Translations under genes and position numbers: made by a program | From: Verrucomicrobiaceae bacterium | Lineage (GTDB): Bacteria; Verrucomicrobiota; Verrucomicrobiia; Verrucomicrobiales; Verrucomicrobiaceae | DNA: 64,000 bases | Direction: 5' to 3' | Assembly (NCBI GenBank): GCA_016795465.1 | Contig: JAEUHK010000059.1 | Span: 1 to 64,000 of the forward strand | Notes under the pieces: generated by a model | The model's database searches: none | Seen by the model: the letters and a program-made list of their open reading frames with translations, nothing else | Told to the model about the DNA's origin: nothing | In this document: positions 1 to 64,000 of the stretch, piece after piece | Numbering within the stretch: position 1 is the first letter of the stretch | Layout: each line of letters opens with the position of its first letter

Positions 1-860
1 CCGAGCATGCCGCCGGGCTCGAATGCGCCGAACGATGGCAGCAAAGCGGCGGCGAGGTCCGCCTGCTCGGCGTGGATCAAAATGGTCTTATCGACCTCGC
101 GGAGCTGCGCGAGGCTCTTCAAAGCTCGCCCGCGGCTCTCGTCTCCATTTTATGGGCGAACAACGAAACCGGCGTCATCCAGCCGATGCGTGAGATCGCG
201 GCGATGGCGCATGAACACGGCGCTCTCGTGCACGCGGATGCCGTGCAGATGATCGGCAAGGCTCCGCTCGATGCGAAGGTCGATTTCCTCAGCCTCAGCG
301 GGCACAAATTTCATGCACCGAAAGGCATCGGAGCCTTGTTCGTGAGCCAGCGGGTGCGCTTTGAACCTCTGCTCGTCGGCGGCGGCCAGGAAAGCGGACG
401 ACGCAGCGGCACGGAGAATGTGCCAGGCATTGTCGCCTTGGGAAAAGCAGCCGAATTGGCGATGATGACATGCTCCAGCGAGCTGCGCGATGCCTTCGAG
501 GCTCAAATCGTGAACGAGTGGCCGGAGGCGGTAATCCATGGCCAGCAGGCTGCGCGACTGCCCACCACCTCAAGCATCGCTTTTCCCGGCATCGATGCGG
601 CTGGCATACTCATCCTGCTCGATCAAGCCGGAGTGGCCTGCTCCGCCGGTTCAGCCTGTCACACGGCCACGCTGCATCCGTCTCATGTGCTGGAGGCGAT
701 GGGCTTTGATGCGGCTCATGCAAGCAGCACGCTGCGCTTCTCCTTCAGCCGCATGAACACCGCCTCCGAGGCATCGCAGGCCGCGGAGATCGTCCTGAAC
801 GCGGCTCGCAAACTGCGCTCGCTGCTCAGCGGCAGCTCGCCCATCGTCACGGATCCATGA
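1..860 (+). CDS. Cysteine desulfurase (NifS/IscS-type), 5' truncated by window
   Basis: PLP-dependent enzyme that takes sulfur from L-cysteine for Fe-S cluster and thio-cofactor synthesis in the cytoplasm. The reading frame is open from the window edge (first full codon at base 3) and begins with EHAA, matching the usual 'TEHxA' region, so the N-terminal part lies outside the window. Visible family features are the SGHKFHAPKG segment carrying the PLP lysine, the GGGQESGRRSGTEN phosphate/substrate-binding segment, and the active-site cysteine loop GVACSAGSACH. The C-terminus appears complete. The stop overlaps the start of the following lipoprotein gene by four bases, suggesting translational coupling. 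IscS and NifS/SufS-like roles cannot be separated without the missing part and its upstream neighbours. Confidence 0.93.
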   Translation, partial: EHAAGLECAERWQQSGGEVRLLGVDQNGLIDLAELREALQSSPAALVSILWANNETGVIQPMREIAAMAHEHGALVHADAVQMIGKAPLDAKVDFLSLSGHKFHAPKGIGALFVSQRVRFEPLLVGGGQESGRRSGTENVPGIVALGKAAELAMMTCSSELRDAFEAQIVNEWPEAVIHGQQAARLPTTSSIAFPGIDAAGILILLDQAGVACSAGSACHTATLHPSHVLEAMGFDAAHASSTLRFSFSRMNTASEASQAAEIVLNAARKLRSLLSGSSPIVTDP

Positions 861-1285
861 AACGCTTTTTGCTCCTCCTTCTGCCCGCCCTCGTCATGAC
901 GGCTTGCACGCGTGATGCCTTCTTGAAAGCCATGGCGGCTCCCCAAGTCCTTCTTTCGTATGACGATTTCGGCCCCCAAAGCATGGCTGCCTCACTCCTC
1001 GGGCCTCGCGCGGGCGATACCCCCGTCATCGTGCATCACGGCCGCACTCATTTCACCCCAGCCCAGGCCCAGGTGAACACCCTGCAGGCCTTGAACTACC
1101 TGCGCCGCCAGCACCGCCACGCTCAAGACGGACTGCTTCGCCAAAAGCTGGCCCACACCTACTCGCGCATCTACCCGCTCTACCGCACACGGCGTGATGC
1201 GTTCACTGGAGGACCCGGCGGGACCTACGGACGCGTGGGCATGAACCGCGCCTTCATCCTCCCGCCGATGCCGCCGTCACTCTGA
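857..1285 (+). CDS. Small predicted lipoprotein of unknown function
   Basis: A 142-residue protein with a type II signal peptide: Met-Lys-Arg, a leucine-rich hydrophobic stretch and a lipobox ending VMTAC at about residue 17, so it should be lipid-anchored after export. The mature part is basic, with no recognised domain; the C-terminus is Gly- and Pro-rich. Its ATG overlaps the TGA of the cysteine desulfurase in an ATGA junction, so it is probably co-translated with that gene although no functional link is evident. Its 3' end overlaps the convergent gluconokinase gene by 9 bases. I do not recognise the family. Confidence 0.72.
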   Translation: MKRFLLLLLPALVMTACTRDAFLKAMAAPQVLLSYDDFGPQSMAASLLGPRAGDTPVIVHHGRTHFTPAQAQVNTLQALNYLRRQHRHAQDGLLRQKLAHTYSRIYPLYRTRRDAFTGGPGGTYGRVGMNRAFILPPMPPSL

Positions 1286-1822
1286 GCGGTCAAAGTGCTC
1301 CACAATGCGCGTCACGATCTCCTCAGGCGTCGCATCAATCGAGACCCTCACCAGATCGGGCGTCGGCTGCAAGGTGGCGAGCTGACTTTCGAGCAAACTC
1401 AGCGGCATGAAGTGCCCTTTTCGCGCTGCCATGCGTGCGGTGATGAGTTCGCGAGAGCCATCGAGCAGCACAAATGCGATCTCCTTGTCGGTATCGTCGG
1501 CACGCAACCGATCTCGATACACCGGCTTCAGCGCCGAGCAGCCCAGCACATGCACGGACGTCTTCCCACGCATGTCCACGATGCGCTGCCGCAGCGTGGC
1601 ATACCACGGCCAGCGATCCTCGTCCGTCAGCGGCGTGCCCGCAGACATCTTCGCTTTGTTCGAAGGCGGATGATAGTCATCGCCATCATCAAAGACACCG
1701 CCCAACCGCTCTGCCAGCAGGCTGCCGATCACCGATTTGCCACTGCCAGACACGCCCATGATGATGAGGGTCGGCGGCAGACGGTGGGTGGCTGGAGATT
1801 CGGGCATCACGTTCACTGACAC
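1277..1822 (-). CDS. Gluconokinase (GntK/IdnK family)
   Basis: Cytoplasmic kinase that phosphorylates D-gluconate to 6-phosphogluconate using ATP. The 181-residue protein has the P-loop GVSGSGKS near residues 24-31, followed by the family segment with DGDDYHPPSNKAKMSAG and the TDEDRWPW motif, which together are diagnostic for GntK-type gluconokinases. Length matches the family (about 170-180). It starts 15 bases after the stop of the zinc dehydrogenase gene on the same strand, so the two form a likely operon. That pairing resembles L-idonate or galactonate routes, in which a dehydrogenase feeds the gluconate kinase step; the exact substrate is inference. Confidence 0.9.
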   Translation of the reverse strand: MSVNVMPESPATHRLPPTLIIMGVSGSGKSVIGSLLAERLGGVFDDGDDYHPPSNKAKMSAGTPLTDEDRWPWYATLRQRIVDMRGKTSVHVLGCSALKPVYRDRLRADDTDKEIAFVLLDGSRELITARMAARKGHFMPLSLLESQLATLQPTPDLVRVSIDATPEEIVTRIVEHFDRSE

Positions 1823-1837
1823 GAAGCGGTCGGCATT

Positions 1838-2827
1838 TCAAGTGAGGCCCACGACTGCCTTGATCACCCCGCTCGAAGGCTTCAGCCACACGTCCATCTG
1901 CTCCGGCAGAGCTTCAAACGCACAGCGATGCGAAATCCACGGCCGCGTGTCGATTTGACCGCTTTGAATCATCGCGAGGATGCGCGGGAAATCGGGGCTT
2001 TGAGCATTGCGGCTGGCCAGCAGTGTCAGTTCACGGCGATGAAACAACGGATCGTCAATCGTCACCGGCTCCTTCGTGATGCCGACATAGACCACTTTGC
2101 CGGTGAATCGTGCAAAACGCATCGCGCCGCTCATCGACTGCGGATTGCCCGTGGCATCGAACACGATCTGAAAACGCGGTTCATCGACCAGCGAAGCCAC
2201 GACCTCCACGCCGGAGTAGTTTTCGCTCACAAAGGCACGCCGCCTCTCGCTCATCTCCAGCACCGTGATGCGTGCACCGGCTGCTCGGGCGAATTCGAGC
2301 ACCGTCAGCCCGATGGGTCCTGCACCGATGATGAGCACATCATCAGCCACCGTCACCGCAGCACGATTCACCGCGTGGCAGCCGATGCCGAGCGTCTCGA
2401 CGAGGGCGAGCTGCTCAAACGAAAGCGCGTTGCAAGCATGCAGCTTCACCGCCGGCAGGATCATGCGCTCGCGCATGCCGCCATCGCAGTGAACACCGAG
2501 CACCGCGAGCGTCTCGCAGCAGTTTGTGGCTCCGCGAAGGCAAGCGTGGCATCGGCCGCAGTTCAAATAAGGCTCCACCGAGCAGCGGTCGCCGACTTTC
2601 AGATGCGTCACGCCCTCGCCGATGGCCAAAACCTCGACACCGAGCTCATGGCCCAAAATGCGCGGATACTCGATGAAGGGCATTTTGCCCTGATAACCGC
2701 TGAAATCCGTGCCGCAGATGCCGATGGCACGAATCGCCACGAGAGCCTCGCCAGCCCGCGGAGCATCGGCTTCGGGCAGCGTGGACAATTCGAGGCGTCC
2801 GGGAGCAGTCAGCGTGAGGGATTTCAT
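1838..2827 (-). CDS. Zinc-dependent alcohol dehydrogenase (MDR superfamily; possible L-idonate/sugar-acid 5-dehydrogenase)
   Basis: Medium-chain dehydrogenase, about 329 residues from the chosen ATG (MKSLTLTAPG); an upstream in-frame ATG at 2881 would add 18 residues not typical of the family. The catalytic zinc site is seen in GICGTDFSGYQGK and the GHELG segment. The structural zinc site is the CGRCHACLRGATNCC cluster (C-x2-C-x2-C-x7-C). The Rossmann nucleotide-binding site is GAGPIGL. The gluconokinase gene follows after 15 bases, so a role oxidising a sugar acid such as idonate or galactonate is plausible. Threonine dehydrogenase and sorbitol dehydrogenase are related alternatives that cannot be excluded. 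The divergent DUF58 gene begins 92 bases away. Confidence 0.82.
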   Translation of the reverse strand: MKSLTLTAPGRLELSTLPEADAPRAGEALVAIRAIGICGTDFSGYQGKMPFIEYPRILGHELGVEVLAIGEGVTHLKVGDRCSVEPYLNCGRCHACLRGATNCCETLAVLGVHCDGGMRERMILPAVKLHACNALSFEQLALVETLGIGCHAVNRAAVTVADDVLIIGAGPIGLTVLEFARAAGARITVLEMSERRRAFVSENYSGVEVVASLVDEPRFQIVFDATGNPQSMSGAMRFARFTGKVVYVGITKEPVTIDDPLFHRRELTLLASRNAQSPDFPRILAMIQSGQIDTRPWISHRCAFEALPEQMDVWLKPSSGVIKAVVGLT

Positions 2828-2919
2828 AGCCGCCGCCCATACGCGGCATTCGCGGGCAGACAATCGCCATGCCGCGGACATTGCTTTTTGACGGCGAGAA
2901 GGTTAAACGCACCCCGCGC

Positions 2920-3825
2920 ATGACCCACCCAGCTCACGAGGATCTCTTCGACGCCGCCTTTCTCGACAGGCTGCGCGTGCTGGCCCTGCGCCTGCGCAAG
3001 CGCCGCCAGCTCCTGCGTCGCGGTGCCCAGTCCTCGCCCGCCACGGGCTTCACGCGTGAATTCAAAGACTACCGCCACTACACTCCGCGTGAGGATTATC
3101 GAGCCATCGACTGGCGGCTCTACGCCCGATTGGAAAAGCTCTTCGTGCGTCTTTACGAGGAAACGCAGGAACTGAACCTGCACATCCTCATTGATGACAG
3201 CGCCTCGATGGCGAAACCCTATCCCGAGAAGCGTCGCCAGGCTCTTCGCTTTGCCGTGGCGCTCGCTTACCTGGCCCTCAGCGCCCAGCAACGCGTCAGC
3301 ATCTACTCGATGAGCGATGCCGTGCGCCAGGATCTGCCGCCGCTGCGTGGTCAGGGCAATATCGAGAAGGTCATCCAGGCCGTGATGAAGCTGAAATTCG
3401 AGGGCGTCACCGACATGCGCCGGTGCTTTGAGGAGTTTCGCCCCTCACGACAACGCTTTGGCATCATCTTCATCATCTCCGATTTCTTCGGTCATGAGCT
3501 CGAAAGCGCCGGTGAGGCCGTCGCCCGCGTGGCCGCTTGGCCTGGCGAGAATCACCTGCTGCAAATCGTGCATCCCGAGGAGCGTGAGCCTTCGCTCGAG
3601 GGCGAATTCGAACTCACCGAAGTCGAGAGCGGCGAGCGCCGTCGCTTCTGGCTGACCAAACGCGATGCGCAGCGCTACACGGAGACCTTCGACGCCTTCT
3701 GCGATCACCTCGCCCGTGAGTGCGCCACGCGCCGCATCGACTTCATGCAAGTGGGCAGCGAGGAACCCTTCGAGGAACGCTTCCTCGACCTCCTGGCCCG
3801 TGGCTCCGCGCTGGCAGGCGCATGA
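2920..3825 (+). CDS. DUF58 domain protein (VWA-like)
   Basis: Protein of 301 residues from the ATG giving MTHPAHEDLFDA. An upstream in-frame ATG at 2869 would extend into the divergent promoter region. The signature is the segment GFTREFKDYRHYTPREDYRAIDW, followed by a von Willebrand A-like fold with DDSASM as a MIDAS-like metal site. DUF58 proteins usually sit beside MoxR-type AAA ATPases and act in envelope or cofactor-complex maturation, but no MoxR gene is adjacent here, so the partner must be elsewhere. Downstream, a pentapeptide-repeat gene follows after 77 bases with no obvious link. Confidence 0.85.
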   Translation: MTHPAHEDLFDAAFLDRLRVLALRLRKRRQLLRRGAQSSPATGFTREFKDYRHYTPREDYRAIDWRLYARLEKLFVRLYEETQELNLHILIDDSASMAKPYPEKRRQALRFAVALAYLALSAQQRVSIYSMSDAVRQDLPPLRGQGNIEKVIQAVMKLKFEGVTDMRRCFEEFRPSRQRFGIIFIISDFFGHELESAGEAVARVAAWPGENHLLQIVHPEEREPSLEGEFELTEVESGERRRFWLTKRDAQRYTETFDAFCDHLARECATRRIDFMQVGSEEPFEERFLDLLARGSALAGA

Positions 3826-3902
3826 CACAGCTCTGACAAAGCCGCTCAAAAGCCTTACAGAGGCCCGCTTTACGAAAAACAGCCGGCGATGACCTTTCTC
3901 GC

Positions 3903-4427
3903 ATGGACACCACGAACCACGCTGAGATCCTCAAAGAAGGCACCCACGTCTGGAACGCCTTCGTCTTCGATTCAAACCTCCAAAGCGCCCAACTGCGCGA
4001 GGCGGACCTCTCCGACCTCAGTCTCCGACGCGTGAATCTCGTGAACGCCGACCTCACCGGCGCAAATTTCAGCACCTCCGATCTCAGCCAGGCCTGCCTC
4101 GCCGATGCAAAGCTGCAAAACGCGAACTTCAGCAGCAGCCTGCTCAACGGCGCTGACCTTAGCGATGCTGATGCCAGCGCTGCCGACTTCCGTGGTGCCC
4201 GCCTCAACGGCACCAACCTCGCATCAACGATGCTTCGCGGTGCAAACTTTGAAGGCGTCGACCTCCGTCGCGCCAAGCTCAACGGCGCTTGTTTCCAACA
4301 AGCCAACCTCAGCGGTGCCCGCCTCTATCGCAGCGCCCTAAAACAAGCCGACTTTTCCGGAGCGAACCTCTCCAACGCTGACCTTCTCGATGAAGCGGGT
4401 GCTGCCTTCATTCCCGTGGCGGCTTGA
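3903..4427 (+). CDS. Pentapeptide-repeat protein
   Basis: A 174-residue protein made almost entirely of A(D/N)LXX-type pentapeptides (for example READLSDLSL, NADLTGANF, NGADLSDAD), which fold into a right-handed quadrilateral beta-helix. No signal peptide or membrane segment is visible, so it is probably cytoplasmic. Some family members mimic DNA and protect gyrase, but nothing here shows that function, and many have unknown roles. A weak promoter-like pair, CTGACA at 3833 and TTACAG at 3855 with a 16-base spacer, lies upstream in the short gap after the DUF58 gene. Confidence 0.87.
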   Translation: MDTTNHAEILKEGTHVWNAFVFDSNLQSAQLREADLSDLSLRRVNLVNADLTGANFSTSDLSQACLADAKLQNANFSSSLLNGADLSDADASAADFRGARLNGTNLASTMLRGANFEGVDLRRAKLNGACFQQANLSGARLYRSALKQADFSGANLSNADLLDEAGAAFIPVAA

Positions 4428-4448
4428 TGAAGCCTCATAGGGCTGGCC

Positions 4449-5291
4449 TTACGCGGCGAGCAGTTCTGGCGCGGGAGGAAAGACAGGCTTCATTTCTTCC
4501 AACGGATGACTGGGCTCGATGCCTTTCGGCTGGCGGCCGGTGCGGAGGCAGAAGTCGTGGTAGCTGAGGACCTCAAAGCGATGGTCGTGGTGCTCGATGA
4601 TGGCTGTCATGCTCTCCACCCAGTCGCCGGAGTTCAGGTAATGGACGTCTTCGATATGCTTGTCGGCCGGCGTGTGGATGTGACCGCAGATGATTCCGCG
4701 GCAGTTTTTCCAGCGGGCCAGGTTTTGGAGCTGCTCCTCGTAGCGACCAATGAAGCCCACCGCCTGTTTCACCTTCGATTTCACCAGCCTGCTGAGGGAA
4801 AAGCCCTCCTTCCCACGCCAGCGACGCCATTGGTTGTAGAGGCGATTGAGGTGAAGCAGCACATCGTAGCCCACAGAGCCGACTTTGGCGATCCACGCAT
4901 GGTTCGTGGTGATGTGGTCAAAGCCGTCGCCATGCACGACGAGGTAGCGGCCGGCGGGAGACTCGTGCAGGTGCTCGTTCACTATGCTGAGCCCGGCCAG
5001 CTTGAAGGGCAGGAAGCGGTCCAGGATGTCATCGTGATTTCCACGCACGTAGATGACCTCGACGCCCTCCTTCTCCATCTTCTTCAGCAGCGTGCGGACA
5101 AAGTGCGTGTGCTCATGCCGCCAGCGACCGGAGGTCTTCAAAGCCCACGCGTCGATGATATCGCCATTCAGGATGATTTGATCACACACGCAGTGGCGCA
5201 GAAAGTGAGCGGCTTGGACCGCCTTGGAATCCGCCATGCCCAGGTGGATGTCGGACATGATGAGCGTCTTGATGCGGAGCTTGGTTTTCAT
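4449..5291 (-). CDS. Metallophosphoesterase, UDP-2,3-diacylglucosamine diphosphatase-like (LpxH family)
   Basis: Calcineurin-like phosphoesterase of about 280 residues from MKTKLRIKT; an ATG 17 codons upstream gives an unlikely Gly/Ala-rich leader. All metal-binding motifs are present in order: SDIHLG, NGDIIDAW, RGNHDD, VHGDGFDH and CGHIHTP. The overall pattern matches LpxH-like enzymes that cleave UDP-2,3-diacylglucosamine to lipid X in lipid A synthesis at the inner membrane. Related phosphoesterases with other substrates share these motifs, so the substrate assignment is tentative. The gene converges with the pentapeptide-repeat gene (21-base gap) and has no lipid A neighbours. Confidence 0.82.
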   Translation of the reverse strand: MKTKLRIKTLIMSDIHLGMADSKAVQAAHFLRHCVCDQIILNGDIIDAWALKTSGRWRHEHTHFVRTLLKKMEKEGVEVIYVRGNHDDILDRFLPFKLAGLSIVNEHLHESPAGRYLVVHGDGFDHITTNHAWIAKVGSVGYDVLLHLNRLYNQWRRWRGKEGFSLSRLVKSKVKQAVGFIGRYEEQLQNLARWKNCRGIICGHIHTPADKHIEDVHYLNSGDWVESMTAIIEHHDHRFEVLSYHDFCLRTGRQPKGIEPSHPLEEMKPVFPPAPELLAA

Positions 5292-5364
5292 GCGTAGCGT
5301 TGCTGCCACCGCATCTTGTGCTCCATCCGCTCCTCCTCCCAACTGATGGAGAGGAACGATTTCG

Positions 5365-5676
5365 TCACTGGCGTGCGGTGAGCATGTGATTCGAACTCGT
5401 GCGTGCCTCTTGCAGCCGGATCAGGCGGGCCGGCTCCGGCTTCGAACTCTCCGCTGGGCGGCTGGAACCCGGTCGTAAGGCCGGAACATGCCTGTCGCGC
5501 AGTTGTGTTTCACGCCGCTGCTCGTGCAGCGCATGCACTTCATAGATCAGCCATCCGGCAAGCACCGCAGCCGTGACCGATGCCATGCTCGCCCAGTGCA
5601 TTCGCCAGCGCCGGCGGCGTGTGGGAGCGGTGGCGGGATAAAACAACGTGGCGGGCTTGATGAGGTCCATGCGCAT
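5365..5676 (-). CDS. Small single-pass membrane protein, unknown function
   Basis: A 103-residue protein (97 from the second Met, MDLIKPATLF) with a basic RRRRWR stretch, one hydrophobic segment around residues 28-48 (ASVTAAVLAGWLIYEV), then a charged, Arg-rich tail. By the positive-inside rule the N-terminus is cytoplasmic. It is the next gene downstream of the sigma factor on the same strand, 120 bases after its stop. A small membrane protein beside an ECF-like sigma factor invites the idea of an anti-sigma factor, but no zinc-binding or other anti-sigma motif is visible. It could be an unrelated protein. Confidence 0.5.
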   Translation of the reverse strand: MRMDLIKPATLFYPATAPTRRRRWRMHWASMASVTAAVLAGWLIYEVHALHEQRRETQLRDRHVPALRPGSSRPAESSKPEPARLIRLQEARTSSNHMLTARQ

Positions 5677-5796
5677 TCCCGCTCATCGCCAGCAGGCTCC
5701 GAGTCTCAAACATCCCGCTGTTACTTCATCGCCACATGGCATTTGTGTCACATCTGGCTGGCGCTTTGATTTGAGCAAGATGACACGCATCCCCTT

Positions 5797-6366
5797 TCAG
5801 TGGCCATCGCCCTCGCGGCGGATGAAATCACGCAGGCGGGCGCGGGCACGGTGCAGGGCCACGCGGCCAGCAGGCGTGGAGGCCGGGATGCCCAGGCAGA
5901 GAGAACGTTCCAACTCACGCCAGGCCGCAGGCCGGGCACGCAACCGAAGCGACTCCAATCCGCGCTCGATCAACAGCAAACTGCGGCGGCGGTCATGCTC
6001 GGTGGCAGGGGTGACGTGCAGCGGAATGTCATGCCCGTCCTGCATGAAATGCTCCAGCGACACGATCACCATGAGCCCGCCGCGCCGGACGCGGCCGCGC
6101 CCCCGGTGATGATTGCAGATCAGCCAGCGCAGCGTGCGCAGCAGCCACCGGCGTTGCATGTCCTCCGGCCGTGCCGCCAGCAGCATAATGATGCCAAGAC
6201 GAAAGACTCGAAGAAAGAGCTCCTGCACCACATCCCAAGCCTCGTGCTCGTCACACCCGCGCAGGCGAGCAAACGTCACGAGGCTGGTCTGATGGAGGCG
6301 GTAGAGCCGCTCACAGGCGAGCTCAGTCTCGCGTGCTTCGCAGACCGTTTCCGGCGGGCTGGTCAT
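5797..6366 (-). CDS. ECF-like sigma-70 family RNA polymerase sigma factor (divergent)
   Basis: A 189-residue cytoplasmic protein. Residues about 25-60 (SLVTFARLRGCDEHEAWDVVQELFLRVF) resemble sigma region 2.1-2.2, in which the D-x2-Q/V-E-x-F pattern contacts RNA polymerase. WLLRTLRWLICNHHRGR resembles region 2.4. The C-terminal portion ends in AGRVALHRARARLRDFI, matching the region 4 recognition helix style of ECF sigmas. It begins 17 bases after the stop of the giant secreted-protein gene, so it is probably in the same transcript. Region 4 is less well conserved than usual, hence moderate confidence. Its target promoters are unknown. Confidence 0.72.
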   Translation of the reverse strand: MTSPPETVCEARETELACERLYRLHQTSLVTFARLRGCDEHEAWDVVQELFLRVFRLGIIMLLAARPEDMQRRWLLRTLRWLICNHHRGRGRVRRGGLMVIVSLEHFMQDGHDIPLHVTPATEHDRRRSLLLIERGLESLRLRARPAAWRELERSLCLGIPASTPAGRVALHRARARLRDFIRREGDGH

Positions 6367-6383
6367 GGCGGGGAGATCCTCGG

Positions 6384-9300
6384 TTACTCGACGCGGAGCT
6401 GGAAGAACTTCGCGTTGATCGGATTGAGCAGGCGATACCTTACCTCCACCTCACCGCTGCTGACGGTCTGGCTGACGATCTCGTAATCGACGCCCTGCAC
6501 GGCGTTTTGCCAGGTGAGCAGATCGGTGGAGTAACGCAGCGTGCCAGTGAGTGCGCTGTTTTGCAACCGGGTGAAGCGGAACTCAAGGTCACCACCTTCA
6601 CGGACGACGGCGGGCAGGTGAGAACGATCAGCGGGGTTGTTGGGGCTGCTGTTGAAGAAGTATTCGAGGGTATCGCTAACGCCGTCGTTGTCGCTATCGG
6701 CTCCGGGAGTGCCGGTGAAGCCGTTTTGAGCCAGCCACACGGCAAAACCCACCGCACCGCCGGTGATGACGCCCGGTGAGCCGATCTCAGATGGATTGCT
6801 GGATGCAGCGAAGGCTCCGTTCACTCCTGTTTGGCTCAAGGTGCTGATGCTCGCCACATTGGCGGCGGAGGCGTTGTCAAAGGTGCGGTAGGGGGCGCTG
6901 GACGGTGCGATGCCGAAGGCGACGTTCGCCACGCGGACATTGTTGGTGTCGTAAAGGTTCACCGCATCACCACCGGTGCTCAAACCGATGCCGCCGCCCG
7001 TGTAGCCGCCGACTTGCAGCGTGGCAGGTGGGTTGGTGCCGAACCAGTTGGAGAGGAAATTTGCCTTCGTGGTGCTCAGTGTGGCAGTTTCGATGAAGAT
7101 GACGGATTCACCTGGGGCGATCATCGTGATGCCGGTGAGCAGCAAAGCTGCGGCGGGCGATTCGGAGCTGTCATCGACCTTCCATCCGGTGATATCGACA
7201 CTGCGGGCACCGATGTTCGTGACTTCGAACCAATCGGCAGCCACGGGGCTGTTGCCGCTGCTCCACGGAGCCACCTCCGTCACACGCAGCACGCCTGGTG
7301 CTGAGTAGCCGGGCGAGCCAATCTCCACACTGCTCGTGGCGGCAATGAATGCGCCGTTCACAGCCACGCTGCTCAGCAGCGTGATCGCGGTGTTGTCTGC
7401 AGCAGCGGTGTTGTCGAAGGTTTGATACGGCGATGTGGCATCCGCCGCACCAAACGTGACGCCGCTATGACGAGTGCCGCCTGCGGTGAAGAGGTTCACC
7501 GCATCGCCGCCCGTGCTGAGGCCGATTCCGGAGCCTTGATAGGTGCCGATTTGCAGACCTGCGGACACGTTCGAGCCGAACCAGACGGTTTTGAAGGTGT
7601 TCACGATGGTCGCTTGGTTCGCGGCGGAGCTTTCGATGAAGATGACGGACTCGCCGGGTGCGATGCTGGTGATGCCATTCAATGCGATGGCCGTGGCGAA
7701 GGCATTCGAGCTGTCATCGACCTTCCAGCCGGTGATATCGACGGCATTGGCGCTGATGTTTGTGACCTCAAACCAGTCGCCGCCAACCGCACCATTGCCG
7801 CTGGCCCAGGGAGCCACCTCGGTGACGATGAGGGCTGGAGGCGCGACTGCTTCGACCAATTGATCGGTGACATTCAGAGTGAAGTTTTGCGTCACGTCCG
7901 GCGTGGTGCCGACGGTGGTGTCATCGGCGTTGATGGTCACCGCGTAGCTGGTCTTCGTTTCGAAATCGAGCACGACACCCGATTTCAGATACAAGGCACT
8001 GCCGGTAAGCTGGAAGGAAGCCGCATCGGCTCCGCTGAGGCTTAGTGAGTTCGCGCCAAGGCCGTCATCGATCACGACGATGTCGGCCACCTTGATCGGA
8101 GAGGCGGTGCTGGTGTTCTCCTCCAGAGAATTGACGGCGTTGTTCAGCGTGATGGCTGTCGGTGCCTGGTTCGGCAAATTGGATGGCGCATAGACCCAGA
8201 GCTGCGGATACTCGATGCTGCCGCCACCGTTTTCATTCACGACGTAGATGATGCCCGCGCGGTCCATGGTGATGCCTTCGTGCTGCTGGTCGGCGGCGGA
8301 GAGCGGGTTGCCTGGATCGGAGGTGATGTTCAGCGTGCTGAGGATGTTGCCACTGCGGTCGATGTTCACCACTCGTGCGTTCTCCTGGCTGAGGACGAGC
8401 AGGTTGCCCGCCTGCGGCTGACCGGTCATGGAGGGGATGTTGGAGAGGGCAAACACGTCCGCCACATCCGTCATGCCGAGCAAGGTGGTGTCGAAGAGGT
8501 TCGTGGAGTTCACCGTGGTGGATGAGCCGTTCGTGGCCGTGCCTGCGGCGAAGTCCACGCCGGTCTGGAAGACACCAATTGGTGTTTTTTCCTTCAGCAC
8601 GATGAAGCCGCTGGTCTGCGGATCATACGAGAGACCTTCCGTGCCGGTGTTGTCATCAAAGGTGCCGATGTCCACCGTCTGCGCAGCAGCACGGGTGAGT
8701 GTGGTGCCTGCGGCGTAGGTGAACTTCACCAAACGGCGCTCGCGCTCTTCGCTGAGGACAAACTGTCCGCCGCCGATGTAGGTGAGACCCTCGGGATCAT
8801 AAAACTCAGTGCCTTGCGGATTTCCGGCGTTCAGCTCCAGCGACATCGTGTCGATGAGTTGCCCTGTTTTGGAGACCTGCGTCACGGCACGACCACCATC
8901 GCCGGTGATGAAGAGCGTGTCGGTATCCCAATTGTAGGTCACGGCGGAGGCCTCATCGCACAGCAGATTGTGCGCGGCCGTGCCTGGTGGCAGGGCTGTT
9001 CGGCGATACTCCGGCAGGTTGATGCGTGCGACGCGGACATAGGTCGAGAGATCGACGGAAGTGACACCCGTCGTCACGGTGATGGTGGCCGCTTCACTAT
9101 CGACACTGCCGCCTGCATTGCTCACCCGCGCCCAAAAGCTGGTCGTCGTGGTGAGCGCCGGGGTGGTGAAGCTGCTGGAATTGGTGCCAACAGGTGTCGT
9201 GGTGGTGCCAACCGCCCCCTGATACCACTGGATCGTCGGAGCTGGCGTGCCCGTGGCGATGAGTAAAAGCGTGGCGGTGTAACCAGTGGCGATGGTCGTG

Positions 9301-12300
9301 CCCGCAGGCTGTGTGGTGATCTGCGGGGCGATGATGTCGTCATTGAGGATGGTGCCGGTGCCGCTGGCGTTCGCGATGACCGTCGTGCCGGTGGTGTTCA
9401 CCAGATTCGACAGCGTGATGACGACCGTTTCATCAGGCTCAGAGTCAGTGTCGCCATTCACCGTGATGTTGATCGGCTGCGAAGCCGCGCCGGAGGCGGT
9501 GAAGTTCAACGTTCCAGAGGCAAGTGTGGCGAAATCCGTGCCGCTCGTGGCTGTGCCGCCCGTGACGGCATAATCGACTGTGAAGGCCGTGGCGGTGTCG
9601 CTGCGGGTCACGTTGAGCGCGAGCGAGCTCGTGCCGCTGTTTCCTTCGACGATGGAAGCGTTTGCGATGCTCACTGTTGGGTTGCCGACAGTCATACCGG
9701 GCGAACCGATGTCCGCAGCATTCGCCACCGAGGCGATACCACCCAGGTTGTTCACCGTGGCAAAGGTGTAGCGCGGTGTGGTGGTGCCGGAAGACGGCAC
9801 CCAAACGGCCGACTGCGTTTCGGTGGCGGCACCTGCGGAAGGCCCCGCATGAGTGCCTGTGGAGGGATTTCCATCCGCCTTGGTGAATCCAGCCGCTGCG
9901 TAGCTGAAGAAGAAAAGCTCATTGCCGCCGCTGTCGAAGAAGGACACACCATCATTCTGCCCGAGGCCCGGAGCACCGATGGATTGGAAGACCTGCACGG
10001 TGTTCGAAATGCCCCACCAGGCGCGGAAGGCTGCCGGATCCATCGCTGTGAAGATCACCGACTCGCCCGGAGAGATGCTGCTGCCCGAGGGCAGCTTGTA
10101 AGCCGCCGCAGCCGCCGCACTGCGACCGCTGTCATGCCAGGAGTAGCCGCTGATGTCCTTCGTGCTGCCGCTGATGTTCGTCAGCTCCCAAAAGTCATTC
10201 ACCCCTGTTGCTGCCTGCTGCGAAAGCACCTCGGTGAGCATGAAGCTGGTTTCAACGACGTCGCTGTCATCCTGCACGGTGAGGTTAAACGTCGGTGAAG
10301 TAGCACCTGTGGCCGTGGCGGTGATCATCACGGCTTTGTCACCATCGGGGAAGCTGTCATCCACAGCCGTCACATCGAAGGTCGCGCTTGTTTGGTTCGC
10401 CAGGATGGTCACCGTGGCAGGTACCGTCGCCTCGGTGATGTCACTGGAGTTCAGCGTGACCACGAGATCGCTCGTGCTGCTCGTCACCCGGCTGACGGTG
10501 CCCGTCGCCGCCGGATTGGTGGCGCTTTCGAAGAAGGACGAAGGTGTCACACTAAGTGACAACGTCACTGAGGGAGGCGGGCCACCGAATCCACTGTAGC
10601 CAGGTGAACCCATCGTCGCGGGTGCTGTCGTGTGAGCAAAACTGCCGAAGCTGCCGATGGCGGCGGCTCCGTAGCGGGGAGTGGATGTGCCAAAGGCTGG
10701 GTCCCAAACCATCGACACCGTGGTGGCACCGCCAGCCGATGCTCCCGCGTGTCCGCCTGCGGCGGAGCTGCCATTCGAGCGGGTGAATCCGCCGGCTCCG
10801 TAGCTCTGGTAGAGCACTTCCACGTTCGAGGCATTGTAGAGAGTGATGGCGTCATTTTGGCCGAGACCAGGGCCGCTGCTGAAAACCTGCACCGTATTAG
10901 GAATCCCCCAAGCCGAGCGGAACGCCGCGGCGTTGCCGGTGACATGGAAAATGATCGACTCACCCGATGCAATGATCGTGCCCGCGGGAACAACGATGGC
11001 CCCGGTGGTTGTCCGTGCCGAATCGGTCCACTTGTAGCCGCTGAGGTCTTCCGCAGATGCCCCGATGTTCGTCAACTCCCAGAAATCGCCACCTGCTCCA
11101 TCGGAATTGATCTCCGTGATCAGGAGTTGAGGCGGAGGTGCAGGCGGCAGTTGGGTGGAGATCACCTCGAGGTCAAAACCGAGGTCACTGCTGGCACCGT
11201 CGCGATTGTGCAGTTCCACGGCGATGCTGTTTGTTCCATTCACCAGCGGCAGCGAGGATGCCTGCAGTGCCACATAGGTCGTCTCGTCGGTGCCACTGAT
11301 GATGGTGGCCGAGTTGGTCAGATAGTTCACCGGACCTTCAGGCATGTTGCTGCGTGCCACCTCGGTGCCGTTGATGTAGATGACTGCTCCATCATCGCGC
11401 ATCAGATTCAGCGCCAGCGACCTCACCAGCGAGGCGTCTGCCACCTCAAAGCTGCGGCGTAGATAGGTGGTGATAAACCGGCTGCCAGAGGGGCCACTGT
11501 TCACGGTGGTGATGATGTGGGTGTCGCCGTAACCGAGAGGCCCTGGGCCAGAATTCCAAGCGCCATCGGCAAACGCGACTTCTTTCCATGCTGTTCCCTG
11601 GTCACTGCCATCGTCCAGATACTTCCAAGTCGCCCCCTTGGTGATCAGCGTGAGGCTTTCTGGCGTCACCAAGGTCACAGGCACCAAGGTGGACGTTTTC
11701 GTGGCGCCATCATTGTCAGTGGCGACGGCGGTGAGAGTGTGCGGGCCAGCTGCACCACCAGTCCACGCGAATGAGTAAGGCGCTGTCGTGTCCTCACCCA
11801 ACTTGGTGACGCCGTCGTAGAACTCGACCTTCGTCACCACGCCATCCGCATCAGAGGCGGAGGCGCTGATAGTCACGCCCGTCGCAGGTACTCGCGCCGC
11901 TGGAGCAGGTGAGGTCAACTGCACGGTGGGCAGTTGATTGTTGGGATTGGTCACCGTGATGTTGACGAGCGTGGAGGTCGTGGTGGCACCTTGATTATCG
12001 TAAGCCACCGCCTTGAGCACATAAGAGCCGCTCAAAGCCGTCCATGAGAACGAGTAGGGTGCGGTGCTGTCCTCATTCACCATGACGTCATTCGCGAAAA
12101 ACTCGACCTTCGTCACCGAACCATCGGAATCGGCCGCAGAGGCCTCAAAAGCCACTTGAGCCGGCAAAACGATGCTCGAGCCTTCCGCCGGCGAAGTGAG
12201 AGAAACCGTCGGAGCAGCATTCGCAGCCGCCGTGAAGCTCCTGGCGGTGCTGCCGACATTGTTCGTGCCGTCGCTCACGGCCGCATACCATTCGTATTCG

Positions 12301-15300
12301 GTGCTTCCGGCCAAACCAGTCCAATCAAGCGTCGCGGAGCCGCCGCTCGCATTCACCGTGCCCAGCGCCGTCCACGTCGCGGTGCCAGCGCCCATCGTGT
12401 AAGGCAGTGTGAACTCGCTGTCCGCATCGGTTTCAAAGGTCAGCGTGCGGGTTTGCAAAGTCTTCGCAGTGATCGTGTTGTTCGCGGGCGAGAAGACGAA
12501 GTAGCGCAGCCAGGAATCGCCGCCGTTTGCGCGGCTTTGGTAGTCTTGTAGCACGGTGTAAACGGTGCGGCCTTCGAAGACGTCAGCACGCTGGCCTTCA
12601 CCATGAATGTGGCCGCAGAGCATGAGGAAGAGGTTCGGATTGTCCTTCAGATTGTCATACACTGCCTGGCCGTGACCGCCCCAGGTGGCGGGATTGCCGG
12701 TGCTGATGAGCCAGTGGCTGGTGATGATGGCGCGGCGGTTGGGATGCGCTTTGAGCAGTGCATCCGCCCAGTCGAGCACGGCCTGGCTGGCGCTGGAGCG
12801 GTATTCGAGATTGATGATGATGAAGTCGAGGCCGCTGGCGCTGAAGAGCTGGTAATTGTTGTCGTTGTTCGTGCTGTAATTGCCGCCCCAGTAAGGCCGT
12901 CCAGCCCAGCGTGCGGTGCCGAAGTAGGTGTTCCAGTAAAGGCTGGCTCCATCCGGGCTGCCGATGGGCTGCTGGTCATGATTGCCCGGAGCACCACCCC
13001 ACGGGATGCCATGTGTGAGCAGCGTCATGGCCGGATCTTCGATGATGTCCATCGCGCTGTCGGCATTGATCCACTCCTGCTGCACGGCGTCGCCATTCTG
13101 CACCATGTCACCCATGTGCGCGACGAAGGGGATGTTTAGCGTGTTGCGATTCGCCACGATCCAATTGGTCTGGCTCAGGAAGTGCTGAAGGCGCGTCCCT
13201 CCCGTGTTCTCTGAGTAAAACTGCGTGTCAGGCAGTGTCACCAGCGTGAAATCCGGCCCGACAGGCGGCGATTTCAGCCTGCCGTAAAACGTGACCGTCA
13301 TCGGCTGGCTCTCGGGATCTGCCACACTCGCGGAAAGCGTCACAGTGCCGCCGGTGCCCGCATTCGTGGCCAGATCGGCAGGCGAGGCGAGCGTCACCGT
13401 GGGCGCTTGATTCGCGATGACAGTCACCGTGATCGCGGCGGAGGTCGTGGTGGCCGTCATGTCATCCGTGGCCTTCGCGGTGAGCGAGTAGGTGCCGATG
13501 GCGACGTTGTTCCAAGCGAAGGAATACGGTGACGTCATGTCCTCGCCGAGTTTCGTCGCACCATTGAAGAACTCCACCTTCGCCACCGTGCCGTCGCTGT
13601 CGGCGGCATTGGCATTGATCAGGATCGTTGCAGGCGCGAGGAAGGCCGTGCCATCGGCTGGCGAGGTGATGGAGACCGTCGGCGGTGTGGTCAACGGCGC
13701 TTCCACCGTAACGTTGATGACGCTGCTGTTCGCGAAAGCTCCAAAATTGTCCGTCGCACGGGCGGTGTAGCTGTAGCTGCCCTGAGCGAGGCCGCTCACA
13801 TCGAAGGAATAAGGCGCGGTGGTGTCTTCACCGAGCTTCGTGGCTCCGCTGAAGAACTCCACCTTGCTGATCGTGCCATCGGGGTCACTCGCGGTCGCAT
13901 GGATCGTGAATGCGGCAGGCGCATTGAAGGTGGCGTTGTTTGCCGGTGCGGTGATCGCCACGGTGGGCGGGTCATTGCTCACCAGCGTGGCACCTTCGAT
14001 CCACAGAGGACCGTTGGTCAGCGTGCCGGCAGAGGTGCCCGTGCTGCTCGCGGCCGTCGTTCCGGTGCCTTCGTTCAAACCATAGCGACCCACGAGTCCT
14101 GGCGAACTGGCGACAGACACATCCTTCGTTGCAGTGATCTCCGCCGCGCTGCGGGCGTAGCTCCAGACGCGCACTTCATCGATGATGCCGTGGAAGGCAC
14201 CTTCACGAGTTCCAGCGGAAGTCATCGCCGTGCCGATGCCAAAGTGCTGGATGCTATCATAGCGCGGCAAAGCACCCGCGAGCGCCGTGGCGCTGCCGAC
14301 TTCGACACCATTGAGATACATCTTCCAGGTGAAGGTCGTGCCGTCGTAAGTCACCGCCGCGTGATTCCAGGTGCCATTCGTGATCGGCGTATTCGTGGCG
14401 GTGATCGGGTAATTTTGCCCTGAAGTGATGCCCGCAGCCGGATAAGCCTCAAAGTCGGCCACGAGAATGCCTGCCGTGGTGATGCCGAAGAAATAATTGC
14501 AGTCCACATTGCTGCCATCGCCCTCGCCACGACCTTTGCCGAACAACGGCACCGCCGTCACACCACCGCTGCCGGAGGAGGAGGTCAGTCCGGCACCATC
14601 CTTCCGGAACCAGCACTCCAGCGTCAGGCCATTCGTCGGAGGCCCGCCCACGCCGAGATCGAGCGCCGTGCCCATCGTGACGTAGTCATTCACACCATCG
14701 AACCACAGCGCGGTATTCGCGGGCAGGTTGTTTGGATCGAGCGTCACATTGACCGTCACCGCAGTGCTCGTCGTGGTGAAACCATCGTTGTCCGTGGCAC
14801 GAGCAGTGAAGCTGTAAGCACCTACTGGCAGAGCCGTCTGGCTAAAAGAAAACGGCGCAGTCGCGTCTGTGCCGACGGAAGTCCCATTCCTGAAAAACTC
14901 CACCTGCGTCACCGTGCCGTTCGCATCGGCGGCGGTTGCTTCCACCTCAAAGGCAGCGCCCGTGATGACGTTTGAACCATTCGCCGGAGTCGTGATCGCC
15001 ACCGTCGGCGTCACCGGAGCCTCGAAGAAGGCAAAGCTGAACATGTCTTCTCCCGTCGTCGCGCCGTCTTCCAAGACTGGAGCCGCTGTGGCGCTCACGA
15101 TGTCGCGGCTTTCGATGACGTAGCGTGTGTTTGCTGCGTCCCACTGGTAGGAGATGATGTTATCAATATTGTTCGTGGCACCGCCTTCCGGGCTGACGAT
15201 GAGCGTGCCGGTGGCCGGGCTCATGCCGGGGATGCTCAGATACCACTGCCCCGTGCCGCCTTTGGTCACGGTGAAGCTGCCGCCGCTCACGTCCGTGCTC

Positions 15301-16103
15301 GCATCGCTGTTCACGCGGCCCATCGCTTTGAGTTGCTTCGTGCCCACATCTGCCGTTTGCAGATACACGAAGGCAATCGGGTCCTGCTCCGTGGCAGGAG
15401 CCGCAGTGGTGCCGGTGCTGCCGTTGTCACGCACATGCATGGTGAAGCCGCTGCCATTCACAAAGCTTGCGGCGTAGTTATCCTCGTTCTTGAGGTGGCT
15501 CACCAAAAGGATTCCGTTTTGCGAGGTGTAGGCCGCATTGATCGTCGTGAGGTTCAGGCCAAACAGCCCCGCGCCCGCTGTGGTGAACTGCACCCCCAAG
15601 TTGATGCCCGTGCTGGCTTTCAGCGTGTCCGTGGCACCGCCGTTGGCATTCGCCGCGTTGCGAGCGACACCGCCGAGCCACTGCGAGTAGGGGAAGAAAG
15701 CGCAGGCCACGTTTTGATTCTGCTCCTCAGCATTCGGAGCGCGGAAAAGTGCCAGGTAGTAGCGATTTGGCGTGGTGGTGCTGTCCAGATCCACACCCAC
15801 CGTGGTGTAGAAGGTGCCGATCGTCTCGCCGACCGAGTTGTTGTTGCGACCATTCTCGGAAACCGCAGCCACCAGCACACCCGTGTCGTAGTCGTTCGTG
15901 TTGCCGAAGGTCACGTTGTAGTCCGCCTTGTTGCTGCCAGTGCGGATCGCAAAGTTGGGCGAGCTACCGGCACTTTTCGTCACGGTGACCGAGGTGGTGG
16001 CATTTCCAGCGTCGTTTTGCACGACGTTGAGATTGCCAAACTCAGTGGTCTGAGCCTGGCCGATCAGTGGGAGCAGCAGGGCTGCAAGGAGAGTGCGTTT
16101 CAT
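6384..16103 (-). CDS. Giant multidomain secreted protein with LamG, metallophosphoesterase, lamin-tail, Calx-beta and SdiA-regulated-like domains
   Basis: About 3,239 residues from MKRTLLAALLLPLIGQAQT, a clear Sec signal peptide; the ATG overlaps the upstream TPR gene stop (ATGA). Approximate order: N-terminal beta-rich region (20-360); Ig-like domain (362-450); LamG/concanavalin-like (465-700); two or more Ig-like domains (708-900); calcineurin-type phosphoesterase (950-1215) with LPDTQFY, HMGDMVQNGD, GNHDQQ and CGHIHG; two more Ig-like domains (1300-1475); a beta-sandwich resembling carbohydrate-binding modules (1480-1650); two lamin-tail domains (1656-2138); Calx-beta (2138-2254); Ig-like (2258-2346); a SdiA-regulated/phytase-like propeller (2348-2641); cadherin-like (2648-2745); two more lamin-tail domains; and a C-terminal DSDNDGVSD calcium-binding-like repeat with a beta tail common in Verrucomicrobia exported proteins. 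Probably extracellular and possibly hydrolyses phosphoesters; substrate unknown. Confidence 0.88.
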   Translation of the reverse strand: MKRTLLAALLLPLIGQAQTTEFGNLNVVQNDAGNATTSVTVTKSAGSSPNFAIRTGSNKADYNVTFGNTNDYDTGVLVAAVSENGRNNNSVGETIGTFYTTVGVDLDSTTTPNRYYLALFRAPNAEEQNQNVACAFFPYSQWLGGVARNAANANGGATDTLKASTGINLGVQFTTAGAGLFGLNLTTINAAYTSQNGILLVSHLKNEDNYAASFVNGSGFTMHVRDNGSTGTTAAPATEQDPIAFVYLQTADVGTKQLKAMGRVNSDASTDVSGGSFTVTKGGTGQWYLSIPGMSPATGTLIVSPEGGATNNIDNIISYQWDAANTRYVIESRDIVSATAAPVLEDGATTGEDMFSFAFFEAPVTPTVAITTPANGSNVITGAAFEVEATAADANGTVTQVEFFRNGTSVGTDATAPFSFSQTALPVGAYSFTARATDNDGFTTTSTAVTVNVTLDPNNLPANTALWFDGVNDYVTMGTALDLGVGGPPTNGLTLECWFRKDGAGLTSSSGSGGVTAVPLFGKGRGEGDGSNVDCNYFFGITTAGILVADFEAYPAAGITSGQNYPITATNTPITNGTWNHAAVTYDGTTFTWKMYLNGVEVGSATALAGALPRYDSIQHFGIGTAMTSAGTREGAFHGIIDEVRVWSYARSAAEITATKDVSVASSPGLVGRYGLNEGTGTTAASSTGTSAGTLTNGPLWIEGATLVSNDPPTVAITAPANNATFNAPAAFTIHATASDPDGTISKVEFFSGATKLGEDTTAPYSFDVSGLAQGSYSYTARATDNFGAFANSSVINVTVEAPLTTPPTVSITSPADGTAFLAPATILINANAADSDGTVAKVEFFNGATKLGEDMTSPYSFAWNNVAIGTYSLTAKATDDMTATTTSAAITVTVIANQAPTVTLASPADLATNAGTGGTVTLSASVADPESQPMTVTFYGRLKSPPVGPDFTLVTLPDTQFYSENTGGTRLQHFLSQTNWIVANRNTLNIPFVAHMGDMVQNGDAVQQEWINADSAMDIIEDPAMTLLTHGIPWGGAPGNHDQQPIGSPDGASLYWNTYFGTARWAGRPYWGGNYSTNNDNNYQLFSASGLDFIIINLEYRSSASQAVLDWADALLKAHPNRRAIITSHWLISTGNPATWGGHGQAVYDNLKDNPNLFLMLCGHIHGEGQRADVFEGRTVYTVLQDYQSRANGGDSWLRYFVFSPANNTITAKTLQTRTLTFETDADSEFTLPYTMGAGTATWTALGTVNASGGSATLDWTGLAGSTEYEWYAAVSDGTNNVGSTARSFTAAANAAPTVSLTSPAEGSSIVLPAQVAFEASAADSDGSVTKVEFFANDVMVNEDSTAPYSFSWTALSGSYVLKAVAYDNQGATTTSTLVNITVTNPNNQLPTVQLTSPAPAARVPATGVTISASASDADGVVTKVEFYDGVTKLGEDTTAPYSFAWTGGAAGPHTLTAVATDNDGATKTSTLVPVTLVTPESLTLITKGATWKYLDDGSDQGTAWKEVAFADGAWNSGPGPLGYGDTHIITTVNSGPSGSRFITTYLRRSFEVADASLVRSLALNLMRDDGAVIYINGTEVARSNMPEGPVNYLTNSATIISGTDETTYVALQASSLPLVNGTNSIAVELHNRDGASSDLGFDLEVISTQLPPAPPPQLLITEINSDGAGGDFWELTNIGASAEDLSGYKWTDSARTTTGAIVVPAGTIIASGESIIFHVTGNAAAFRSAWGIPNTVQVFSSGPGLGQNDAITLYNASNVEVLYQSYGAGGFTRSNGSSAAGGHAGASAGGATTVSMVWDPAFGTSTPRYGAAAIGSFGSFAHTTAPATMGSPGYSGFGGPPPSVTLSLSVTPSSFFESATNPAATGTVSRVTSSTSDLVVTLNSSDITEATVPATVTILANQTSATFDVTAVDDSFPDGDKAVMITATATGATSPTFNLTVQDDSDVVETSFMLTEVLSQQAATGVNDFWELTNISGSTKDISGYSWHDSGRSAAAAAAYKLPSGSSISPGESVIFTAMDPAAFRAWWGISNTVQVFQSIGAPGLGQNDGVSFFDSGGNELFFFSYAAAGFTKADGNPSTGTHAGPSAGAATETQSAVWVPSSGTTTPRYTFATVNNLGGIASVANAADIGSPGMTVGNPTVSIANASIVEGNSGTSSLALNVTRSDTATAFTVDYAVTGGTATSGTDFATLASGTLNFTASGAASQPINITVNGDTDSEPDETVVITLSNLVNTTGTTVIANASGTGTILNDDIIAPQITTQPAGTTIATGYTATLLLIATGTPAPTIQWYQGAVGTTTTPVGTNSSSFTTPALTTTTSFWARVSNAGGSVDSEAATITVTTGVTSVDLSTYVRVARINLPEYRRTALPPGTAAHNLLCDEASAVTYNWDTDTLFITGDGGRAVTQVSKTGQLIDTMSLELNAGNPQGTEFYDPEGLTYIGGGQFVLSEERERRLVKFTYAAGTTLTRAAAQTVDIGTFDDNTGTEGLSYDPQTSGFIVLKEKTPIGVFQTGVDFAAGTATNGSSTTVNSTNLFDTTLLGMTDVADVFALSNIPSMTGQPQAGNLLVLSQENARVVNIDRSGNILSTLNITSDPGNPLSAADQQHEGITMDRAGIIYVVNENGGGSIEYPQLWVYAPSNLPNQAPTAITLNNAVNSLEENTSTASPIKVADIVVIDDGLGANSLSLSGADAASFQLTGSALYLKSGVVLDFETKTSYAVTINADDTTVGTTPDVTQNFTLNVTDQLVEAVAPPALIVTEVAPWASGNGAVGGDWFEVTNISANAVDITGWKVDDSSNAFATAIALNGITSIAPGESVIFIESSAANQATIVNTFKTVWFGSNVSAGLQIGTYQGSGIGLSTGGDAVNLFTAGGTRHSGVTFGAADATSPYQTFDNTAAADNTAITLLSSVAVNGAFIAATSSVEIGSPGYSAPGVLRVTEVAPWSSGNSPVAADWFEVTNIGARSVDITGWKVDDSSESPAAALLLTGITMIAPGESVIFIETATLSTTKANFLSNWFGTNPPATLQVGGYTGGGIGLSTGGDAVNLYDTNNVRVANVAFGIAPSSAPYRTFDNASAANVASISTLSQTGVNGAFAASSNPSEIGSPGVITGGAVGFAVWLAQNGFTGTPGADSDNDGVSDTLEYFFNSSPNNPADRSHLPAVVREGGDLEFRFTRLQNSALTGTLRYSTDLLTWQNAVQGVDYEIVSQTVSSGEVEVRYRLLNPINAKFFQLRVE

Positions 16104-16972
16104 GGGTGGGGGGAAGGAGCAGGTGGAGCGACGACGACCGCAGGTGCGGCGATACCGAGGGCTTGTTGAGTTTGAGCGAGCACGCCCGCGAGCAGCGGCG
16201 AGCCACGTTCGAGATGCGGGAGACTTAGGAGGTGACGATGCAGCGCTGCCCATGCCTCGCGGGCCTCCGCCTTGCGTCCGGCAGTCGTCAGCACCTCCGC
16301 ACGCCGTGCCATCCACGGCTCTGCACGCGGCGCGATCTTTTGCAGCACATCCACACAGCGGAGCGCCTGATCGGCATTTCCAGCCTTCAGCTCCGCATCG
16401 AGCGAGGCCGCCAAAAGCTCGGGATCATCCGGATGCGCCCGCAAAGCCTTGCGCAGCACTTCGACCGCATTTCCAGCCTTCGCCGCCTCCAGCCACCAAG
16501 CCGACGGAGCATGTGAATCGAGCTTCAAAGCCTCCTCAAAATCCTTTTGAGCCTCCACACGCTTCCCGAGCTTCAAAAGCACTTTTCCACGCTGCGCGAG
16601 TGCCAACGCATGTCGCGGCTGTTTCGCCAACAACGCATCCAAAACACTCTTCGCAGCTTCATGAAGCCCACCTTCGGCAAGAGCCATGCCTTCTATGAGC
16701 TCGACTTCATGCTCGCCAGATGAAAGCCTGCGCACACGCTCGCATTCGATGAGCGCCAGCTCCCACTCACCATGCTCCTGATGCGCACAGGCCAGCTTAA
16801 ACCGCAGCCCCGCGTCATTAGGCGTGATGACGAGCTTTCGCGCAATGTCTTCCACCACATCATGGTAAGCACCATGCGCACGAGCCTGCGACGGGCAGGC
16901 GCTGAGGACAGCAAGAACGATGGCGATGAGTGAACTGCGAAAAATCACGCGCCCGCTTCTCCATCGCGTCAA
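16100..16972 (-). CDS. TPR-repeat lipoprotein
   Basis: A 290-residue protein with a basic N-terminus, a hydrophobic stretch and a lipobox-like LSAC at about residues 23-26, so it is probably a lipoprotein. Residues about 45-250 form helical tetratricopeptide-type repeats (for example DAGLRFKLACAHQEHGEWEL and HALALAQRGKVLLKLGKRVE), a protein-protein interaction scaffold. The last codons are Pro/Ala-rich. The TGA overlaps the ATG of the giant secreted protein gene by four bases, so the two are translationally coupled, and the TPR lipoprotein may help export or anchoring of that protein; this role is inference from position. Confidence 0.78.
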   Translation of the reverse strand: MTRWRSGRVIFRSSLIAIVLAVLSACPSQARAHGAYHDVVEDIARKLVITPNDAGLRFKLACAHQEHGEWELALIECERVRRLSSGEHEVELIEGMALAEGGLHEAAKSVLDALLAKQPRHALALAQRGKVLLKLGKRVEAQKDFEEALKLDSHAPSAWWLEAAKAGNAVEVLRKALRAHPDDPELLAASLDAELKAGNADQALRCVDVLQKIAPRAEPWMARRAEVLTTAGRKAEAREAWAALHRHLLSLPHLERGSPLLAGVLAQTQQALGIAAPAVVVAPPAPSPHP

Positions 16973-16987
16973 CGATTCAACAAGACA

Positions 16988-17122
16988 CAGTGCTGTAACA
17001 ACCGCTTCGACGCAGGCTCGTCACACACGATTCTCCTTCGCAGACCACTCTGATGCGAGCTTCTGCGAAGATTTCGACACACGCTTGATTGTGTCATCGC
17101 GGGAAACAGTGTCGTAACACTG
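16988..17122. promoter_or_regulatory. Divergent intergenic region with repeated CAGTGNNGTAACA motif
   Basis: The 155-base gap between two divergent genes carries the same 13-base pattern, CAGTGNNGTAACA, at 16988-17000 and 17107-17119. The second copy belongs to a perfect palindrome with 6-base arms, CAGTGT-CGTA-ACACTG, at 17107-17122, five bases before the proposed GTG start of the rightward gene. The first copy lies 16 bases from the leftward TPR gene start. This arrangement suits a shared operator, but no regulator is identified. Confidence 0.35.
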
Positions 17123-17127
17123 CACGC

Positions 17128-18834
17128 GTGAATCCTCTTTATCTCATCGACGCCATCGGACCGTTTTTTCACGATCACGATGCACGCACCATCAACTGGT
17201 CGAAGATCCCGTGGCACATCGTGCCGGTGAATGATGACGCGTGGTGGGCACGCGTGCGCGAGGAGCTGCGGCTGATCTGCGCCAAAGCCTCGTCGTGGGG
17301 CTTTAATGCTGTTTCGTTCGATGACGTGGCGCATCTCGCGGATCACGAATGGCTGGAGCCTGAGCTGCGAGAGCGTGTGAAGGCGTTTCGAGGCGAGTTT
17401 GCGGCCTGTTTCGAGGTTTGCGCGGAGTTTGGACTGCGGGTGTTTGTGACGATGGATGTGATGTCGCTGACGCCGGCGCTGAAAGCACGCGTGGGCACGG
17501 AAAAGGTCGCTTTTCTCGCTGGTATGCTCGATGCCTTCCTCGCGGACTTTCCGCAGGTGGCGGGTGTGATTGCCCGAATCGGCGAGGCGGATAGAAAAGG
17601 CGTTCACGATGAGTTTCGCAGCGAACTGACCATCCAAACGCCTTCACAGGCTCGTGAACTGCTCCAAGCCTTGCTTCCGGTGTTTGAGCGGCATCAGCGC
17701 ACGCTCGTCTTCCGCACCTGGACGGTCGGCGCGTATCCCATCGGCGATCTGATGTGGCATCGCGACACCTTTGAGCGTGTGTTTGGCGGCCTGGAGAGTG
17801 ATTCGCTCGTCGTCTCGATGAAATACGGCGAGAGCGATTTCTTCCGCTACCTGCCGCTGAACAAGAATTTCTTCCGCACGAAGGTGAAGAAGATCGTCGA
17901 GTTCCAAACGCGGCGTGAATACGAGGGCTGCGGTGAGTATCCGAGCTTCGTCGGCTGGGAGTATGAGCGGTATGTGCGCGAGCTACGCCAATCGCCCGAT
18001 GTGATCGGCTGCATGGTGTGGTGCCAGACCGGCGGCTGGGTGCCGTTTCGACGGCTCGCCTTCCTCGATGCCGAGGCGCTGTGGATCGACCTGAACACCT
18101 TTGTGACCATTCACGTCATGCTCGGAAGCCTTGTCGAAAGCGCCGTGCGAGCCTTTGCTGAAGAACGCGGCCTTCCCAATGCCCGTGCCTTGCTGGAACT
18201 GCTGCGGCTGAGTGATGAAGTTGTGCGCGAGTTGCTCTACACGGAGGAGTTTGCGCGGCAGAAGCTCTTTTTTCGCCGCGTGCGCATCCCGCCGCAGCTT
18301 CAGGTGTATTGGGGAAACATCTTCATCAATCACAGCATCAAGAAGCTGCTCACGCACTTCGTGAGGGAGCCGGAAGGAGCTTTGCGGGCCGCGGCGAGGT
18401 GCCTGGATCGTCTCGATCAGATGCTGGCGCTCGCTCCGCAGGCCGGTGTGCCGGTGGAGGACATTCAATTCATGCGCGATACCTTCCGGCTGCTCGCTCT
18501 GGCTCGTGAATACTACTTCACCGAGTTCACACCCGAGCTGGAAGCCAGGCTGCGCGAAGCGAAACGCGACTACAAAGCACGGTGGCCGAAACGCGGCCTG
18601 CATGCCCGCTACCGCGTCAAAATGGATTTCAAACCCTTCTGGCTGAAGCGCCGCTACCTCGGCTGGGCGCTGGAGCTCGTCCTGCGCCGCCGCCGTGGCT
18701 ACCGGATCATCGACCGCCTGCTCACCCTGCACCTGCTGTCGATGATCTATCGTCTGATTGCCTGGAAACGCCCGCACTGGATCCCCGGCTTCGCCAAGGA
18801 AAGCGCGATGGGCGTGGACGTGGTCTTCCGGTGA
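17128..18834 (+). CDS. Large cytoplasmic protein, possibly glycoside-hydrolase-like TIM barrel (GH67-like)
   Basis: The GTG at 17128 (reading VNPLYLIDAIGPFF) is preferred; an ATG at 17089 adds 13 residues unlike the rest. The 568-residue product has no signal peptide. The first two-thirds alternate beta-strand and helix like a (beta/alpha)8 barrel: WGFNAVSFDDVAHLAD, GLRVFVTMDVMS, VAGVIARIGEAD and TLVFRTWTVG. The IGEAD acid and the DD pair could be catalytic. The pattern recalls GH67 alpha-glucuronidases, but I cannot confirm it. The C-terminal third is helical and rich in Arg and Trp. It is divergent from the TPR/giant-protein unit, and its stop codon directly abuts that of the convergent ArsR-like gene. 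Confidence 0.7.
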   Translation: MNPLYLIDAIGPFFHDHDARTINWSKIPWHIVPVNDDAWWARVREELRLICAKASSWGFNAVSFDDVAHLADHEWLEPELRERVKAFRGEFAACFEVCAEFGLRVFVTMDVMSLTPALKARVGTEKVAFLAGMLDAFLADFPQVAGVIARIGEADRKGVHDEFRSELTIQTPSQARELLQALLPVFERHQRTLVFRTWTVGAYPIGDLMWHRDTFERVFGGLESDSLVVSMKYGESDFFRYLPLNKNFFRTKVKKIVEFQTRREYEGCGEYPSFVGWEYERYVRELRQSPDVIGCMVWCQTGGWVPFRRLAFLDAEALWIDLNTFVTIHVMLGSLVESAVRAFAEERGLPNARALLELLRLSDEVVRELLYTEEFARQKLFFRRVRIPPQLQVYWGNIFINHSIKKLLTHFVREPEGALRAAARCLDRLDQMLALAPQAGVPVEDIQFMRDTFRLLALAREYYFTEFTPELEARLREAKRDYKARWPKRGLHARYRVKMDFKPFWLKRRYLGWALELVLRRRRGYRIIDRLLTLHLLSMIYRLIAWKRPHWIPGFAKESAMGVDVVFR

Positions 18835-19221
18835 TTACTTCTTTGCCGTCTTTTTCTTCGCGGTTGCCTTCTTCGGCTTCTTGGCGGTTTTGGGATGGCG
18901 CAGGGCGTGGAGCTTCTTTTCGTCGGCGCGGGTAGGTTCGTCCTTTTTGGAGCCTATTTTGAAGTGGCTGAAGAGCCGGGCGAGCAGTGCGGCGTGCTTG
19001 TGCTTGATCTTGAGGTGGGCGCCCTGTTTGCCGGTCTTGATGAGGCCGACGGCGACGAGCTGCTTCAGGTGCGCAGCAAGGTCGGCATCGCCGATGGCGA
19101 GGAGGACACGCAGCTCTGGCACGGTGATTTTATGCTCCTGCACGAGGTGGAGAAGGCGCAGGCGGGCGGGATCGGCGAGGGCGGTGACAAACGGGAGGAG
19201 AGTGGTCATGGTGGCTGCCAT
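18835..19221 (-). CDS. ArsR-like winged-helix regulator with lysine-rich histone-H1-like tail
   Basis: About 128 residues from MAATMTTLLPF (a second Met four codons later is equally possible; neither has a strong ribosome binding site). Residues about 12-75 form an ArsR-type winged helix: LADPARLRLLHLVQEHKITVPELRVLLAI, then DADLAAHLKQLVAVGLIKTGKQG. No metal-binding cysteines of the ArsR/SmtB type are present. The last 20 residues are a run of Lys, Ala and Pro (TAKKPKKATAKKK), like the tails of histone H1 and some bacterial DNA-compacting proteins. It lies 76 bases downstream of btaB on the same strand. A role in regulating btaAB or in general DNA binding is open. Confidence 0.75.
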   Translation of the reverse strand: MAATMTTLLPFVTALADPARLRLLHLVQEHKITVPELRVLLAIGDADLAAHLKQLVAVGLIKTGKQGAHLKIKHKHAALLARLFSHFKIGSKKDEPTRADEKKLHALRHPKTAKKPKKATAKKKTAKK

Positions 19222-19264
19222 GCTTCGCCGAGAAGAGAGCCGGGCGGCAAGCGAAATGGCGAAA

Positions 19265-19280
19265 GTGACAAAATCGTCAC
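19265..19280. promoter_or_regulatory. Inverted repeat GTGAC-N6-GTCAC upstream of the ArsR-like gene
   Basis: In the 76-base spacer between btaB and the ArsR-like gene lies a 5-base inverted repeat GTGAC (19265-19269) and GTCAC (19276-19280) around AAAATC. ArsR-family proteins commonly autoregulate through imperfect palindromes near their promoters, so this is a candidate operator. Arms of five bases are short enough to arise by chance. Confidence 0.3.
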
Positions 19281-19297
19281 CACAAAGCCCGGCAGAC

Positions 19298-19903
19298 TCA
19301 TGAGCGCTTTCGCCCGATGAACATGCCGTAATGCCAGAGGCCGAGGTAGGCGGGGTGGCGTGTGTCGCTAAGCGGGGTGAAACGCTGGCGCAGCAGCGGC
19401 CAGAGATGTCCCTGCATGCGGACGTGGTTGCGGCGCATCCACTTTTCGAACCACGAGGTTTCGGTGTGATAAAAATCGACAACGGCGATGATGCCGTCGG
19501 GGTTCAAATCGGCGGCGGCAGTCTCGATGGCACGCTCCCAGCCGGGATTGAACATGCTGAGGGCATAAGAGCAGAGGATGAGATCGAAGCCTCCTGCCGG
19601 GGTGTCGTAGGCTCGCTGCACGAGTTGCACGCCATGGGTGCGCTGTTTGGCGATGCGGAGCATGTCCACGCTCAGGTCGAGACCGGTGATGGAGGCCTCG
19701 GGGAAGGCGGCGCGGAGGACATTCAAGTTTCGTCCGGTGCCGCAGCCCACCTCGAGGATGCTTTGCGGCCGGATGAAGCCCGCCGCACGATGAATGACGG
19801 CATCGCGGCCGAAGAGGAAGCTCCAGCGCGTGGCATCGTAAATGCGGGAGTGGAGGGCGTAGTAGCCTTGAAGGGTCTCGTGGGGTGCGGTGACGGCGTT
19901 CAT
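19298..19903 (-). CDS. btaB: BtaB-like S-adenosylmethionine methyltransferase (betaine-lipid synthesis)
   Basis: Class I SAM-dependent methyltransferase, 201 residues. The SAM-binding motif I is SILEVGCGTGRNLNVL (around residues 48-63), followed by the acidic ITGLDLSVDML strand end. In BtaB this enzyme adds three methyl groups to diacylglycerylhomoserine to make the betaine lipid DGTS at the membrane. The assignment rests mainly on the adjacent btaA, whose TGA overlaps this ATG in an ATGA junction, and on a length close to known BtaB (about 210). On sequence alone it could be another lipid methyltransferase. Start chosen at MNAVTAPHETLQGYYALHSRIYD, where homology-like sequence begins. Confidence 0.85.
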   Translation of the reverse strand: MNAVTAPHETLQGYYALHSRIYDATRWSFLFGRDAVIHRAAGFIRPQSILEVGCGTGRNLNVLRAAFPEASITGLDLSVDMLRIAKQRTHGVQLVQRAYDTPAGGFDLILCSYALSMFNPGWERAIETAAADLNPDGIIAVVDFYHTETSWFEKWMRRNHVRMQGHLWPLLRQRFTPLSDTRHPAYLGLWHYGMFIGRKRS

Positions 19904-21078
19904 GGCAGGATCTCGGCGAAGTGGGTGCTGCCGTAGGTTCCCACGCGGTCGAGCGGATGGAGTCGCGTGGTGATTTCGGGATGAAAACGAAGACGCGCAC
20001 GGATGTCCGCCGGGATGAAATCGACATCGAGTCCGGCGCTTCGCATCAGGATTTTCGCGCCGGAGCGGCTGTTGGCAAAAATGAGCTCCCACTCCTCGCG
20101 CAGCGCGTCGAGGTCATGCGCGGCGAGCCAGTCCTGATGGTCGAGCAGCACGAAGTGGGAGTATTCACCCGGATGCTCGCGGAGGAAATTCGAGATCGTG
20201 GTGGTGCAGGGCTTGAGACGATGCAGACGCTCGCGCAACGCGGGCTGATGCTCGTGACGGAGGTAGTTCGGACAGCAGGTGAAGGAGTAGCTGCCGGTGA
20301 TGTACACACGCCAGAAGTAATTGTCCGCCATGGGCAGCTCGGTGAAGACATGGCGCATCTTGTCCTTCACATAGCCGCTGAGGCCGCCGGGATAGCTGTC
20401 CTGGATGAGCTTGATCTGCGGACGTGGCACGCCGAGCAGCGTCATGAGCGCGGGCTGGCGCACGAGCCAGTCAATGAAGCCGGTCCACACCTCGCGCTCG
20501 ATCATTTCCCAGGCGGCGCGTTGTGCCTCGAGGCTACGGGCATCAAGGAGGGCGAGCGCGAAGTTTTTGATGTTCGGCTTGAGGCGGAAAAGCGCCTGTC
20601 CCATGACCCACGCGGCGATGCCGGAGGTGCCGTGGTAGTAAAAAGACTTCTTCATGCTGCCGGGATGGAAGAAGCCGATGCGCCGATCCCAGAACGTTTG
20701 CGCGGCGGGGCTCAGAGTGCCTCGAACCTCCGCATAGAGTGTTTTGTGAAAGCGATGCGAGCCGATGCCGAACATCTCGAAGAGATCATCAAAGCCGCCG
20801 CGGGCAATGAGGGCCATCTTCAGCTCCAGCAGCGCGTTCTGGCGGAAGTTCACATCAATGGCATGGATCTCCGCGGGATCATCGAGGAGGTAGTCGAGCG
20901 CATTGCAGCCGGCGCTGGTGATCATGACGACCTTGCTCGTGGCATCGAGGCCGAGCATCTGCCGGTCGAGGCGCGGGTCTTCCCAAGCGCAGTTGTAGAT
21001 CAGGTTGGAGCCGTGGACGTGCTTGAAGACGATGTCGTGAGCGGCTTTGACGAGCGGACGAGTGGCGTGATGAACCAT
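19900..21078 (-). CDS. btaA: BtaA, S-adenosylmethionine:diacylglycerol 3-amino-3-carboxypropyltransferase (DUF3419)
   Basis: First enzyme of betaine-lipid synthesis: it moves the 3-amino-3-carboxypropyl group of SAM to diacylglycerol, giving diacylglycerylhomoserine. The 392-residue protein carries the DUF3419 signature NLIYNCAWEDPRLDRQML near the N-terminus, the SAM-site segment MITSAGCNALDYLL, the EIHAIDVNFRQNALLELK strand-helix and the HFVLLDHQDWL segment. Length agrees with bacterial BtaA (about 400). The gene is coupled to btaB through an ATGA overlap, forming a complete two-gene route to DGTS. In other bacteria these phosphorus-free lipids replace phospholipids when phosphate is scarce. 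PhoB control is not shown here. Confidence 0.9.
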   Translation of the reverse strand: MVHHATRPLVKAAHDIVFKHVHGSNLIYNCAWEDPRLDRQMLGLDATSKVVMITSAGCNALDYLLDDPAEIHAIDVNFRQNALLELKMALIARGGFDDLFEMFGIGSHRFHKTLYAEVRGTLSPAAQTFWDRRIGFFHPGSMKKSFYYHGTSGIAAWVMGQALFRLKPNIKNFALALLDARSLEAQRAAWEMIEREVWTGFIDWLVRQPALMTLLGVPRPQIKLIQDSYPGGLSGYVKDKMRHVFTELPMADNYFWRVYITGSYSFTCCPNYLRHEHQPALRERLHRLKPCTTTISNFLREHPGEYSHFVLLDHQDWLAAHDLDALREEWELIFANSRSGAKILMRSAGLDVDFIPADIRARLRFHPEITTRLHPLDRVGTYGSTHFAEILP

Positions 21079-21134
21079 CGCTCAACAAAACAAGCAGGCG
21101 TGCGCCTGGCGAATGCTGCCGTGGAGCACTTTCG

Positions 21135-22850
21135 TCACCTGGCGAGCTTCAGGAAGGCCATCTCTTCATCGAGCAACAGGCCTTCCGGCACCTTCTCGGC
21201 AATCTGGAAAGCCTCGGCAGGTTTGCCAGTCGTGGCGAGGAGTCCGCTGAGAACAGCACGGCGCCCAGGCGGCATGCCATCGGCTTTGAGGTGGCTGCTC
21301 ATGACTTGGTCCAATGTACCGCGATCTCCGAGACGATAGGCGGCGAGGGCGCGGAAGAGCGCCGGCGACTTGGTGGCATCGGAAAGCACGACTTCCATTT
21401 CCTCGCCGAGCAGCAGTCGCAGGTAGGCGAGCTCTTCGGCGATCTGTGCATTGGCGGGATTCATCTCCTGGAGGCCGCGAGTGACTTCGAGCAAGGCCCG
21501 CGTGTCCTTTGAGCTCTCGGCGATGGTTTTGGCATGCAGCAGGAATTCCGAGCGACGTGCCTCGACGGCGGTGGCGAGGTGCAAAAGGCCTTCGAGCGCG
21601 AGCTCCGGCATTCCTAGACGCTCGCTGAGACCGGCGGCGAGCTCGAGCTCCTCGAACTCTCGGGCGGCGATGGCGGACTCGATGGCAAAGCCGAGCTGGC
21701 GGCGGGATTCCTTCATGTCGGGCTGTAGATGACTCTCGGCATCGGCGAGCCAGATGGAGACGAGGGTGTTGGAAACGGGCGGGCGCTTGCTGGGGAGAGC
21801 CTGCTTCATCTCCTGCCAGCGGCCTTCACCGGCGAGAGCCTTGATGAGCGCGGTGAAGAGCGGACGCGAGGACATGGCGAGTTGCGGCGGGACGATCTTG
21901 AGCAGCAAGGCGTGCTCGTGATGCGCGGCGAGCCACGCGGCCATCTCGACGAGCGTGCCGGCCTTCTCGGTTTCAAAGCGTGAGACCTCGCGGCGGATCA
22001 ATTCGTCCTTTTGCTCCGGAAAGAAGCGGATGAGGGCGCTGACAATGTCGAGCCGGACGCCGAGATCGGCATGCGGATGACCTTCGACGATAGGGAGCAG
22101 ACGCTTCGCATCTTCGGCGGTGAGCCGCGCATCCCGCAGGATGGCACGCGCGGCGGCGATGCCGACAGGCGGCGGGAGATGGCAGAGCGCCCAGAGCTCG
22201 GTCCATGACTGGTTGCGATACTCCGGGAAGGCGCTGCGGCTGTTTTCGATGGCAAACTCAAGCCGGGCCTCCGGCGAGTCTTTGTCGAGAAGACGTGCTT
22301 TGCGGGCGGAATCGACGGCTGCGGTCGTCTGACCTTCGGCAGCTTGCAGGCGGGCAAGCATCGCGAGCGCCTCGGGAGTGCTGGCGGCTTCGGCGGGCAG
22401 AGCAGCATGCACGCGGCGAGCTTCATCAACGCGGCCGAGCTCGACGAGGCAGGTACCGTAGAGCAACTGGTCCTCGATGGAGAGCGGCTGCTTTGTGGCG
22501 AGCAGGCGGAGGTGGTAGGCGAGCTCACGACGATCACCCTTCACGAGCTTCAAATACTGGATGATGGCGTGAAGCACCCCCGGTTCCTCCGGCGAGAGGT
22601 TTCGTGCCTCGATGAGCTCGGCGATGGCATGGCCCATGTCATCGGCCTCCATGGAAACGACGGCCTCGCGAGCATGTGAACGTGCCCAGGCATCCCGCAG
22701 CGCGGTGCGGGCAGGACGCCAGACGATACCTGCGACGACAACAAGGCCGACGACGGCGATCAGCCACACGCTGAATCGTCCAAGCACCGGCACCTTGGGC
22801 TGGTGATACTCGACCGGTGTATCATTTTGAGGCTGGAAGTCGAAGGACAT
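21135..22850 (-). CDS. Membrane-anchored TPR-type repeat protein at end of TPS operon
   Basis: A 571-residue protein: a short cytoplasmic N-terminus, one transmembrane helix at about residues 27-45 (FSVWLIAVVGLVVVAGIVW), then a long all-helical domain of degenerate TPR-like repeats (for example ALAMLARLQAAEGQTTAAVDSARKA). The topology places the repeats in the periplasm. It is the last gene of the minus-strand TPS run, 45 bases after the stop of the giant haemagglutinin gene, with a dispersed repeat in that gap. A scaffold or assembly role for the secretion system is inferred from position only. Confidence 0.75.
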   Translation of the reverse strand: MSFDFQPQNDTPVEYHQPKVPVLGRFSVWLIAVVGLVVVAGIVWRPARTALRDAWARSHAREAVVSMEADDMGHAIAELIEARNLSPEEPGVLHAIIQYLKLVKGDRRELAYHLRLLATKQPLSIEDQLLYGTCLVELGRVDEARRVHAALPAEAASTPEALAMLARLQAAEGQTTAAVDSARKARLLDKDSPEARLEFAIENSRSAFPEYRNQSWTELWALCHLPPPVGIAAARAILRDARLTAEDAKRLLPIVEGHPHADLGVRLDIVSALIRFFPEQKDELIRREVSRFETEKAGTLVEMAAWLAAHHEHALLLKIVPPQLAMSSRPLFTALIKALAGEGRWQEMKQALPSKRPPVSNTLVSIWLADAESHLQPDMKESRRQLGFAIESAIAAREFEELELAAGLSERLGMPELALEGLLHLATAVEARRSEFLLHAKTIAESSKDTRALLEVTRGLQEMNPANAQIAEELAYLRLLLGEEMEVVLSDATKSPALFRALAAYRLGDRGTLDQVMSSHLKADGMPPGRRAVLSGLLATTGKPAEAFQIAEKVPEGLLLDEEMAFLKLAR

Positions 22851-22863
22851 GAGGGGAAATGAT

Positions 22864-22890
22864 GAATGACGAATGCCGAAGGACGAATGA
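22864..22890. repeat. Dispersed spacer repeat, GAATGACGAATG family, copy 1
   Basis: A 27-base copy of a short dispersed repeat starting GAATGACGAATG and ending GGACGAATGA, in the spacer between the TPR gene and the haemagglutinin gene. It matches the copy at 34980-35006 at 25 of 27 positions. It contains no gene. Repeats of this type often give spurious 'FVIRHSSF'-like peptides in Verrucomicrobia and Planctomycetes genomes (from memory). Confidence 0.8.
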
Positions 22891-22895
22891 GTGGG

Positions 22896-25800
22896 TTATT
22901 CGGCACCGCCGCGGCGTTTGCGCTCGTCTTCGTCACTGGTGCCTTCACCGCCGCCGTAGCCGAGGATCTCGACAGTGATGACGGAGGGTGTTTGAGAGTC
23001 TTGCTTGGTCTCCTGGGTCTGCTTGGCGGCCTGCTGTGCGGCGGGAGAGTTGCTGGTGGCAGCAGTGGCGGCCGCGGCGCTGGCGAGACCACCAAGCGAC
23101 GGCGTGGCGACGGATGGAGCGGCGGCAGAACCGGCACTCGTGCCTCCCACGGAGATGTTTGCGGCATTCAGCACGACGGCGGCGGCGATGTTGAGATTGC
23201 CCGTGGCACGAATGCCGGCATCGCCCGCATCCACCGCACCGATGGGCGCGATCAGATCAACATTGCCCGGACGCACGCCCGCGACGGTGGCAAGCACGCC
23301 AATGCCACCACCCGTGGCGAGACCAGCGAGGTCCGTGGCCACGGCAGCACTCGATGGATCAATGATGACGCGGGTGGGCGGTGCGGACTGGACCGTCTTG
23401 GACGATGAACCAGCGGCGATGTCGCCGATGCTCGACCAGATGGTGATGTCGCCACCGCGGAGGGTGAAGATACGAGCGATGCCGATGCTAACGTCGTCAT
23501 TGGCAAAGACAGAGATATTGCCGCCCGACTCGGAGATGATGCCAGGAGGCGCGAGCGTCTCGCCGAGCACAGTGGAGGCAAGTTGTAGGCCACCACCGGG
23601 GGCGAAGATGCTGATGTCTCCGCCGCTCTTGGTGCGCACATCGCGTGCCTGGGTGTAGATGCTGCCGGTGCCAAAGAGAGGCACATCCCGCGCCGGGTCA
23701 TACGGCTGAGTGGCTCCTCCTGCAGCAATCGGGCCACCAATGATGGGTGGTCCGATCCCAATGACTGGTGGGGCATTAAAGAACAGGGCGTCAATAGCCT
23801 TGTCTCCAGCCGCGTAGGTGCCTGCATCAGGGCTATCAGGATTGTTTCGATCACGACCGGCGTTTCGCAGAGCCACGTAGAAAAGGCCGAGCGCGAGCTG
23901 TTTTTGCTGCTCGGAGGTCAAAGCGGGATTGTTGAGATCCACGAACGGCACTCCGAGCAATTCGGCGAGGTCCGCTAGATTTCGCGGTGTGCTGAAATCA
24001 GTGATCAACCGATTGAAATCGAGTTGGCTGCCGCCGAGCCCCGTTGCCACGCCTCCGAGGCCTGCGGCCAGCACAATGTCCGCGCCCTCAAAGGGCAGGA
24101 AGGGATTGCGGCCGTTGCCGATGCTGTTGATGCCGGTGCCGGTGCCGTCCGAATTGTTCGCGCCGGTGCCGAGATCGAGGTCACGACCGGCGAGCACTTG
24201 GAGCGTGCCAGGACCATTGATCTGGATGTCGCCTGCTTTCGGACGCTCCGTGGAGGAGGGCAGGTTGCCGGTGGCGACGGCTGCGGTGCGCAGCGGTGAG
24301 TTGGCATTGTAGGCAATGATGTCGCGTCCAGCGGAGACGAGCGTGAGATCACTGCTGCGGACATTTTGAATGTAGAACGCGATGTCGGAGATGTCGCGTG
24401 AGGCGAGGATGGAGGATGCTTTGCCGGAGAAGAGCGTGAGGCCGGAGATGTCGCCACCCGAGGCATAGATGCGCAGCGGAGAGGTGTCTGCGACGTGCAG
24501 CACACCCGGTGCATGGAGCTGCTGCTTGGCCTGCGTGGTAGCAAACTTGCCCGAAGTGGAGCCGGACTCGGTGAGCACGGTGTTCAGATTGTCGAGGAAA
24601 GTGGCGCTGGTGAGGCGTGCCGTGAGGTTGTTCACGGCGGTGGGCGCGGCAGGATTAAAGAAGGTCTCGTAATAGGAGTAAGGCTTCAGCACGCCGGGGA
24701 TCGAGGCGGGATTCGCGTCGGAGAGATTCACCGTGGCGGAGCGCCAGACGGTGGTCTGGCGGCCGGTGAGGATGGTGGAGGACACACCGGTGGGCACCAG
24801 GCCGTTCAGCGCCCCGGCGGCGAGCAACTCCAGCGTGCCGGTGGGTGAGGGAGACAGGTTCATGCGGCCGGCGAGCGAGATATCGCCGCTGAACGCGATG
24901 GCCTTCAACGTGCCCGGCATGAGCGTGGTCAGCGTCTCAAACGGAGCGACTGCCGTCTCGGCGAGGCGCAGCCACGGCTGGTAGGCCGACGCGGAGCTGG
25001 AGCTGAGCAGGAGGAGATCGCTGAGCCAGAGCGAGAGGATGGAGGAAGGCTCCGCGGTGCTGGCGAGCGTGGCTGCCTGACGAATCGTGACATCGCCACC
25101 GAGCGAGGCGACATTGACCGCGCTATCGGCCGAGTAGGTGGAGAAGTAGGTTTTATACCAGTGACGGTTCGTGAGGCCCTGCGGGAGCAGGAAAGTGTTC
25201 ACAGCAGGCCCGAGCAGCACATCACCGCGAGCGCTGACATCAAAGCTGCTCTTGCCAAGGAAGAGCGTGGTGGGCATCCAGGTGTCCTGCGGCTGCACGG
25301 CATTGCCGGAGGCCAGACGGCCAAGTGAGATGGAGCGCGTGGCATTCGTGGTGATGGCTCCACCGGCGGTCAGCGTGCCGGTGCCGCGCTCGACGTAGTA
25401 AATGCCGCCGTCGATGTTGCGACCGGACAGCACGGTGACATCACCACCGCCGAGTTCGAGCAATCCGGCGGCACTGGGCGTGCCGCGGGCAGCACGGGCA
25501 TTCGTCGGCGTATGGGCGCTGACGTTTTGCACATCGCGTCCGGCTTCGAGCACCACGTTTCCACCGCCGAGAGCGGCCACGCCGTCGAAGAAGTTGCTGA
25601 AGTTCACCCACCAGGTCGTGGAGGCTGCGACGTCGTTGATGCGCTGGATGCCGCTCTGGCGCACGTCGATGTTTCCGTAGTCCCCGGCGGCATTCACATA
25701 ACCGCGGCGCAGGAGCCAGTTGGTCGGGAGCTGGCGCGATGAATCCGCCACCAGCGTGCCAGCATCCCGCGTGAGATGCACGATGTCATTGCCTGCCTGC

Positions 25801-28800
25801 ACGCTCACATTGCCGCCTGCCATGCTGTATTGCACCGCGTAGAGCTGCTGCACGGCACCAAGCTCGGTCTGCGGCACGTTGGCGGTCACGTTGGGCAGCA
25901 CGAAGTCGTTCGCGGTGAAAATAGTCGTGGCAGCGGGCACGGTGACACCGGCGGTGTAGATCGTGGCAAACTGGTTGAGGAGCTGCACATCGCGTCCGGC
26001 ATTGATTTCGATATCGCCGGTGCCGGTGCGGATCACCTGGAAGCGGTTCGTGGCTGTCGGTGTGCCGCTGGTGGCGGTATTGTTCTCCGGGTTGATAGCG
26101 AGACGTGTGAGGGCATTCGTGCCGGGCGAGCTGTTGGCACCGGAACTCGTCGGCACGGCCTGTCCTGCATCTTTGCCGAGCAGGAGAGAGCCTGAGTCCG
26201 CGGCAAGCGAGGCCAGCGCATAGGTCTGGCGGACGTTCGCGGCGGTCACATCGGCGCCGGAGGTGAGGCGGAGGTTCCACGACTGGGAGTTCACCGGCAC
26301 GTTGGTGTTCAGCGTGCTGAGCGTGCCCATCCACATGCGCTCGACGAGCGCACCGGAGGTGGCGAGTGTGAAACCATCGCTGAGCGTGTTGTAGAACTCG
26401 AGATTGCCCGTGGCACGCATCGTGAGCGTGCCCGCGGCGTTTTTCGGGCCGTAGCGGAAGGTGGATAGGTTCCAATCAGCGAGCGCGGCGGAGGTCGGTG
26501 TGCCCAGCGAGATGCTGCCGCCGCTGTTCACGATCTCCACGCCGGGTTGGAGCACGGAGACGGACTGGATCGAGGTGTTTCCACCGAGCAGCCTCGTGAA
26601 CATGGCGTTGTAGTTCGCCATGAAGCTCGTGTTGTTGTTGTTGTGGATCGTGGTCGTGTTGAGTGTCTCGCCCGGGATGGCAGTCGTTCCGGCACGAAGG
26701 ATGACGTTGGCCTGATTGAAGCTGTAGGTGCGGAAGCCTTCGATTTCGATGCTGGAGGCGTCGAGGAAGGTGCCGGCGATGGGATCCATGAGCAGATCGT
26801 TAAAGGTGCCATTCTGGCGGGCGCGGAGATGTACCTTGCCGCTGAACTGGCCGCGTGAGGCGCTGTCAGTCGTTTTGGCATCGACACGCAGATCAAGCGT
26901 GGAGCCGGAGGCGATGTTGAGGCTGCCAGCGCCGGTCGATTCGATCCAGATGGCACCGCCTTTGCCTGCGCTGTCGAAGTTCTGGCCGCGCACCGTCAGC
27001 GTGGAGCCGTTCATCAATGCCACACCACCGCTGGCGATGAGATCAATGCGTCCGCCGGCGCTGCCGGAGGCGTTGATGGTGCCGTTGACGATCAACGCGC
27101 CGTTGTCGAGCGCGAGGAGGAAGCGTCTGGCATTCACCGTGCCATCGATGCTGATGCCACCATTGCGCACACGAAGATCCCGCGAAGCGGTGAAGGCACC
27201 GGCGTTGAGGCGGTCGTTCAAATCGGCAAATGAAGTCAGCGTGCCGACATCAAGCTCGAAGCTGGCGGTGGCGGCTCCCTGGCCTGCAAGCATGCCGTTG
27301 AACACGAACTGGTTCGCGGCCTTCACGGTGAGCGTGCCCGCATCGCCGCCGCCGGTCAGCGCGGCGAGGTTCACGAGGCCGTTGGTGCCGATGATCACGT
27401 TTCCAGCATCCGCCGTGAGTGAGACACGACCTGCATCGGTGAAGCGCGTGACATCAAAAAAGGCCTGCGAGATCCCGCCGGCATTCAGCGTGCCGTTCAC
27501 CGTGACATCGCCGGTGGTGGCCAGCAGCGAAATGAGGCCGCTCGGCAGGAGGACATCGCTTTCGGCGAGAATGGAGCTGCCTTCGAACGTGAGCGAGGCT
27601 CCCAAACCGAGCGTCGAAGGCGCAAACGATGTCGCTGGCTTGCTGAGGTGCAGCAGGCTGCCGGCGGCGATGAGCTGCGAGGCCTTGCTCTCGGCCCTCA
27701 CGAAGGGCGAGACGATGTTGAGGGCGTTTTGAGCACGGAAGGAGCCCGTGTCGCGCACGGTGACACCTTGCGCGGCGGTGAGCGTGACCGTGTTGAACTG
27801 GTCGATGGCGAGCGCGTTCTGGCCGAGGGTGATCGTGTTGGCCGTGAGATTGAAGCTGCCCGTGGCCGCCGCGGCGGTGCCCGGCACGGTGGCGAGGGCG
27901 CTGTTGTCCAAAACGAGGCTTTGAGCCGTGAGATCAATGCTGCCGCCGTTTTGATTGAATCCGCGGATTTCACCCGCGTGAAGCTCCAAGGCTCCCGCGG
28001 AGGCAAACGAGCCCGTGCCGTAAAAATCAATCGAGGAGTAGCTGAGCAGTGAAAGCGAGCTGGAGGCTTGCAAAGCACTCAAAAGACCTCCGCCGAGCAC
28101 GAGACCTGCATTTGGCTGCAAGGCTCCCGCATTCACCAGTTGGATGCTGATGCGTCCGCTGTTGAGCTGGATGGCGCTGGCGGTGAGCTGCGTGGTGATA
28201 TCCAGGCTCGTGGCATTGGTGGAGTCGAGTGTGACGGTGCGGCCGGAGATCACCGCGTTCGCGCCGATGCTGAGCGAAGGAAGCGCGGAGGCCGTCACAC
28301 CCCTGCGGGAGGTTTGCGCCCCCGTCACGCCGCTGACGCGGACGAAGGCACCATTGCCGCCCAGCACAAAAGCATCCGCGGAGGACTGCGAGCCGGTTTG
28401 CAGGAGGGAGGAATCCGCCGCGAGCGTCAGGTTTTGAGTCGCGGCGAGCAGCACGTCCGTGCCGAGAAGGGGCGAGCCGGCGTTGTCGAGCGTGAGATTG
28501 GTCGTGCGCACGGTGATGCTGCCCGAGCTGGAGCGCTCACCACCGACGAGGAGGCTTTCTGCGTTCCAGGCGCTGAGCAGCGCGGCATTCAAGACGAGCT
28601 TTCCAGGCTGTGCCGGTGCTCCGGGAGCCGCTATGACGATGTCGAGCGGGCTGCTGACATCGACACGGCCTCCACGAGCATTGGTGGCTCCCGCCGCGCT
28701 GACGAGACCCGCGAGCTGCATCGACTGCTGCGCTCCGAGAAGCGCGTAACCCGCATCCAGCGGGCCGCGTGTGACGGGCAGGCTGAGCCGCTGCTGGGCG

Positions 28801-31800
28801 GCGCTGATGAAGCTCTGCGCCGAGGCATCGGTGTATTCCGCACGGATCTTCACCACGTTCTGCGGTGCGATCTCAAAGGACTGGTAGATCTGCGCGGAGG
28901 CGGTGGGATTGAGGCTGTTGAAGCGGTAGCCCGTGGTCAGCACCGCGCCTCCGGGCTTCACAAAAGAATCCACCGGCTCACTCGTGTCCGGCGTGATCAG
29001 CAAAGCACCCGGAAGCAAGGCGTATCGAGCTGGTAGCAGCGTGTAGCTCCCCGCGGCTAGCAGCGAGCTGCCACGCAGAAAGACCTGATCGCCCACTTGA
29101 AGCGCGTTGTTCGTGTAGCCGGTGTCACCGCCGAGGTTGGCGGCATTGATGCCGGAGGTGGAAAAGGCGGCGAAGGGCGCGAAGGAAGACGCGTAGCCTG
29201 GCAGGATCGCGAACACCGAATCGGAATCGAGGATGTCCTTCGTGCCGCCATTGCCCTGCACCCAGCGGTAGGCATACAGCTCGCCGCCGCCACGGATGTC
29301 GAGCGTGGAGCCCGCTTCGGTCGTGACGTTCTGCGCGGAGACACGCAGGGATTTTTCCGGCACACCGGTGGCCGTGATGTCGAGCCCGGTGGGATCGATC
29401 CAGTTCGTGCCGTCCTTGATGAGGCCATAAGGAATGACAACGCCTGCTCCGGTCTGCGGATCAATCGCCGAGACAGAGGTCGTGGAGCCCGCGGCGAGGG
29501 TGATCTGCTGCGTGACGGGCACATTGCTGTTCGTGACGAGTCCACGCGGAGCCGTGCCGGTGCCGTCCCAGCCCAGGCGGATGCTGCCAAACGGTGCCCT
29601 CAGCACGCCGGCTTGCGTGATCGTCTGCGCGTAGATGCTCAGCCTGCCCGCGGCGCTCAGCGGGAACTGCGGCGTGACGCCGGAGGACGCGATGCTGACC
29701 GCTCCGCCATTGGTGGCGGTGATGGTGAAGGTGGACGCGGTCTCCGGCACGATCTGGCCGGCGGTGAGATCAAGATTGCCCGCGATGTCGAGATAACCCG
29801 CTCCACGCAGTTCATGCCGTGCGGTGATGGCGGCGCTGCCGATGCCTTGCAGCGAGAGGAAGCCGGTCTCGACCAGATCCGCGGTGACGACGAGCCGTCC
29901 GCCGCCGGCCGTGGGGCTGAAGTAGCTGGGCACCGTGCCGCCGCCACCAGCGTTGTCCTTTTCAAACGGGTTCACGAGTTCCTCATCACGCACCGGCTGG
30001 CCGAGCGAGAGGCCGAGCTTCACATACGCCGCGCTGAGCGTGGTGAGCGCATCGGCTTGAATCACACCGCCATCGGCGATGCTCAAGGCTCCGCGACCGT
30101 TCAACGTCACCGCGCCGCGAAACTCGACATTGCCGCCGAGATGCAGCGAGTCGAAGCCGCCGTTTTGAAAGGAGTTCGCGCCGAAGTAGCCGAGTGCAGG
30201 AATGCCGGGCATCGCGCCAAGCCCCGAGGCAGGCAGCGCGAAGGCACTCATGTCCTGAGCGACGATCAGCGTGATATCGCGATCATCCTTCAAACCGCCC
30301 GGAATGTAGAAACGACCCGAGTCGATGCTCAATGTGCCGCCTTGCGCAGCCGCTCCACCGGCCTGGCCGAGCAGGGTGGCACGCGAGAACAGGAACTGGC
30401 CACCCGTTAAAGCGATGTGGCCCGCATTGCTCATCACAAGCGTCGGCACGAGTTCCGCGGGCTGGAACCATTCGGTGACCGAGCCGATGTTGCGAAGCGG
30501 ATTGCCTGCCTGCTCAGGTGTGAGATCGAGCACGGCCGCCGTGCCGGAGACATCCAGCATGGCTCCCGCGTCCGCGATGAGGTTTCCTTCGACAGTGATG
30601 CTGCCGCCCGCGTGCACCGTGCCGCTGCGACGACCGAGGATGTCATATCGATAGACCGTCTTTCCAGTCGTGGAGACGCTGGCCGAGGAGCCGAGCTGCA
30701 CGGTGGTGAAGGCAAAGTTCGACGCGGTGTTCTCCGGATACTGAGAACTGCCATGGATCAGCACCTCGCCGCCGGGCGCGATGATGCCACCGAGCATCTG
30801 CACGGTCTGCCCATGCAGCGTGACTTTGCCAAGCGCATCGGTGGTGATGAGCGAACCAGCACCCATCTCGATGCGGCCACGCACAAGCAGTTCGTTGCTG
30901 GACGAGTCGAGCACGCCTGGAGCACGGAAATCGAGGCTCACCGTGTTTCGATAGCCCTCCGGCTGCAGCAAGGTGGCAAGCGTGACGAGGCTGCGACCAC
31001 TTTGAGTGCTCACATTCGCCTGCAGGCTGCTCACCACCGGAGTGATGAACGTGCCCGGTGCGATGACGATGGCCGGATTGGAGCTGTCCACGCCAGCAGG
31101 CGCGGAGCCGAGACCGGTCATCGTGAAGGACTTGAAGCCTCCTTGACTGAAGAAAGCGGGATCCAGCAACAGCGTGTTTGGAAACGCTGCCACGCCACCG
31201 ACCTGAATCGTTGGCGCGAGCAGGCTCAACGTGCCGCCATTGGCACCGGAGAGGCCGCGAAGCGATCCACCGATGGCCAGATGCCCGCCGAGAATGGATT
31301 TGAGCATCGGATCACGACCGCCGAGCAGCGAGAGCGTGCCCGCATTGCCATGATGGATCTGCTGATCGACCAGCACGCCGCCGCTGACATCCAGCAGACT
31401 GCCAGCGAGCACATCCACCTGCCAGCCTTCCACGCGAATGCTGCCTCCCGCATAGGTGCTGGCACCTCCGCTGAGCTGGCGTGGCACACTGAAGGGCGCG
31501 GGCGCGTCATCACGATCATTCAAGATGAGACCCGCTGTGCTCAACGAAGCTCCCGAACCAATCGTCACGCGGCCGCGGCCCGCGTTCGCGGCAGGCACGG
31601 GCAGATTGTTCGTGATGATGACGTTCGAATCAAAGGGGGAGATGTTGAAGGCGATGAGGTCAATGAGTCCCGCCGGGGCGCTGATGCTGCCTTGCACGTT
31701 CACGTTGGCCCCGTGCAGCGAGACGGTGCCGCCCACGGGTGCTTGCAGGCTCACGCCGACGGGCAGGGTGATATCGCCAGCACCGTTGTTGACGAAAAGG

Positions 31801-34208
31801 GATCCAAACGCCTGCTGGGAGAGCAGCGAGGACGCGAGTTCCACCGCGGCGCGTCGCTCGGCACGCAGCGCGAGAGGCTTGCCACTGCCGTCGAATGCAA
31901 AGGCATCGGCCGCAGGCAAAGCGGAGGCGGTGCTGGTAAAGGTGATCGCGGGCGGCGTGGGCGAGATCAAGGGGAACTCGGGAATTGCACGCGAGAGCAG
32001 CTGGGACTGCCACTGCAGCGTGAGGCTGCCGGCCTTCGGCGCGGCATTGAGCTGCTGCGGACCTGCCACGGTGCCCGCGACGAAACCGCCATCGAGAGCC
32101 ATCGCAGAGGCGCTGATGCTCACATTACCCGCAGCGGCACCAAAGAGATGGCTGTTCTCGAAACGGCTGTTGTCACTGGAGGTGCTGGAAGTGGTCGTGG
32201 TGACTCCCCAGCGTGAATCCAAGCTCGAACTGACAGGATTGTAGATGCCATCGTAGATCACCGAGGGATCGGCGCGGGCGATGTCCACGAGATTGCCATC
32301 ATCGACGAGGCGCGTGGTGTTCACCGTGCCGGACGCAAACTCCTGATAACCGCCCGCCGTGTTGATGCGCGAGCCCTGCTGCATCACGACGGACTCGCCC
32401 GCGCTGATGCTCACATTGCCGCCCTTGGTGGTGAGCTCGCCCGCGTTGCGTTCAATGACGCCGAGATAGCCCGTGAGGTTGGCCAGCGGCGTGCCATACC
32501 AGGTGCTGCCATCCGCGCGGGTGCCGGTCTCTCGCAGATCGACGGTCACCGTCTGGCCGCGCAGGCTGCTGTTTCGCTGCAAGGGCACATCTGCGAGCTC
32601 CGCAGCACGCAAGTCCACCTCGATGACATACTGGCTGATGGACGAGGCGATGCCCGTGGAGCCCGCGACGTCGATGACGGCGTTTTGATCGAGGTAAACC
32701 TGCCCGCTGGCATGCACGAAGTCGATATCCGTGTTTCCCGTGCCTGTCAGCACATCCCAAACACCCGCGCTGAGGGTCACATTCGCATTCGGCGCATGCA
32801 CGACAGCCCCGGAGCCGAGGTAAATGGCGAGGCCCTGCATGTTGACCTGCGATTTGAGAGCCAGCTCCGTGCCGACGACTTTCAGCGTGCTGGCATACTC
32901 CGGCAGCACGCGGGTTACTGAGTTCGCTCCGGCGCTCACCACCCCGGTGGTGGGATCGGCGGCCTGGTCATAGATAAAAGCTCCACCCTGGCCGGTGATG
33001 CCATAGTTGGGATTGGAGACAGCGTTGTAGTTGGCCAGCAGATCAATGCGGCCGTTCAAGGCCACCGAGGTGGTGCTGTCGATGAAACCGTTCTGGTTCA
33101 CACTCTTGCCCGTGACGACGATGCTGCCGCGCTCCGCGGAGATCAGGCCGTTGTTCGTGGCCGTGCCGCCGTAGCTGCCGACCTTGCCGACATACACATC
33201 GAGGCCGCGCAGGCTCGGATCATCGCTGCTGTGCGCGTCGTAACCCACCTCCATGCCAGCGGCGAGGATGGTCTGGCCGTCCGGTGTGGAGATGGTGCCA
33301 TCGTTGGTCACATTGGGACCGATCAATGCCACGCGACCGCCGACATTCGCCGAAGTTGTGGGCGCGGTGATCTTCGCGCCGGCCTGCACGGTGACATTGC
33401 CAATCTTGCCGTAAGCTGTGGCCGTCACGGGCACATCGGGTGAGGAGAAGAGGAACTCGGCGCTTGGGTTGTTCAGGAGGCCGTTCGTGACGAGCGTTTG
33501 ATTGATCGGCAGGGCGGAGGCGGTCAGCGAGCCGGTGTTCACCTCGCTCGCACCGCCGAAGATGATGCCATTTTGATTGATCACATACACCTGGCCCTGC
33601 GCCTCGATGCTGCCGAGAATTTGCGAGGGATTGCCGCTGGGATCAGTGATGCGGTTGAAGGCGATCCAGCTTGCCGCGTTCCAGCCACCGGCGCTTTGAT
33701 CGAATTTCACCGTCGTCTGGCGGCCCACGTTGAAGGTCGCCCACTCCAGCATGGCCTGCTGCTGCGTCTGCTGGATCGTCACGATGGCACGGGCATTCTC
33801 CATCGACGGCGTGGGATTGTTGGCACCGGTGGCGCTGATAAAATCGAGCCCACCCACGCCGAGACCATTCGGCACATCGGGCAGTGTGGTTCCGGGGAAA
33901 TTCGGATTCACACCGGCATTGTTCATCGTGGCGGCAGCGGCACGGGCGGCGGCCTGCATGTTTTGCACGGCATCCAGGGCCAGCGTGTTGCGCGTGAGCA
34001 TGTCCTGCGCGGCAGCGCGGGCCTGGGAAGCTGCCGCGGCGGCATTCGCGGAGTTGGCAGCGGCGGCGCTGGTGTCCGCCGGAGTGCCCGCGGCGGCACC
34101 GCCGGCACCACCGAGCACATTTTGCGTGAGCATGTCCGCCATCACCGCCTGCGGTGGCAGGGCGATGAGCAGGATCATGAGATGGGCGATGATGCGTTTC
34201 GCGATCAT
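22896..34208 (-). CDS. Giant filamentous-haemagglutinin-type TpsA exoprotein (two-partner secretion)
   Basis: A 3,770-residue secreted protein. Residues 1-25 are a signal peptide ending AVMA. Then comes a roughly 80-residue Ala-rich stretch containing a repeated DMLT(Q/R)N motif. The TPS secretion domain (about 115-400) includes WATFNVG, FNRITDPSG and VINQNGIIFGG near residue 213, equivalent to the NPNGI motif recognised by the TpsB transporter. The long middle consists of beta-helix repeats rich in GNVSI- and AGRD-type turns. The last 700 or so residues (from about 3070, SLWLSDLLLL, through SAGRDIIAYN, to VITVEILGYGGG) resemble the DUF3739 C-terminal region of proteobacterial haemagglutinin-family proteins. 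The TpsB gene lies upstream in the same run. The product likely forms a surface fibre for adhesion; the ligand is unknown. Confidence 0.93.
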   Translation of the reverse strand: MIAKRIIAHLMILLIALPPQAVMADMLTQNVLGGAGGAAAGTPADTSAAAANSANAAAAASQARAAAQDMLTRNTLALDAVQNMQAAARAAAATMNNAGVNPNFPGTTLPDVPNGLGVGGLDFISATGANNPTPSMENARAIVTIQQTQQQAMLEWATFNVGRQTTVKFDQSAGGWNAASWIAFNRITDPSGNPSQILGSIEAQGQVYVINQNGIIFGGASEVNTGSLTASALPINQTLVTNGLLNNPSAEFLFSSPDVPVTATAYGKIGNVTVQAGAKITAPTTSANVGGRVALIGPNVTNDGTISTPDGQTILAAGMEVGYDAHSSDDPSLRGLDVYVGKVGSYGGTATNNGLISAERGSIVVTGKSVNQNGFIDSTTSVALNGRIDLLANYNAVSNPNYGITGQGGAFIYDQAADPTTGVVSAGANSVTRVLPEYASTLKVVGTELALKSQVNMQGLAIYLGSGAVVHAPNANVTLSAGVWDVLTGTGNTDIDFVHASGQVYLDQNAVIDVAGSTGIASSISQYVIEVDLRAAELADVPLQRNSSLRGQTVTVDLRETGTRADGSTWYGTPLANLTGYLGVIERNAGELTTKGGNVSISAGESVVMQQGSRINTAGGYQEFASGTVNTTRLVDDGNLVDIARADPSVIYDGIYNPVSSSLDSRWGVTTTTSSTSSDNSRFENSHLFGAAAGNVSISASAMALDGGFVAGTVAGPQQLNAAPKAGSLTLQWQSQLLSRAIPEFPLISPTPPAITFTSTASALPAADAFAFDGSGKPLALRAERRAAVELASSLLSQQAFGSLFVNNGAGDITLPVGVSLQAPVGGTVSLHGANVNVQGSISAPAGLIDLIAFNISPFDSNVIITNNLPVPAANAGRGRVTIGSGASLSTAGLILNDRDDAPAPFSVPRQLSGGASTYAGGSIRVEGWQVDVLAGSLLDVSGGVLVDQQIHHGNAGTLSLLGGRDPMLKSILGGHLAIGGSLRGLSGANGGTLSLLAPTIQVGGVAAFPNTLLLDPAFFSQGGFKSFTMTGLGSAPAGVDSSNPAIVIAPGTFITPVVSSLQANVSTQSGRSLVTLATLLQPEGYRNTVSLDFRAPGVLDSSSNELLVRGRIEMGAGSLITTDALGKVTLHGQTVQMLGGIIAPGGEVLIHGSSQYPENTASNFAFTTVQLGSSASVSTTGKTVYRYDILGRRSGTVHAGGSITVEGNLIADAGAMLDVSGTAAVLDLTPEQAGNPLRNIGSVTEWFQPAELVPTLVMSNAGHIALTGGQFLFSRATLLGQAGGAAAQGGTLSIDSGRFYIPGGLKDDRDITLIVAQDMSAFALPASGLGAMPGIPALGYFGANSFQNGGFDSLHLGGNVEFRGAVTLNGRGALSIADGGVIQADALTTLSAAYVKLGLSLGQPVRDEELVNPFEKDNAGGGGTVPSYFSPTAGGGRLVVTADLVETGFLSLQGIGSAAITARHELRGAGYLDIAGNLDLTAGQIVPETASTFTITATNGGAVSIASSGVTPQFPLSAAGRLSIYAQTITQAGVLRAPFGSIRLGWDGTGTAPRGLVTNSNVPVTQQITLAAGSTTSVSAIDPQTGAGVVIPYGLIKDGTNWIDPTGLDITATGVPEKSLRVSAQNVTTEAGSTLDIRGGGELYAYRWVQGNGGTKDILDSDSVFAILPGYASSFAPFAAFSTSGINAANLGGDTGYTNNALQVGDQVFLRGSSLLAAGSYTLLPARYALLPGALLITPDTSEPVDSFVKPGGAVLTTGYRFNSLNPTASAQIYQSFEIAPQNVVKIRAEYTDASAQSFISAAQQRLSLPVTRGPLDAGYALLGAQQSMQLAGLVSAAGATNARGGRVDVSSPLDIVIAAPGAPAQPGKLVLNAALLSAWNAESLLVGGERSSSGSITVRTTNLTLDNAGSPLLGTDVLLAATQNLTLAADSSLLQTGSQSSADAFVLGGNGAFVRVSGVTGAQTSRRGVTASALPSLSIGANAVISGRTVTLDSTNATSLDITTQLTASAIQLNSGRISIQLVNAGALQPNAGLVLGGGLLSALQASSSLSLLSYSSIDFYGTGSFASAGALELHAGEIRGFNQNGGSIDLTAQSLVLDNSALATVPGTAAAATGSFNLTANTITLGQNALAIDQFNTVTLTAAQGVTVRDTGSFRAQNALNIVSPFVRAESKASQLIAAGSLLHLSKPATSFAPSTLGLGASLTFEGSSILAESDVLLPSGLISLLATTGDVTVNGTLNAGGISQAFFDVTRFTDAGRVSLTADAGNVIIGTNGLVNLAALTGGGDAGTLTVKAANQFVFNGMLAGQGAATASFELDVGTLTSFADLNDRLNAGAFTASRDLRVRNGGISIDGTVNARRFLLALDNGALIVNGTINASGSAGGRIDLIASGGVALMNGSTLTVRGQNFDSAGKGGAIWIESTGAGSLNIASGSTLDLRVDAKTTDSASRGQFSGKVHLRARQNGTFNDLLMDPIAGTFLDASSIEIEGFRTYSFNQANVILRAGTTAIPGETLNTTTIHNNNNTSFMANYNAMFTRLLGGNTSIQSVSVLQPGVEIVNSGGSISLGTPTSAALADWNLSTFRYGPKNAAGTLTMRATGNLEFYNTLSDGFTLATSGALVERMWMGTLSTLNTNVPVNSQSWNLRLTSGADVTAANVRQTYALASLAADSGSLLLGKDAGQAVPTSSGANSSPGTNALTRLAINPENNTATSGTPTATNRFQVIRTGTGDIEINAGRDVQLLNQFATIYTAGVTVPAATTIFTANDFVLPNVTANVPQTELGAVQQLYAVQYSMAGGNVSVQAGNDIVHLTRDAGTLVADSSRQLPTNWLLRRGYVNAAGDYGNIDVRQSGIQRINDVAASTTWWVNFSNFFDGVAALGGGNVVLEAGRDVQNVSAHTPTNARAARGTPSAAGLLELGGGDVTVLSGRNIDGGIYYVERGTGTLTAGGAITTNATRSISLGRLASGNAVQPQDTWMPTTLFLGKSSFDVSARGDVLLGPAVNTFLLPQGLTNRHWYKTYFSTYSADSAVNVASLGGDVTIRQAATLASTAEPSSILSLWLSDLLLLSSSSASAYQPWLRLAETAVAPFETLTTLMPGTLKAIAFSGDISLAGRMNLSPSPTGTLELLAAGALNGLVPTGVSSTILTGRQTTVWRSATVNLSDANPASIPGVLKPYSYYETFFNPAAPTAVNNLTARLTSATFLDNLNTVLTESGSTSGKFATTQAKQQLHAPGVLHVADTSPLRIYASGGDISGLTLFSGKASSILASRDISDIAFYIQNVRSSDLTLVSAGRDIIAYNANSPLRTAAVATGNLPSSTERPKAGDIQINGPGTLQVLAGRDLDLGTGANNSDGTGTGINSIGNGRNPFLPFEGADIVLAAGLGGVATGLGGSQLDFNRLITDFSTPRNLADLAELLGVPFVDLNNPALTSEQQKQLALGLFYVALRNAGRDRNNPDSPDAGTYAAGDKAIDALFFNAPPVIGIGPPIIGGPIAAGGATQPYDPARDVPLFGTGSIYTQARDVRTKSGGDISIFAPGGGLQLASTVLGETLAPPGIISESGGNISVFANDDVSIGIARIFTLRGGDITIWSSIGDIAAGSSSKTVQSAPPTRVIIDPSSAAVATDLAGLATGGGIGVLATVAGVRPGNVDLIAPIGAVDAGDAGIRATGNLNIAAAVVLNAANISVGGTSAGSAAAPSVATPSLGGLASAAAATAATSNSPAAQQAAKQTQETKQDSQTPSVITVEILGYGGGEGTSDEDERKRRGGAE

Positions 34209-34217
34209 GAAAAGGGA

Positions 34218-35039
34218 TCAGGGTTTGGTTTGGGTGCCCAGCTTTGACAGCGCCACCCCGTCGATGGCCACAGGGTGCTGCTGTAACAATTTCGCCATGT
34301 AGGCCTGCATGTTGGCGCGAGTCTTTTGAGCGCGAAGCTGGCGTGTCAGGGGCTCGCGCACCTGCTCAAGGAAGGGCGTGTGAGCCTCGCGCACATCGAG
34401 GACCTTCAAGATGTGCCAGCCGTCGCCGAGCTTCAGCGGCTCGGAGATCACGCCGAGGGCCAGCTTCGGAAGCTTCGCGAGGATCTCGGGCTGGATCTGC
34501 GACTCGGTGAGCCAGCCGAGCTCACCATCGCGTTTCGCACTGGCCTGATGCTCGCTCATCTCGCGGGCGATTTGGGCAAAAGAAGCCGGATCAGCCTTCA
34601 ACCGGGCCTTCACGGCCTCCAGCCGGTCTTCACTGACAAAAATCTGCGCGAGGTGAAATGAGCGCGGAACCTTTAGCGAAGGCTTCGCGGCCTCGTAAGC
34701 GGCCTTCAGCTCGTTTTCGCTCGGAAAGTCGGCCGGAGGCTCGGCGAGTTTTTTCAGGTAACTATCCGCGATGGCGGCCTCGCGGGTGTTTTGGATCAGC
34801 TTTTGCGTTTCAGGCTCCTGATCCCATTTCTTGTCGAGTGCCTCTCGGAGCACCAAACGCTGCACCAGCATGGCCTCGGTCACTTTGCGAAGCGAAGCAG
34901 CGTCGAGTGAGGACGCGTTTTCGATTTCGGAAGCGTGAAGCTCGATCTCACCGATGCGGGCGATGACGGTGCTTTCGGCGAATGACGAATGAGGAAGGAC
35001 GAATGACGCAAGAATGACGAGGCTCCCATGACGAAGCAT
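34218..35039 (-). CDS. Periplasmic parvulin-type peptidyl-prolyl isomerase (SurA/PpiC-like)
   Basis: A chaperone/isomerase of about 273 residues with an N-terminal SurA-like helical region and a parvulin domain (about 130-235: RSFHLAQIFV, FAQIAREMSEHQASAKRDGE, LGWLTESQI, GDGWHILKVLDV). The chosen ATG at 35039 gives a typical signal peptide ending in HSSFA. An ATG at 35093 overlaps the upstream stop (ATGA) but adds 18 repeat-derived residues. The haemagglutinin gene follows after 9 bases, so the likely job is keeping that giant substrate, or the outer-membrane partners, competent in the periplasm. Unusually, part of the signal peptide is encoded by a dispersed repeat copy. Confidence 0.87.
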   Translation of the reverse strand: MLRHGSLVILASFVLPHSSFAESTVIARIGEIELHASEIENASSLDAASLRKVTEAMLVQRLVLREALDKKWDQEPETQKLIQNTREAAIADSYLKKLAEPPADFPSENELKAAYEAAKPSLKVPRSFHLAQIFVSEDRLEAVKARLKADPASFAQIAREMSEHQASAKRDGELGWLTESQIQPEILAKLPKLALGVISEPLKLGDGWHILKVLDVREAHTPFLEQVREPLTRQLRAQKTRANMQAYMAKLLQQHPVAIDGVALSKLGTQTKP

Positions 35040-35093
35040 TCGGGCCTTCGACATTCGGGCTTCTTTCGTCATTCTGGTTTCGTCATTCGTCAT
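34980..35093. repeat. Dispersed spacer repeat, inverted pair, copies 2 and 3
   Basis: Two oppositely oriented copies: GAATGACGAATG-type at about 34980-35020 and TTCGTCATTCGTCATT-type at about 35066-35093, separated by roughly 45 bases. The left copy matches the 22864 repeat at 25 of 27 positions and lies inside the signal-peptide codons of the isomerase gene. The right copy reaches the end of the coiled-coil gene. Being inverted, they could pair in mRNA as a hairpin covering the isomerase start. Confidence 0.75.
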
Positions 35094-35779
35094 TGCTGAA
35101 CGGGTTTTTGGACAGCGGCGGCCTGCTCCTTCGTGGCGGCCGGCTTCGGGGCATCGCCTGGCTGGATCTTGCCGTCCTCGAGCTTGTCGCCGAAGTCCTG
35201 GACGTAATTCTCGAGCTTCACCCGCATGCTCTTGGTGAATGGCTCGCGGGAGGTAAGGGCGGTGCCGAGGCCGAAGCCTTCATACTTGGCGAGGATTTCC
35301 TGGCCGATGTTGTAGAGGTCGAGGTTCTTGCGATTCGCATCGGCCAGCTTGCGCTCGGCGAGGATGGCACGCGCGGCATGCTCGGCACGCTGCGCGTCGA
35401 TCTTCTTGGCGGCATCGACGACTTCGGCGTGGCCTTTTTTCCATGCGGCGAGGGATTCCTGGAGGCGGACGATCTCCGCGCCCTGCTTCGCGGCCTTGTC
35501 TTGAAGGTCAGCGATGGCTTTGGAGTCCGTCTCCTTTTGGAGATTGCTCTCCTTGGCGAGCTTTTTGAGGTTGGCGTCGAGCGTGGAGACTTTTTCCTCC
35601 AGAGTGACCTTCTCCGCGGCGAGGGCGGCGCGTTCCGCCTCGGTCTTCTGCTGCTGGAGCATGATGGTGCGAAGCTGGTCACGCATGCGCTTGAGCGCGG
35701 CCATGGCCGGATCAGCCTCCTCGGCGGCTGGAGCGAGAGTGGCGGTGAGGATGAGGAGCAGGATGAGGGACTTTTTCAT
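35090..35779 (-). CDS. Exported coiled-coil protein
   Basis: A 229-residue protein with a signal peptide (MKKSLILLLILTATLAPA, cleavage near residue 19) followed by a long alpha-helical coiled coil rich in Lys, Glu, Ala and Gln, from about residue 25 to 160 (for example AAEKVTLEEKVSTLDANLKKL and DLQDKAAKQGAEIVRLQESL). It should be periplasmic. It sits between the porin gene (3-base gap) and the isomerase gene (4-base overlap), so it belongs to the TPS/Ton run. A spacer between outer-membrane and inner-membrane parts is possible, but no specific family is recognised. Confidence 0.78.
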   Translation of the reverse strand: MKKSLILLLILTATLAPAAEEADPAMAALKRMRDQLRTIMLQQQKTEAERAALAAEKVTLEEKVSTLDANLKKLAKESNLQKETDSKAIADLQDKAAKQGAEIVRLQESLAAWKKGHAEVVDAAKKIDAQRAEHAARAILAERKLADANRKNLDLYNIGQEILAKYEGFGLGTALTSREPFTKSMRVKLENYVQDFGDKLEDGKIQPGDAPKPAATKEQAAAVQKPVQQ

Positions 35780-35782
35780 GGA

Positions 35783-37750
35783 TCAAAACTTGGCGGAGAA
35801 GTCGAAGAGGAAGACATCCGAGCGGAGCTGCGGCCCGGCGATCTGGTCGGCGCTCATGTAGGCCATGCGCACCCAGATCCGCTTCGAGAGGGCCATGGCG
35901 GCATTGAGGCTGTAGCCCTCCATGTTGGTGCCGCCGAAGCCGAAGACGGAATCGGTGAAGCCGTCGATGACCGCATCGGACTCGACGTGACGGTAGCCGA
36001 TGCCCAAGGCCCAATCGCCGCGCTTGTCGAAGGAATTGACGGGCTTGCCGACATTGATGCCCATGTACCAGGCTGTGTCGCCGCCTTCCCACTCGCCGTT
36101 TCCACCGTTGCGGTTGTTCACGACCGCGTCAGCACGCGCGAGGTTCTTCATGTCCCCCTTGTTCAAGCCCACGTTTTTGATGAACTCGCCCAGCAGCGAG
36201 ATCTGCACCGGCTCGAAGTGATTGAAGTCCACGCGTCCAGCCCAGGCGAGCTGGCGGAACTTGGTGGCGAGACCGAAGTATTGGAACTGGTTGATCGTGC
36301 CATTCAAGTTGCCGCCGGGAGCCGCTCCGGGCGTGGCGGTGATGTTGCGGATGGGGCGGTAGGTGTTGCCCTTCTGCGCAAAGAGCGGGCGGCTGTCGTC
36401 GGTATCACCCGCGTCATTGGCGCTGGCGGGCACAAACGGGCTGGAGAAGCGGCCTTCGAGCTTCTGCCAGTCGTAGTAGGCGAGGCTCGACTTCACCTCG
36501 ATGTCATCGGTAATCTTGAACTGCACACCAAACTGCGCGGCGAGGAGGTACTTGTTGTAGCTCTCGGTCTTCGAGGTGTTGTGCTCGCCCACGTTGAAGG
36601 CGCTGTTGAAGACCGGAAAAGCACCGGCGGTGAGGAAGGTGGAGAAGCCGGGCGTCCATCCCTGGTTCATTTTGAAGGCCACGCCATCGAGTCCCACGTC
36701 CTCGTCCCACATGATCTGGCTGGAGGTCATGAACGGATTGTCAAAGCGGCCGAGCCAGACGAGCAGCTTGCCGTGCTCATGATAGGACGCCTCATACTGG
36801 ATGAAGGCGCGGTCGAGCCAGAGCTCGTATTTGGAGAAGTTTCCGCCCGCGGAGTTGTTGTTCGCCGAGCCGAGCGTCTGGTTCGTGGAAACCGGAGAGT
36901 TATTCGCACCAGTGGCCATGCGGATGCCGGCGGTGAATCCGTCTTCGAGGTCGATGTCGAAGCCCAAACGCATGCGCAGACGGGTGCGCTCACGGTCTTG
37001 GTCTGAATTGAGCTGCGGTGGCAGCGTTCCAGCGAGGTTCGTGAGATCAAAGGGGAGACCGCTGTTGATCGCGTGAAAGTTCGGGAAGGCGCCGATGAGC
37101 GAGTTTTCGGCGGGGAACATGAAGTTGTCATACCGCATGCGGATATCGCCAAAGAGACCGGTGCGGCGCGTCCACTCAGGGATGTCAGCCGCTCCAGCCC
37201 ACTTCTGGGATCGTGAATCGGCCATGATCTCACTGCGGAGCTGGCTGCGAATCTCCTCTTTGACGGACTCAGGAATGTAAGTGACACGCACTTCTTCCTT
37301 GTCGGGCTCCAGCGGTGGCAAGGCGGATTGAGCAGCGACGGCGGCCTGTGTGTCGGCGAGGGCTTGTGCTTGAGCCTGGGCCATCTGCGCTTCTTGCTCG
37401 GCGCTTTTCACGAGGTCGGTGGCATCCGCCTTCGTGAGAGCACCGCGTTCGACGAGCTTGTTGATGAGATTGATGACCACACTCTCCGTCGCGGTGGCCT
37501 GCGGGCGTGTTTTGATGGCATCCGGCTCAGGCAGAAGAGCAACCGGTGGAGGCAGATCGGCGGCTGAGGGAGCAGGAGCAGGCGGCGGCACGGCGGCAGC
37601 GCCTTCCTTCATTTGAGGGACGGCGGTTTTGGCCGGAGTAACCTCGGCGAGTAGAGGAAGCGGGAGATCGGGTTCCTTCAATTCGGGCACCTGGGCTGCC
37701 ACGGGCAGCGCGAGGAGGAACAGGAGGGAGGAGCGACGGAGGATGAGCAT
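35783..37750 (-). CDS. Putative outer-membrane porin of the TPS/Ton run
   Basis: A 655-residue protein with a signal peptide ending VAAQ (about residue 20), a Pro/Ala-rich region, then a predicted helical segment (VINLINKLVERGALTKADATDLVK) and a beta-barrel from about residue 190. The barrel shows alternating aromatic strands such as RTGLFGDIRMRYDNFM, FEPVQISLLGEFI and ALGIGYRHVES, and ends with phenylalanine (FDFSAKF), the usual outer-membrane signal. The pattern matches the 'putative porin' family. It could be the outer-membrane partner of the adjacent TonB, although no TonB box or plug domain is visible. It follows the TonB gene by 26 bases. Confidence 0.83.
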   Translation of the reverse strand: MLILRRSSLLFLLALPVAAQVPELKEPDLPLPLLAEVTPAKTAVPQMKEGAAAVPPPAPAPSAADLPPPVALLPEPDAIKTRPQATATESVVINLINKLVERGALTKADATDLVKSAEQEAQMAQAQAQALADTQAAVAAQSALPPLEPDKEEVRVTYIPESVKEEIRSQLRSEIMADSRSQKWAGAADIPEWTRRTGLFGDIRMRYDNFMFPAENSLIGAFPNFHAINSGLPFDLTNLAGTLPPQLNSDQDRERTRLRMRLGFDIDLEDGFTAGIRMATGANNSPVSTNQTLGSANNNSAGGNFSKYELWLDRAFIQYEASYHEHGKLLVWLGRFDNPFMTSSQIMWDEDVGLDGVAFKMNQGWTPGFSTFLTAGAFPVFNSAFNVGEHNTSKTESYNKYLLAAQFGVQFKITDDIEVKSSLAYYDWQKLEGRFSSPFVPASANDAGDTDDSRPLFAQKGNTYRPIRNITATPGAAPGGNLNGTINQFQYFGLATKFRQLAWAGRVDFNHFEPVQISLLGEFIKNVGLNKGDMKNLARADAVVNNRNGGNGEWEGGDTAWYMGINVGKPVNSFDKRGDWALGIGYRHVESDAVIDGFTDSVFGFGGTNMEGYSLNAAMALSKRIWVRMAYMSADQIAGPQLRSDVFLFDFSAKF

Positions 37751-37776
37751 GAGAGAAAAAGAGATGCGGCTGGGTT

Positions 37777-38472
37777 TTAGCGGCCGTTGAAGCGCATGAT
37801 GACGGGCATGGGCGTGCCTGGAGGTGCGGGTTCGAGCACCTGACCCACGAGGGCGCGATTCTTGAGCATGTCGTCATGCTCGGGATTGCCGGTGGAGCCG
37901 TTCAAGACGACGCGGGTGATGCGGCCGGAGTCATCCAGCCACACGCGGAAGGGCACGCTGCCCTTCGCAAACTTCAGGCCGGCATGGCGGGAGAGGATTT
38001 CCTGCACACCACGACCAAACTTGCCCTGCCAGCGGCCTCGCTCGGAGTAGCCGCGACCGCTGCCCGTGCCACCAATGCCCATGCCACCCATGCCGCCACC
38101 GGCTCCGAGACCGCTGCTGCCATCACCACCGGTCAATGCAGTGCCGATGGGCTCATCCGCGGGTTTGTCCGCAGGCTTGTCCTGGGCATCGGGTGGAGGT
38201 TCTTCCTCCGCGGCGACTTCTTCTTCCTTTTCCTCCGGAGGTGGAGGCTCTTCCTGCTTCGGCGGAGGTGGAGGCGGTGGTGGCGGAGGAGGCATCACCG
38301 GCATGATCATGACCATGTCCATCTTCTTCTTGGCCTTGGTCTCCTTCGATGGCTTCGCGGTGGCAAAGTAGTAACCGCCTCCGCCGAGCACGAGGAGGCT
38401 GAGAATGATCATGACAAGGTTCCGGCGGAAGAAGCCTGGCTCATCATCGTCTGGAAGATCGCGTGGATTCAT
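37777..38472 (-). CDS. TonB-like energy transducer
   Basis: A 231-residue protein with the TonB layout: short cytoplasmic N-terminus, one membrane helix at about residues 18-38 (LVMIILSLLVLGGGGYYF), a periplasmic spacer with an 11-proline run and Glu/Pro repeats, a Gly-rich linker (GLGAGGGMGGMGIGG), and a C-terminal domain of about 90 residues (SVPFRVWLDDSGRITRVVLNGSTGNPEHD) matching TonB C-terminal folds. It would carry proton-motive energy from ExbB/ExbD to an outer-membrane protein. It lies directly between exbD-like (6-base gap) and the porin gene. The Gly-rich linker is unusual for TonB. Confidence 0.88.
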   Translation of the reverse strand: MNPRDLPDDDEPGFFRRNLVMIILSLLVLGGGGYYFATAKPSKETKAKKKMDMVMIMPVMPPPPPPPPPPPKQEEPPPPEEKEEEVAAEEEPPPDAQDKPADKPADEPIGTALTGGDGSSGLGAGGGMGGMGIGGTGSGRGYSERGRWQGKFGRGVQEILSRHAGLKFAKGSVPFRVWLDDSGRITRVVLNGSTGNPEHDDMLKNRALVGQVLEPAPPGTPMPVIMRFNGR

Positions 38473-38478
38473 GGCGGG

Positions 38479-38880
38479 TTATTTTTTGGCCTGGGTGGCG
38501 AGACCGATCTGCGTGATGCCGAGTCGGCCGACGACGTTGAGGACATCCATGATGCCCTGGTATTGCGAGGCGCTGTCTCCACGAATCACGACGGGGAACT
38601 CCGGCGTGGAGGATTTCAGCGCCTCCAGCTTGGAAGACAGCTCATCGAGCGTGACCGGGATTGTGTTGAGGAAGATCTTGCCCTCGTTGTTGACCGTGAT
38701 GGCCTGCATCTTCGGCCCTTCGAGTGGCTTCGAGCTTGCCGGGCCGCCACGCGGCAGATTCACCTTCACGCCCTGCACGCCGGCGGTGGTCATGATGATG
38801 AAAATCAGCAGCAGCACGAGGTAGAGGTCCACCATCGGCGTGACGTTGATGTCGTCGTAGCTTTTGTCGTCGGCTTGCAT
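38479..38880 (-). CDS. ExbD/TolR-family proton-channel subunit
   Basis: A 133-residue inner-membrane protein. The N-terminal NVTPMVDLYLVLLLIFIIMT gives the single transmembrane helix, with the conserved Asp (MVDLYL) that takes part in proton flow. The periplasmic domain follows (VKVNLPRGG, VVIRGDSASQYQGIMDVLNVVGRLGITQIGLAT). It is preceded by the ExbB gene (6-base gap) and followed by tonB-like (6-base gap), forming a complete ExbB-ExbD-TonB cassette. TolR is the alternative, but the TonB neighbour and absence of tolA/tolB/pal favour ExbD. Confidence 0.92.
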   Translation of the reverse strand: MQADDKSYDDINVTPMVDLYLVLLLIFIIMTTAGVQGVKVNLPRGGPASSKPLEGPKMQAITVNNEGKIFLNTIPVTLDELSSKLEALKSSTPEFPVVIRGDSASQYQGIMDVLNVVGRLGITQIGLATQAKK

Positions 38881-38886
38881 GGCGGT

Positions 38887-40710
38887 TTAGGATTCCTTGT
38901 GGTGTTCGGCCATCTTCGCGATGAACTCGTCGATGAAGGTCTCCATGTTCGTGACCACATCCTTGATGCGTGAGCTGAGGTAGGAGTAGATGAACAGCGC
39001 CGGAATGGCGACGGCGAGGCCGGCGACGGTGGCGAGAAGAGCACCCGCGATACCCGGAGCGATGCTGTTCACCTCCACCTCACCGCTTTTCGCGATGACG
39101 GCGAAGGTGATCATGACGCCGATGACGGTGCCGAGCAGGCCGAGGTAGGGACCACCGGCGATGCCGATGGTGAGGAAGACGAGCTTGCCATTGAGCTTCT
39201 GCACCTCGCGGACCATGCCGCCATGCAGCGTGGCCTTGATTGCTTGGATCGAGCGGCCGCTGAGGCCTTTGGTGGGCTTCACACCACCCTTCTCACGTGG
39301 ACCTGGCCCGTCCTTGAGGCGGTGATTGATCTCTTCGCTGCCTAGATGGTAGATCTGATACAGCGGCGATTGGCGCATCAGCTTCATCGATTTGGCACTG
39401 GCGGTGCCGCCGAGGGATTTGACGCTGTTTTCATCCTCGTGGTCAATGGAGGTCAAATCGGACGAAATGCTATGCCAGCGCTTCAGAAACTCCTTCGAGG
39501 CTTTCTCGATGGTGTTGAGGTAGAAGAACTTTCCGAGTGCGATGGCCCAGCCGACGATGGCGAGCAGCGTGCAGAGGAAAATGACCACCCAGCCGTCGAA
39601 GGTGAGGTCCTTCGAGATGTCTTTGATGAGCGTGAGGTGCTTCGTGATCTCGCTTTCCTCCTCGTGATCGCTGGCTTCATCCGAACCGACCGCAAGAAGC
39701 TTCTGCGCATCAGCGGTGGTGCCCTGGTTCATCGCGGCGAAGGCGATGAAGCCAGCGGGGCAGGCCGTTTTGGCGATTTGCAGCTCATCAAGCTCACCGG
39801 TGTAGCCAGTGAGTCCGGCTCCGGTGCTGTCCTTGCTGATTTCGAGCGGTGTCTTGAGCGAAGGCATGGGCGCGGCGAGCTGGCCGTAGGATTTGCCATT
39901 CACATACACCGTGGTCGTTCCGGCATCGTGCACGGCGGCGAGATGGGTCCAGGCACTGGCGGAGACGGGTGCTCCAGGGCTGCTGCGCTGCTTATTGATC
40001 TCGATAAACGGCACACCGTTGTTCAAGCCGAGCACGAGAGCATTGGCGCCATCGCGACGGCTGAGGATGACGGCATCCGCGGCGAGCGCGGAGGGTTTCA
40101 CCCACACGGAAATCGTCAGCGGAGCACCGGGAGCCCATTCGGGCAGTGTGTTGACCTTCACTGGTGTTTGTCCAAACACACGCAGGCCACTGCCGATGAG
40201 CGCACCCGCGGCAGGAGGCGGAGCACCCTCGGCATTCGCACCGGTGGCGGAGGAGTCGGTGCCGACCTTTGCCGCATCGGCGAAGTGATAAACGAGCACG
40301 CTGTCCGCGGTGTAGGTCTCTTTGGCGGCCTCCGGAGCCGGAGCGGCCGAATTGCCGTAATAAAGCCAGATGGTCGTGGAGGCTGCGGGCTTCAATTCGG
40401 GCACCTGCACCCAGACGTAGGCTTCATTGAGGAGCGAGTCCCACTTCTCGACGTGATGCTTGAGCACCGTTTTGTGATCATCCGCCGTGAATCGCAGATC
40501 GCTGCCGTCTTCCTTGGCACTCATGAAGCTCATCACGCCTTCATGAAGGCGCACGAGCACAGCGCTGGTGCCGATGGGATCGGTGATGGCAGCGGCCTTG
40601 GTGTCGATGTCGATCTTTTTGCGGATCGTGTAGCCCGGATCGAGCCAGAGCTTTTCTTCCGCGTGGAGGGCGGTGGCGAAGGCGAGGAGGCAGAGGAGTT
40701 TCTTGAGCAT
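38887..40710 (-). CDS. ExbB/TolQ/MotA-family channel with N-terminal exported DUF2341 and LamG-like domains
   Basis: A 607-residue fusion starting MLKKLLCLLAFATALHAEEK, a signal peptide. An ATG 12 codons upstream lies in repeat-derived sequence and is rejected. Residues about 20-140 match DUF2341 (AVLVRLHEG, DGSDLRFTADD, YVWVQVPEL, TTIWLYYGNSAA). About 150-320 is a LamG/concanavalin-like domain (ISVWVKPSALAADAVILSRRDG, WTHLAAVHDAGTTTVYVNG, GELDELQIA). The last 230 residues form the ExbB channel: GWVVIFLCTLLAIVGWAIALG, then LGLLGTVIGVMITF and ATVAGLAVAIPALFIYSYL. The gene heads the ExbB-ExbD-TonB cassette after TpsB. The exported module could sense or bind an envelope ligand; that is inference. 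Confidence 0.9.
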   Translation of the reverse strand: MLKKLLCLLAFATALHAEEKLWLDPGYTIRKKIDIDTKAAAITDPIGTSAVLVRLHEGVMSFMSAKEDGSDLRFTADDHKTVLKHHVEKWDSLLNEAYVWVQVPELKPAASTTIWLYYGNSAAPAPEAAKETYTADSVLVYHFADAAKVGTDSSATGANAEGAPPPAAGALIGSGLRVFGQTPVKVNTLPEWAPGAPLTISVWVKPSALAADAVILSRRDGANALVLGLNNGVPFIEINKQRSSPGAPVSASAWTHLAAVHDAGTTTVYVNGKSYGQLAAPMPSLKTPLEISKDSTGAGLTGYTGELDELQIAKTACPAGFIAFAAMNQGTTADAQKLLAVGSDEASDHEEESEITKHLTLIKDISKDLTFDGWVVIFLCTLLAIVGWAIALGKFFYLNTIEKASKEFLKRWHSISSDLTSIDHEDENSVKSLGGTASAKSMKLMRQSPLYQIYHLGSEEINHRLKDGPGPREKGGVKPTKGLSGRSIQAIKATLHGGMVREVQKLNGKLVFLTIGIAGGPYLGLLGTVIGVMITFAVIAKSGEVEVNSIAPGIAGALLATVAGLAVAIPALFIYSYLSSRIKDVVTNMETFIDEFIAKMAEHHKES

Positions 40711-40735
40711 GTGAGAGGTCAGAAGTGAGAAGTTA
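40711..40735. repeat. Short AGAAGT-type tandem repeat in the TpsB-ExbB spacer
   Basis: The spacer holds imperfect units of the form AGAAGTKAG (reading GTCAGAAGTGAGAAGTTAG) and on the minus strand reads as 'NFSLLTSH'-like peptide, a phrase I associate with another spacer repeat of Verrucomicrobia and Planctomycetes. It provides the TAA stop of the TpsB gene. No gene lies in it. Confidence 0.6.
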
Positions 40736-42400
40736 GAAGTCGGCACCGACGCGGAAGGTCATGTAGAGATGCTGTGCGATGGCGTTTGGTTGCGTGATGA
40801 GCGGCATGCCGAGATCGAAGGAGCCGTAGATATGGTCCTGCCAGCGGATGCGGGTGCCCACGCCGATGCTGGCGAGGGCGTGCCCGTGTTTTTCACCCGC
40901 CAGCGGATCATTGACGGCAAGCTGTGCGCCTTCTGCGAAGAAGTAGGCACGCCAGTCATTGGCCTTGTCCTTGCCATCGCCGATGAAGGAAGGACTGCGC
41001 AGTTCCATGGAGCCCATGATGCCGGAGTCACCGAGCTGCGTGGCGATCAAGTAGCCACGAACGGTGTTGATGCCGCCTGCGGCGATCTGCTCGGTGTTGA
41101 TCAGCGCTGACGGCGAAATCTGCCCCTGCAATCGGGTGTAGAACTGCATGCCTCCGGGGAGGTCATGCGTGTGCGAAAGGTCCGCACGAAGGTAGAAGAA
41201 GTTGTCCCTGGCCCCGCGGCGCCTGTTGTTGAAATCATTCTGCGAACCACCCATGCCGCGGAGATGTAACACCACGGAGGTGTTGAACTCCGTGAAGCTG
41301 TGCTCCTCCACGCGGCTGAGCGAGTAGGAGAGCGTGAAGGGATAATAGACGATGGGTGAGGCGATCACCGCGCCGCCAGCGTTCACATCCTGGATGAAGT
41401 CCTTGTAGTCCATCCCGGCGCTGAGGCTGTGAAACCAGCCTTTTTCAGCGGGCAGCGTCTTCATGAAGCGCACGCCATAGACCTGGCCTTTGCCCACCAC
41501 GGTGCCGCCGCCGAGGGTGGAGATATTGCTGTCCTGCCACGAGCCGTTCACCATGACGCTCCACTCGTTCTCCAGCGGCATCATGTAGTAGGCGGAGAGC
41601 ACGGTGCCGTCCGATTGCTTCTCCGGGGCGACTTGGAAGCTGGTGCCGATGGTGTGGCCGAGCTGCCAGAGGTTCGAATAGCTCAGCGAGCCGTTCAGAC
41701 GCAGCGGGACAGTGTTGGAGTTGTGGATGTTGTTGAGCTCGAGGCTGCCGTGGAAGGGGTTCTTGTCCTCGACGATGAGATCAATGTCCACCGTGCCTGG
41801 CACCACGCCCTGACGCAGCTCCGGCGTGATCTTGCGATCCCGCCAGCGGTTCAAAGCGATGATGTCCTTCTGCACCTCGTTGAAGTTTGGCACGCTGCCC
41901 TCGGCCATCGACTTGGCCTGCTCCTTGATCTTGCTAGGCAGGAAATACTTCGCGCCTTTGACGCGGAGCCTGCCGACGGGAGCTTCGACGACGTTCAAGA
42001 AGATCACGCCGCGTGCGCCGGTCTGCCGCGGCACTTCGACATAGACGGTTTGATAGCCGAGGCTGCGATACGCTTTCTCCAGTCCCTGCCGCGCCTGCTC
42101 GATGTCATTCTCGGAGCGTCCGGGACCGAGGAAGGGATACACGGCCTTCTCGATGTCGATGGCCTTGAGCTTCGTGTTTCCACGCACGCGATACTCCTGG
42201 ATGTAGAGCGGGCCGACTTGCGAGAGCGCGGTGGGTGTGGTGTCAGCGGCAGCAGGTGTCTCGGCCACCTTCGGCGGCGGAGGCGGCAGATCCTCACCCT
42301 GCGCCTGGGCCATCAGCGCTCCGCAGCAAGCAGCGAACGCGACGGAGCGTGCTGTCTTGAAGGTGGAACGTGCTGAAGCGGATGAGGTAAAGCCGGTCAT
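40733..42400 (-). CDS. TpsB two-partner secretion transporter (ShlB/FhaC/HecB family)
   Basis: Outer-membrane Omp85-type protein of about 555 residues that exports the TpsA haemagglutinin. The ATG at 42400 (MTGFTSSASA) gives a leader with AFAACCGALMAQAQG; an ATG 11 codons upstream is possible. After a Pro-rich linker come two POTRA domains (about 60-220: YIQEYRVRGNTKL, ENDIEQARQGLEKAYRSLGY, VGRLRVKGAKYF, NFNEVQKDIIALNRW). The 16-strand barrel follows, with the conserved L6 tip GGINTVRGYLI and C-terminal TFRVGADF. POTRA style and VRGY are family hallmarks. It is the first gene of the proposed TPS/Ton transcript, and ExbB starts 22 bases after its stop. Confidence 0.92.
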   Translation of the reverse strand: MTGFTSSASARSTFKTARSVAFAACCGALMAQAQGEDLPPPPPKVAETPAAADTTPTALSQVGPLYIQEYRVRGNTKLKAIDIEKAVYPFLGPGRSENDIEQARQGLEKAYRSLGYQTVYVEVPRQTGARGVIFLNVVEAPVGRLRVKGAKYFLPSKIKEQAKSMAEGSVPNFNEVQKDIIALNRWRDRKITPELRQGVVPGTVDIDLIVEDKNPFHGSLELNNIHNSNTVPLRLNGSLSYSNLWQLGHTIGTSFQVAPEKQSDGTVLSAYYMMPLENEWSVMVNGSWQDSNISTLGGGTVVGKGQVYGVRFMKTLPAEKGWFHSLSAGMDYKDFIQDVNAGGAVIASPIVYYPFTLSYSLSRVEEHSFTEFNTSVVLHLRGMGGSQNDFNNRRRGARDNFFYLRADLSHTHDLPGGMQFYTRLQGQISPSALINTEQIAAGGINTVRGYLIATQLGDSGIMGSMELRSPSFIGDGKDKANDWRAYFFAEGAQLAVNDPLAGEKHGHALASIGVGTRIRWQDHIYGSFDLGMPLITQPNAIAQHLYMTFRVGADF

Positions 42401-42461
42401 GTGTGCCGGGCTGTCTTTGTTCGCGGAGGGCACTGCCTCAACAAGGCCACGGTTACGAATG

Positions 42462-42479
42462 CGTCACCCGCGAGTGACG
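42462..42479. promoter_or_regulatory. Inverted repeat CGTCAC-N6-GTGACG in the TPS operon promoter region
   Basis: A perfect 6-base inverted repeat, CGTCAC (42462-42467) and GTGACG (42474-42479), lies about 60 bases upstream of the TpsB start in the 97-base gap. Two more GTCAC half-sites follow at 42487 and 42514. This is a candidate operator; no regulator is known and no clear -35/-10 pair is seen. Confidence 0.33.
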
Positions 42480-42497
42480 AAGGCGTGTCACACCACT

Positions 42498-43280
42498 TTA
42501 ATTCGACGACTTTGTCACTTGAGCGGCATTGCTTGAGCCATTTTGCGAACGCTGGAGGTTCGCCTGCTGCTGCACGCTGATGAAGTGATCACCGCCATAC
42601 AACGAGGCAAAGTAGTCATCGCTCTGTCGCTGCGCTTTGAGCCATTGCAGGTAAAACTCGCGGCTGGAGGGATCACTGCCGCTGGCGGTGACCTGGTCGC
42701 CAAACTTCTGGCGCATGTCGGCGAGCGTTTGGAGCGTCTCGGGAGAAAGCGAGGCATCCGTCGGCACGGGAGAGAGGCTGCCATCTTGGGTGATCGAGTC
42801 ACCCGCGGCATTACCGACGAGGAAGGCGGCAGGAATGGAGGCAAACGAAGAAGCAGTGTTGGAGGCGGAGACAGGTTCTGCGGGCGGTGTGGGCTCAGGT
42901 GCTTTGAGCAAAGCAGCGAGCGTGGCAGCCTCATCCGCCTGAGAAGAAGGCGTTGAAGCATGGGCTGCGGTGTTCTGACGTCGCGTCTCAAACACGGCGT
43001 GCAGCTCAGGTTCGATGAGATGGCGGATCGTCGCCTCCGGGCATCCGGCACGGCGCAGATTCGCGATGTAGGTGGCAAAATCGGGAGCCTCCAGGCTTCG
43101 CCAGTCGAGAACAGGAGATGGAGGCGGCAAGGCGGGAGTGGCGGGAAGTCGCTGAGACGTTCCTGCGTCTTCAGAGGGGCCAGGAATGGCCCCGATACTC
43201 CCGGGTTGCGATGCAAGCCATCCCAGCACGGCATTGGCGAGCAGAGACAAAGTGAGCAGCAGTGGAAGCAGGCGTTTCAT
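42498..43280 (-). CDS. Membrane-anchored protein with GCPE-type motif, unknown function
   Basis: A 260-residue protein with an uncleaved or weakly cleaved N-terminal hydrophobic segment (LLPLLLTLSLLANAVLGWLA, residues 4-23), then a Pro/Ser-rich region. The segment LDWRSLEAPDFATYIANLRR with AGCPEATIRHLIEPELHAVF recalls a 'W-x-L-E-x-x-D-Y-x-x-Y...GCPE.TIR' motif that I remember from hypothetical proteins of Verrucomicrobia. It ends in a Gln/Ser/Asn-rich tail. It lies upstream of the TPS transporter on the same strand, after a strong terminator, so it could start the TPS transcript. Function unknown. Confidence 0.7.
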   Translation of the reverse strand: MKRLLPLLLTLSLLANAVLGWLASQPGSIGAIPGPSEDAGTSQRLPATPALPPPSPVLDWRSLEAPDFATYIANLRRAGCPEATIRHLIEPELHAVFETRRQNTAAHASTPSSQADEAATLAALLKAPEPTPPAEPVSASNTASSFASIPAAFLVGNAAGDSITQDGSLSPVPTDASLSPETLQTLADMRQKFGDQVTASGSDPSSREFYLQWLKAQRQSDDYFASLYGGDHFISVQQQANLQRSQNGSSNAAQVTKSSN

Positions 43281-43298
43281 GAGAGGAGCATCAGATGC

Positions 43299-43333
43299 AA
43301 AAAGCTGGTGCTGACCTCGCGGCCAGCACCAGC
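43299..43333 (-). terminator. Rho-independent terminator after the PstS-like gene
   Basis: On the minus strand a 10-base perfect stem (GCTGGTGCTG with CAGCACCAGC, at 43304-43313 and 43324-43333) with a 10-base loop is followed by five T residues. It lies 28 bases after the stop of the PstS-like gene and separates that gene from the TPS region. Confidence 0.85.
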
Positions 43334-43361
43334 AGATGTTTTTCAGAGCATCAACAACCGA

Positions 43362-44600
43362 TTACGGGCCGACCGTGGCCCCGTCGTTCCCACGACCGAC
43401 GTGCATCTGGGAGACGCGCAGGCCGGAGGAGCCGAGGACGGACGCATTGTCGAGCTGGTTGGCCAGGTTGGTCTTGAACTGGTTCTCGTCCGTGCTCAGG
43501 CCAGAGGGGGTGTAGAGGTGGAGATAGCCCCAGCCGGTGTAGAGACCTTCATAAATGAGGTTCGTGTTGGTGCCGTCATAGGTCACACCTTCATAGGAAA
43601 GGCGGACGGCGCCATTGCTGACAGCAGTGATGGAATCAGCGATGCCGAGCCAGGCGATGAAGGAGACTGGGAGGCCAGTGGCCACGCTAGCACCAGTGTC
43701 ATCAAGCAGTTCGACCGACGGGGAGGTGAAGCCCATGAAGTTACGAATGGTGCTGCCGGATGTATAACCGCCGTTTCCAATCGCAAATGAGCCAACACCA
43801 TCACCAATTGGCCAGATCTGGGCCGTTGTGATCACAGAACCAGAGTTCGTCAGCTTCCACTGCTGAACCGTATTGAACACACCATACTTGGTTTCGGCAA
43901 GCTGGGTGATGCGGGTGCCGGAGCCGTTGTCACGACCGACGGCGAGGACGAGATCGTCCGCATCAGGCGTGGTGGGGTTGCCCGTGAAAAGCTTCTTCGG
44001 CTGGGAACCATTCAGCCACAGGGCGCGAGCAAGCTGCTGCGTCATGTTGGTGATGCCCGTGGTGCCTTCATTTGCCACGAAGGAGAAGGGGATGATGGCC
44101 AGGTTCGTGTTCACCAGCGCCGGGGTGGGCGTGGGTGTGGAGGCCTGGAAGACATCCGAGAAGGCAAAACGGGCCGTGGTGGATTCCGTGGCCAGTGTGG
44201 CTCCGTTTCCGACGACCGCATTGGCATAGCCATTGCTGGCAGGCAGCGAGGAAGCCGGGATGAAGTTCAGCGCGGTGCCGAGGGCGACATCATGAATGCC
44301 GGTGGCAGAACCTGTCCAAGTACAATGCACCGTGGTCACGCCGGGAATGCCAGTGGCAGCCCCCTGAATCACGGTGTAATCGGCAGCTTCGAAGCTGGCC
44401 TGGGTATTGGTGGTGTTGCCGACGATGGCAGCGGTGGCGAACTTGCAGTTCGCCTCACCGCCCATCATGGCGACGATGGCCTTGTGGGTGCCGGAACGGA
44501 AGGCGGTGGAGCCGGTAAGGCGGAGGGTGACGTCAGCAGAGGCCTGCTGAACCACGACGAGGGCCAGCACGGCGGTGAAGAGGTGAATGACAGATTTCAT
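43362..44600 (-). CDS. Secreted PstS-like periplasmic-binding-fold protein
   Basis: A 412-residue protein with a signal peptide (MKSVIHLFTAVLALVVVQQASA). The mature N-terminus VTLRLTGSTAFRSGTHKAIV and later FSDVFQAS and VGRDNGSGTRI follow the PstS pattern, in which GST, SD and RxNGSGT loops bind phosphate. The middle and C-terminus differ from classical PstS and no transporter genes are near, so it may bind phosphate or another oxyanion at the cell surface, or only share the fold. A strong terminator follows. The PEP-CTERM gene is 41 bases upstream on the same strand, suggesting co-transcription. Confidence 0.75.
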   Translation of the reverse strand: MKSVIHLFTAVLALVVVQQASADVTLRLTGSTAFRSGTHKAIVAMMGGEANCKFATAAIVGNTTNTQASFEAADYTVIQGAATGIPGVTTVHCTWTGSATGIHDVALGTALNFIPASSLPASNGYANAVVGNGATLATESTTARFAFSDVFQASTPTPTPALVNTNLAIIPFSFVANEGTTGITNMTQQLARALWLNGSQPKKLFTGNPTTPDADDLVLAVGRDNGSGTRITQLAETKYGVFNTVQQWKLTNSGSVITTAQIWPIGDGVGSFAIGNGGYTSGSTIRNFMGFTSPSVELLDDTGASVATGLPVSFIAWLGIADSITAVSNGAVRLSYEGVTYDGTNTNLIYEGLYTGWGYLHLYTPSGLSTDENQFKTNLANQLDNASVLGSSGLRVSQMHVGRGNDGATVGP

Positions 44601-44641
44601 GTGTATCGGATGAGAGATAAGAGATGGGGATGAGAGAGGGA

Positions 44642-45478
44642 TCAGGCTGTCTTTTTGACCGTGCGGCGACGGCGGAAGGCGATGCCAGCAAGGCCAAGAC
44701 CGGCCAGAAGGGCGCGGCTGGGCTCCGGAACGGCGGTGACGGCGAAGCCGACGACACCAGCGTTGCTGATGGTGAAGGTGCCTTCATAGGAACCGATACC
44801 GACTGTGCCAGTGGGGTTGGCCCCCGAAGTGCGGTCAAGAATTCGATACAGGTCCAGCGCGGTGCCTGAAGCACCATTGCCAAAGTTGCCCTCAATCGTT
44901 CCTGCGATCGTAAACGAGTTCGCCCCGTCGTTGTTGCTGGTCCAGGTGGAACCCGTGGCCGCAGGCAGGAGCGCAGTGTTTGTTACAGCCGCCGAAAACG
45001 CATTATAGTTGCCGGCAAAGCTCTCAATGGCGCTGGACACCCCAGCACGAGCCGTCCCGTTAGTGATCTCCCAAGCGGTGGATGATTGGGTGCCTGGGTT
45101 GACGGTCGTTTGCGCAGCAGTGACATAGTTGGTGCGGACGGGGTCACCATCCACAGCGGAGCCAATGTTGCTGGCGGTGCGCACACCGACTACGCCCCAG
45201 AAAAGGTCGGAACGGGTATCCCAGCCGGCACCGTAGGTGCTTGTGAGCAGTGTGCCGATGTCAACAACGTTTGTGATGTTGGCCAGAGCATCGCGATACA
45301 CGGTGTCGGCCTGGCCGAGGTTGACGATGAGGTTCGTGGCAGAACCGGTGCCGCCTGTGGCACGGAAGCCGAGGAGCAGATCCCCGGCGACGTAGGTGGT
45401 GGCGCTCGCCTGGGAAGCGAACAGGGTCATCCCAGCCACGGCGAGCATGGTGAGAAGATGTTTGGTTTGGATGAGCAT
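44642..45478 (-). CDS. PEP-CTERM sorting-domain protein
   Basis: A 278-residue exported protein with a signal peptide ending ASQASA and, at the C-terminus, the PEP-CTERM sorting signal: VPEPSRALLAGLGLAGIAFRRRR (Pro-Glu-Pro, hydrophobic helix, Arg cluster). This tail is cleaved by an exosortase; none is encoded in the window. The body is Gly/Ala/Thr/Asn-rich, beta-type, without recognised catalytic residues, and its start (TYVAGDLLLGFRATGG) is common among Verrucomicrobia PEP-CTERM proteins as I recall. Probably extracellular matrix or surface material. It precedes the PstS-like gene on the same strand. Confidence 0.88.
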   Translation of the reverse strand: MLIQTKHLLTMLAVAGMTLFASQASATTYVAGDLLLGFRATGGTGSATNLIVNLGQADTVYRDALANITNVVDIGTLLTSTYGAGWDTRSDLFWGVVGVRTASNIGSAVDGDPVRTNYVTAAQTTVNPGTQSSTAWEITNGTARAGVSSAIESFAGNYNAFSAAVTNTALLPAATGSTWTSNNDGANSFTIAGTIEGNFGNGASGTALDLYRILDRTSGANPTGTVGIGSYEGTFTISNAGVVGFAVTAVPEPSRALLAGLGLAGIAFRRRRTVKKTA

Positions 45479-45675
45479 GTGTTGGGTGTGGTTTGTCGGT
45501 TTGGGGTTTGGAAGCGAAGACCGTTGTTAAAGCGGCTTCCGCTCCGCCGTGAACCGGCGCACTGGTCATAGCTGCCCGCCAAAATGCCTGCCATCGAAGC
45601 AGGGTTACGTTTTGGTCACTGCCCCTGCCCTTCTGCCTGGGGCAATGAGCCTTTGCGGTGAACTTTCTGTCACAT

Positions 45676-46212
45676 TCAGCGTTTCAACTCGCGTGCGATC
45701 GCCTCCTGCAGCTTCACGATGCCATCGAACTCCTTCGAGCCAGCGGCGGTGTAAACAACATGCCCATCCCTGCCGATGAGCACGGTGCGCGGCACGAACT
45801 TCGTGAACATCTTCGAGTAGATTTCCCTTTTCTCATCCGCGGCCATCGGCAGGCGCAGCTTGTTCTCCCCGCCGATCTTCACGAGCTCCTCACGCGTGTG
45901 ACCGCGTCCGATGCACAGCACGGTGAAGTCCTCACGCTTCGCCAGCTTCTCCACGATCTCCTTTTCGATGTAGCGCATCTCTGGATAGCAAAACGGCACG
46001 CTGGACGCGAAGAAGTAAAGCAGGACCACCCTGCCCTTCTGCTCTGAAAGCGTGAAGGCGCTGCCATCCGTGGCTTTGCATGAAAAATCAGGCGCGACCT
46101 GCCCCGCTCGAATCAAGGTGCTGGCCTCGATTTCGCGATCAAGGGCATCTCCATCCGCGGCGAGAGCCACGGAGGCCAGACAAGCCATGACGAGTGCGAG
46201 TCTCAAGAGCAT
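45676..46212 (-). CDS. Exported thioredoxin-fold (AhpC/TSA-type) protein lacking the nucleophilic cysteine
   Basis: A 178-residue protein with a signal peptide ending SVALA, then a thioredoxin/peroxiredoxin fold: AGQVAPDFSCKATDGSAFTLSEQKGRVVLLYFFAS, and VPRTVLIGRDGHVVYTAAG with the cis-Pro. Where TlpA/ResA-type proteins have W-C-P-P-C, this protein has V-P-F-C, so the first cysteine is Val and only the second remains. Thiol-disulfide exchange by the normal mechanism is thus unlikely. Its start overlaps the degenerate histidine kinase gene by 10 bases, placing it third in a regulator-kinase-thioredoxin operon. Confidence 0.83.
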   Translation of the reverse strand: MLLRLALVMACLASVALAADGDALDREIEASTLIRAGQVAPDFSCKATDGSAFTLSEQKGRVVLLYFFASSVPFCYPEMRYIEKEIVEKLAKREDFTVLCIGRGHTREELVKIGGENKLRLPMAADEKREIYSKMFTKFVPRTVLIGRDGHVVYTAAGSKEFDGIVKLQEAIARELKR

Positions 46213-46937
46213 GCGGCAGCAGGTTGGGTGGGTTTTTCACATCCTTTGGCCGCACAACCATCAATGCATGGCAGGCTGAGACGAAAGAGCGTGCCGCCCT
46301 CCGGCATGGTGAGCCACTCCAGCATGCCGTGATTGAGCTCCATCGCTCTTTTCACCACCAGCAGGCCCAGCGCCGCCTGGCTCCAGTCACCATCGCTGGG
46401 TGAAACCGAGCCTCTTGTGACCATCGGCGCATCGGTGCGCAACTCGAGCTGGCAACCCGATGCTTCCCACGACACCCGCAGATCAATGCTGGAGCGTGCC
46501 GGCACGCCGCGGATGATTTCTTCGAGGAGTTTCGAGAACACGAGATGCCACACCGCGCGGTCCCCTTTCAGATGACAAGCCCCGGTCGGGATGTGGCTGG
46601 ACACGCGGCAGCCGGTCACCTCGACAAGCGGCATGAGGCTCTCGTAGGCGATCTCAAGGCAGCGACGCATGAAAACATCGTCGCAGGGCGACGGAGCGCC
46701 GCCGGACTCGAGCTGCGCCACGGCGTTGATGTCGTCGATGACGTGCATCAGACGGCGCGAGTGCTTGTCCATGATGTCGAGGCAGCGCCCGAGCGACTCG
46801 CCTCCCTTGATGGCACCTGTTTTCAAGGTCTCGATGTAGCCCAGAATCAGGGCGAGAGGCGTGCGCAGCTCCAGCTCGGCCCTCGAAAGGAACATCTGCA
46901 TCGTCGCAGCATCGCAGGTCTCGCTGGAGGCGCTCAT
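46203..46937 (-). CDS. Degenerate PhoR-type histidine kinase lacking the phospho-acceptor histidine
   Basis: A 244-residue protein without transmembrane segments. The region from FLSRAELELRTPLALILGYI onward aligns with the HisKA box of the true kinase PhoR in this window (ASHELRTPLTIINGYIETLRE), but the phospho-accepting His is Leu. Downstream similarity continues (GRCLDIMDKHSRRL). The ATPase part is degraded: the N-box lacks its Asn (FSKLLEEII) and DxGxG and GTGLGL are not recognisable. It is probably an ATPase-inactive partner or sensor. It overlaps the response-regulator gene by four bases (ATGA) and the thioredoxin-like gene by ten. Not a frameshift: the reading frame is intact. Confidence 0.82.
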   Translation of the reverse strand: MSASSETCDAATMQMFLSRAELELRTPLALILGYIETLKTGAIKGGESLGRCLDIMDKHSRRLMHVIDDINAVAQLESGGAPSPCDDVFMRRCLEIAYESLMPLVEVTGCRVSSHIPTGACHLKGDRAVWHLVFSKLLEEIIRGVPARSSIDLRVSWEASGCQLELRTDAPMVTRGSVSPSDGDWSQAALGLLVVKRAMELNHGMLEWLTMPEGGTLFRLSLPCIDGCAAKGCEKPTQPAAACS

Positions 46938-47632
46938 TTCGTGGTTCCCTTTCCTGGATTCGAGACAAACAGGTAACCCTGCTTCCTGACGGTGCCGATG
47001 TGGCTGCCATGCTCGCCCAGCTTGTCACGTAGGCGCTTCACATGCGTGTCGAGCGTGCGGGAGTGCGTGTCGTCCGCGTAGCCCCAGACCGCGTTCAGCA
47101 GCTCGCCACGCGAGTGGACGACATCCGGGTTCGCCATGAGAAAGCAGATCAGCTTCAGCTCGGTGGAGGTGAGATCCGCCACCTTGCCATCGACCAGCAG
47201 GACCATGTTTTGACGGTCCACCACAAAGTCTCCCACTCGCAGCTCGTCCGTGAGAGCAATCTTTTGCGAGCGGCGCAGGATGGCGCGGATGCGCAGCACG
47301 AGCTCACGGGGGCTGAAAGGCTTTGTGAGGTAATCATCCGCGCCCATTTCGAGGCCGTTGATGCGATCATGCGGCTGGGAGCGTGCACTGAGCATCAGCA
47401 CCGGGATCGTGCGCGTGCGGGCATCCGTGCGCAGCGTGCGGAAGACCTGCCAGCCATCCATGCCCGGCAGCATGATATCGAGCACGATGAGCTGCGGACG
47501 CTCCTTTGCGGCGGTTTCGAGCACCTCCAGGCCGTTGTGCACCGCGATGACCTCGCATCCCTCCTGGGAAAGGTGGAGGCTGACGAGGTCGGTGATGTCT
47601 TTTTCGTCATCGACGATCAGGATACGGCTCAT
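46934..47632 (-). CDS. PhoB/OmpR-family response regulator
   Basis: A 232-residue regulator. The receiver domain (1-120) has the acidic pair DDE, the phospho-acceptor Asp in LIVLDIMLPGMDGW and Lys in LTKPFSPREL. The winged-helix DNA-binding domain is C-terminal (VADLTSTELKLICFLMAN, SRTLDTHVKRLRDKLG). It is close in sequence to the PhoB-like regulator at 58130, so the two are paralogues. The adjacent kinase lacks its His, so phosphate must come from another kinase, from acetyl phosphate, or the regulator works unphosphorylated. A large inverted repeat lies 20 bases upstream. Confidence 0.92.
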   Translation of the reverse strand: MSRILIVDDEKDITDLVSLHLSQEGCEVIAVHNGLEVLETAAKERPQLIVLDIMLPGMDGWQVFRTLRTDARTRTIPVLMLSARSQPHDRINGLEMGADDYLTKPFSPRELVLRIRAILRRSQKIALTDELRVGDFVVDRQNMVLLVDGKVADLTSTELKLICFLMANPDVVHSRGELLNAVWGYADDTHSRTLDTHVKRLRDKLGEHGSHIGTVRKQGYLFVSNPGKGTTK

Positions 47633-47651
47633 GCGGGAGGAGCCACATGAA

Positions 47652-47690
47652 CGTCACATTCCGATCAGACACAAAAGCGACGATGTGACG
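47652..47690. promoter_or_regulatory. Inverted repeat CGTCACAT-N23-ATGTGACG upstream of regulator operon
   Basis: Perfect 8-base arms, CGTCACAT at 47652-47659 and ATGTGACG at 47683-47690, 20 bases upstream of the response-regulator start. This is a likely operator for an autoregulated operon; arms of eight bases are less likely by chance than other repeats in this window. Confidence 0.45.
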
Positions 47691-47778
47691 ATCTCGTCGC
47701 AAGAGCGCCACTCAAGCCATGGCCGGGAATCTGTCCTGCAATGCGTTAGAGCCCGAATTGGCTGACTGCGGAGGGAAG

Positions 47779-47869
47779 TGGCGGACAGAGAGGGATTCGA
47801 ACCCTCGGTACCGGATTAGGGTACACACGCTTTCCAGGCGTGCTCATTAGACCACTCTGACATCTGTCC
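47779..47869 (-). tRNA. tRNA-Ser (anticodon GGA)
   Basis: On the minus strand the sequence folds as a tRNA: a 7-base acceptor stem (GGACAGA with TCTGTCC), a D-arm (GAGTGGTCTAATGAG), an anticodon stem-loop with GGA (CGCCTGGAAAGCG), a long variable arm typical of tRNA-Ser, the T-arm GAGGGTTCGAATCCCTC, and an encoded CCA after the discriminator G. The GGA anticodon reads UCC and UCU codons. Without the CCA the gene is 88 bases (47782-47869). Confidence 0.96.
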
Positions 47870-48035
47870 TGAGCTTCATTTCCCGGGAGGCGGGAAGCGA
47901 GCGCGGATAGTGGCGCAGGCAGGCGTCGTGGCAAGCTGATTTTGGCACTCAACGAGTCAAAGAAGGCAGTCGGTTGCCCCGAGGGCATGCGAACTTCCAA
48001 TTTCCCTTTTCGCCATCCGCCGCCAACATGGACGC

Positions 48036-49415
48036 ATGCATCGCCTTGCCATCTTTGGAGGCAGTTTCAATCCACCCGGCCATCATCACGCGCAGATCGC
48101 CCGTGAGCTGGCGCGGCATTTCGACGAGGTGCGCGTCATCCCCTGCGGTCCGCGGCCGGACAAGCCCGTGACGGACAGCGTGCCGCCCGTGTATCGCGCC
48201 ACGCTGGCGGACATCGTGTTTGGCGGCATCGCAGGCGTGACGGTGGATCTCAGCGATTTCGAGCGGGAGGTGTTTTCGCGGAATTTCGAGCTGCAGGAGC
48301 GCTTTGAGAAGGAGAACGAACTCTGGCATGTGGTCGGTGCAGACCTCATCGAGGGCGGCGCACGCGGTGAATCACCCATCCAGCGCACCTGGGCGCATGG
48401 TGCGGAGCTTTGGAAGAAGGCGCGGTTCGCCGTGCTGAAGCGTCCAGGCTATGCCTTCGACGAAAAGGACCTGCCGCCGCAGTCTCGCATCATCGAATTC
48501 GAGGTCGAAGGAGCCAGCACGACCATTCGCGACCGTTTGAGCCGAGGTGAAAGCGTGGCCGGCCTGCTGCATCCGCGGGCGCTGGCCTACATCGAGCGCT
48601 ACGGCCTCTATCGTGCTCCCATTCCCGGCACCTGGGCGCGAGGCTCGCTCGAAGGCGCGAAGTATGTTTTGCAGGCCGATGGGAAGAATCCCAAAGCTCG
48701 CGAACTGGCCGAACCGCTGGCCAAAGGCCACACCGAAGCACGCGAGGCCGATTTCATCACCGTCGTGGGTGGTGATGGTGCCATGCTGCGCGGCATCCGC
48801 GAGCATTGGCGGACGCGTCTGCCCTTCTTCGGCATCAACGCGGGCCATCTCGGCTTTCTGCTCAATGGTCAGGATCAAGTCGCTGCGCATGCCTTTCCGC
48901 CTCGCGATGTCATTTTCCGGCAGTTGCCGATGCTCTTCCTCGAATTTGAAGATCGCGAAGGCAAGACGCATACCGCGCATGGCTTCAACGATGCGTGGTT
49001 GGAGCGTTCCACCAGCCAGTCGGCCTGGCTGGAGGTCATCGTGAATGATGTGCCGCGCATTCCAAAGCTCGTCAGCGATGGTGCACTCGTCGCCACCGCG
49101 GCCGGAAGCACCGCCTACGCCCGCAGCATGGGTGCCTCGCCTTTGCTGGCGGACACGCCGGCATGGCTGCTCGTCGGCTCGAACGTGCTGGAGCCCGCTC
49201 ACTGGCGCAGCGCCCTGCTTTCGCCGGACACGACGGTGGAGATTCGCAGCCTCGATCCGCAGCATCGGCCTGTTGAAGCGTTCGTCGATGGTCAAAGCAT
49301 CGGCGACGTCGTCAGCATGCGCGCCCGCCTCTCGCGAGCCGCCGCCGCGGAGCTCGTTTTTTGCGCCAGCCATGACATGGCGGAAAAGATCGCCGCCATC
49401 CAATTCGGAGCCTGA
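48036..49415 (+). CDS. Bifunctional NadD-NadK fusion: nicotinate-nucleotide adenylyltransferase plus NAD kinase
   Basis: A 459-residue fusion of two NAD-pathway enzymes. Residues 1-190 are NadD-like: GGSFNPPGHHHAQIARELARHF carries the nucleotidyltransferase (H/T)xGH site, with LWHVVGADLI and a TTIRDRLSRGE segment (an ISSTxIR-like motif). Residues about 200-459 are NAD kinase-like: VVGGDGAMLRGIR is the GGDG motif, followed by INAGHLGFL, GALVATAAGSTAYARSMGA and VEAFVDGQ. NadD makes deamido-NAD from nicotinate mononucleotide; NadK phosphorylates NAD. NAD synthetase acts between the two steps, so a direct channel is not obvious. No stop or shift separates the halves. The M14-like gene begins one base into its stop codon. 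Confidence 0.9.
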   Translation: MHRLAIFGGSFNPPGHHHAQIARELARHFDEVRVIPCGPRPDKPVTDSVPPVYRATLADIVFGGIAGVTVDLSDFEREVFSRNFELQERFEKENELWHVVGADLIEGGARGESPIQRTWAHGAELWKKARFAVLKRPGYAFDEKDLPPQSRIIEFEVEGASTTIRDRLSRGESVAGLLHPRALAYIERYGLYRAPIPGTWARGSLEGAKYVLQADGKNPKARELAEPLAKGHTEAREADFITVVGGDGAMLRGIREHWRTRLPFFGINAGHLGFLLNGQDQVAAHAFPPRDVIFRQLPMLFLEFEDREGKTHTAHGFNDAWLERSTSQSAWLEVIVNDVPRIPKLVSDGALVATAAGSTAYARSMGASPLLADTPAWLLVGSNVLEPAHWRSALLSPDTTVEIRSLDPQHRPVEAFVDGQSIGDVVSMRARLSRAAAAELVFCASHDMAEKIAAIQFGA

Positions 49416-50170
49416 TGAAACTGCTGCCGCTGCATCAAGCCCACGACATCCGCGAGGTCATGCGCCGCTGGAAGGCGCTGCAAAAGGCGGCCGGGCTGCA
49501 TGTCACGACATTGACCCTCGCCGAAGGCCATCCGGTGATCGCTTTCGAAACGAAAGCCGCGAAAGCAGGCGCACCGGCCTTCTATCTTTCCACCGGTGTG
49601 CATGGCGATGAACCCGCCTCGATGTGGGGCCTGCTGCTGTGGGCCGAGAAAAACATCGCCAGGCTCCAACGCGATTCGTTTCTCCTGCTGCCGCTGATCA
49701 ATCCCATTGGCATGCGCCTCAACACGCGGCTGGATCATCGCGGCCTCGACATCAATCGCCGCTTTCAACTCACCGATGATCCGTTGAGTGCCGCGTGGCA
49801 GACATGGATCACCGGACGCCCGATGATCGCAGGGCTCTGCCTGCATGAGGATTACGATGCGCAGGGCTGCTATGTCTATGAACTCGGCCATCGCCGCCAA
49901 ACGATGGGGCGCGAGATTTTGGCCCGCTGTGCGAAACCGATCGCCACCGATCCGCGTCGTCGCGTGGATGGCCAGCGGGCGGATGGCGGCCTGATTCGTC
50001 GCAAAAAGCTTCCAACGCATCTTCCCGGCATGCCGGAGGCCATCGAGCTGCATCTCCGCGGCTGTCCGCTCACGTTCACGTTTGAGACGCCATCGGAATT
50101 CTCGCTGGATGATCGTGTTGCGACGCAGATGAACTTCATCCGAACGGCTCTGGAGGTCATCGGAGCATGA
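49415..50170 (+). CDS. M14-family (succinylglutamate desuccinylase/MpaA-like) zinc peptidase
   Basis: A 251-residue cytoplasmic protein. The zinc site is visible as GVHGDEPAS (His and Glu) with the third ligand probably His in LCLHEDYDA. NPIGMRLNTRLDHRGLDINR matches the substrate-binding Asn-Arg region, and FTFETPSEF carries the catalytic Glu, as in M14-type amidases and succinylglutamate desuccinylases. The substrate may be a murein peptide or an acylated amino acid; the sequence does not decide. Start TGATG: its ATG overlaps the NadD-NadK stop by one base, and it overlaps the next gene by four bases, so all three are translationally coupled. Confidence 0.82.
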   Translation: MKLLPLHQAHDIREVMRRWKALQKAAGLHVTTLTLAEGHPVIAFETKAAKAGAPAFYLSTGVHGDEPASMWGLLLWAEKNIARLQRDSFLLLPLINPIGMRLNTRLDHRGLDINRRFQLTDDPLSAAWQTWITGRPMIAGLCLHEDYDAQGCYVYELGHRRQTMGREILARCAKPIATDPRRRVDGQRADGGLIRRKKLPTHLPGMPEAIELHLRGCPLTFTFETPSEFSLDDRVATQMNFIRTALEVIGA

Positions 50171-51108
50171 GATGGCTCGTTCTCATCGCTTGTGCGTTGC
50201 TTGCGGCCTGCGCCAGCAAGTCGCCAAAGAACACCGAAGTGCTCTGCGCCACGGATTGGGTGAGCTTTGATGGCAAAACGATGCCGTGGAAGGCCTGGAG
50301 CGTGCCGGAAGGACAAAAGCCGCATGCGGTCGTGATCGCCATTCACGGCCTCAGCGGTGCCACATCGGACTTTTGGCCGCTGGGCGAGCATTTGTCGAAA
50401 CACAGCATCGCCGTCTATGCCTACGAACTCCGCGGCCAGGGCAATGATCCCGATGTCGCGGCCCGTGGTGACATCGAAAGTGCCCGCTTGTGGCAAAAAG
50501 ACCTCACCACCTTTCACAAGCTCATCAAACGCCGCCATCCTCGGGTGCCAGTCATTTGGTATGGCGAGAGCCTTGGCAGCCTCATCGCTGCGCATACCGC
50601 GGCCAATCGGCCGCGTTGGGGTGATCCCGATGGCCTCATCCTGGCCTCGCCGGTGGCTGGGCTGCGCATGACGATCAATGGTTTTCAACGTTGGCTGCTC
50701 GAAGCAGCAGCCGCCGTGGCTCCGCGCACTCGTTACTCGCTCGGTGATCTCGCTGGTGTGGATGAAAAGAGCATTCAAGTGACCTCGACCACCACGCACG
50801 GCGGGCAGATGGCGAAGACACCGCATCACATCAGCGCCTTCAGCCTGCGACTGCTCACGGAGATCGGCAAGATGATGGATGCGAATCCCGATGCGGCGAA
50901 ACGCCTCAAGATGCCTGTTTTGTTCCTCGCCTCACCGCATGACATCCTCGCCTCGGGCGACCAGATCCAGGGCTGGTTCTCTCAATTCCGTGCGGAGCCC
51001 AAAAAGCTTCTTTGGTACACCCGCTCCTACCATCTGCTGCTGCACGATGTGCAGCGCGAGGAGGTGGTGAAGGATGTCGAAGCGTGGCTGAGGTCCGTAA
51101 CGAGGTAG
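50167..51108 (+). CDS. Alpha/beta-hydrolase lipoprotein, monoacylglycerol-lipase-like
   Basis: A 313-residue protein with a lipoprotein signal (LIACALLAAC, Cys near residue 15). The hydrolase core has VVIAIHGLSGATSDFWPL (oxyanion His-Gly), YELRGQGND, the nucleophile elbow WYGESLGSL (Ser in GxSxG), an Asp in FLASPHDILASGDQ and a His near the C-terminus (YHLLLHDV), forming a complete triad in the pattern of monoacylglycerol lipases/lysophospholipases. Probably acts on the cell envelope. Its ATG overlaps the M14-like gene by four bases, so it ends a three-gene coupled unit. Confidence 0.86.
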   Translation: MRWLVLIACALLAACASKSPKNTEVLCATDWVSFDGKTMPWKAWSVPEGQKPHAVVIAIHGLSGATSDFWPLGEHLSKHSIAVYAYELRGQGNDPDVAARGDIESARLWQKDLTTFHKLIKRRHPRVPVIWYGESLGSLIAAHTAANRPRWGDPDGLILASPVAGLRMTINGFQRWLLEAAAAVAPRTRYSLGDLAGVDEKSIQVTSTTTHGGQMAKTPHHISAFSLRLLTEIGKMMDANPDAAKRLKMPVLFLASPHDILASGDQIQGWFSQFRAEPKKLLWYTRSYHLLLHDVQREEVVKDVEAWLRSVTR

Positions 51109-51110
51109 CT

Positions 51111-51824
<714 letters not shown>

Positions 51825-51937
51825 GGCGGCTCCTCCAAACGTGGCGGGAACGTCTGATTATCGCCCGGATGAAAAAGATGATGGCAAGGCCGCCCGCCGC
51901 GCGTTTCATGCGCCCTCTCACCCACCCCAGCCAGCCC

Positions 51938-52573
51938 ATGCGCCCTCTTTTTGCCCTCCTCGCCCTCGTTTCCTGCTCGCTCGCCGCCGAGCCTGTGCAA
52001 CTCACGCTCGCCGATTTCACCAATGTGAATGGCGAAGCTCCAACCGGTGGCTGGAAGGCCGAGGCAGATGGAGTCATTCACCTCGCTGGCAAAGGCGGCG
52101 GCAATCTGCTCTCGAAGAACGAATACAAAAACTTCGTCCTCGAATGGGAATGGAAACTCAACTCCAAAGGCAACAACGGCATCAAATACTGGGTCACCAA
52201 GATCGGCGGGAAGGAATGGCTGGGCATCGAGTATCAAATGATCGACGACAGCGGTCATCCGGACGGCCTGAAAGGCGGCAGCCACACCACGGCCTCCATT
52301 TATGACATCAAGGAGCCGGTGGCAGGCAAGCTGGTGAAACCCGCTGGCGAGTGGAACAGCAGCAAGATCATCGTCCAAGACGGCAAGCTCCAGCACTGGC
52401 TCAACGGTGCCCTCGCTGCCGAGGCGGACACCACCACGCCGGAGTGGAAGGCGATGATCGCGAAGAGCAAATTCAAGAACAAGGAAGGCTTCGCCCCCGG
52501 CCAAGGCAAGATCATGCTCACCGAGCACGGCGACGAGACTTGGTTCCGCAACATCCGCCTCACCGCGAATTGA
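51938..52573 (+). CDS. DUF1080 (3-keto-disaccharide hydrolase-type) exported protein
   Basis: About 211 residues from MRPLFALLALVSCSLAAEP, a signal peptide; an upstream ATG at 51869 adds a leader that is not needed. The mature part is a concanavalin-like jelly roll with the family pattern: GGWKAEADGVIHLAGKGGGN, then YKNFVLEWEWKLNSKGNNGI, EYQMIDDSGHPDG and WNSSKIIVQDGKLQHWLNG. DUF1080 domains occur widely in Planctomycetes/Verrucomicrobia secreted proteins and some hydrolyse 3-keto-glycosides; activity here is not proven. It is divergent from the SGNH gene, suggesting a shared polysaccharide-related theme. Confidence 0.87.
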   Translation: MRPLFALLALVSCSLAAEPVQLTLADFTNVNGEAPTGGWKAEADGVIHLAGKGGGNLLSKNEYKNFVLEWEWKLNSKGNNGIKYWVTKIGGKEWLGIEYQMIDDSGHPDGLKGGSHTTASIYDIKEPVAGKLVKPAGEWNSSKIIVQDGKLQHWLNGALAAEADTTTPEWKAMIAKSKFKNKEGFAPGQGKIMLTEHGDETWFRNIRLTAN

Positions 52574-52600
52574 GGCGCTGAGCCATCGCGGACGCGACGA

Positions 52601-52975
52601 TCACTTCTCCACCGGCTTGCCCGCGGCTTCCCAGCCTCCGAAACCTTCATCTAGGTGGATGAGCTGTGTGAAGCCGAGCTTCTCAAACACCTTCAGCGCC
52701 CGCATGCTGCGGCCGCCGGCTTGGCAATGCACCAGCGTGGGCTTCGTCTTGTCGAGAGCGGTGAGCTGCTTTTCAAAGTCATCGCCCATGATGTCGATGT
52801 TCTTGGCCCCTTTGATGTGGCCCTCCTTGAATTCATCGGCCGTGCGCACATCGACGATGACCACATTCCCTTCCGCGATGATCTTCGCGGCCTCGGCGGC
52901 TTGGACGTGTTTGGCGGAATCCGCGGCGAGGGCGGCGGTGGCGAGCATCGAGAGGGCGAGGAGGAGTTTTTTCAT
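52601..52975 (-). CDS. Exported rhodanese-domain protein
   Basis: About 124 residues from MKKLLLALSMLATAALAADS, a signal peptide; a Met four codons earlier is an alternative. The single rhodanese domain has VVIVDVRTADEFKEGHIKGA and the active loop LVHCQAGGRSM, with the catalytic Cys in a C-x-x-G-x-R-S loop. Periplasmic rhodaneses transfer sulfane sulfur or act in redox sensing; the partner is unknown. It is convergent with the DUF1080 gene and has no operon partner. Confidence 0.88.
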   Translation of the reverse strand: MKKLLLALSMLATAALAADSAKHVQAAEAAKIIAEGNVVIVDVRTADEFKEGHIKGAKNIDIMGDDFEKQLTALDKTKPTLVHCQAGGRSMRALKVFEKLGFTQLIHLDEGFGGWEAAGKPVEK

Positions 52976-53034
52976 GGTGGGAACCATGAAGACGGCTCCA
53001 TGCGGGTGATCTTGCGGCCTGTTTCAGGCAAAAC

Positions 53035-53070
53035 AAACACCCCGCGGCGAAGATCGCTCACGGGGTGTTT
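53035..53070 (-). terminator. Rho-independent terminator after rpmF
   Basis: Perfect 10-base stem AAACACCCCG (53035-53044) and CGGGGTGTTT (53061-53070) with a 16-base loop. On the minus strand it is followed by GTTTTG, so it terminates the coaD-DUF177-rpmF transcript 37 bases after the rpmF stop. Confidence 0.82.
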
Positions 53071-53106
53071 TGAAAGGAGGTCCGGCGACGAAGGCCGGAG
53101 CCGGTT

Positions 53107-53295
53107 TTACTCTTCGCCAGCCACCTTGCTGATGACCTGACGGCCGCGGTAGTAGCCGCAGGACGGGCAGGCGACGTGTCCAGGGACGGAGCTGCCGCAT
53201 TCGGGGCAGGATTTCAGCACGGGCGCTTTCCAGCGGCTCGCGCCCTGACGCTTGCGTTGACGGCTCTTGGATTGTCTGCGCTTCGGATTGGCCAT
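53107..53295 (-). CDS. rpmF: 50S ribosomal protein L32
   Basis: A 62-residue basic ribosomal protein. The N-terminus MANPKRRQSKSRQRKRQGAS is typical of L32, as are the four zinc-type cysteines, CPECG and CPSCGYYRGRQV. It follows the DUF177 gene by 18 bases, the usual bacterial order. Here plsX and fabH do not follow; instead a strong terminator ends the unit. Confidence 0.97.
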   Translation of the reverse strand: MANPKRRQSKSRQRKRQGASRWKAPVLKSCPECGSSVPGHVACPSCGYYRGRQVISKVAGEE

Positions 53296-53313
53296 GAGAG
53301 AGGTTTCGGAGGT

Positions 53314-53793
53314 TTAATTGAGTTTGTTCAGAGCATCCCAGACACCGCGGCCCGCGTTTTCAGTCTCCGCCGCCGCCATTTCAGGCGCAGGCTCGAACTT
53401 TCCTTCGGCGGGGCACTGACGAGGGCGGACATTGCCGGCCTCGCAGCGGGGGTAGCTCGGAAGGGCGACGAGAGTATCTTCCCGGATCGTATCCGTCAAG
53501 TTGATCGTTCCTTTCGATTCGAGGGGAATTTCCGCCAGGTAGTCTTCGATCACCAGACGGTGCTCGAAGGTCTCCAGGCAGCGCCCGCATTCCAGGCGGA
53601 AAGTCGCCTCCAGCCGCCCGGTGACCACGATCTCGTCACCGTCCTTTTCGAGGTGCAGCTCGTATTTCAGCGGTGACACCGCCTGCGCGGCATCCTGGGG
53701 TTCGAGGCCGAAAAAGGAGGCTGGCTCGGTTCCTGTGATATCCTTCCCGTCGGAAGGGAGGTTTCTCAGATCGATGTGAAAAGGGTGATGCAT
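53314..53793 (-). CDS. DUF177 (YceD-like) protein
   Basis: A 159-residue protein with the family zinc-like pair in RLECGRCLETFEHRL and the PSYPRCEAG region. DUF177 proteins accompany rpmF in most bacteria and have been linked to 23S rRNA accumulation in some organisms. The gap to rpmF is 18 bases and to coaD 15 bases, so it is the middle gene of the unit. The C-terminal part is Glu/Ala-rich. Confidence 0.88.
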   Translation of the reverse strand: MHHPFHIDLRNLPSDGKDITGTEPASFFGLEPQDAAQAVSPLKYELHLEKDGDEIVVTGRLEATFRLECGRCLETFEHRLVIEDYLAEIPLESKGTINLTDTIREDTLVALPSYPRCEAGNVRPRQCPAEGKFEPAPEMAAAETENAGRGVWDALNKLN

Positions 53794-53808
53794 GGCAAAA
53801 AGGGGCTT

Positions 53809-54285
53809 TCAGGTGAATTTCTGCCGCAGGGCGGCCACGACATTGGCCGGGGCAAAGGATTCAATGTTCCCGCCGAGGCGTCCGATCTCCTTCACGAGAC
53901 GGCTGCTGATGTAGGTGAACTCTTCCCGCGGCATCAGGAACAGCGTTTCGAGGTTCGGCTCCAGTTTGCGGTTCATCAGGGCGAGCTGGAATTCGAACTC
54001 AAAGTCCGAAACGGCCCGCAAACCACGGACGAGGGCGCAGGCACCGTTTTCGCGGGCAAAATTCACCAGCAGGCCCTCGAAGGGCATCACCTCCAGATTC
54101 GCGATGCCCTGCGTGGCCTCCTGCACCAGCGCCACACGCTCGGCGACGGAGAAGAGGCTGTTTTTGGCATTGTCCCGTGCCACGGCCACGATGAGGCGAT
54201 CAAACAGGCCCGCCGCACGCTGGATCACATCGAGGTGACCATTCGTGATGGGATCAAAACTGCCGGGATAGATGGCGAGGCGCAT
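53809..54285 (-). CDS. coaD: Phosphopantetheine adenylyltransferase
   Basis: A 158-residue enzyme that adenylates 4'-phosphopantetheine in coenzyme A synthesis. MRLAIYPGSFDPITNGHLDV has the TxGH nucleotidyltransferase motif, with further CoaD patterns VRGLRAVSDFEFEFQLALMN and EEFTYISSRLVKEI. Length fits the family. An upstream ATG at 54330 adds 15 residues that are absent from the family. It begins the coaD-DUF177-rpmF unit and is divergent from the FabG-like gene (68-base gap), which may tie pantetheine supply to the neighbouring ACP gene. Confidence 0.96.
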   Translation of the reverse strand: MRLAIYPGSFDPITNGHLDVIQRAAGLFDRLIVAVARDNAKNSLFSVAERVALVQEATQGIANLEVMPFEGLLVNFARENGACALVRGLRAVSDFEFEFQLALMNRKLEPNLETLFLMPREEFTYISSRLVKEIGRLGGNIESFAPANVVAALRQKFT

Positions 54286-54353
54286 GAGGTTGGTAGGCGC
54301 GAGTGTAGGCGGGCTTTGAAAAACTGGCAATCACAGCCTAAAAGACCTCTCAC

Positions 54354-55070
54354 ATGCCTCGAAACATCCTCATCACCGGTGCCAATGGAGCCCTCGGCCT
54401 CGCCATCGGCGAGTATTTCCTCTCTCACGAGCCCGATGCCATCATCCACCTCGGCGTGCGCGAGCGCCGGGAACGCGCCGAAAGCCTCGTCGAACGCTCC
54501 GCAGGCCGTGCCAGGCTCGTCACGCTCGAAATCACCGAGCCCGAAGCGTGGAAGGCCGCCATCACGCAGATCGGAACGCTCGATGTGCTCGTGAACAACG
54601 CCGGTTTTCACGACGACGCCCTGCTGGCAAACATGAAGCCCGATCAATGGTCCCGCGTGCTCGATGGCAATCTCAGCTCCGTCTTCCACGGCTGCCAGGC
54701 GGCGCTGTCTGTGATGATGCGCCAGCGTGGCGGCCGCATCGTAAACATCGCCTCCCTCAGCGCCATCCATCCACCTGCCGGTCAAACCAACTACGCTGCG
54801 GCAAAAGCCGGCGTCGTCGGCCTCACGAAGAGCCTCGCGAAGGAATCCGCCCGCATGGGCATCACGGTGAATGCCGTGCTGCCCGGCTACATTGAGGGCG
54901 GCCTGCCACCGGAGTGGAGCGCAGAGCATCTGAAGGGTCTGAAGATGCAACTGCCGATGCGCCGGTTTGCACGCCCCGCCGAGGTCGCCGCGGCGGTTTT
55001 CTTTCTTGCCAGCCCGGACGCCAGCTATATCACTGGCACCGCTCTTCCCATCGACGGCGGCATGATTTGA
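54354..55070 (+). CDS. FabG-like short-chain dehydrogenase/reductase
   Basis: A 238-residue Rossmann-fold reductase of the 3-oxoacyl-ACP reductase type. The cofactor site GANGALG, the LDVLVNNAGFHDDA strand and the catalytic set Ser (NIASLSAIHPP), Tyr and Lys (TNYAAAKAGV) are present, as is the C-terminal ITGTALPIDGGMI. It begins a four-gene lipid cluster with an ACP 33 bases downstream, which supports a beta-ketoacyl reduction role for a special acyl chain. There is no ketoacyl synthase in the cluster, so the rest of the cycle must be shared with housekeeping enzymes. Confidence 0.9.
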   Translation: MPRNILITGANGALGLAIGEYFLSHEPDAIIHLGVRERRERAESLVERSAGRARLVTLEITEPEAWKAAITQIGTLDVLVNNAGFHDDALLANMKPDQWSRVLDGNLSSVFHGCQAALSVMMRQRGGRIVNIASLSAIHPPAGQTNYAAAKAGVVGLTKSLAKESARMGITVNAVLPGYIEGGLPPEWSAEHLKGLKMQLPMRRFARPAEVAAAVFFLASPDASYITGTALPIDGGMI

Positions 55071-55103
55071 ACAACTTGCCGCGCATTCATCTCAGATAGC
55101 CAC

Positions 55104-55364
55104 ATGCCCACCCGCCAGCGCCTCAAAGAACTGCTCATCGCCGAGCTCATGCTCGATCTCCAAGCCTCCGAAATCGGCGATGAAACCCCTCTGTTTGGTC
55201 CTTCCGGCGTCGGACTCGATTCGGTGGATGCCCTCCAGCTCGTGGTGATGCTCGAAAAGCATTTTGGCTTCAAAATGGCTGATCAAGAGCAGGCGAAAAA
55301 GATTCTTCACTCGGTGGAGTCCATCGCCCAGGCCGTGGATGGAACCGCCGGAGCTCCGGCCTAG
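55104..55364 (+). CDS. Acyl carrier protein
   Basis: An 86-residue acidic ACP. The phosphopantetheine attachment serine lies in GVGLDSVDALQLV (DSxxxL motif). The four-helix fold and acidic surface are normal. It is separated by 33 bases from the FabG-like gene and by 3 bases from the flippase-like gene, so it belongs to this lipid cluster rather than to the main fatty-acid operon. It likely carries a special acyl chain for that cluster. Confidence 0.92.
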   Translation: MPTRQRLKELLIAELMLDLQASEIGDETPLFGPSGVGLDSVDALQLVVMLEKHFGFKMADQEQAKKILHSVESIAQAVDGTAGAPA

Positions 55365-55367
55365 TGC

Positions 55368-56357
55368 GTGAAGCGAAAGCTCTCCATCGCCCTGCGGCTC
55401 GTGATCAGCATCGTGCTGCTCGTGCTGCTGTTTCGGGAGCATAATTTTTTCACCGAGATCGCCCCGCGTTTGGGTGCGTTGCTCGAAAACTGGCCCTGGG
55501 TGCTCGCCGGGCTCTTCTCGGCTTTTTTGGGCCTCATGGCCTGCGCCACGCGTTGGTATGTCATCCTGCGTGGTTACGCTCCGCAGATGCCCTGGCGTGT
55601 GCTGGCACGCACCGAGCTCATCGCCGCCTTTTTTAATGTGTCATCCATCGGTGTCATCGGTGGTGATGCGTATAAAATCATGTCTGTCACGCGACGCCTG
55701 CCCGGACAGGCACCACAGGTCGGCGTATCGCTCATGCTGGATCATGTGACGGGATTTGTGGCCGTGGGCTTGTTGTTCTTCAGTTGCTTCGCCAGCATCT
55801 GGCCGCGCTGGGAGGCCCTCGGGCATGATGCCAGGCTGCTGCTGACGGGTTTCAGCGGCTTCATGGGCTTCTCGCTCGTCGGCATGACTTTCTCGTGGAT
55901 CACCTTCAAGCCGCAGGTGCTCGCGTGGGGCAGACGCACCTTCCCGCGTGTGCTCGGCACGCCCTTCTTTGGAAAGATCTCCCACACGCTCATCACCGTG
56001 CATGATGTGATCCTCGCCCTCTGGCGCAGGGCGCTCGGCAGCATCGTCGTCTCCGTCGTCGTGTATGGCTGCGTCTTTTTCACCTTTTACTGTGCGCTGC
56101 GAGCGGTCGGTGCCCGTGCACCGCTGCTCGATGTCATGACGGCGATGCCCGTCGTCGATGCCATGGCCTCGCTGCCCATTTCCATCTCAGGCCTCGGCGT
56201 GCGCGAACGGACCTTCGAGGCGCTTTTGTCGAGCTTTGCCAATGTGCCCGAGCCCGCGTGTGTCTCCGCTGCTTTTGTCGGCTGGCTCTTCACCGTCTTT
56301 TGGGGCCTGATCGGCGGCTGGATGTTTCTGAAAGGAGGTCGCGAGACCAAGGCATGA
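55368..56357 (+). CDS. Polytopic membrane protein, lysylphosphatidylglycerol synthase TM/UPF0104 family
   Basis: A 329-residue protein starting with GTG three bases after the ACP stop. It has about eight hydrophobic segments (for example LSIALRLVISIVLLVLLF, WVLAGLFSAFLGLMACA, LGSIVVSVVVYGCVFFTFYC). Family signs are NVSSIGVIGGDAYKIMSV and SLPISISGLGVRERTFEALL, found in the flippase-like membrane domain of MprF/AglD-type proteins. There is no soluble aminoacyl-transferase domain. A role in moving or modifying a lipid made with the preceding ACP is plausible. Its last codons overlap the patatin gene by four bases. Confidence 0.86.
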   Translation: MKRKLSIALRLVISIVLLVLLFREHNFFTEIAPRLGALLENWPWVLAGLFSAFLGLMACATRWYVILRGYAPQMPWRVLARTELIAAFFNVSSIGVIGGDAYKIMSVTRRLPGQAPQVGVSLMLDHVTGFVAVGLLFFSCFASIWPRWEALGHDARLLLTGFSGFMGFSLVGMTFSWITFKPQVLAWGRRTFPRVLGTPFFGKISHTLITVHDVILALWRRALGSIVVSVVVYGCVFFTFYCALRAVGARAPLLDVMTAMPVVDAMASLPISISGLGVRERTFEALLSSFANVPEPACVSAAFVGWLFTVFWGLIGGWMFLKGGRETKA

Positions 56358-57196
56358 ACGCCACGCTCACCGGCAAACGCATCGCCATCTCCCTCGGTGC
56401 CTCCTTCATGGGCTATGCCACGCACGCGGGCTTTCTCGCCACACTCACGCAAGCTGGTGTGAAGCCCGTGGCGCTCGGGGGCTCGTCCGCGGGTGCCATC
56501 GCCGCCGGTTTGCATGCCGCGGGGCTTTCCATCGAAACGGTCCGCGAGGCCGTGCTCGGCACTTCCCTGCCCCTTTCCTTCGTCAAACGCACGCCATGGG
56601 GCTTGCAGCAACTGCGCGATATCTTCACGCGATGCCAGCCTGGCCTTTTCGAGCCCTCCGGAGCCATCGGCTACTTTGAAAACCTCGTCGGCCAGCGGCA
56701 GATCGAGCAGTTCAAAGACCCGCGGCTGCTCATCGCGATGACGGACCTCGCTTCCAAAAGCAGCATCTTGGCCCAAGAAGGTCCCCTCGCCCGTGCGATG
56801 GCCGCGAGCTGCACCGTGCCGATTATCTTTTCGCCGCTCGACTGGCATGGCCGACTCGTCAGCGATGGCGGCGTGGCTCATGAGGCACCTGTCGATCCGT
56901 GGTTCCAGGCCGATGACATCGACACGATCATCATTCATCGCATTCATCAGCCCGAAGGCCCGCCGCCCTGGCTGCTGCCGCTGCGCATGATCCACACCAT
57001 CGCTGCCTCGCATCACTGCGTGAATGCCCAATGGGTGGCCGATCGCACCGAGATCGCCCGCCTGAACGGCAAGCAGCTGATCATCCTCAACACCACCGCG
57101 CCCTCGCCCTCCCTTTTCAGCCGTGCGAGCCGTGAGGCCTGTTATGCCGCAGGAGAGGCTGCTGCGCGTGCTTTCCTCTCATCAGCCTCAAGCTGA
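56354..57196 (+). CDS. Patatin-like phospholipase
   Basis: A 280-residue cytoplasmic hydrolase starting MNATLTGKRIAISLG; the Shine-Dalgarno-like AAAGGAGG at 56331-56338 lies 15 bases upstream within the previous gene. Patatin features are SLGASFMGYATHAGFL (oxyanion Gly), the nucleophile elbow ALGGSSAGAIAAGL (GxSxG) and the catalytic Asp in VSDGGVAHEAP (DG). Such enzymes release fatty acids from phospholipids or lysolipids. It overlaps the flippase-like gene (ATGA), ending the lipid cluster, and its 3' end overlaps the convergent FGE-like gene by 9 bases. Confidence 0.9.
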   Translation: MNATLTGKRIAISLGASFMGYATHAGFLATLTQAGVKPVALGGSSAGAIAAGLHAAGLSIETVREAVLGTSLPLSFVKRTPWGLQQLRDIFTRCQPGLFEPSGAIGYFENLVGQRQIEQFKDPRLLIAMTDLASKSSILAQEGPLARAMAASCTVPIIFSPLDWHGRLVSDGGVAHEAPVDPWFQADDIDTIIIHRIHQPEGPPPWLLPLRMIHTIAASHHCVNAQWVADRTEIARLNGKQLIILNTTAPSPSLFSRASREACYAAGEAAARAFLSSASS

Positions 57197-57976
57197 CGGA
57201 GGCCCCGCTGCCTCCACCAGCACGCAGCGAAAGCCCACGCTATCACTGCGATAGGACTCGGGGTCATGCGTGCGGTGGGAGCTGAGCAGCGTCTGCGGGC
57301 GGGCGCTTTTCCAAGATCCACCGCGGAGGACCCGCCAGTCCGTTCCTTCGCGGAAGCGATCCTCGCACCACTCCCAAAGATTGCCGCTGAGGTCGTAAAG
57401 CCCCAGGTCATTGGCCACCGAGGCCTTTGATGCCACTTGGCCGCCCGAAAAGCCATCACGATACCCGGCGATGAAGTTTTCAGGAAAGTCCTGTTTGGAT
57501 TCCCGGCCGCACAGATTGCCCGCTCCGCGCGGCGGCGGCCATTGGGTGCCCCACGGGTAGCGTGAAGCGATGCGGCCATTTTTGCTCTCGGGGCTCTCAT
57601 TTGCCCTTTCAAGATCGCCAAGCCCTGCTGCGCAGCTCCATTCGTGATCTGTGGGCAGCCTGTATCGCTGCCTCGGCCCGATCAGACCGGTTTTTTGCTC
57701 CCGCTGAGTCAGCCAGGCGCAAAAAGCCACCGCCTCGGTCCAACTGACTTGAGATGCAGGACGTGCGGCATCGCGGCCAGCGCGGCGAAAGGCGGCGAGG
57801 TGGGCCTCTTGCGTCTCAAGGCATGCCATCAGCAGCTTTTTCTCACCCACAGGCACCTGCACAAACTCCATGCCAAGGCTGTTGGTCCAGACCGGCTTCG
57901 ATGGTTTCTGCGAAGTCGCGCACCCGGTGGCGATCAGCAGGAGGCAAGGCAGCATGACGATGAATTTGAAGGGCAT
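57188..57976 (-). CDS. FGE/SUMF1-fold lipoprotein lacking catalytic cysteines
   Basis: A 262-residue lipoprotein (lipobox LLLIATGC, Cys near residue 19). The formylglycine-generating-enzyme fold is clear: NSLGMEFVQVPVG, QVSWTEAVAFCAWL, YRLPTDHEWSCAAG, GLYDLSGNLWEWCED, WRVLRGGSWKSARP and VGFRCVLV. In true FGEs the stretch after GGSW carries two copper-binding cysteines; here it reads KSARPQTLL with none. It is therefore probably a binding or structural member rather than a sulfatase activator. Domains of this kind are common in Verrucomicrobia and Planctomycetes. It has no operon partner. Confidence 0.84.
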   Translation of the reverse strand: MPFKFIVMLPCLLLIATGCATSQKPSKPVWTNSLGMEFVQVPVGEKKLLMACLETQEAHLAAFRRAGRDAARPASQVSWTEAVAFCAWLTQREQKTGLIGPRQRYRLPTDHEWSCAAGLGDLERANESPESKNGRIASRYPWGTQWPPPRGAGNLCGRESKQDFPENFIAGYRDGFSGGQVASKASVANDLGLYDLSGNLWEWCEDRFREGTDWRVLRGGSWKSARPQTLLSSHRTHDPESYRSDSVGFRCVLVEAAGPPSA

Positions 57977-58129
57977 GAAAGAGCCACATTACCGAAGAAT
58001 GGCCTGACTGGTCAATCGAATGACTTTTCTCCGTGAAGATCGCGGCACTTGACCCACCGCACGCACGCAACAAGTTCGTCACACTTCCTTCTTTGCCGCA
58101 TGACCCCTTCCGCAGCATTCGCTCAACAC

Positions 58130-58822
58130 ATGAGCAAGATCATGATTGTTGAAGACGAAGCAGACATCTCCGAGATGATCGCACTGCATCTGGCCCGTGA
58201 AGGTCATGAAAGCATCCCCGTGAGCAACGGGCTGCAGGTGGTTCCCACCGCGATCGAGCAGCAGCCGGACATCATCGTGCTGGACCTGATGCTGCCTGGC
58301 CTGGATGGCCTCAGCGTCATGAAACGCCTGCGAGCCGACACGCGGACAGCGAACATCCCGGTGATCATGCTGACAGCCCGTTCTCAGGTGGCAGATAAGA
58401 TCGCCGGCCTGGAATTGGGCGTGGATGACTACCTGACGAAGCCTTTTTCACCCCGTGAGCTGTTTTTGCGCATCAGCGCCATCCTGCGCCGCACAAAGAA
58501 GGTGACGATCACCTCGCAGATCCGCCGCGGCCCTTTCACGCTCGACCGTGTGAACCTGAAAGTCTATCTGCGCGGCACGCCGCTGGACCTGACCACGACC
58601 GAGTTCAAGTTTCTCTCGACTATCCTGGAAAACCCGGACGCGGTCCACACCCGGGCAGAGCTGCTGCGGGATGTGTGGGGCTACAGCGCGGACACGGCCA
58701 CCAGGACGCTGGACACGCATGTGAAGCGTTTGCGCGAAAAACTGGGCGACGATGGCGCCAGCATCGTCACGGTGCGCGGGACCGGCTTCCAATTCCAAGT
58801 GCCCTCTGACTCCGCCGCATGA
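58130..58822 (+). CDS. PhoB-like response regulator
   Basis: A 230-residue regulator from MSKIMIVEDEADI; Met codons at 58100 and 58049 would add nonconserved residues. Receiver: EDE acidic pair, phospho-acceptor Asp in IIVLDLMLPGLDG, Lys in LTKPFSPREL. The C-terminal winged helix (LDLTTTEFKFLSTILEN, TRTLDTHVKRLREKLG) is of OmpR/PhoB type. The kinase gene overlaps its stop by four bases (ATGA). Sequence is close to the regulator at 46934, so they are paralogues, but this pair keeps a complete kinase. PhoB identity, and phosphate as the signal, are inferred from similarity. Confidence 0.93.
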   Translation: MSKIMIVEDEADISEMIALHLAREGHESIPVSNGLQVVPTAIEQQPDIIVLDLMLPGLDGLSVMKRLRADTRTANIPVIMLTARSQVADKIAGLELGVDDYLTKPFSPRELFLRISAILRRTKKVTITSQIRRGPFTLDRVNLKVYLRGTPLDLTTTEFKFLSTILENPDAVHTRAELLRDVWGYSADTATRTLDTHVKRLREKLGDDGASIVTVRGTGFQFQVPSDSAA

Positions 58823-60066
58823 TCCTGTTCCTCTGTTCCCTCCTCGTCTTCGCGCTCGCCCTTTGGTGGCGTGAAAGGAAGCGCCACGAGGCCTGGGTGA
58901 CAACGCTGGTAACGGCTCTCGGCCTCAAGCACGTGGAGTACCACCTGATCGCTGAGACCGCCGAGGCAGCCCGAGTGGCTGCGGACCAGCTCCCGCGTGA
59001 GCGTGGACTCCACGAGTTTTTCGAGGCGATCCTCAATGAGATCCGCCAAGGAGTGGTGATCGTGGACGCCGACATGCGCATCTCGTTTGCGAACAAGCCT
59101 CTCGCGGGCTTGCTACAGCGCCCGGTCGTCCATGCGGGCCGAACGTTGATCGAAGAACTGCGGGATCATCAACTGATCGACCTCGTCCAACAGGCAGTCG
59201 TGGAGAAAAAGCGGGTGACTCGGCAGGTGCAAATGCTGGCCAGCTCCGCCGCCGCGAACCTGAGCGGGCGACACTTCATGATTGAGGCCGCCCCCCTTTC
59301 GGACACCCGCGTGGGGGCCGCCTGGCTGATGGTGCAGGACATCACGGAAGCCGCGCTGACCGAGCAGATCCGCCGTGATTTCATCGCGAATGCCTCGCAC
59401 GAACTGCGAACACCACTGACCATCATCAATGGCTACATCGAGACCCTCCGCGAGGCCCCTGCCCTCCTGCCGCGATGCCTCGACACGATGGAAAAGCATG
59501 GCAAACGCCTGGCAAGGCTCACCGAAGACATGCTTTCCATCTCACGCCTGGAGGATGCGAGCATCCCGCTGAGCCTCGAGACCTTTGATGTGCGCCAGTG
59601 CGTGCAGGATGCGATCGATCACCTCGCTCCGATGCATGAAGGGCGTGACACGCGTTTCGTGCTCGATTTCCCCAAAACGGGCGGTCAGATCACCGGCGAC
59701 CGTTTTTACTGGGACCAGATCTTCACGAATCTGATCGAGAACGCTCTAAAAGAGAACCCGCAGGCCGGTCTCGTCATCACGGTGAGCGGCCAATGGACGC
59801 CGGACGCACGCTGCACGCTCAAAGTGGCCGACAACGGCACTGGCATCTCCGCGCACGACCTGCCGTTCGTCTTCAAACGATTCTTCCGCGGCGACAAGCA
59901 CCACTCATCGACCGTGAAAGGCACCGGTTTGGGCCTCAGCATCGTCAAACGAGCCGTCGAGGCTCACGGAGGCACGATCATCGCGTCAAGCCGTCCAGGT
60001 ATCGAGACGGCATTCACGATGACGCTACCCATCCATGCGCCCGATCAGAGCATCCCAGGCGTGTAA
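58819..60066 (+). CDS. PhoR-like sensor histidine kinase
   Basis: A 415-residue kinase with one N-terminal membrane segment (MILFLCSLLVFALALWW), a PAS-like region at about 70-190 (ILNEIRQGVVIVDADMRISFANKPL) and a complete catalytic core: H-box ANASHELRTPLTI with the phospho-acceptor His near residue 194, N-box FTNLIENALK, DNGTGISAHDLPFVF, and GTGLGLSIVKRAVEAHGG. This is the conventional partner of the preceding regulator through an ATGA overlap. Its 3' end overlaps the convergent lipoprotein gene by 22 bases. The signal, phosphate or other envelope state, is not shown by the sequence. Confidence 0.93.
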   Translation: MILFLCSLLVFALALWWRERKRHEAWVTTLVTALGLKHVEYHLIAETAEAARVAADQLPRERGLHEFFEAILNEIRQGVVIVDADMRISFANKPLAGLLQRPVVHAGRTLIEELRDHQLIDLVQQAVVEKKRVTRQVQMLASSAAANLSGRHFMIEAAPLSDTRVGAAWLMVQDITEAALTEQIRRDFIANASHELRTPLTIINGYIETLREAPALLPRCLDTMEKHGKRLARLTEDMLSISRLEDASIPLSLETFDVRQCVQDAIDHLAPMHEGRDTRFVLDFPKTGGQITGDRFYWDQIFTNLIENALKENPQAGLVITVSGQWTPDARCTLKVADNGTGISAHDLPFVFKRFFRGDKHHSSTVKGTGLGLSIVKRAVEAHGGTIIASSRPGIETAFTMTLPIHAPDQSIPGV

Positions 60067-60671
60067 CGCGGCCGCAAACCTCCGCTGCCGGCCAACTTTG
60101 AGCGCATGGCAGGATCGTCCACCGCACGGTCCACGGCGTCTTGCAGCGCACGGGAGGTCAATTCCTGGAGAATTGGAAGCGGCGAGCCCGAGCCAGGACG
60201 ATAGGCGGCGCTTTGACGCTCCGCCGAATACACTTTGGAGAAAAGCACCCGGCCGCTGCCTACCTCGACGATATTCATCCGCACCTTTGCCGAGGCATAA
60301 GGATGCACCAGCAGCTCGGAGTGGAGCTCGAGCACATCGCCGGTGATGAGAAAACGGGCCTTGTCTGAGTCGGTGAGCATGCCGCGATTTTCCAGCGCAT
60401 GCGCAAAGGCATTCGCGACGACGGTTTCGACCGGTGCGGTGCTGTTGAGATGCTCAATCGGCACTCCGAGGGGCAGTTTCACCGTGCCGAGGTAACGCGA
60501 ATCGAGGCCGCGCTTGTTGGCAAAGGCACCTACCGTGAGTTCAGGGGTTCCGCGCTGGGCTCCACCAGGTGGCGGCACATAGTCGAGGGTGATCGAGGAA
60601 TCTGAGGCACAGGAGGCAAGGCCGAGAGCAGAAACTAGTGCACACAGGAGGGAGAAACGACGGGAGTCCAT
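60045..60671 (-). CDS. Predicted lipoprotein of unknown function (YajG-like pattern)
   Basis: A 208-residue lipoprotein with a clear lipobox LGLASC (Cys near residue 21). The mature part is an alpha/beta domain with ITLDYVPPPGG and a surface-lipid-like pattern (ELTVGAFANKRG, VANAFAHALENRGML, FLITGDVLELHS, YASAKVRMNIVEVGSGRVLFSKVY) resembling YajG/ABC-type envelope lipoproteins. The C-terminus is Arg- and Gly-rich. It converges with the PhoR-like gene, overlapping it by 22 bases. No specific function is claimed. Confidence 0.75.
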   Translation of the reverse strand: MDSRRFSLLCALVSALGLASCASDSSITLDYVPPPGGAQRGTPELTVGAFANKRGLDSRYLGTVKLPLGVPIEHLNSTAPVETVVANAFAHALENRGMLTDSDKARFLITGDVLELHSELLVHPYASAKVRMNIVEVGSGRVLFSKVYSAERQSAAYRPGSGSPLPILQELTSRALQDAVDRAVDDPAMRSKLAGSGGLRPRYTPGML

Positions 60672-60760
60672 GGTCAGGTGGTTTGTTTAGACGCTTTGGA
60701 AGAGCGAATCAATGGACGAAGTGCCAGCCGTCTCATTCGGATTTCTTTCCAGACAAAAAA

Positions 60761-60830
60761 CAACCCTGCCGGATTCGGTCCTCAGGAAAAAAACCCCCAA
60801 AACCTGAAGCCAATATACCCGGCAGGGTTG
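60761..60830. promoter_or_regulatory. Nested inverted repeat upstream of the YkuD-like gene
   Basis: A perfect 12-base inverted repeat: CAACCCTGCCGG at 60761-60772 and CCGGCAGGGTTG at 60819-60830, spaced by 46 bases. Inside it lies a shorter stem (TCAGG with CCTGA at 60782 and 60803) around an A/C-rich loop. It is in the gap between divergent genes and ends 32 bases before the YkuD-like start, so it could be a leader structure or operator. Confidence 0.5.
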
Positions 60831-60862
60831 ATTTATTGGTTATATTCAAAAACCGCCTTCCC

Positions 60863-61636
60863 ATGCAATACCAAAAACTTTCTTTCCGAAAAAAAACTTG
60901 GCTGGCCGCTGCCCTAGTGGTCTTCACCAGCATGATTTCCTCCTCTGTGGCCCGTGCCCAACTCGGCCGGGCCGTGCGTCAGGTCATTGTAACCCAAGCT
61001 GCGGGCTGGAACTCGAACACCGCCACGATGCAGTGTTACCAACGTCCCTCGGCACGAGATCCGTGGCAGCCAGTGTTTGCCAAGCCGGTGCCCGTGCTGC
61101 TTGGGAAAAAAGGTCTGGCCTGGGGTCGTGGGGTCTTCAACCCGCCAGCCAATGGCATTCCTGCCAAGGTCGAAAAGGATTGGAAGGCACCCGCAGGCAT
61201 TTTCCAATTGGGCAGCCTGTTTGGCTACGCATCCACCGCACCCGGTGGAGCCCGCTGGCCTTACATCCAGGTGGGCCCATGGGACGCCTACGTGGACGAC
61301 TCCAACAATCCCTATTACAACCGGCATGTCCGCATCGATCCCCGGCAGGGCGTTCCCCCGTGGTTTGAAAAGCAGCGAATGCGCCTCGGAGATGCCGCCT
61401 ACAAATGGATGCTCGAAATCCGTCACAACCAGCAACCAGCGGCCCCAGGCTACGGCAGTGCCATTTTCTTCCACGTGCGCCGTGGACCAGACAAACCGAG
61501 CGCCGGATGCACAACCATGGCCGAGGCCGATCTCGTGCGCCTACTGCGCTGGCTGGATCCGCAGGCGGCACCGCATTACGTCCTGCTGCCAAAGGCGGAC
61601 TACGCCGCACTTCGAGGTGCCTGGGGCCTGCCCTGA
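60863..61636 (+). CDS. YkuD-like L,D-transpeptidase (exported)
   Basis: A 257-residue protein with a long signal peptide (SFRKKTWLAAALVVFTSM to ARAQ). The catalytic pattern is near residues 200-225: GSAIFFHVRRGPDKPSAGCTTM, where the His and the Cys in S-x-GC match L,D-transpeptidases that form 3-3 crosslinks or attach proteins to peptidoglycan. Preceding residues (NPPANGIPAKVEKDWKAPAG, YYNRHVRID) are typical of this divergent subgroup. An inverted repeat lies in the leader and a bidirectional terminator follows. No partner genes are adjacent. Confidence 0.83.
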   Translation: MQYQKLSFRKKTWLAAALVVFTSMISSSVARAQLGRAVRQVIVTQAAGWNSNTATMQCYQRPSARDPWQPVFAKPVPVLLGKKGLAWGRGVFNPPANGIPAKVEKDWKAPAGIFQLGSLFGYASTAPGGARWPYIQVGPWDAYVDDSNNPYYNRHVRIDPRQGVPPWFEKQRMRLGDAAYKWMLEIRHNQQPAAPGYGSAIFFHVRRGPDKPSAGCTTMAEADLVRLLRWLDPQAAPHYVLLPKADYAALRGAWGLP

Positions 61637-61647
61637 AGGCACAAAAA

Positions 61648-61673
61648 AGGCACCACGGGTGAGCGTGGTGCCT
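61648..61673. terminator. Bidirectional Rho-independent terminator
   Basis: Perfect 10-base stem, AGGCACCACG at 61648-61657 and CGTGGTGCCT at 61664-61673, with a 6-base loop. It is followed by GTTTTA on the plus strand and preceded by A-rich sequence, giving a T-run on the minus strand. It serves both the YkuD-like gene and the convergent regulator gene. Confidence 0.88.
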
Positions 61674-61700
61674 GTTTTACAGTGCCACTATGGCATCCGC

Positions 61701-62342
61701 TCATTTTTCGACCCAGCGGACCGCTTCCATCAGCAACTCACGAGCCGAGGCGAGGCCGAGTTTCTGGCGGATGTTCGCCTTATGGGCGTCCACGGTCTTG
61801 GCGCTGAGGCCAAGTTTTTCGGCCATGGAGTGCGAATCAAACCCGCGTCCGACCATTTCAAAGATCTCCAACTGGCGGTCGCTGAGCATGCGGGCGGGTT
61901 CGCCACGGGAACCACCACCACGGGCGCTGCCTCCGGAGACGATGCTGCCCAGCAGGCTGGCGCTGAAGAAGAACGAACCCGTGGCGATCTGGCGCACACC
62001 TTGCAACACGCGTCCTGGTTGCTCGCCCTTCATCACATAGCCCATGGCACCGGCCCGCAGGCAGCGCTCAGCATAGACGTTCTCGTCATGCATCGAGTAA
62101 ACGAGGATCTGAAGGTTCGCGTTGCTGGCCTTGAGCTTCTTAATGAGGTCCACGCCACTCCTGTCTTTCAGAGTGATGTCGAGAATGACGATGTCAGGCT
62201 TGAGTTTGCTGATTTGCTGGAGGGCGGTGTTGGCATCTTCGGCGCTGCCAACGACCTGCATGTCCTCTTGAGCGTCTATCAGCTTCTTAAGGCCTTCAAT
62301 CACAATGGGATGGTCGTCTAGGATGTAGATTTTACTTTTCAC
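61701..62342 (-). CDS. NarL/LuxR-family response regulator (orphan)
   Basis: A 213-residue regulator. Receiver (1-120): LDDHPI acidic pair, phospho-acceptor Asp in PDIVILDITLKDRSG and Lys in GYVMKGEQ. A Gly/Ser/Arg-rich linker (SGGSARGGGSRGEP) leads to the LuxR-type helix-turn-helix (LSDRQLEIFEMVGRG, SHSMAEKLGLSAKTVDAHKANIRQKLG). No kinase gene is adjacent on either side, so its partner is elsewhere. It is convergent with the YkuD-like gene, sharing the terminator, and divergent from the esterase gene. Confidence 0.92.
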   Translation of the reverse strand: MKSKIYILDDHPIVIEGLKKLIDAQEDMQVVGSAEDANTALQQISKLKPDIVILDITLKDRSGVDLIKKLKASNANLQILVYSMHDENVYAERCLRAGAMGYVMKGEQPGRVLQGVRQIATGSFFFSASLLGSIVSGGSARGGGSRGEPARMLSDRQLEIFEMVGRGFDSHSMAEKLGLSAKTVDAHKANIRQKLGLASARELLMEAVRWVEK

Positions 62343-62539
62343 GGTCCCGCCAGTTCATTCACAGCCAAGGCATTGTCAAATTACCATCCTTAAGAATTTC
62401 ATCAATCACAGGCGGTCACGCGAACACTGCAAACTGTCCATTAGTCGAATGACCAAATTTAGCCTCCCCTGCACTGCCATGACTGCAAATCGAGCAAAAG
62501 GACTCCCTTCGTTTCGTTAAGCGCATCACCTGCCCCCCA

Positions 62540-63469
62540 ATGAAACACCTTCTAACCCTGCTCCTCCTCTCCACGCTCACCTCCTCGCTGCATGCACAAA
62601 AGGCAGGCAAAGAGAAGAAACTCGTCCACCTCACCAATTCGGCGGGCATCACGAAGGACATTGTTTTCAAACAGACGCCAGAGGGAGAGCTCAAGCTGCA
62701 CTTCTTCATGCCGCCAAAAGCTGATGTGAGCATCGCGGTCCAGAAACCCTGTGTGGTGTTCTTTTTCGGAGGGGGGTGGAAGAGCGGCTCTTATCTCCAG
62801 TTCGTCCCGCAAGCTGAATATCTGGCCAGCCGCGGCATTGTGGCTGCTTGTTCGGATTATCGAATCCTCAGTATCCACAAAACGCTGCCGGACAAAGCTG
62901 TCGAGGACGCCAAAAGCGCCATTCGCTGGGTGCGCGGGCACGCGGATGAACTCGGCATCGACCCGGACAAGATTATCGCGGCCGGTGGGTCGGCCGGCGG
63001 ACATCTGGCCGCCTGCACCGCGCTGGTGTCGGCATACGACGCTCCCACCGATAACAAGTCTGTGTCATCCAAACCCAATGCCATGGTGCTCTTCAACCCC
63101 GCGATGAACATCGCCACCCTCTTCAAGGAGCGAGCCACCTCCGGCACTCCGGGTATCACTCTCGAAATGGCGGAGGCCATCACGCCCAACTCCTTTGTCA
63201 CAAAAGACACTCCGCCGGCGATCTTGTTTTTCGGCAGCGAGGACAAGCTCAAACTCGGTGCCGATGAATACCGCCAGAAAGCCCTCAAACTGGGCCTGCG
63301 GGCCGAAATGTGGGTGGCCCCCGGTCAGGCGCATGGCTTCTTCAACAAGGAGCCCTGGCTCCAGGTCACCGCACGCCAGATGGACGTGTTTCTAACCTCG
63401 CTCGGCTATCTGGGCGGGGAACCGACGCTCAAACTCCCTCCTGATGCGCCGCCCCTGAGCCGCGAATGA
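62540..63469 (+). CDS. Exported alpha/beta-hydrolase, esterase/lipase-like (BD-FAE type)
   Basis: A 309-residue protein with a signal peptide (MKHLLTLLLLSTLTSSLHAQ). Hormone-sensitive-lipase-like features: VVFFFGGGWKSGS (HGGG-like oxyanion region with Phe for His), nucleophile elbow AGGSAGGHLAACTA, Asp in FFGSEDKLKLGADE and His in GQAHGFFNKEPW, so a Ser-Asp-His triad is complete. This pattern occurs in bacterial carbohydrate acetyl- and feruloyl-esterases common in polysaccharide degraders. The 197-base gap upstream is AT-richer and probably holds divergent promoters. Confidence 0.86.
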   Translation: MKHLLTLLLLSTLTSSLHAQKAGKEKKLVHLTNSAGITKDIVFKQTPEGELKLHFFMPPKADVSIAVQKPCVVFFFGGGWKSGSYLQFVPQAEYLASRGIVAACSDYRILSIHKTLPDKAVEDAKSAIRWVRGHADELGIDPDKIIAAGGSAGGHLAACTALVSAYDAPTDNKSVSSKPNAMVLFNPAMNIATLFKERATSGTPGITLEMAEAITPNSFVTKDTPPAILFFGSEDKLKLGADEYRQKALKLGLRAEMWVAPGQAHGFFNKEPWLQVTARQMDVFLTSLGYLGGEPTLKLPPDAPPLSRE

Positions 63470-63549
63470 TGGCCTGTGAGATTTCTGTGGTGTTTTGAGA
63501 TCCTTTCTGATCTCATCGGGGTGGTTTTATCCAACAGCCATCCACTCTT

Positions 63550-64000
63550 ATGACCACGACTGAAGCTATCCGTTGGTTCAAGCATACGTTCTACCAAGAA
63601 CTCGGCGAGTCTGTCTCAGGCACGCTTTTCTCCATCGACCAGCTCTGTGCCATCGCCTTCCAGGAAACCGGTTACATTTGGCGGAACCTCACCGCCGGCC
63701 ACCCTGCGAAGCCCATCTTTCCCTATTGCGTGGGAGACACGCTCGACACGCCGAATCGCAGTGCGTTTCCAAAAAATCGCGCGGCATTGGAGGCAGTCGA
63801 AAAGGGCAAGGAGATGTTTCAGATCGCCAGGAAAGCTTTGGAAACAGTCGCTACCGTCGATGCTGGCTACGCCAAGGTCGCGAAGAACAAGAACAAGTTC
63901 TGCCATGGCTTCGGCGTGTTCCAGTATGACATCCAGTTCTTCAAAACAGACGCGTCGTGGTTTCTGCAAAAGAAGTGGGAGGACTTTGCTGCCTGCCGTG
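63550..64000 (+). CDS. Partial protein, lysozyme/transglycosylase-like (cut by window end)
   Basis: The first 150 residues of a gene cut by the window end. No signal peptide is visible. LCAIAFQETGYIWRNL carries a Glu in a helix, as at the active site of lysozyme-superfamily glycosidases, and KFCHGFGVFQYDIQFF resembles the following GxxQ segment. Between them is a region rich in Lys and Ala. These suggest a peptidoglycan-active or phage-like endolysin fold, but the C-terminus is missing and confidence is low. The start ATG at 63550 opens MTTTEAIRWFKHTF. Confidence 0.55.
   Translation, partial: MTTTEAIRWFKHTFYQELGESVSGTLFSIDQLCAIAFQETGYIWRNLTAGHPAKPIFPYCVGDTLDTPNRSAFPKNRAALEAVEKGKEMFQIARKALETVATVDAGYAKVAKNKNKFCHGFGVFQYDIQFFKTDASWFLQKKWEDFAACR

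What the first reader, a model, noticed from the sequence alone, without database searches (positions are those of the whole stretch)
21135..42400. TPS haemagglutinin system built into one run with its own ExbB-ExbD-TonB, porin and isomerase
Nine consecutive minus-strand genes with very short gaps encode TpsB, ExbB, ExbD, TonB, a porin, a coiled-coil protein, a parvulin isomerase, a 3,770-residue TpsA and a TPR protein. Classical two-partner secretion needs only TpsB and TpsA and no energy coupling at the outer membrane. Energy from a dedicated Ton cassette could power secretion, release, or uptake through the porin. I have a vague memory of similar gene sets in some Proteobacteria, so absolute novelty is not claimed.
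Basis: partly seen in the sequence, partly recalled or inferred. Interest (0 to 1): 0.85.

Follow-up and report, generated by a model that had tools for sequence, protein, structure and literature searches.

The report
Energised adhesin-secretion operon (pdt type)
A Prosthecobacter-like bacterium carries a known but uncharacterised operon in which the machine that exports a giant surface adhesin is always packed with its own proton-driven TonB-like motor. We find that only adhesins with one particular tail keep this motor, which makes it testable whether a secretion system thought to need no energy is powered after all.

Summary
A minus-strand run (42433→21135) encodes TpsB, DUF2341-LamG-ExbB, ExbD, a TonB-like protein, a Porin_5 porin, a coiled-coil protein, PpiC and a 3,770-aa TpsA. 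The ninth gene (TPR) is not conserved. This is the pdt-type locus already known from P. aeruginosa (pdtB-exbB2-exbD2-tonB4-PA0696…PA0699), where the Ton genes are co-transcribed, induced by phosphate starvation and functionally uncharacterised. So the arrangement is not new.

New here: (1) Six genes (TpsB to coiled coil) occur together in 52/52 loci with enough flank, from Verrucomicrobiota and Proteobacteria. (2) The cassette pairs with DUF3739-type TpsA only: 9/9 of 289 Verrucomicrobiota genomes and 22/23 Burkholderiales genomes; 33 Verrucomicrobiota genomes with other TpsAs lack it. (3) These TpsAs share an unannotated C-terminal motif (P-S-h-h-x-V-E-h-h-G-Y/F-G; about 32/32 against 0/18 controls) that resembles a TonB-box docking strand. 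(4) TpsB seems to lack the plug helix. (5) In Verrucomicrobiota a PstS-fold protein and usually a PEP-CTERM protein sit beside the cassette, extending the phosphate theme.

Favoured mechanism, unproven: the proton-driven TonB-like protein acts on the periplasmic tail of TpsA to drive or hold its display. No experiment shows energy dependence.

The parts
44642..45478 (-). PEP-CTERM secreted protein, conserved neighbour of the cassette
   Evidence: Pfam PEP-CTERM 23.1 bits, over cut-off; family next to the cassette in 7 of 8 Verrucomicrobiota neighbourhoods
43362..44600 (-). PstS-fold (phosphate-binding-protein-like) secreted protein, conserved neighbour
   Evidence: Adjacent in 8/8 Verrucomicrobiota neighbourhoods; only in cassette genomes; AF2 pLDDT 75.5, best 36 PDB matches are PstS/phosphate-binding proteins, E 8e-11; no Pfam or NCBIfam hit
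43304..43333 (-). Strong terminator-like hairpin (13-bp stem, T5) between the PstS-like gene and the downstream run; suggests the PstS-like gene ends a separate transcript
   Evidence: consensus match only
42498..43280 (-). Secreted hypothetical protein between the PstS-like gene and TpsB
   Evidence: no family; no sequence homologue found in other neighbourhoods, though proteins of similar length and place exist
40733..42433 (-). TpsB transporter (POTRA + 16-strand-type barrel); ATG at 42400 also possible as start
   Evidence: ShlB 67.4 bits, POTRA_2 50.8 bits; AF2 model matches CdiB and FhaC; no plug helix predicted N-terminal of POTRA
38887..40746 (-). Proton-channel protein: signal peptide, DUF2341, LamG-like domain, MotA/TolQ/ExbB domain
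   Evidence: Pfam; nearest solved relatives TolQ 3e-27, ExbB 1e-18
38479..38880 (-). ExbD/TolR
   Evidence: ExbD 86.6 bits; 63-74% identical in the other Verrucomicrobiota cassettes
37777..38472 (-). TonB-like protein: one TM helix, proline-rich spacer, TonB/TolA-type C-terminal domain with conserved W-x-D-x-x-G and PPP-x-x-MPMP
35783..37750 (-). Porin_5 outer-membrane porin with Pro-rich N-terminus and SxNVTVNLIN-type segment
   Evidence: Porin_5 587 bits; segment conservation
35090..35779 (-). Periplasmic coiled-coil protein (counterpart of PA0697)
   Evidence: Family in 52/52 loci; alignment
34218..35093 (-). PpiC/parvulin peptidyl-prolyl isomerase
   Evidence: Rotamase 60.5 bits; 36/52 loci
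22896..34208 (-). TpsA, 3,770 aa, N-terminal TPS domain (res. 136-320) and DUF3739 (res. 3585-3694)
22953..22988 (-). C-terminal tail motif PSVITVEILGYG of TpsA (res. 3741-3752), TonB-box-like
21135..22850 (-). TPR protein, 45 bp after TpsA; lineage-specific, not core
   Evidence: No homologue in other neighbourhoods
46203..47632 (-). Response regulator (best NCBIfam match PhoB, below cut-off) and histidine kinase upstream; syntenic in a Prosthecobacter MAG; role in regulation only possible

Best explanation
This is a pdt-type, Ton-coupled two-partner secretion operon of a Prosthecobacter-like verrucomicrobium. Sec delivers TpsA to the periplasm, PpiC (and perhaps the coiled-coil protein) keeps it export-competent, and TpsB threads it N-terminus first through the outer membrane (inferred from TPS homology). 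The ExbB/TolQ-like, ExbD and TonB-like proteins form a proton-driven inner-membrane motor (inferred from homology). The motor works on the TPS pair, not on a TonB-dependent receptor, because it goes with one TpsA type and no plugged receptor is in the cassette (pairing shown; target inferred). Most likely (inferred) the TonB-like C-terminal domain grips the conserved C-terminal strand of TpsA that stays in the periplasm, and uses force to gate or finish export, or to hold and release the displayed fibre. The porin and PstS-like protein suggest that the display serves nutrient, probably phosphate, scavenging (inferred).
For: Gene order conserved in 8/8 Verrucomicrobiota and in proteobacterial plasmids; six genes in 52/52 named loci. 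DUF3739 TpsA and DUF2341-ExbB coincide in 9 of 9 among 289 genomes (P about 3e-17, ignoring phylogeny), while 33 genomes with other TPS-domain proteins lack the DUF2341-ExbB; 22 of 23 in 200 Burkholderiales; 15/15 cassette genomes have DUF3739 TpsA. C-terminal motif in 31/32 by regex (the last fits by eye), 0 in 18 control TpsAs totalling 49,531 aa. TpsB N-terminal linker too short or disordered for a plug helix. The TonB profile also hits the STN-domain regulator next to the Methylosinus cassette. P. aeruginosa: phdA promoter transcribes pdtB, the Ton genes and PA0696-0701; PhoB/VreI control (PMC4971064). Precedents: FhaB keeps its C-terminal prodomain in the periplasm (PMC8263021); colicins carry TonB boxes, and TonB boxes pair with TonB by beta-augmentation (PMC11658791).
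Against: No experiment found shows that any of these TPS systems needs the Ton genes or the proton motive force. Type V secretion is held to need no external energy (PMC5422565). P. aeruginosa tpsA, tpsB, tonB4 and PA0696 insertion mutants stayed as virulent as wild type in zebrafish (PMC2729926). The tail motif could dock on something else (POTRA, PpiC, the coiled-coil protein), and its TonB-box likeness is a resemblance, not a test. The porin has its own conserved N-terminal strand that could be the TonB target instead.
Confidence: 0.45

Rival explanations
1. The Ton cassette energises uptake, not export: TonB-like protein acts on the Porin_5 protein (or a receptor elsewhere), TpsA captures a substrate at the surface, and a binding protein such as the PstS-like one takes it onward, as in the HxuCBA haem system.
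For: Porin in 52/52 loci with a conserved N-terminal strand after a Pro-rich linker; PstS-fold neighbour in Verrucomicrobiota; phosphate-starvation control and high PA0696 abundance in P. aeruginosa (PMC4971064, PMC9769906); HxuCBA precedent (PMC5422565).
Against: The porin has no recognisable plug or TonB-dependent receptor domain. The cassette tracks DUF3739 TpsA, not TPS systems in general. PstS-like protein was found only in Verrucomicrobiota loci.
Confidence: 0.25
2. The Ton-like cassette works like Tol-Pal or a tether: it stabilises the envelope or fixes the large TpsB/TpsA/porin complex to the cell wall and inner membrane while a 3,800-aa protein is exported, without driving transport.
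For: The ExbB and ExbD are nearer to TolQ/TolR than to ExbB/ExbD (TolQ 113.9 against ExbB 60.4 bits, TolR 91.4 against 67.4); the TonB-like domain matches TolA as well as TonB; ExbB carries a periplasmic LamG-like domain.
Against: No Pal or TolB in the cassette; does not explain the TpsA tail motif or the exclusive link to DUF3739.
Confidence: 0.2
3. Neighbours by shared regulation only: genes of a phosphate-stress regulon that travel together, with the Ton genes serving an unlinked function.
For: All are co-regulated in P. aeruginosa (PMC7035377); PhoU and a PhoB-like regulator lie beside the cassette in G013.
Against: Order kept across two phyla and between cassettes with different regulators; one-to-one link with a single TpsA type in both phyla. 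PHO-box scan shows no overall enrichment.
Confidence: 0.08

Closest known systems
Pseudomonas aeruginosa pdtA-pdtB / exbB2-exbD2-tonB4 / PA0696-PA0699 locus (VreI-PUMA3 regulon)
   Same: Same gene set and order: TpsB, ExbB, ExbD, TonB, porin, PA0697, PpiC, with TpsA nearby. A Klebsiella plasmid with the full P. aeruginosa layout carries homologues of all the core genes.
   Different: No sigma/anti-sigma/VreA genes seen beside the window cassette, no YbjN gene, TpsA is downstream in the same run, and a PstS-fold and a PEP-CTERM gene sit upstream. P. aeruginosa proteins themselves could not be compared here.
Methylosinus sp. C49 plasmid pMSC49a cassette
   Same: Same order, TpsB to PpiC then TpsA; ExbB 47% identical.
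   Different: Has sigma factor, FecR and STN-TonB genes upstream, and a YbjN gene.
Classical two-partner secretion (FhaB/FhaC, CdiA/CdiB)
   Same: TPS-domain TpsA and POTRA-barrel TpsB; TpsB model matches CdiB and FhaC.
   Different: Dedicated proton-channel/TonB cassette, porin and isomerase; TpsB without evident plug helix; TpsA ends in DUF3739 plus a tail motif.
HxuCBA (haem-haemopexin)
   Same: TPS pair in one operon with a Ton-related outer-membrane component (PMC5422565).
   Different: HxuC is a true TonB-dependent receptor; here there is a porin without a recognisable plug, and the Ton motor itself is in the operon.
PstS phosphate-binding proteins
   Same: Fold of the neighbour protein and a GSGT-like loop.
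   Different: Only about 10-16% identity, no family hit, not next to a recognised Pst transporter, found only with the cassette in the genomes searched.

Membership tests
Two-partner secretion (type Vb) | TpsA with N-terminal TPS domain | tested here: met
   PF05860 71.0 bits, TIGR01901 68.6 bits, both over cut-off
Two-partner secretion (type Vb) | TpsB with POTRA domains and Omp85-type barrel | tested here: met
   POTRA_2, ShlB over cut-off; AF2 model matches CdiB/FhaC
Two-partner secretion (type Vb) | N-terminal plug helix of TpsB (FhaC-type H1) | tested here: inconclusive
   None predicted; linker between signal core and POTRA 7-15 residues in several orthologues; low-confidence region, no experimental structure
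Two-partner secretion (type Vb) | No external energy source | not testable with these tools
   Needs mutants or uncouplers
pdt-type TPS locus | Conserved order TpsB-ExbB-ExbD-TonB-porin-coiled coil(-PpiC) | tested here: met
pdt-type TPS locus | Sequence homology to the P. aeruginosa proteins | not tested
   No P. aeruginosa chromosome was reached; bridged by the Klebsiella plasmid with the same layout and the literature gene list (PMC7035377)
pdt-type TPS locus | VreA-VreI-VreR signalling genes alongside | tested here: inconclusive
   None recognised in the ORFs read from 42.4 to 64 kb; the low end of the window was not annotated; no sigma or anti-sigma search was run
pdt-type TPS locus | Phosphate-starvation control | not testable with these tools
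   PHO-box scan inconclusive; PhoB/PhoR-like genes nearby are below model cut-offs
Canonical ExbB-ExbD-TonB system | Equivalog-level ExbB/ExbD/TonB | tested here: not met
   exbB 60.4 of 206.2 bits, ExbD_1 58.9 of 152.95, tonB_Cterm 17.3 of 27.1
Canonical ExbB-ExbD-TonB system | TonB-dependent receptor with plug in the cassette | tested here: not met
   No plug/receptor family in any of the nine proteins
Tol-Pal | Equivalog-level TolQ/TolR, with Pal and TolB | tested here: not met
   tolQ 113.9 of 221, tolR 91.4 of 127.3 bits; no Pal or TolB among the cassette proteins
PstS | Periplasmic-binding-protein fold of the phosphate type | tested here: met
   Foldseek best 36 hits are phosphate-binding proteins
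PstS | Family-level sequence match | tested here: not met
   No Pfam or NCBIfam hit; no relevant PDB sequence hit

The most novel reading that the evidence does not exclude
The conserved C-terminal strand of DUF3739 TpsA proteins is a TonB box on a secreted substrate. The cassette's TonB-like protein binds it in the periplasm and uses the proton motive force to drive, gate or reel the adhesin through TpsB, the first energised two-partner secretion system. In Proteobacteria a second TonB-like domain on the VreA-type regulator reads the same tail to report export.
Probability: 0.3. Interest if true: 0.87.

Novelty: new variant of a known kind. Interest (0 to 1): 0.6.

Why it matters
Type V secretion is defined as needing no external energy. 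A proton-driven cassette that is kept with one class of TPS adhesin in two phyla, together with a tail motif unique to that class, turns 'what powers TPS export?' into a concrete knock-out and binding experiment. It also offers a role for the uncharacterised exbB2-exbD2-tonB4 genes of P. aeruginosa and links large surface adhesins to phosphate stress.

Tried and rejected
Chance clustering: rejected. Contaminant contig (genome 7.5% contaminated): rejected, since a neighbouring gene is genus core and the arrangement is syntenic in G516 and a Prosthecobacter MAG. TPR gene as a core part: rejected, no homologue in other neighbourhoods. Hypothetical 42498-43280 as conserved family: not supported by profile search. 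PHO boxes as evidence of phosphate control across loci: not enriched (Proteobacteria at least 11/14: 38 against 39.5 expected; at least 12/14: 4 against 1; Verrucomicrobiota none beyond chance). PDB sequence search for the PstS-like family: only irrelevant hits, solved by fold search. TonB box in the TpsB N-terminus: none conserved. A first regex for the tail motif missed 6 of 32 that fit when relaxed or by eye. Literature: no paper found joining TonB box and two-partner secretion.
Full report
WHAT IS THERE. Nine minus-strand ORFs lie at the stated coordinates and carry the claimed domains: TpsB, DUF2341-LamG-ExbB, ExbD, TonB-like, Porin_5, coiled coil, PpiC, TpsA (TPS domain and DUF3739) and a weak TPR protein. 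Intergenic gaps are -14, 6, 6, 26, 3, -4, 9 and 45 bp. The host is a Prosthecobacter-type verrucomicrobium: the closest named full-length ExbB is 88% identical, in a Prosthecobacter MAG, and that contig is syntenic with the window. The neighbouring gene at 48042-49416 is found in 20/20 genomes of the genus, so the contig is not the 7.5% contamination.

IT IS A KNOWN LOCUS TYPE. In P. aeruginosa the VreI regulon holds pdtA, phdA, pdtB, exbB2, exbD2, tonB4, PA0696 (putative porin), PA0697, PA0698 (YbjN family) and PA0699 (PpiC) (PMC2729926, PMC7035377). [quoted passage not shown] The 2009 paper already noted related clusters in Pseudomonas, Burkholderia, Rhodopseudomonas and Janthinobacterium. 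A Klebsiella plasmid shows the same layout, and its proteins match the window family. I could not compare the P. aeruginosa proteins directly.

HOW TIGHT THE LINK IS. In 289 Verrucomicrobiota genomes, DUF3739 TpsA occurs in nine. The same nine have the DUF2341-ExbB cassette; in eight it is read in full and in G216 the ExbB hit is cut by a contig end. TPS-domain proteins occur in 42 genomes, so 33 have other TpsAs, and none of those 33 showed a cassette-type ExbB. The overlap has hypergeometric P about 3e-17, an overstatement because relatives are not independent (six genera). In 200 Burkholderiales, DUF3739 occurs in 23 and DUF2341 in 25; 22 genomes have both. The exception, G438, has its hit at a contig end. 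All 15 cassette genomes searched have one to nine DUF3739 TpsAs. Among 52 named loci with enough flank, six genes are always present and PpiC in 36. The TPR gene has no homologue in the other neighbourhoods.

THE TAIL MOTIF. Beyond DUF3739 and a low-complexity linker, these TpsAs end in a short strand-like motif. Examples: PSVITVEILGYG in the window (residues 3741-3752; 22953-22988), PSIITVEVLGYG in Methylosinus, PSTISVEILGYG in Klebsiella, and PSVVRVDVLGFGE at the very C-terminus in some Burkholderiales. A regular expression finds it in 31 of 32, and the last (ITLEVMGYG) fits by eye; the expression was relaxed after a first version found 26 of 32, so the count is partly fitted. The same relaxed expression gives 0 matches in 18 TpsAs without DUF3739 (49,531 aa; four run off contig ends), and the first version gave 0 in 43,044 aa of cassette TpsA bodies. 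Eight proteobacterial tails hold a second, similar strand (VQVLGAG-like).

READING THE MOTOR. The ExbB and ExbD are nearer to TolQ/TolR than to ExbB/ExbD and miss every equivalog cut-off. The TonB-like C-terminal domain matches TonB, TolA and HasB weakly but in the right segment, and is strongly conserved at W178, D180, G183, R187, D200 and PPP/MPMP. TonB acts by beta-augmentation with a short strand (the TonB box), which also exists on colicins that enter by a TonB-dependent route (PMC11658791). FhaB is retained by its C-terminal prodomain in the periplasm (PMC8263021). Putting these together, I favour a TonB-like domain gripping the TpsA tail; this is inference. In Methylosinus the gene upstream has an STN domain and a C-terminal match to the cassette TonB profile (66 bits), as described for VreA (PMC2729926), so a second reader of the same tail is conceivable.

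TPSB. The AlphaFold2 model (mean pLDDT 70.4) matches CdiB and FhaC. Residues 1-73 are disordered apart from the signal helix. Across 74 orthologues (a few with truncated N-termini) the linker between the signal core and POTRA has a median of 30 residues, is Ala/Pro-rich, and is only 7-15 residues in several. A plug helix of the FhaC type is therefore not evident. This is a prediction from few sequences.

PHOSPHATE. Beside the cassette in 8/8 Verrucomicrobiota neighbourhoods lies a 384-499-aa secreted protein with GSGT-like and FSDV-like segments, either upstream of TpsB or downstream of TpsA. It is found only in cassette genomes (7 of 289 at E 1e-5, all seven cassette carriers; the two others carry diverged adjacent copies). 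Its model (pLDDT 75.5) matches PstS phosphate-binding proteins in the best 36 PDB hits, at TM-scores of about 0.4-0.5 by query length. A PEP-CTERM family accompanies it in seven of eight. A terminator-like hairpin at 43304-43333 suggests that it is a separate transcript. In G013, PhoU (over cut-off) and a PhoB-like regulator sit right upstream. With the phosphate-starvation control known in P. aeruginosa this makes a phosphate role plausible, but the PHO-box scan was negative overall.

WHAT IS SHOWN AND WHAT IS INFERRED. Shown: gene content, order, exclusive pairing with DUF3739 TpsA, the shared tail motif, and the PstS-fold neighbour. Inferred: that the motor is active, that its target is the TpsA tail, and that phosphate is the purpose. 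Insertion mutants of tpsA, tpsB, tonB4 and PA0696 in P. aeruginosa did not reduce zebrafish virulence (PMC2729926), which does not test display. Novelty: the locus type is known; the verrucomicrobial form with its PstS-like neighbour is a variant; the tail motif and its exclusive pairing appear not to be described in the papers I could search.

Noticed in passing
L046:9948-11939 (G252), L048:7533-9512 (G179), L049:15526-17510 (G269): A second class of ExbB/ExbD pair, about 51-60% identical to the cassette ExbB in the channel domain but without DUF2341 and without TPS genes, next to very large (about 1,150 aa) unannotated ORFs and a TPR protein.
   Followed up: partly
window 58049-60066 and 46203-47632: Two response-regulator/histidine-kinase pairs whose best NCBIfam matches are PhoB (both regulators) and PhoR or PnpS (the kinases), all below model cut-offs.
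   Followed up: partly
window 43304-43333: Strong terminator-like hairpin (13-bp stem plus T5, minus strand) between the PstS-like gene and the TPS run.
   Followed up: no
L164-L183 and L057 TpsA C-termini: Eight proteobacterial DUF3739 TpsAs carry a second strand-like motif (VQVLGAG type) a few tens of residues after the first.
   Followed up: partly
G341:C1:1849692-1849907 and G440:C102:14858-15043 (Burkholderiales): DUF2341 in large open frames of 1,354 and 1,381 codons in genomes without DUF3739 TpsA; a different architecture.
   Followed up: no
L055:9397-14495 (Methylomagnum plasmid): ExbB-ExbD-TonB cassette without TpsB next to it; the porin lies about 36 kb away and alkaline phosphatases lie nearby.
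   Followed up: no
window 47779-47869: tRNA-Ser (GGA) on the minus strand; it explains a short stretch that matches many places in genus genomes.
   Followed up: yes
L058:2133-5250 (Klebsiella pneumoniae plasmid): TpsA and TpsB of the cassette appear split into several ORFs, so the TPS pair looks decayed while the Ton genes remain open.
   Followed up: no
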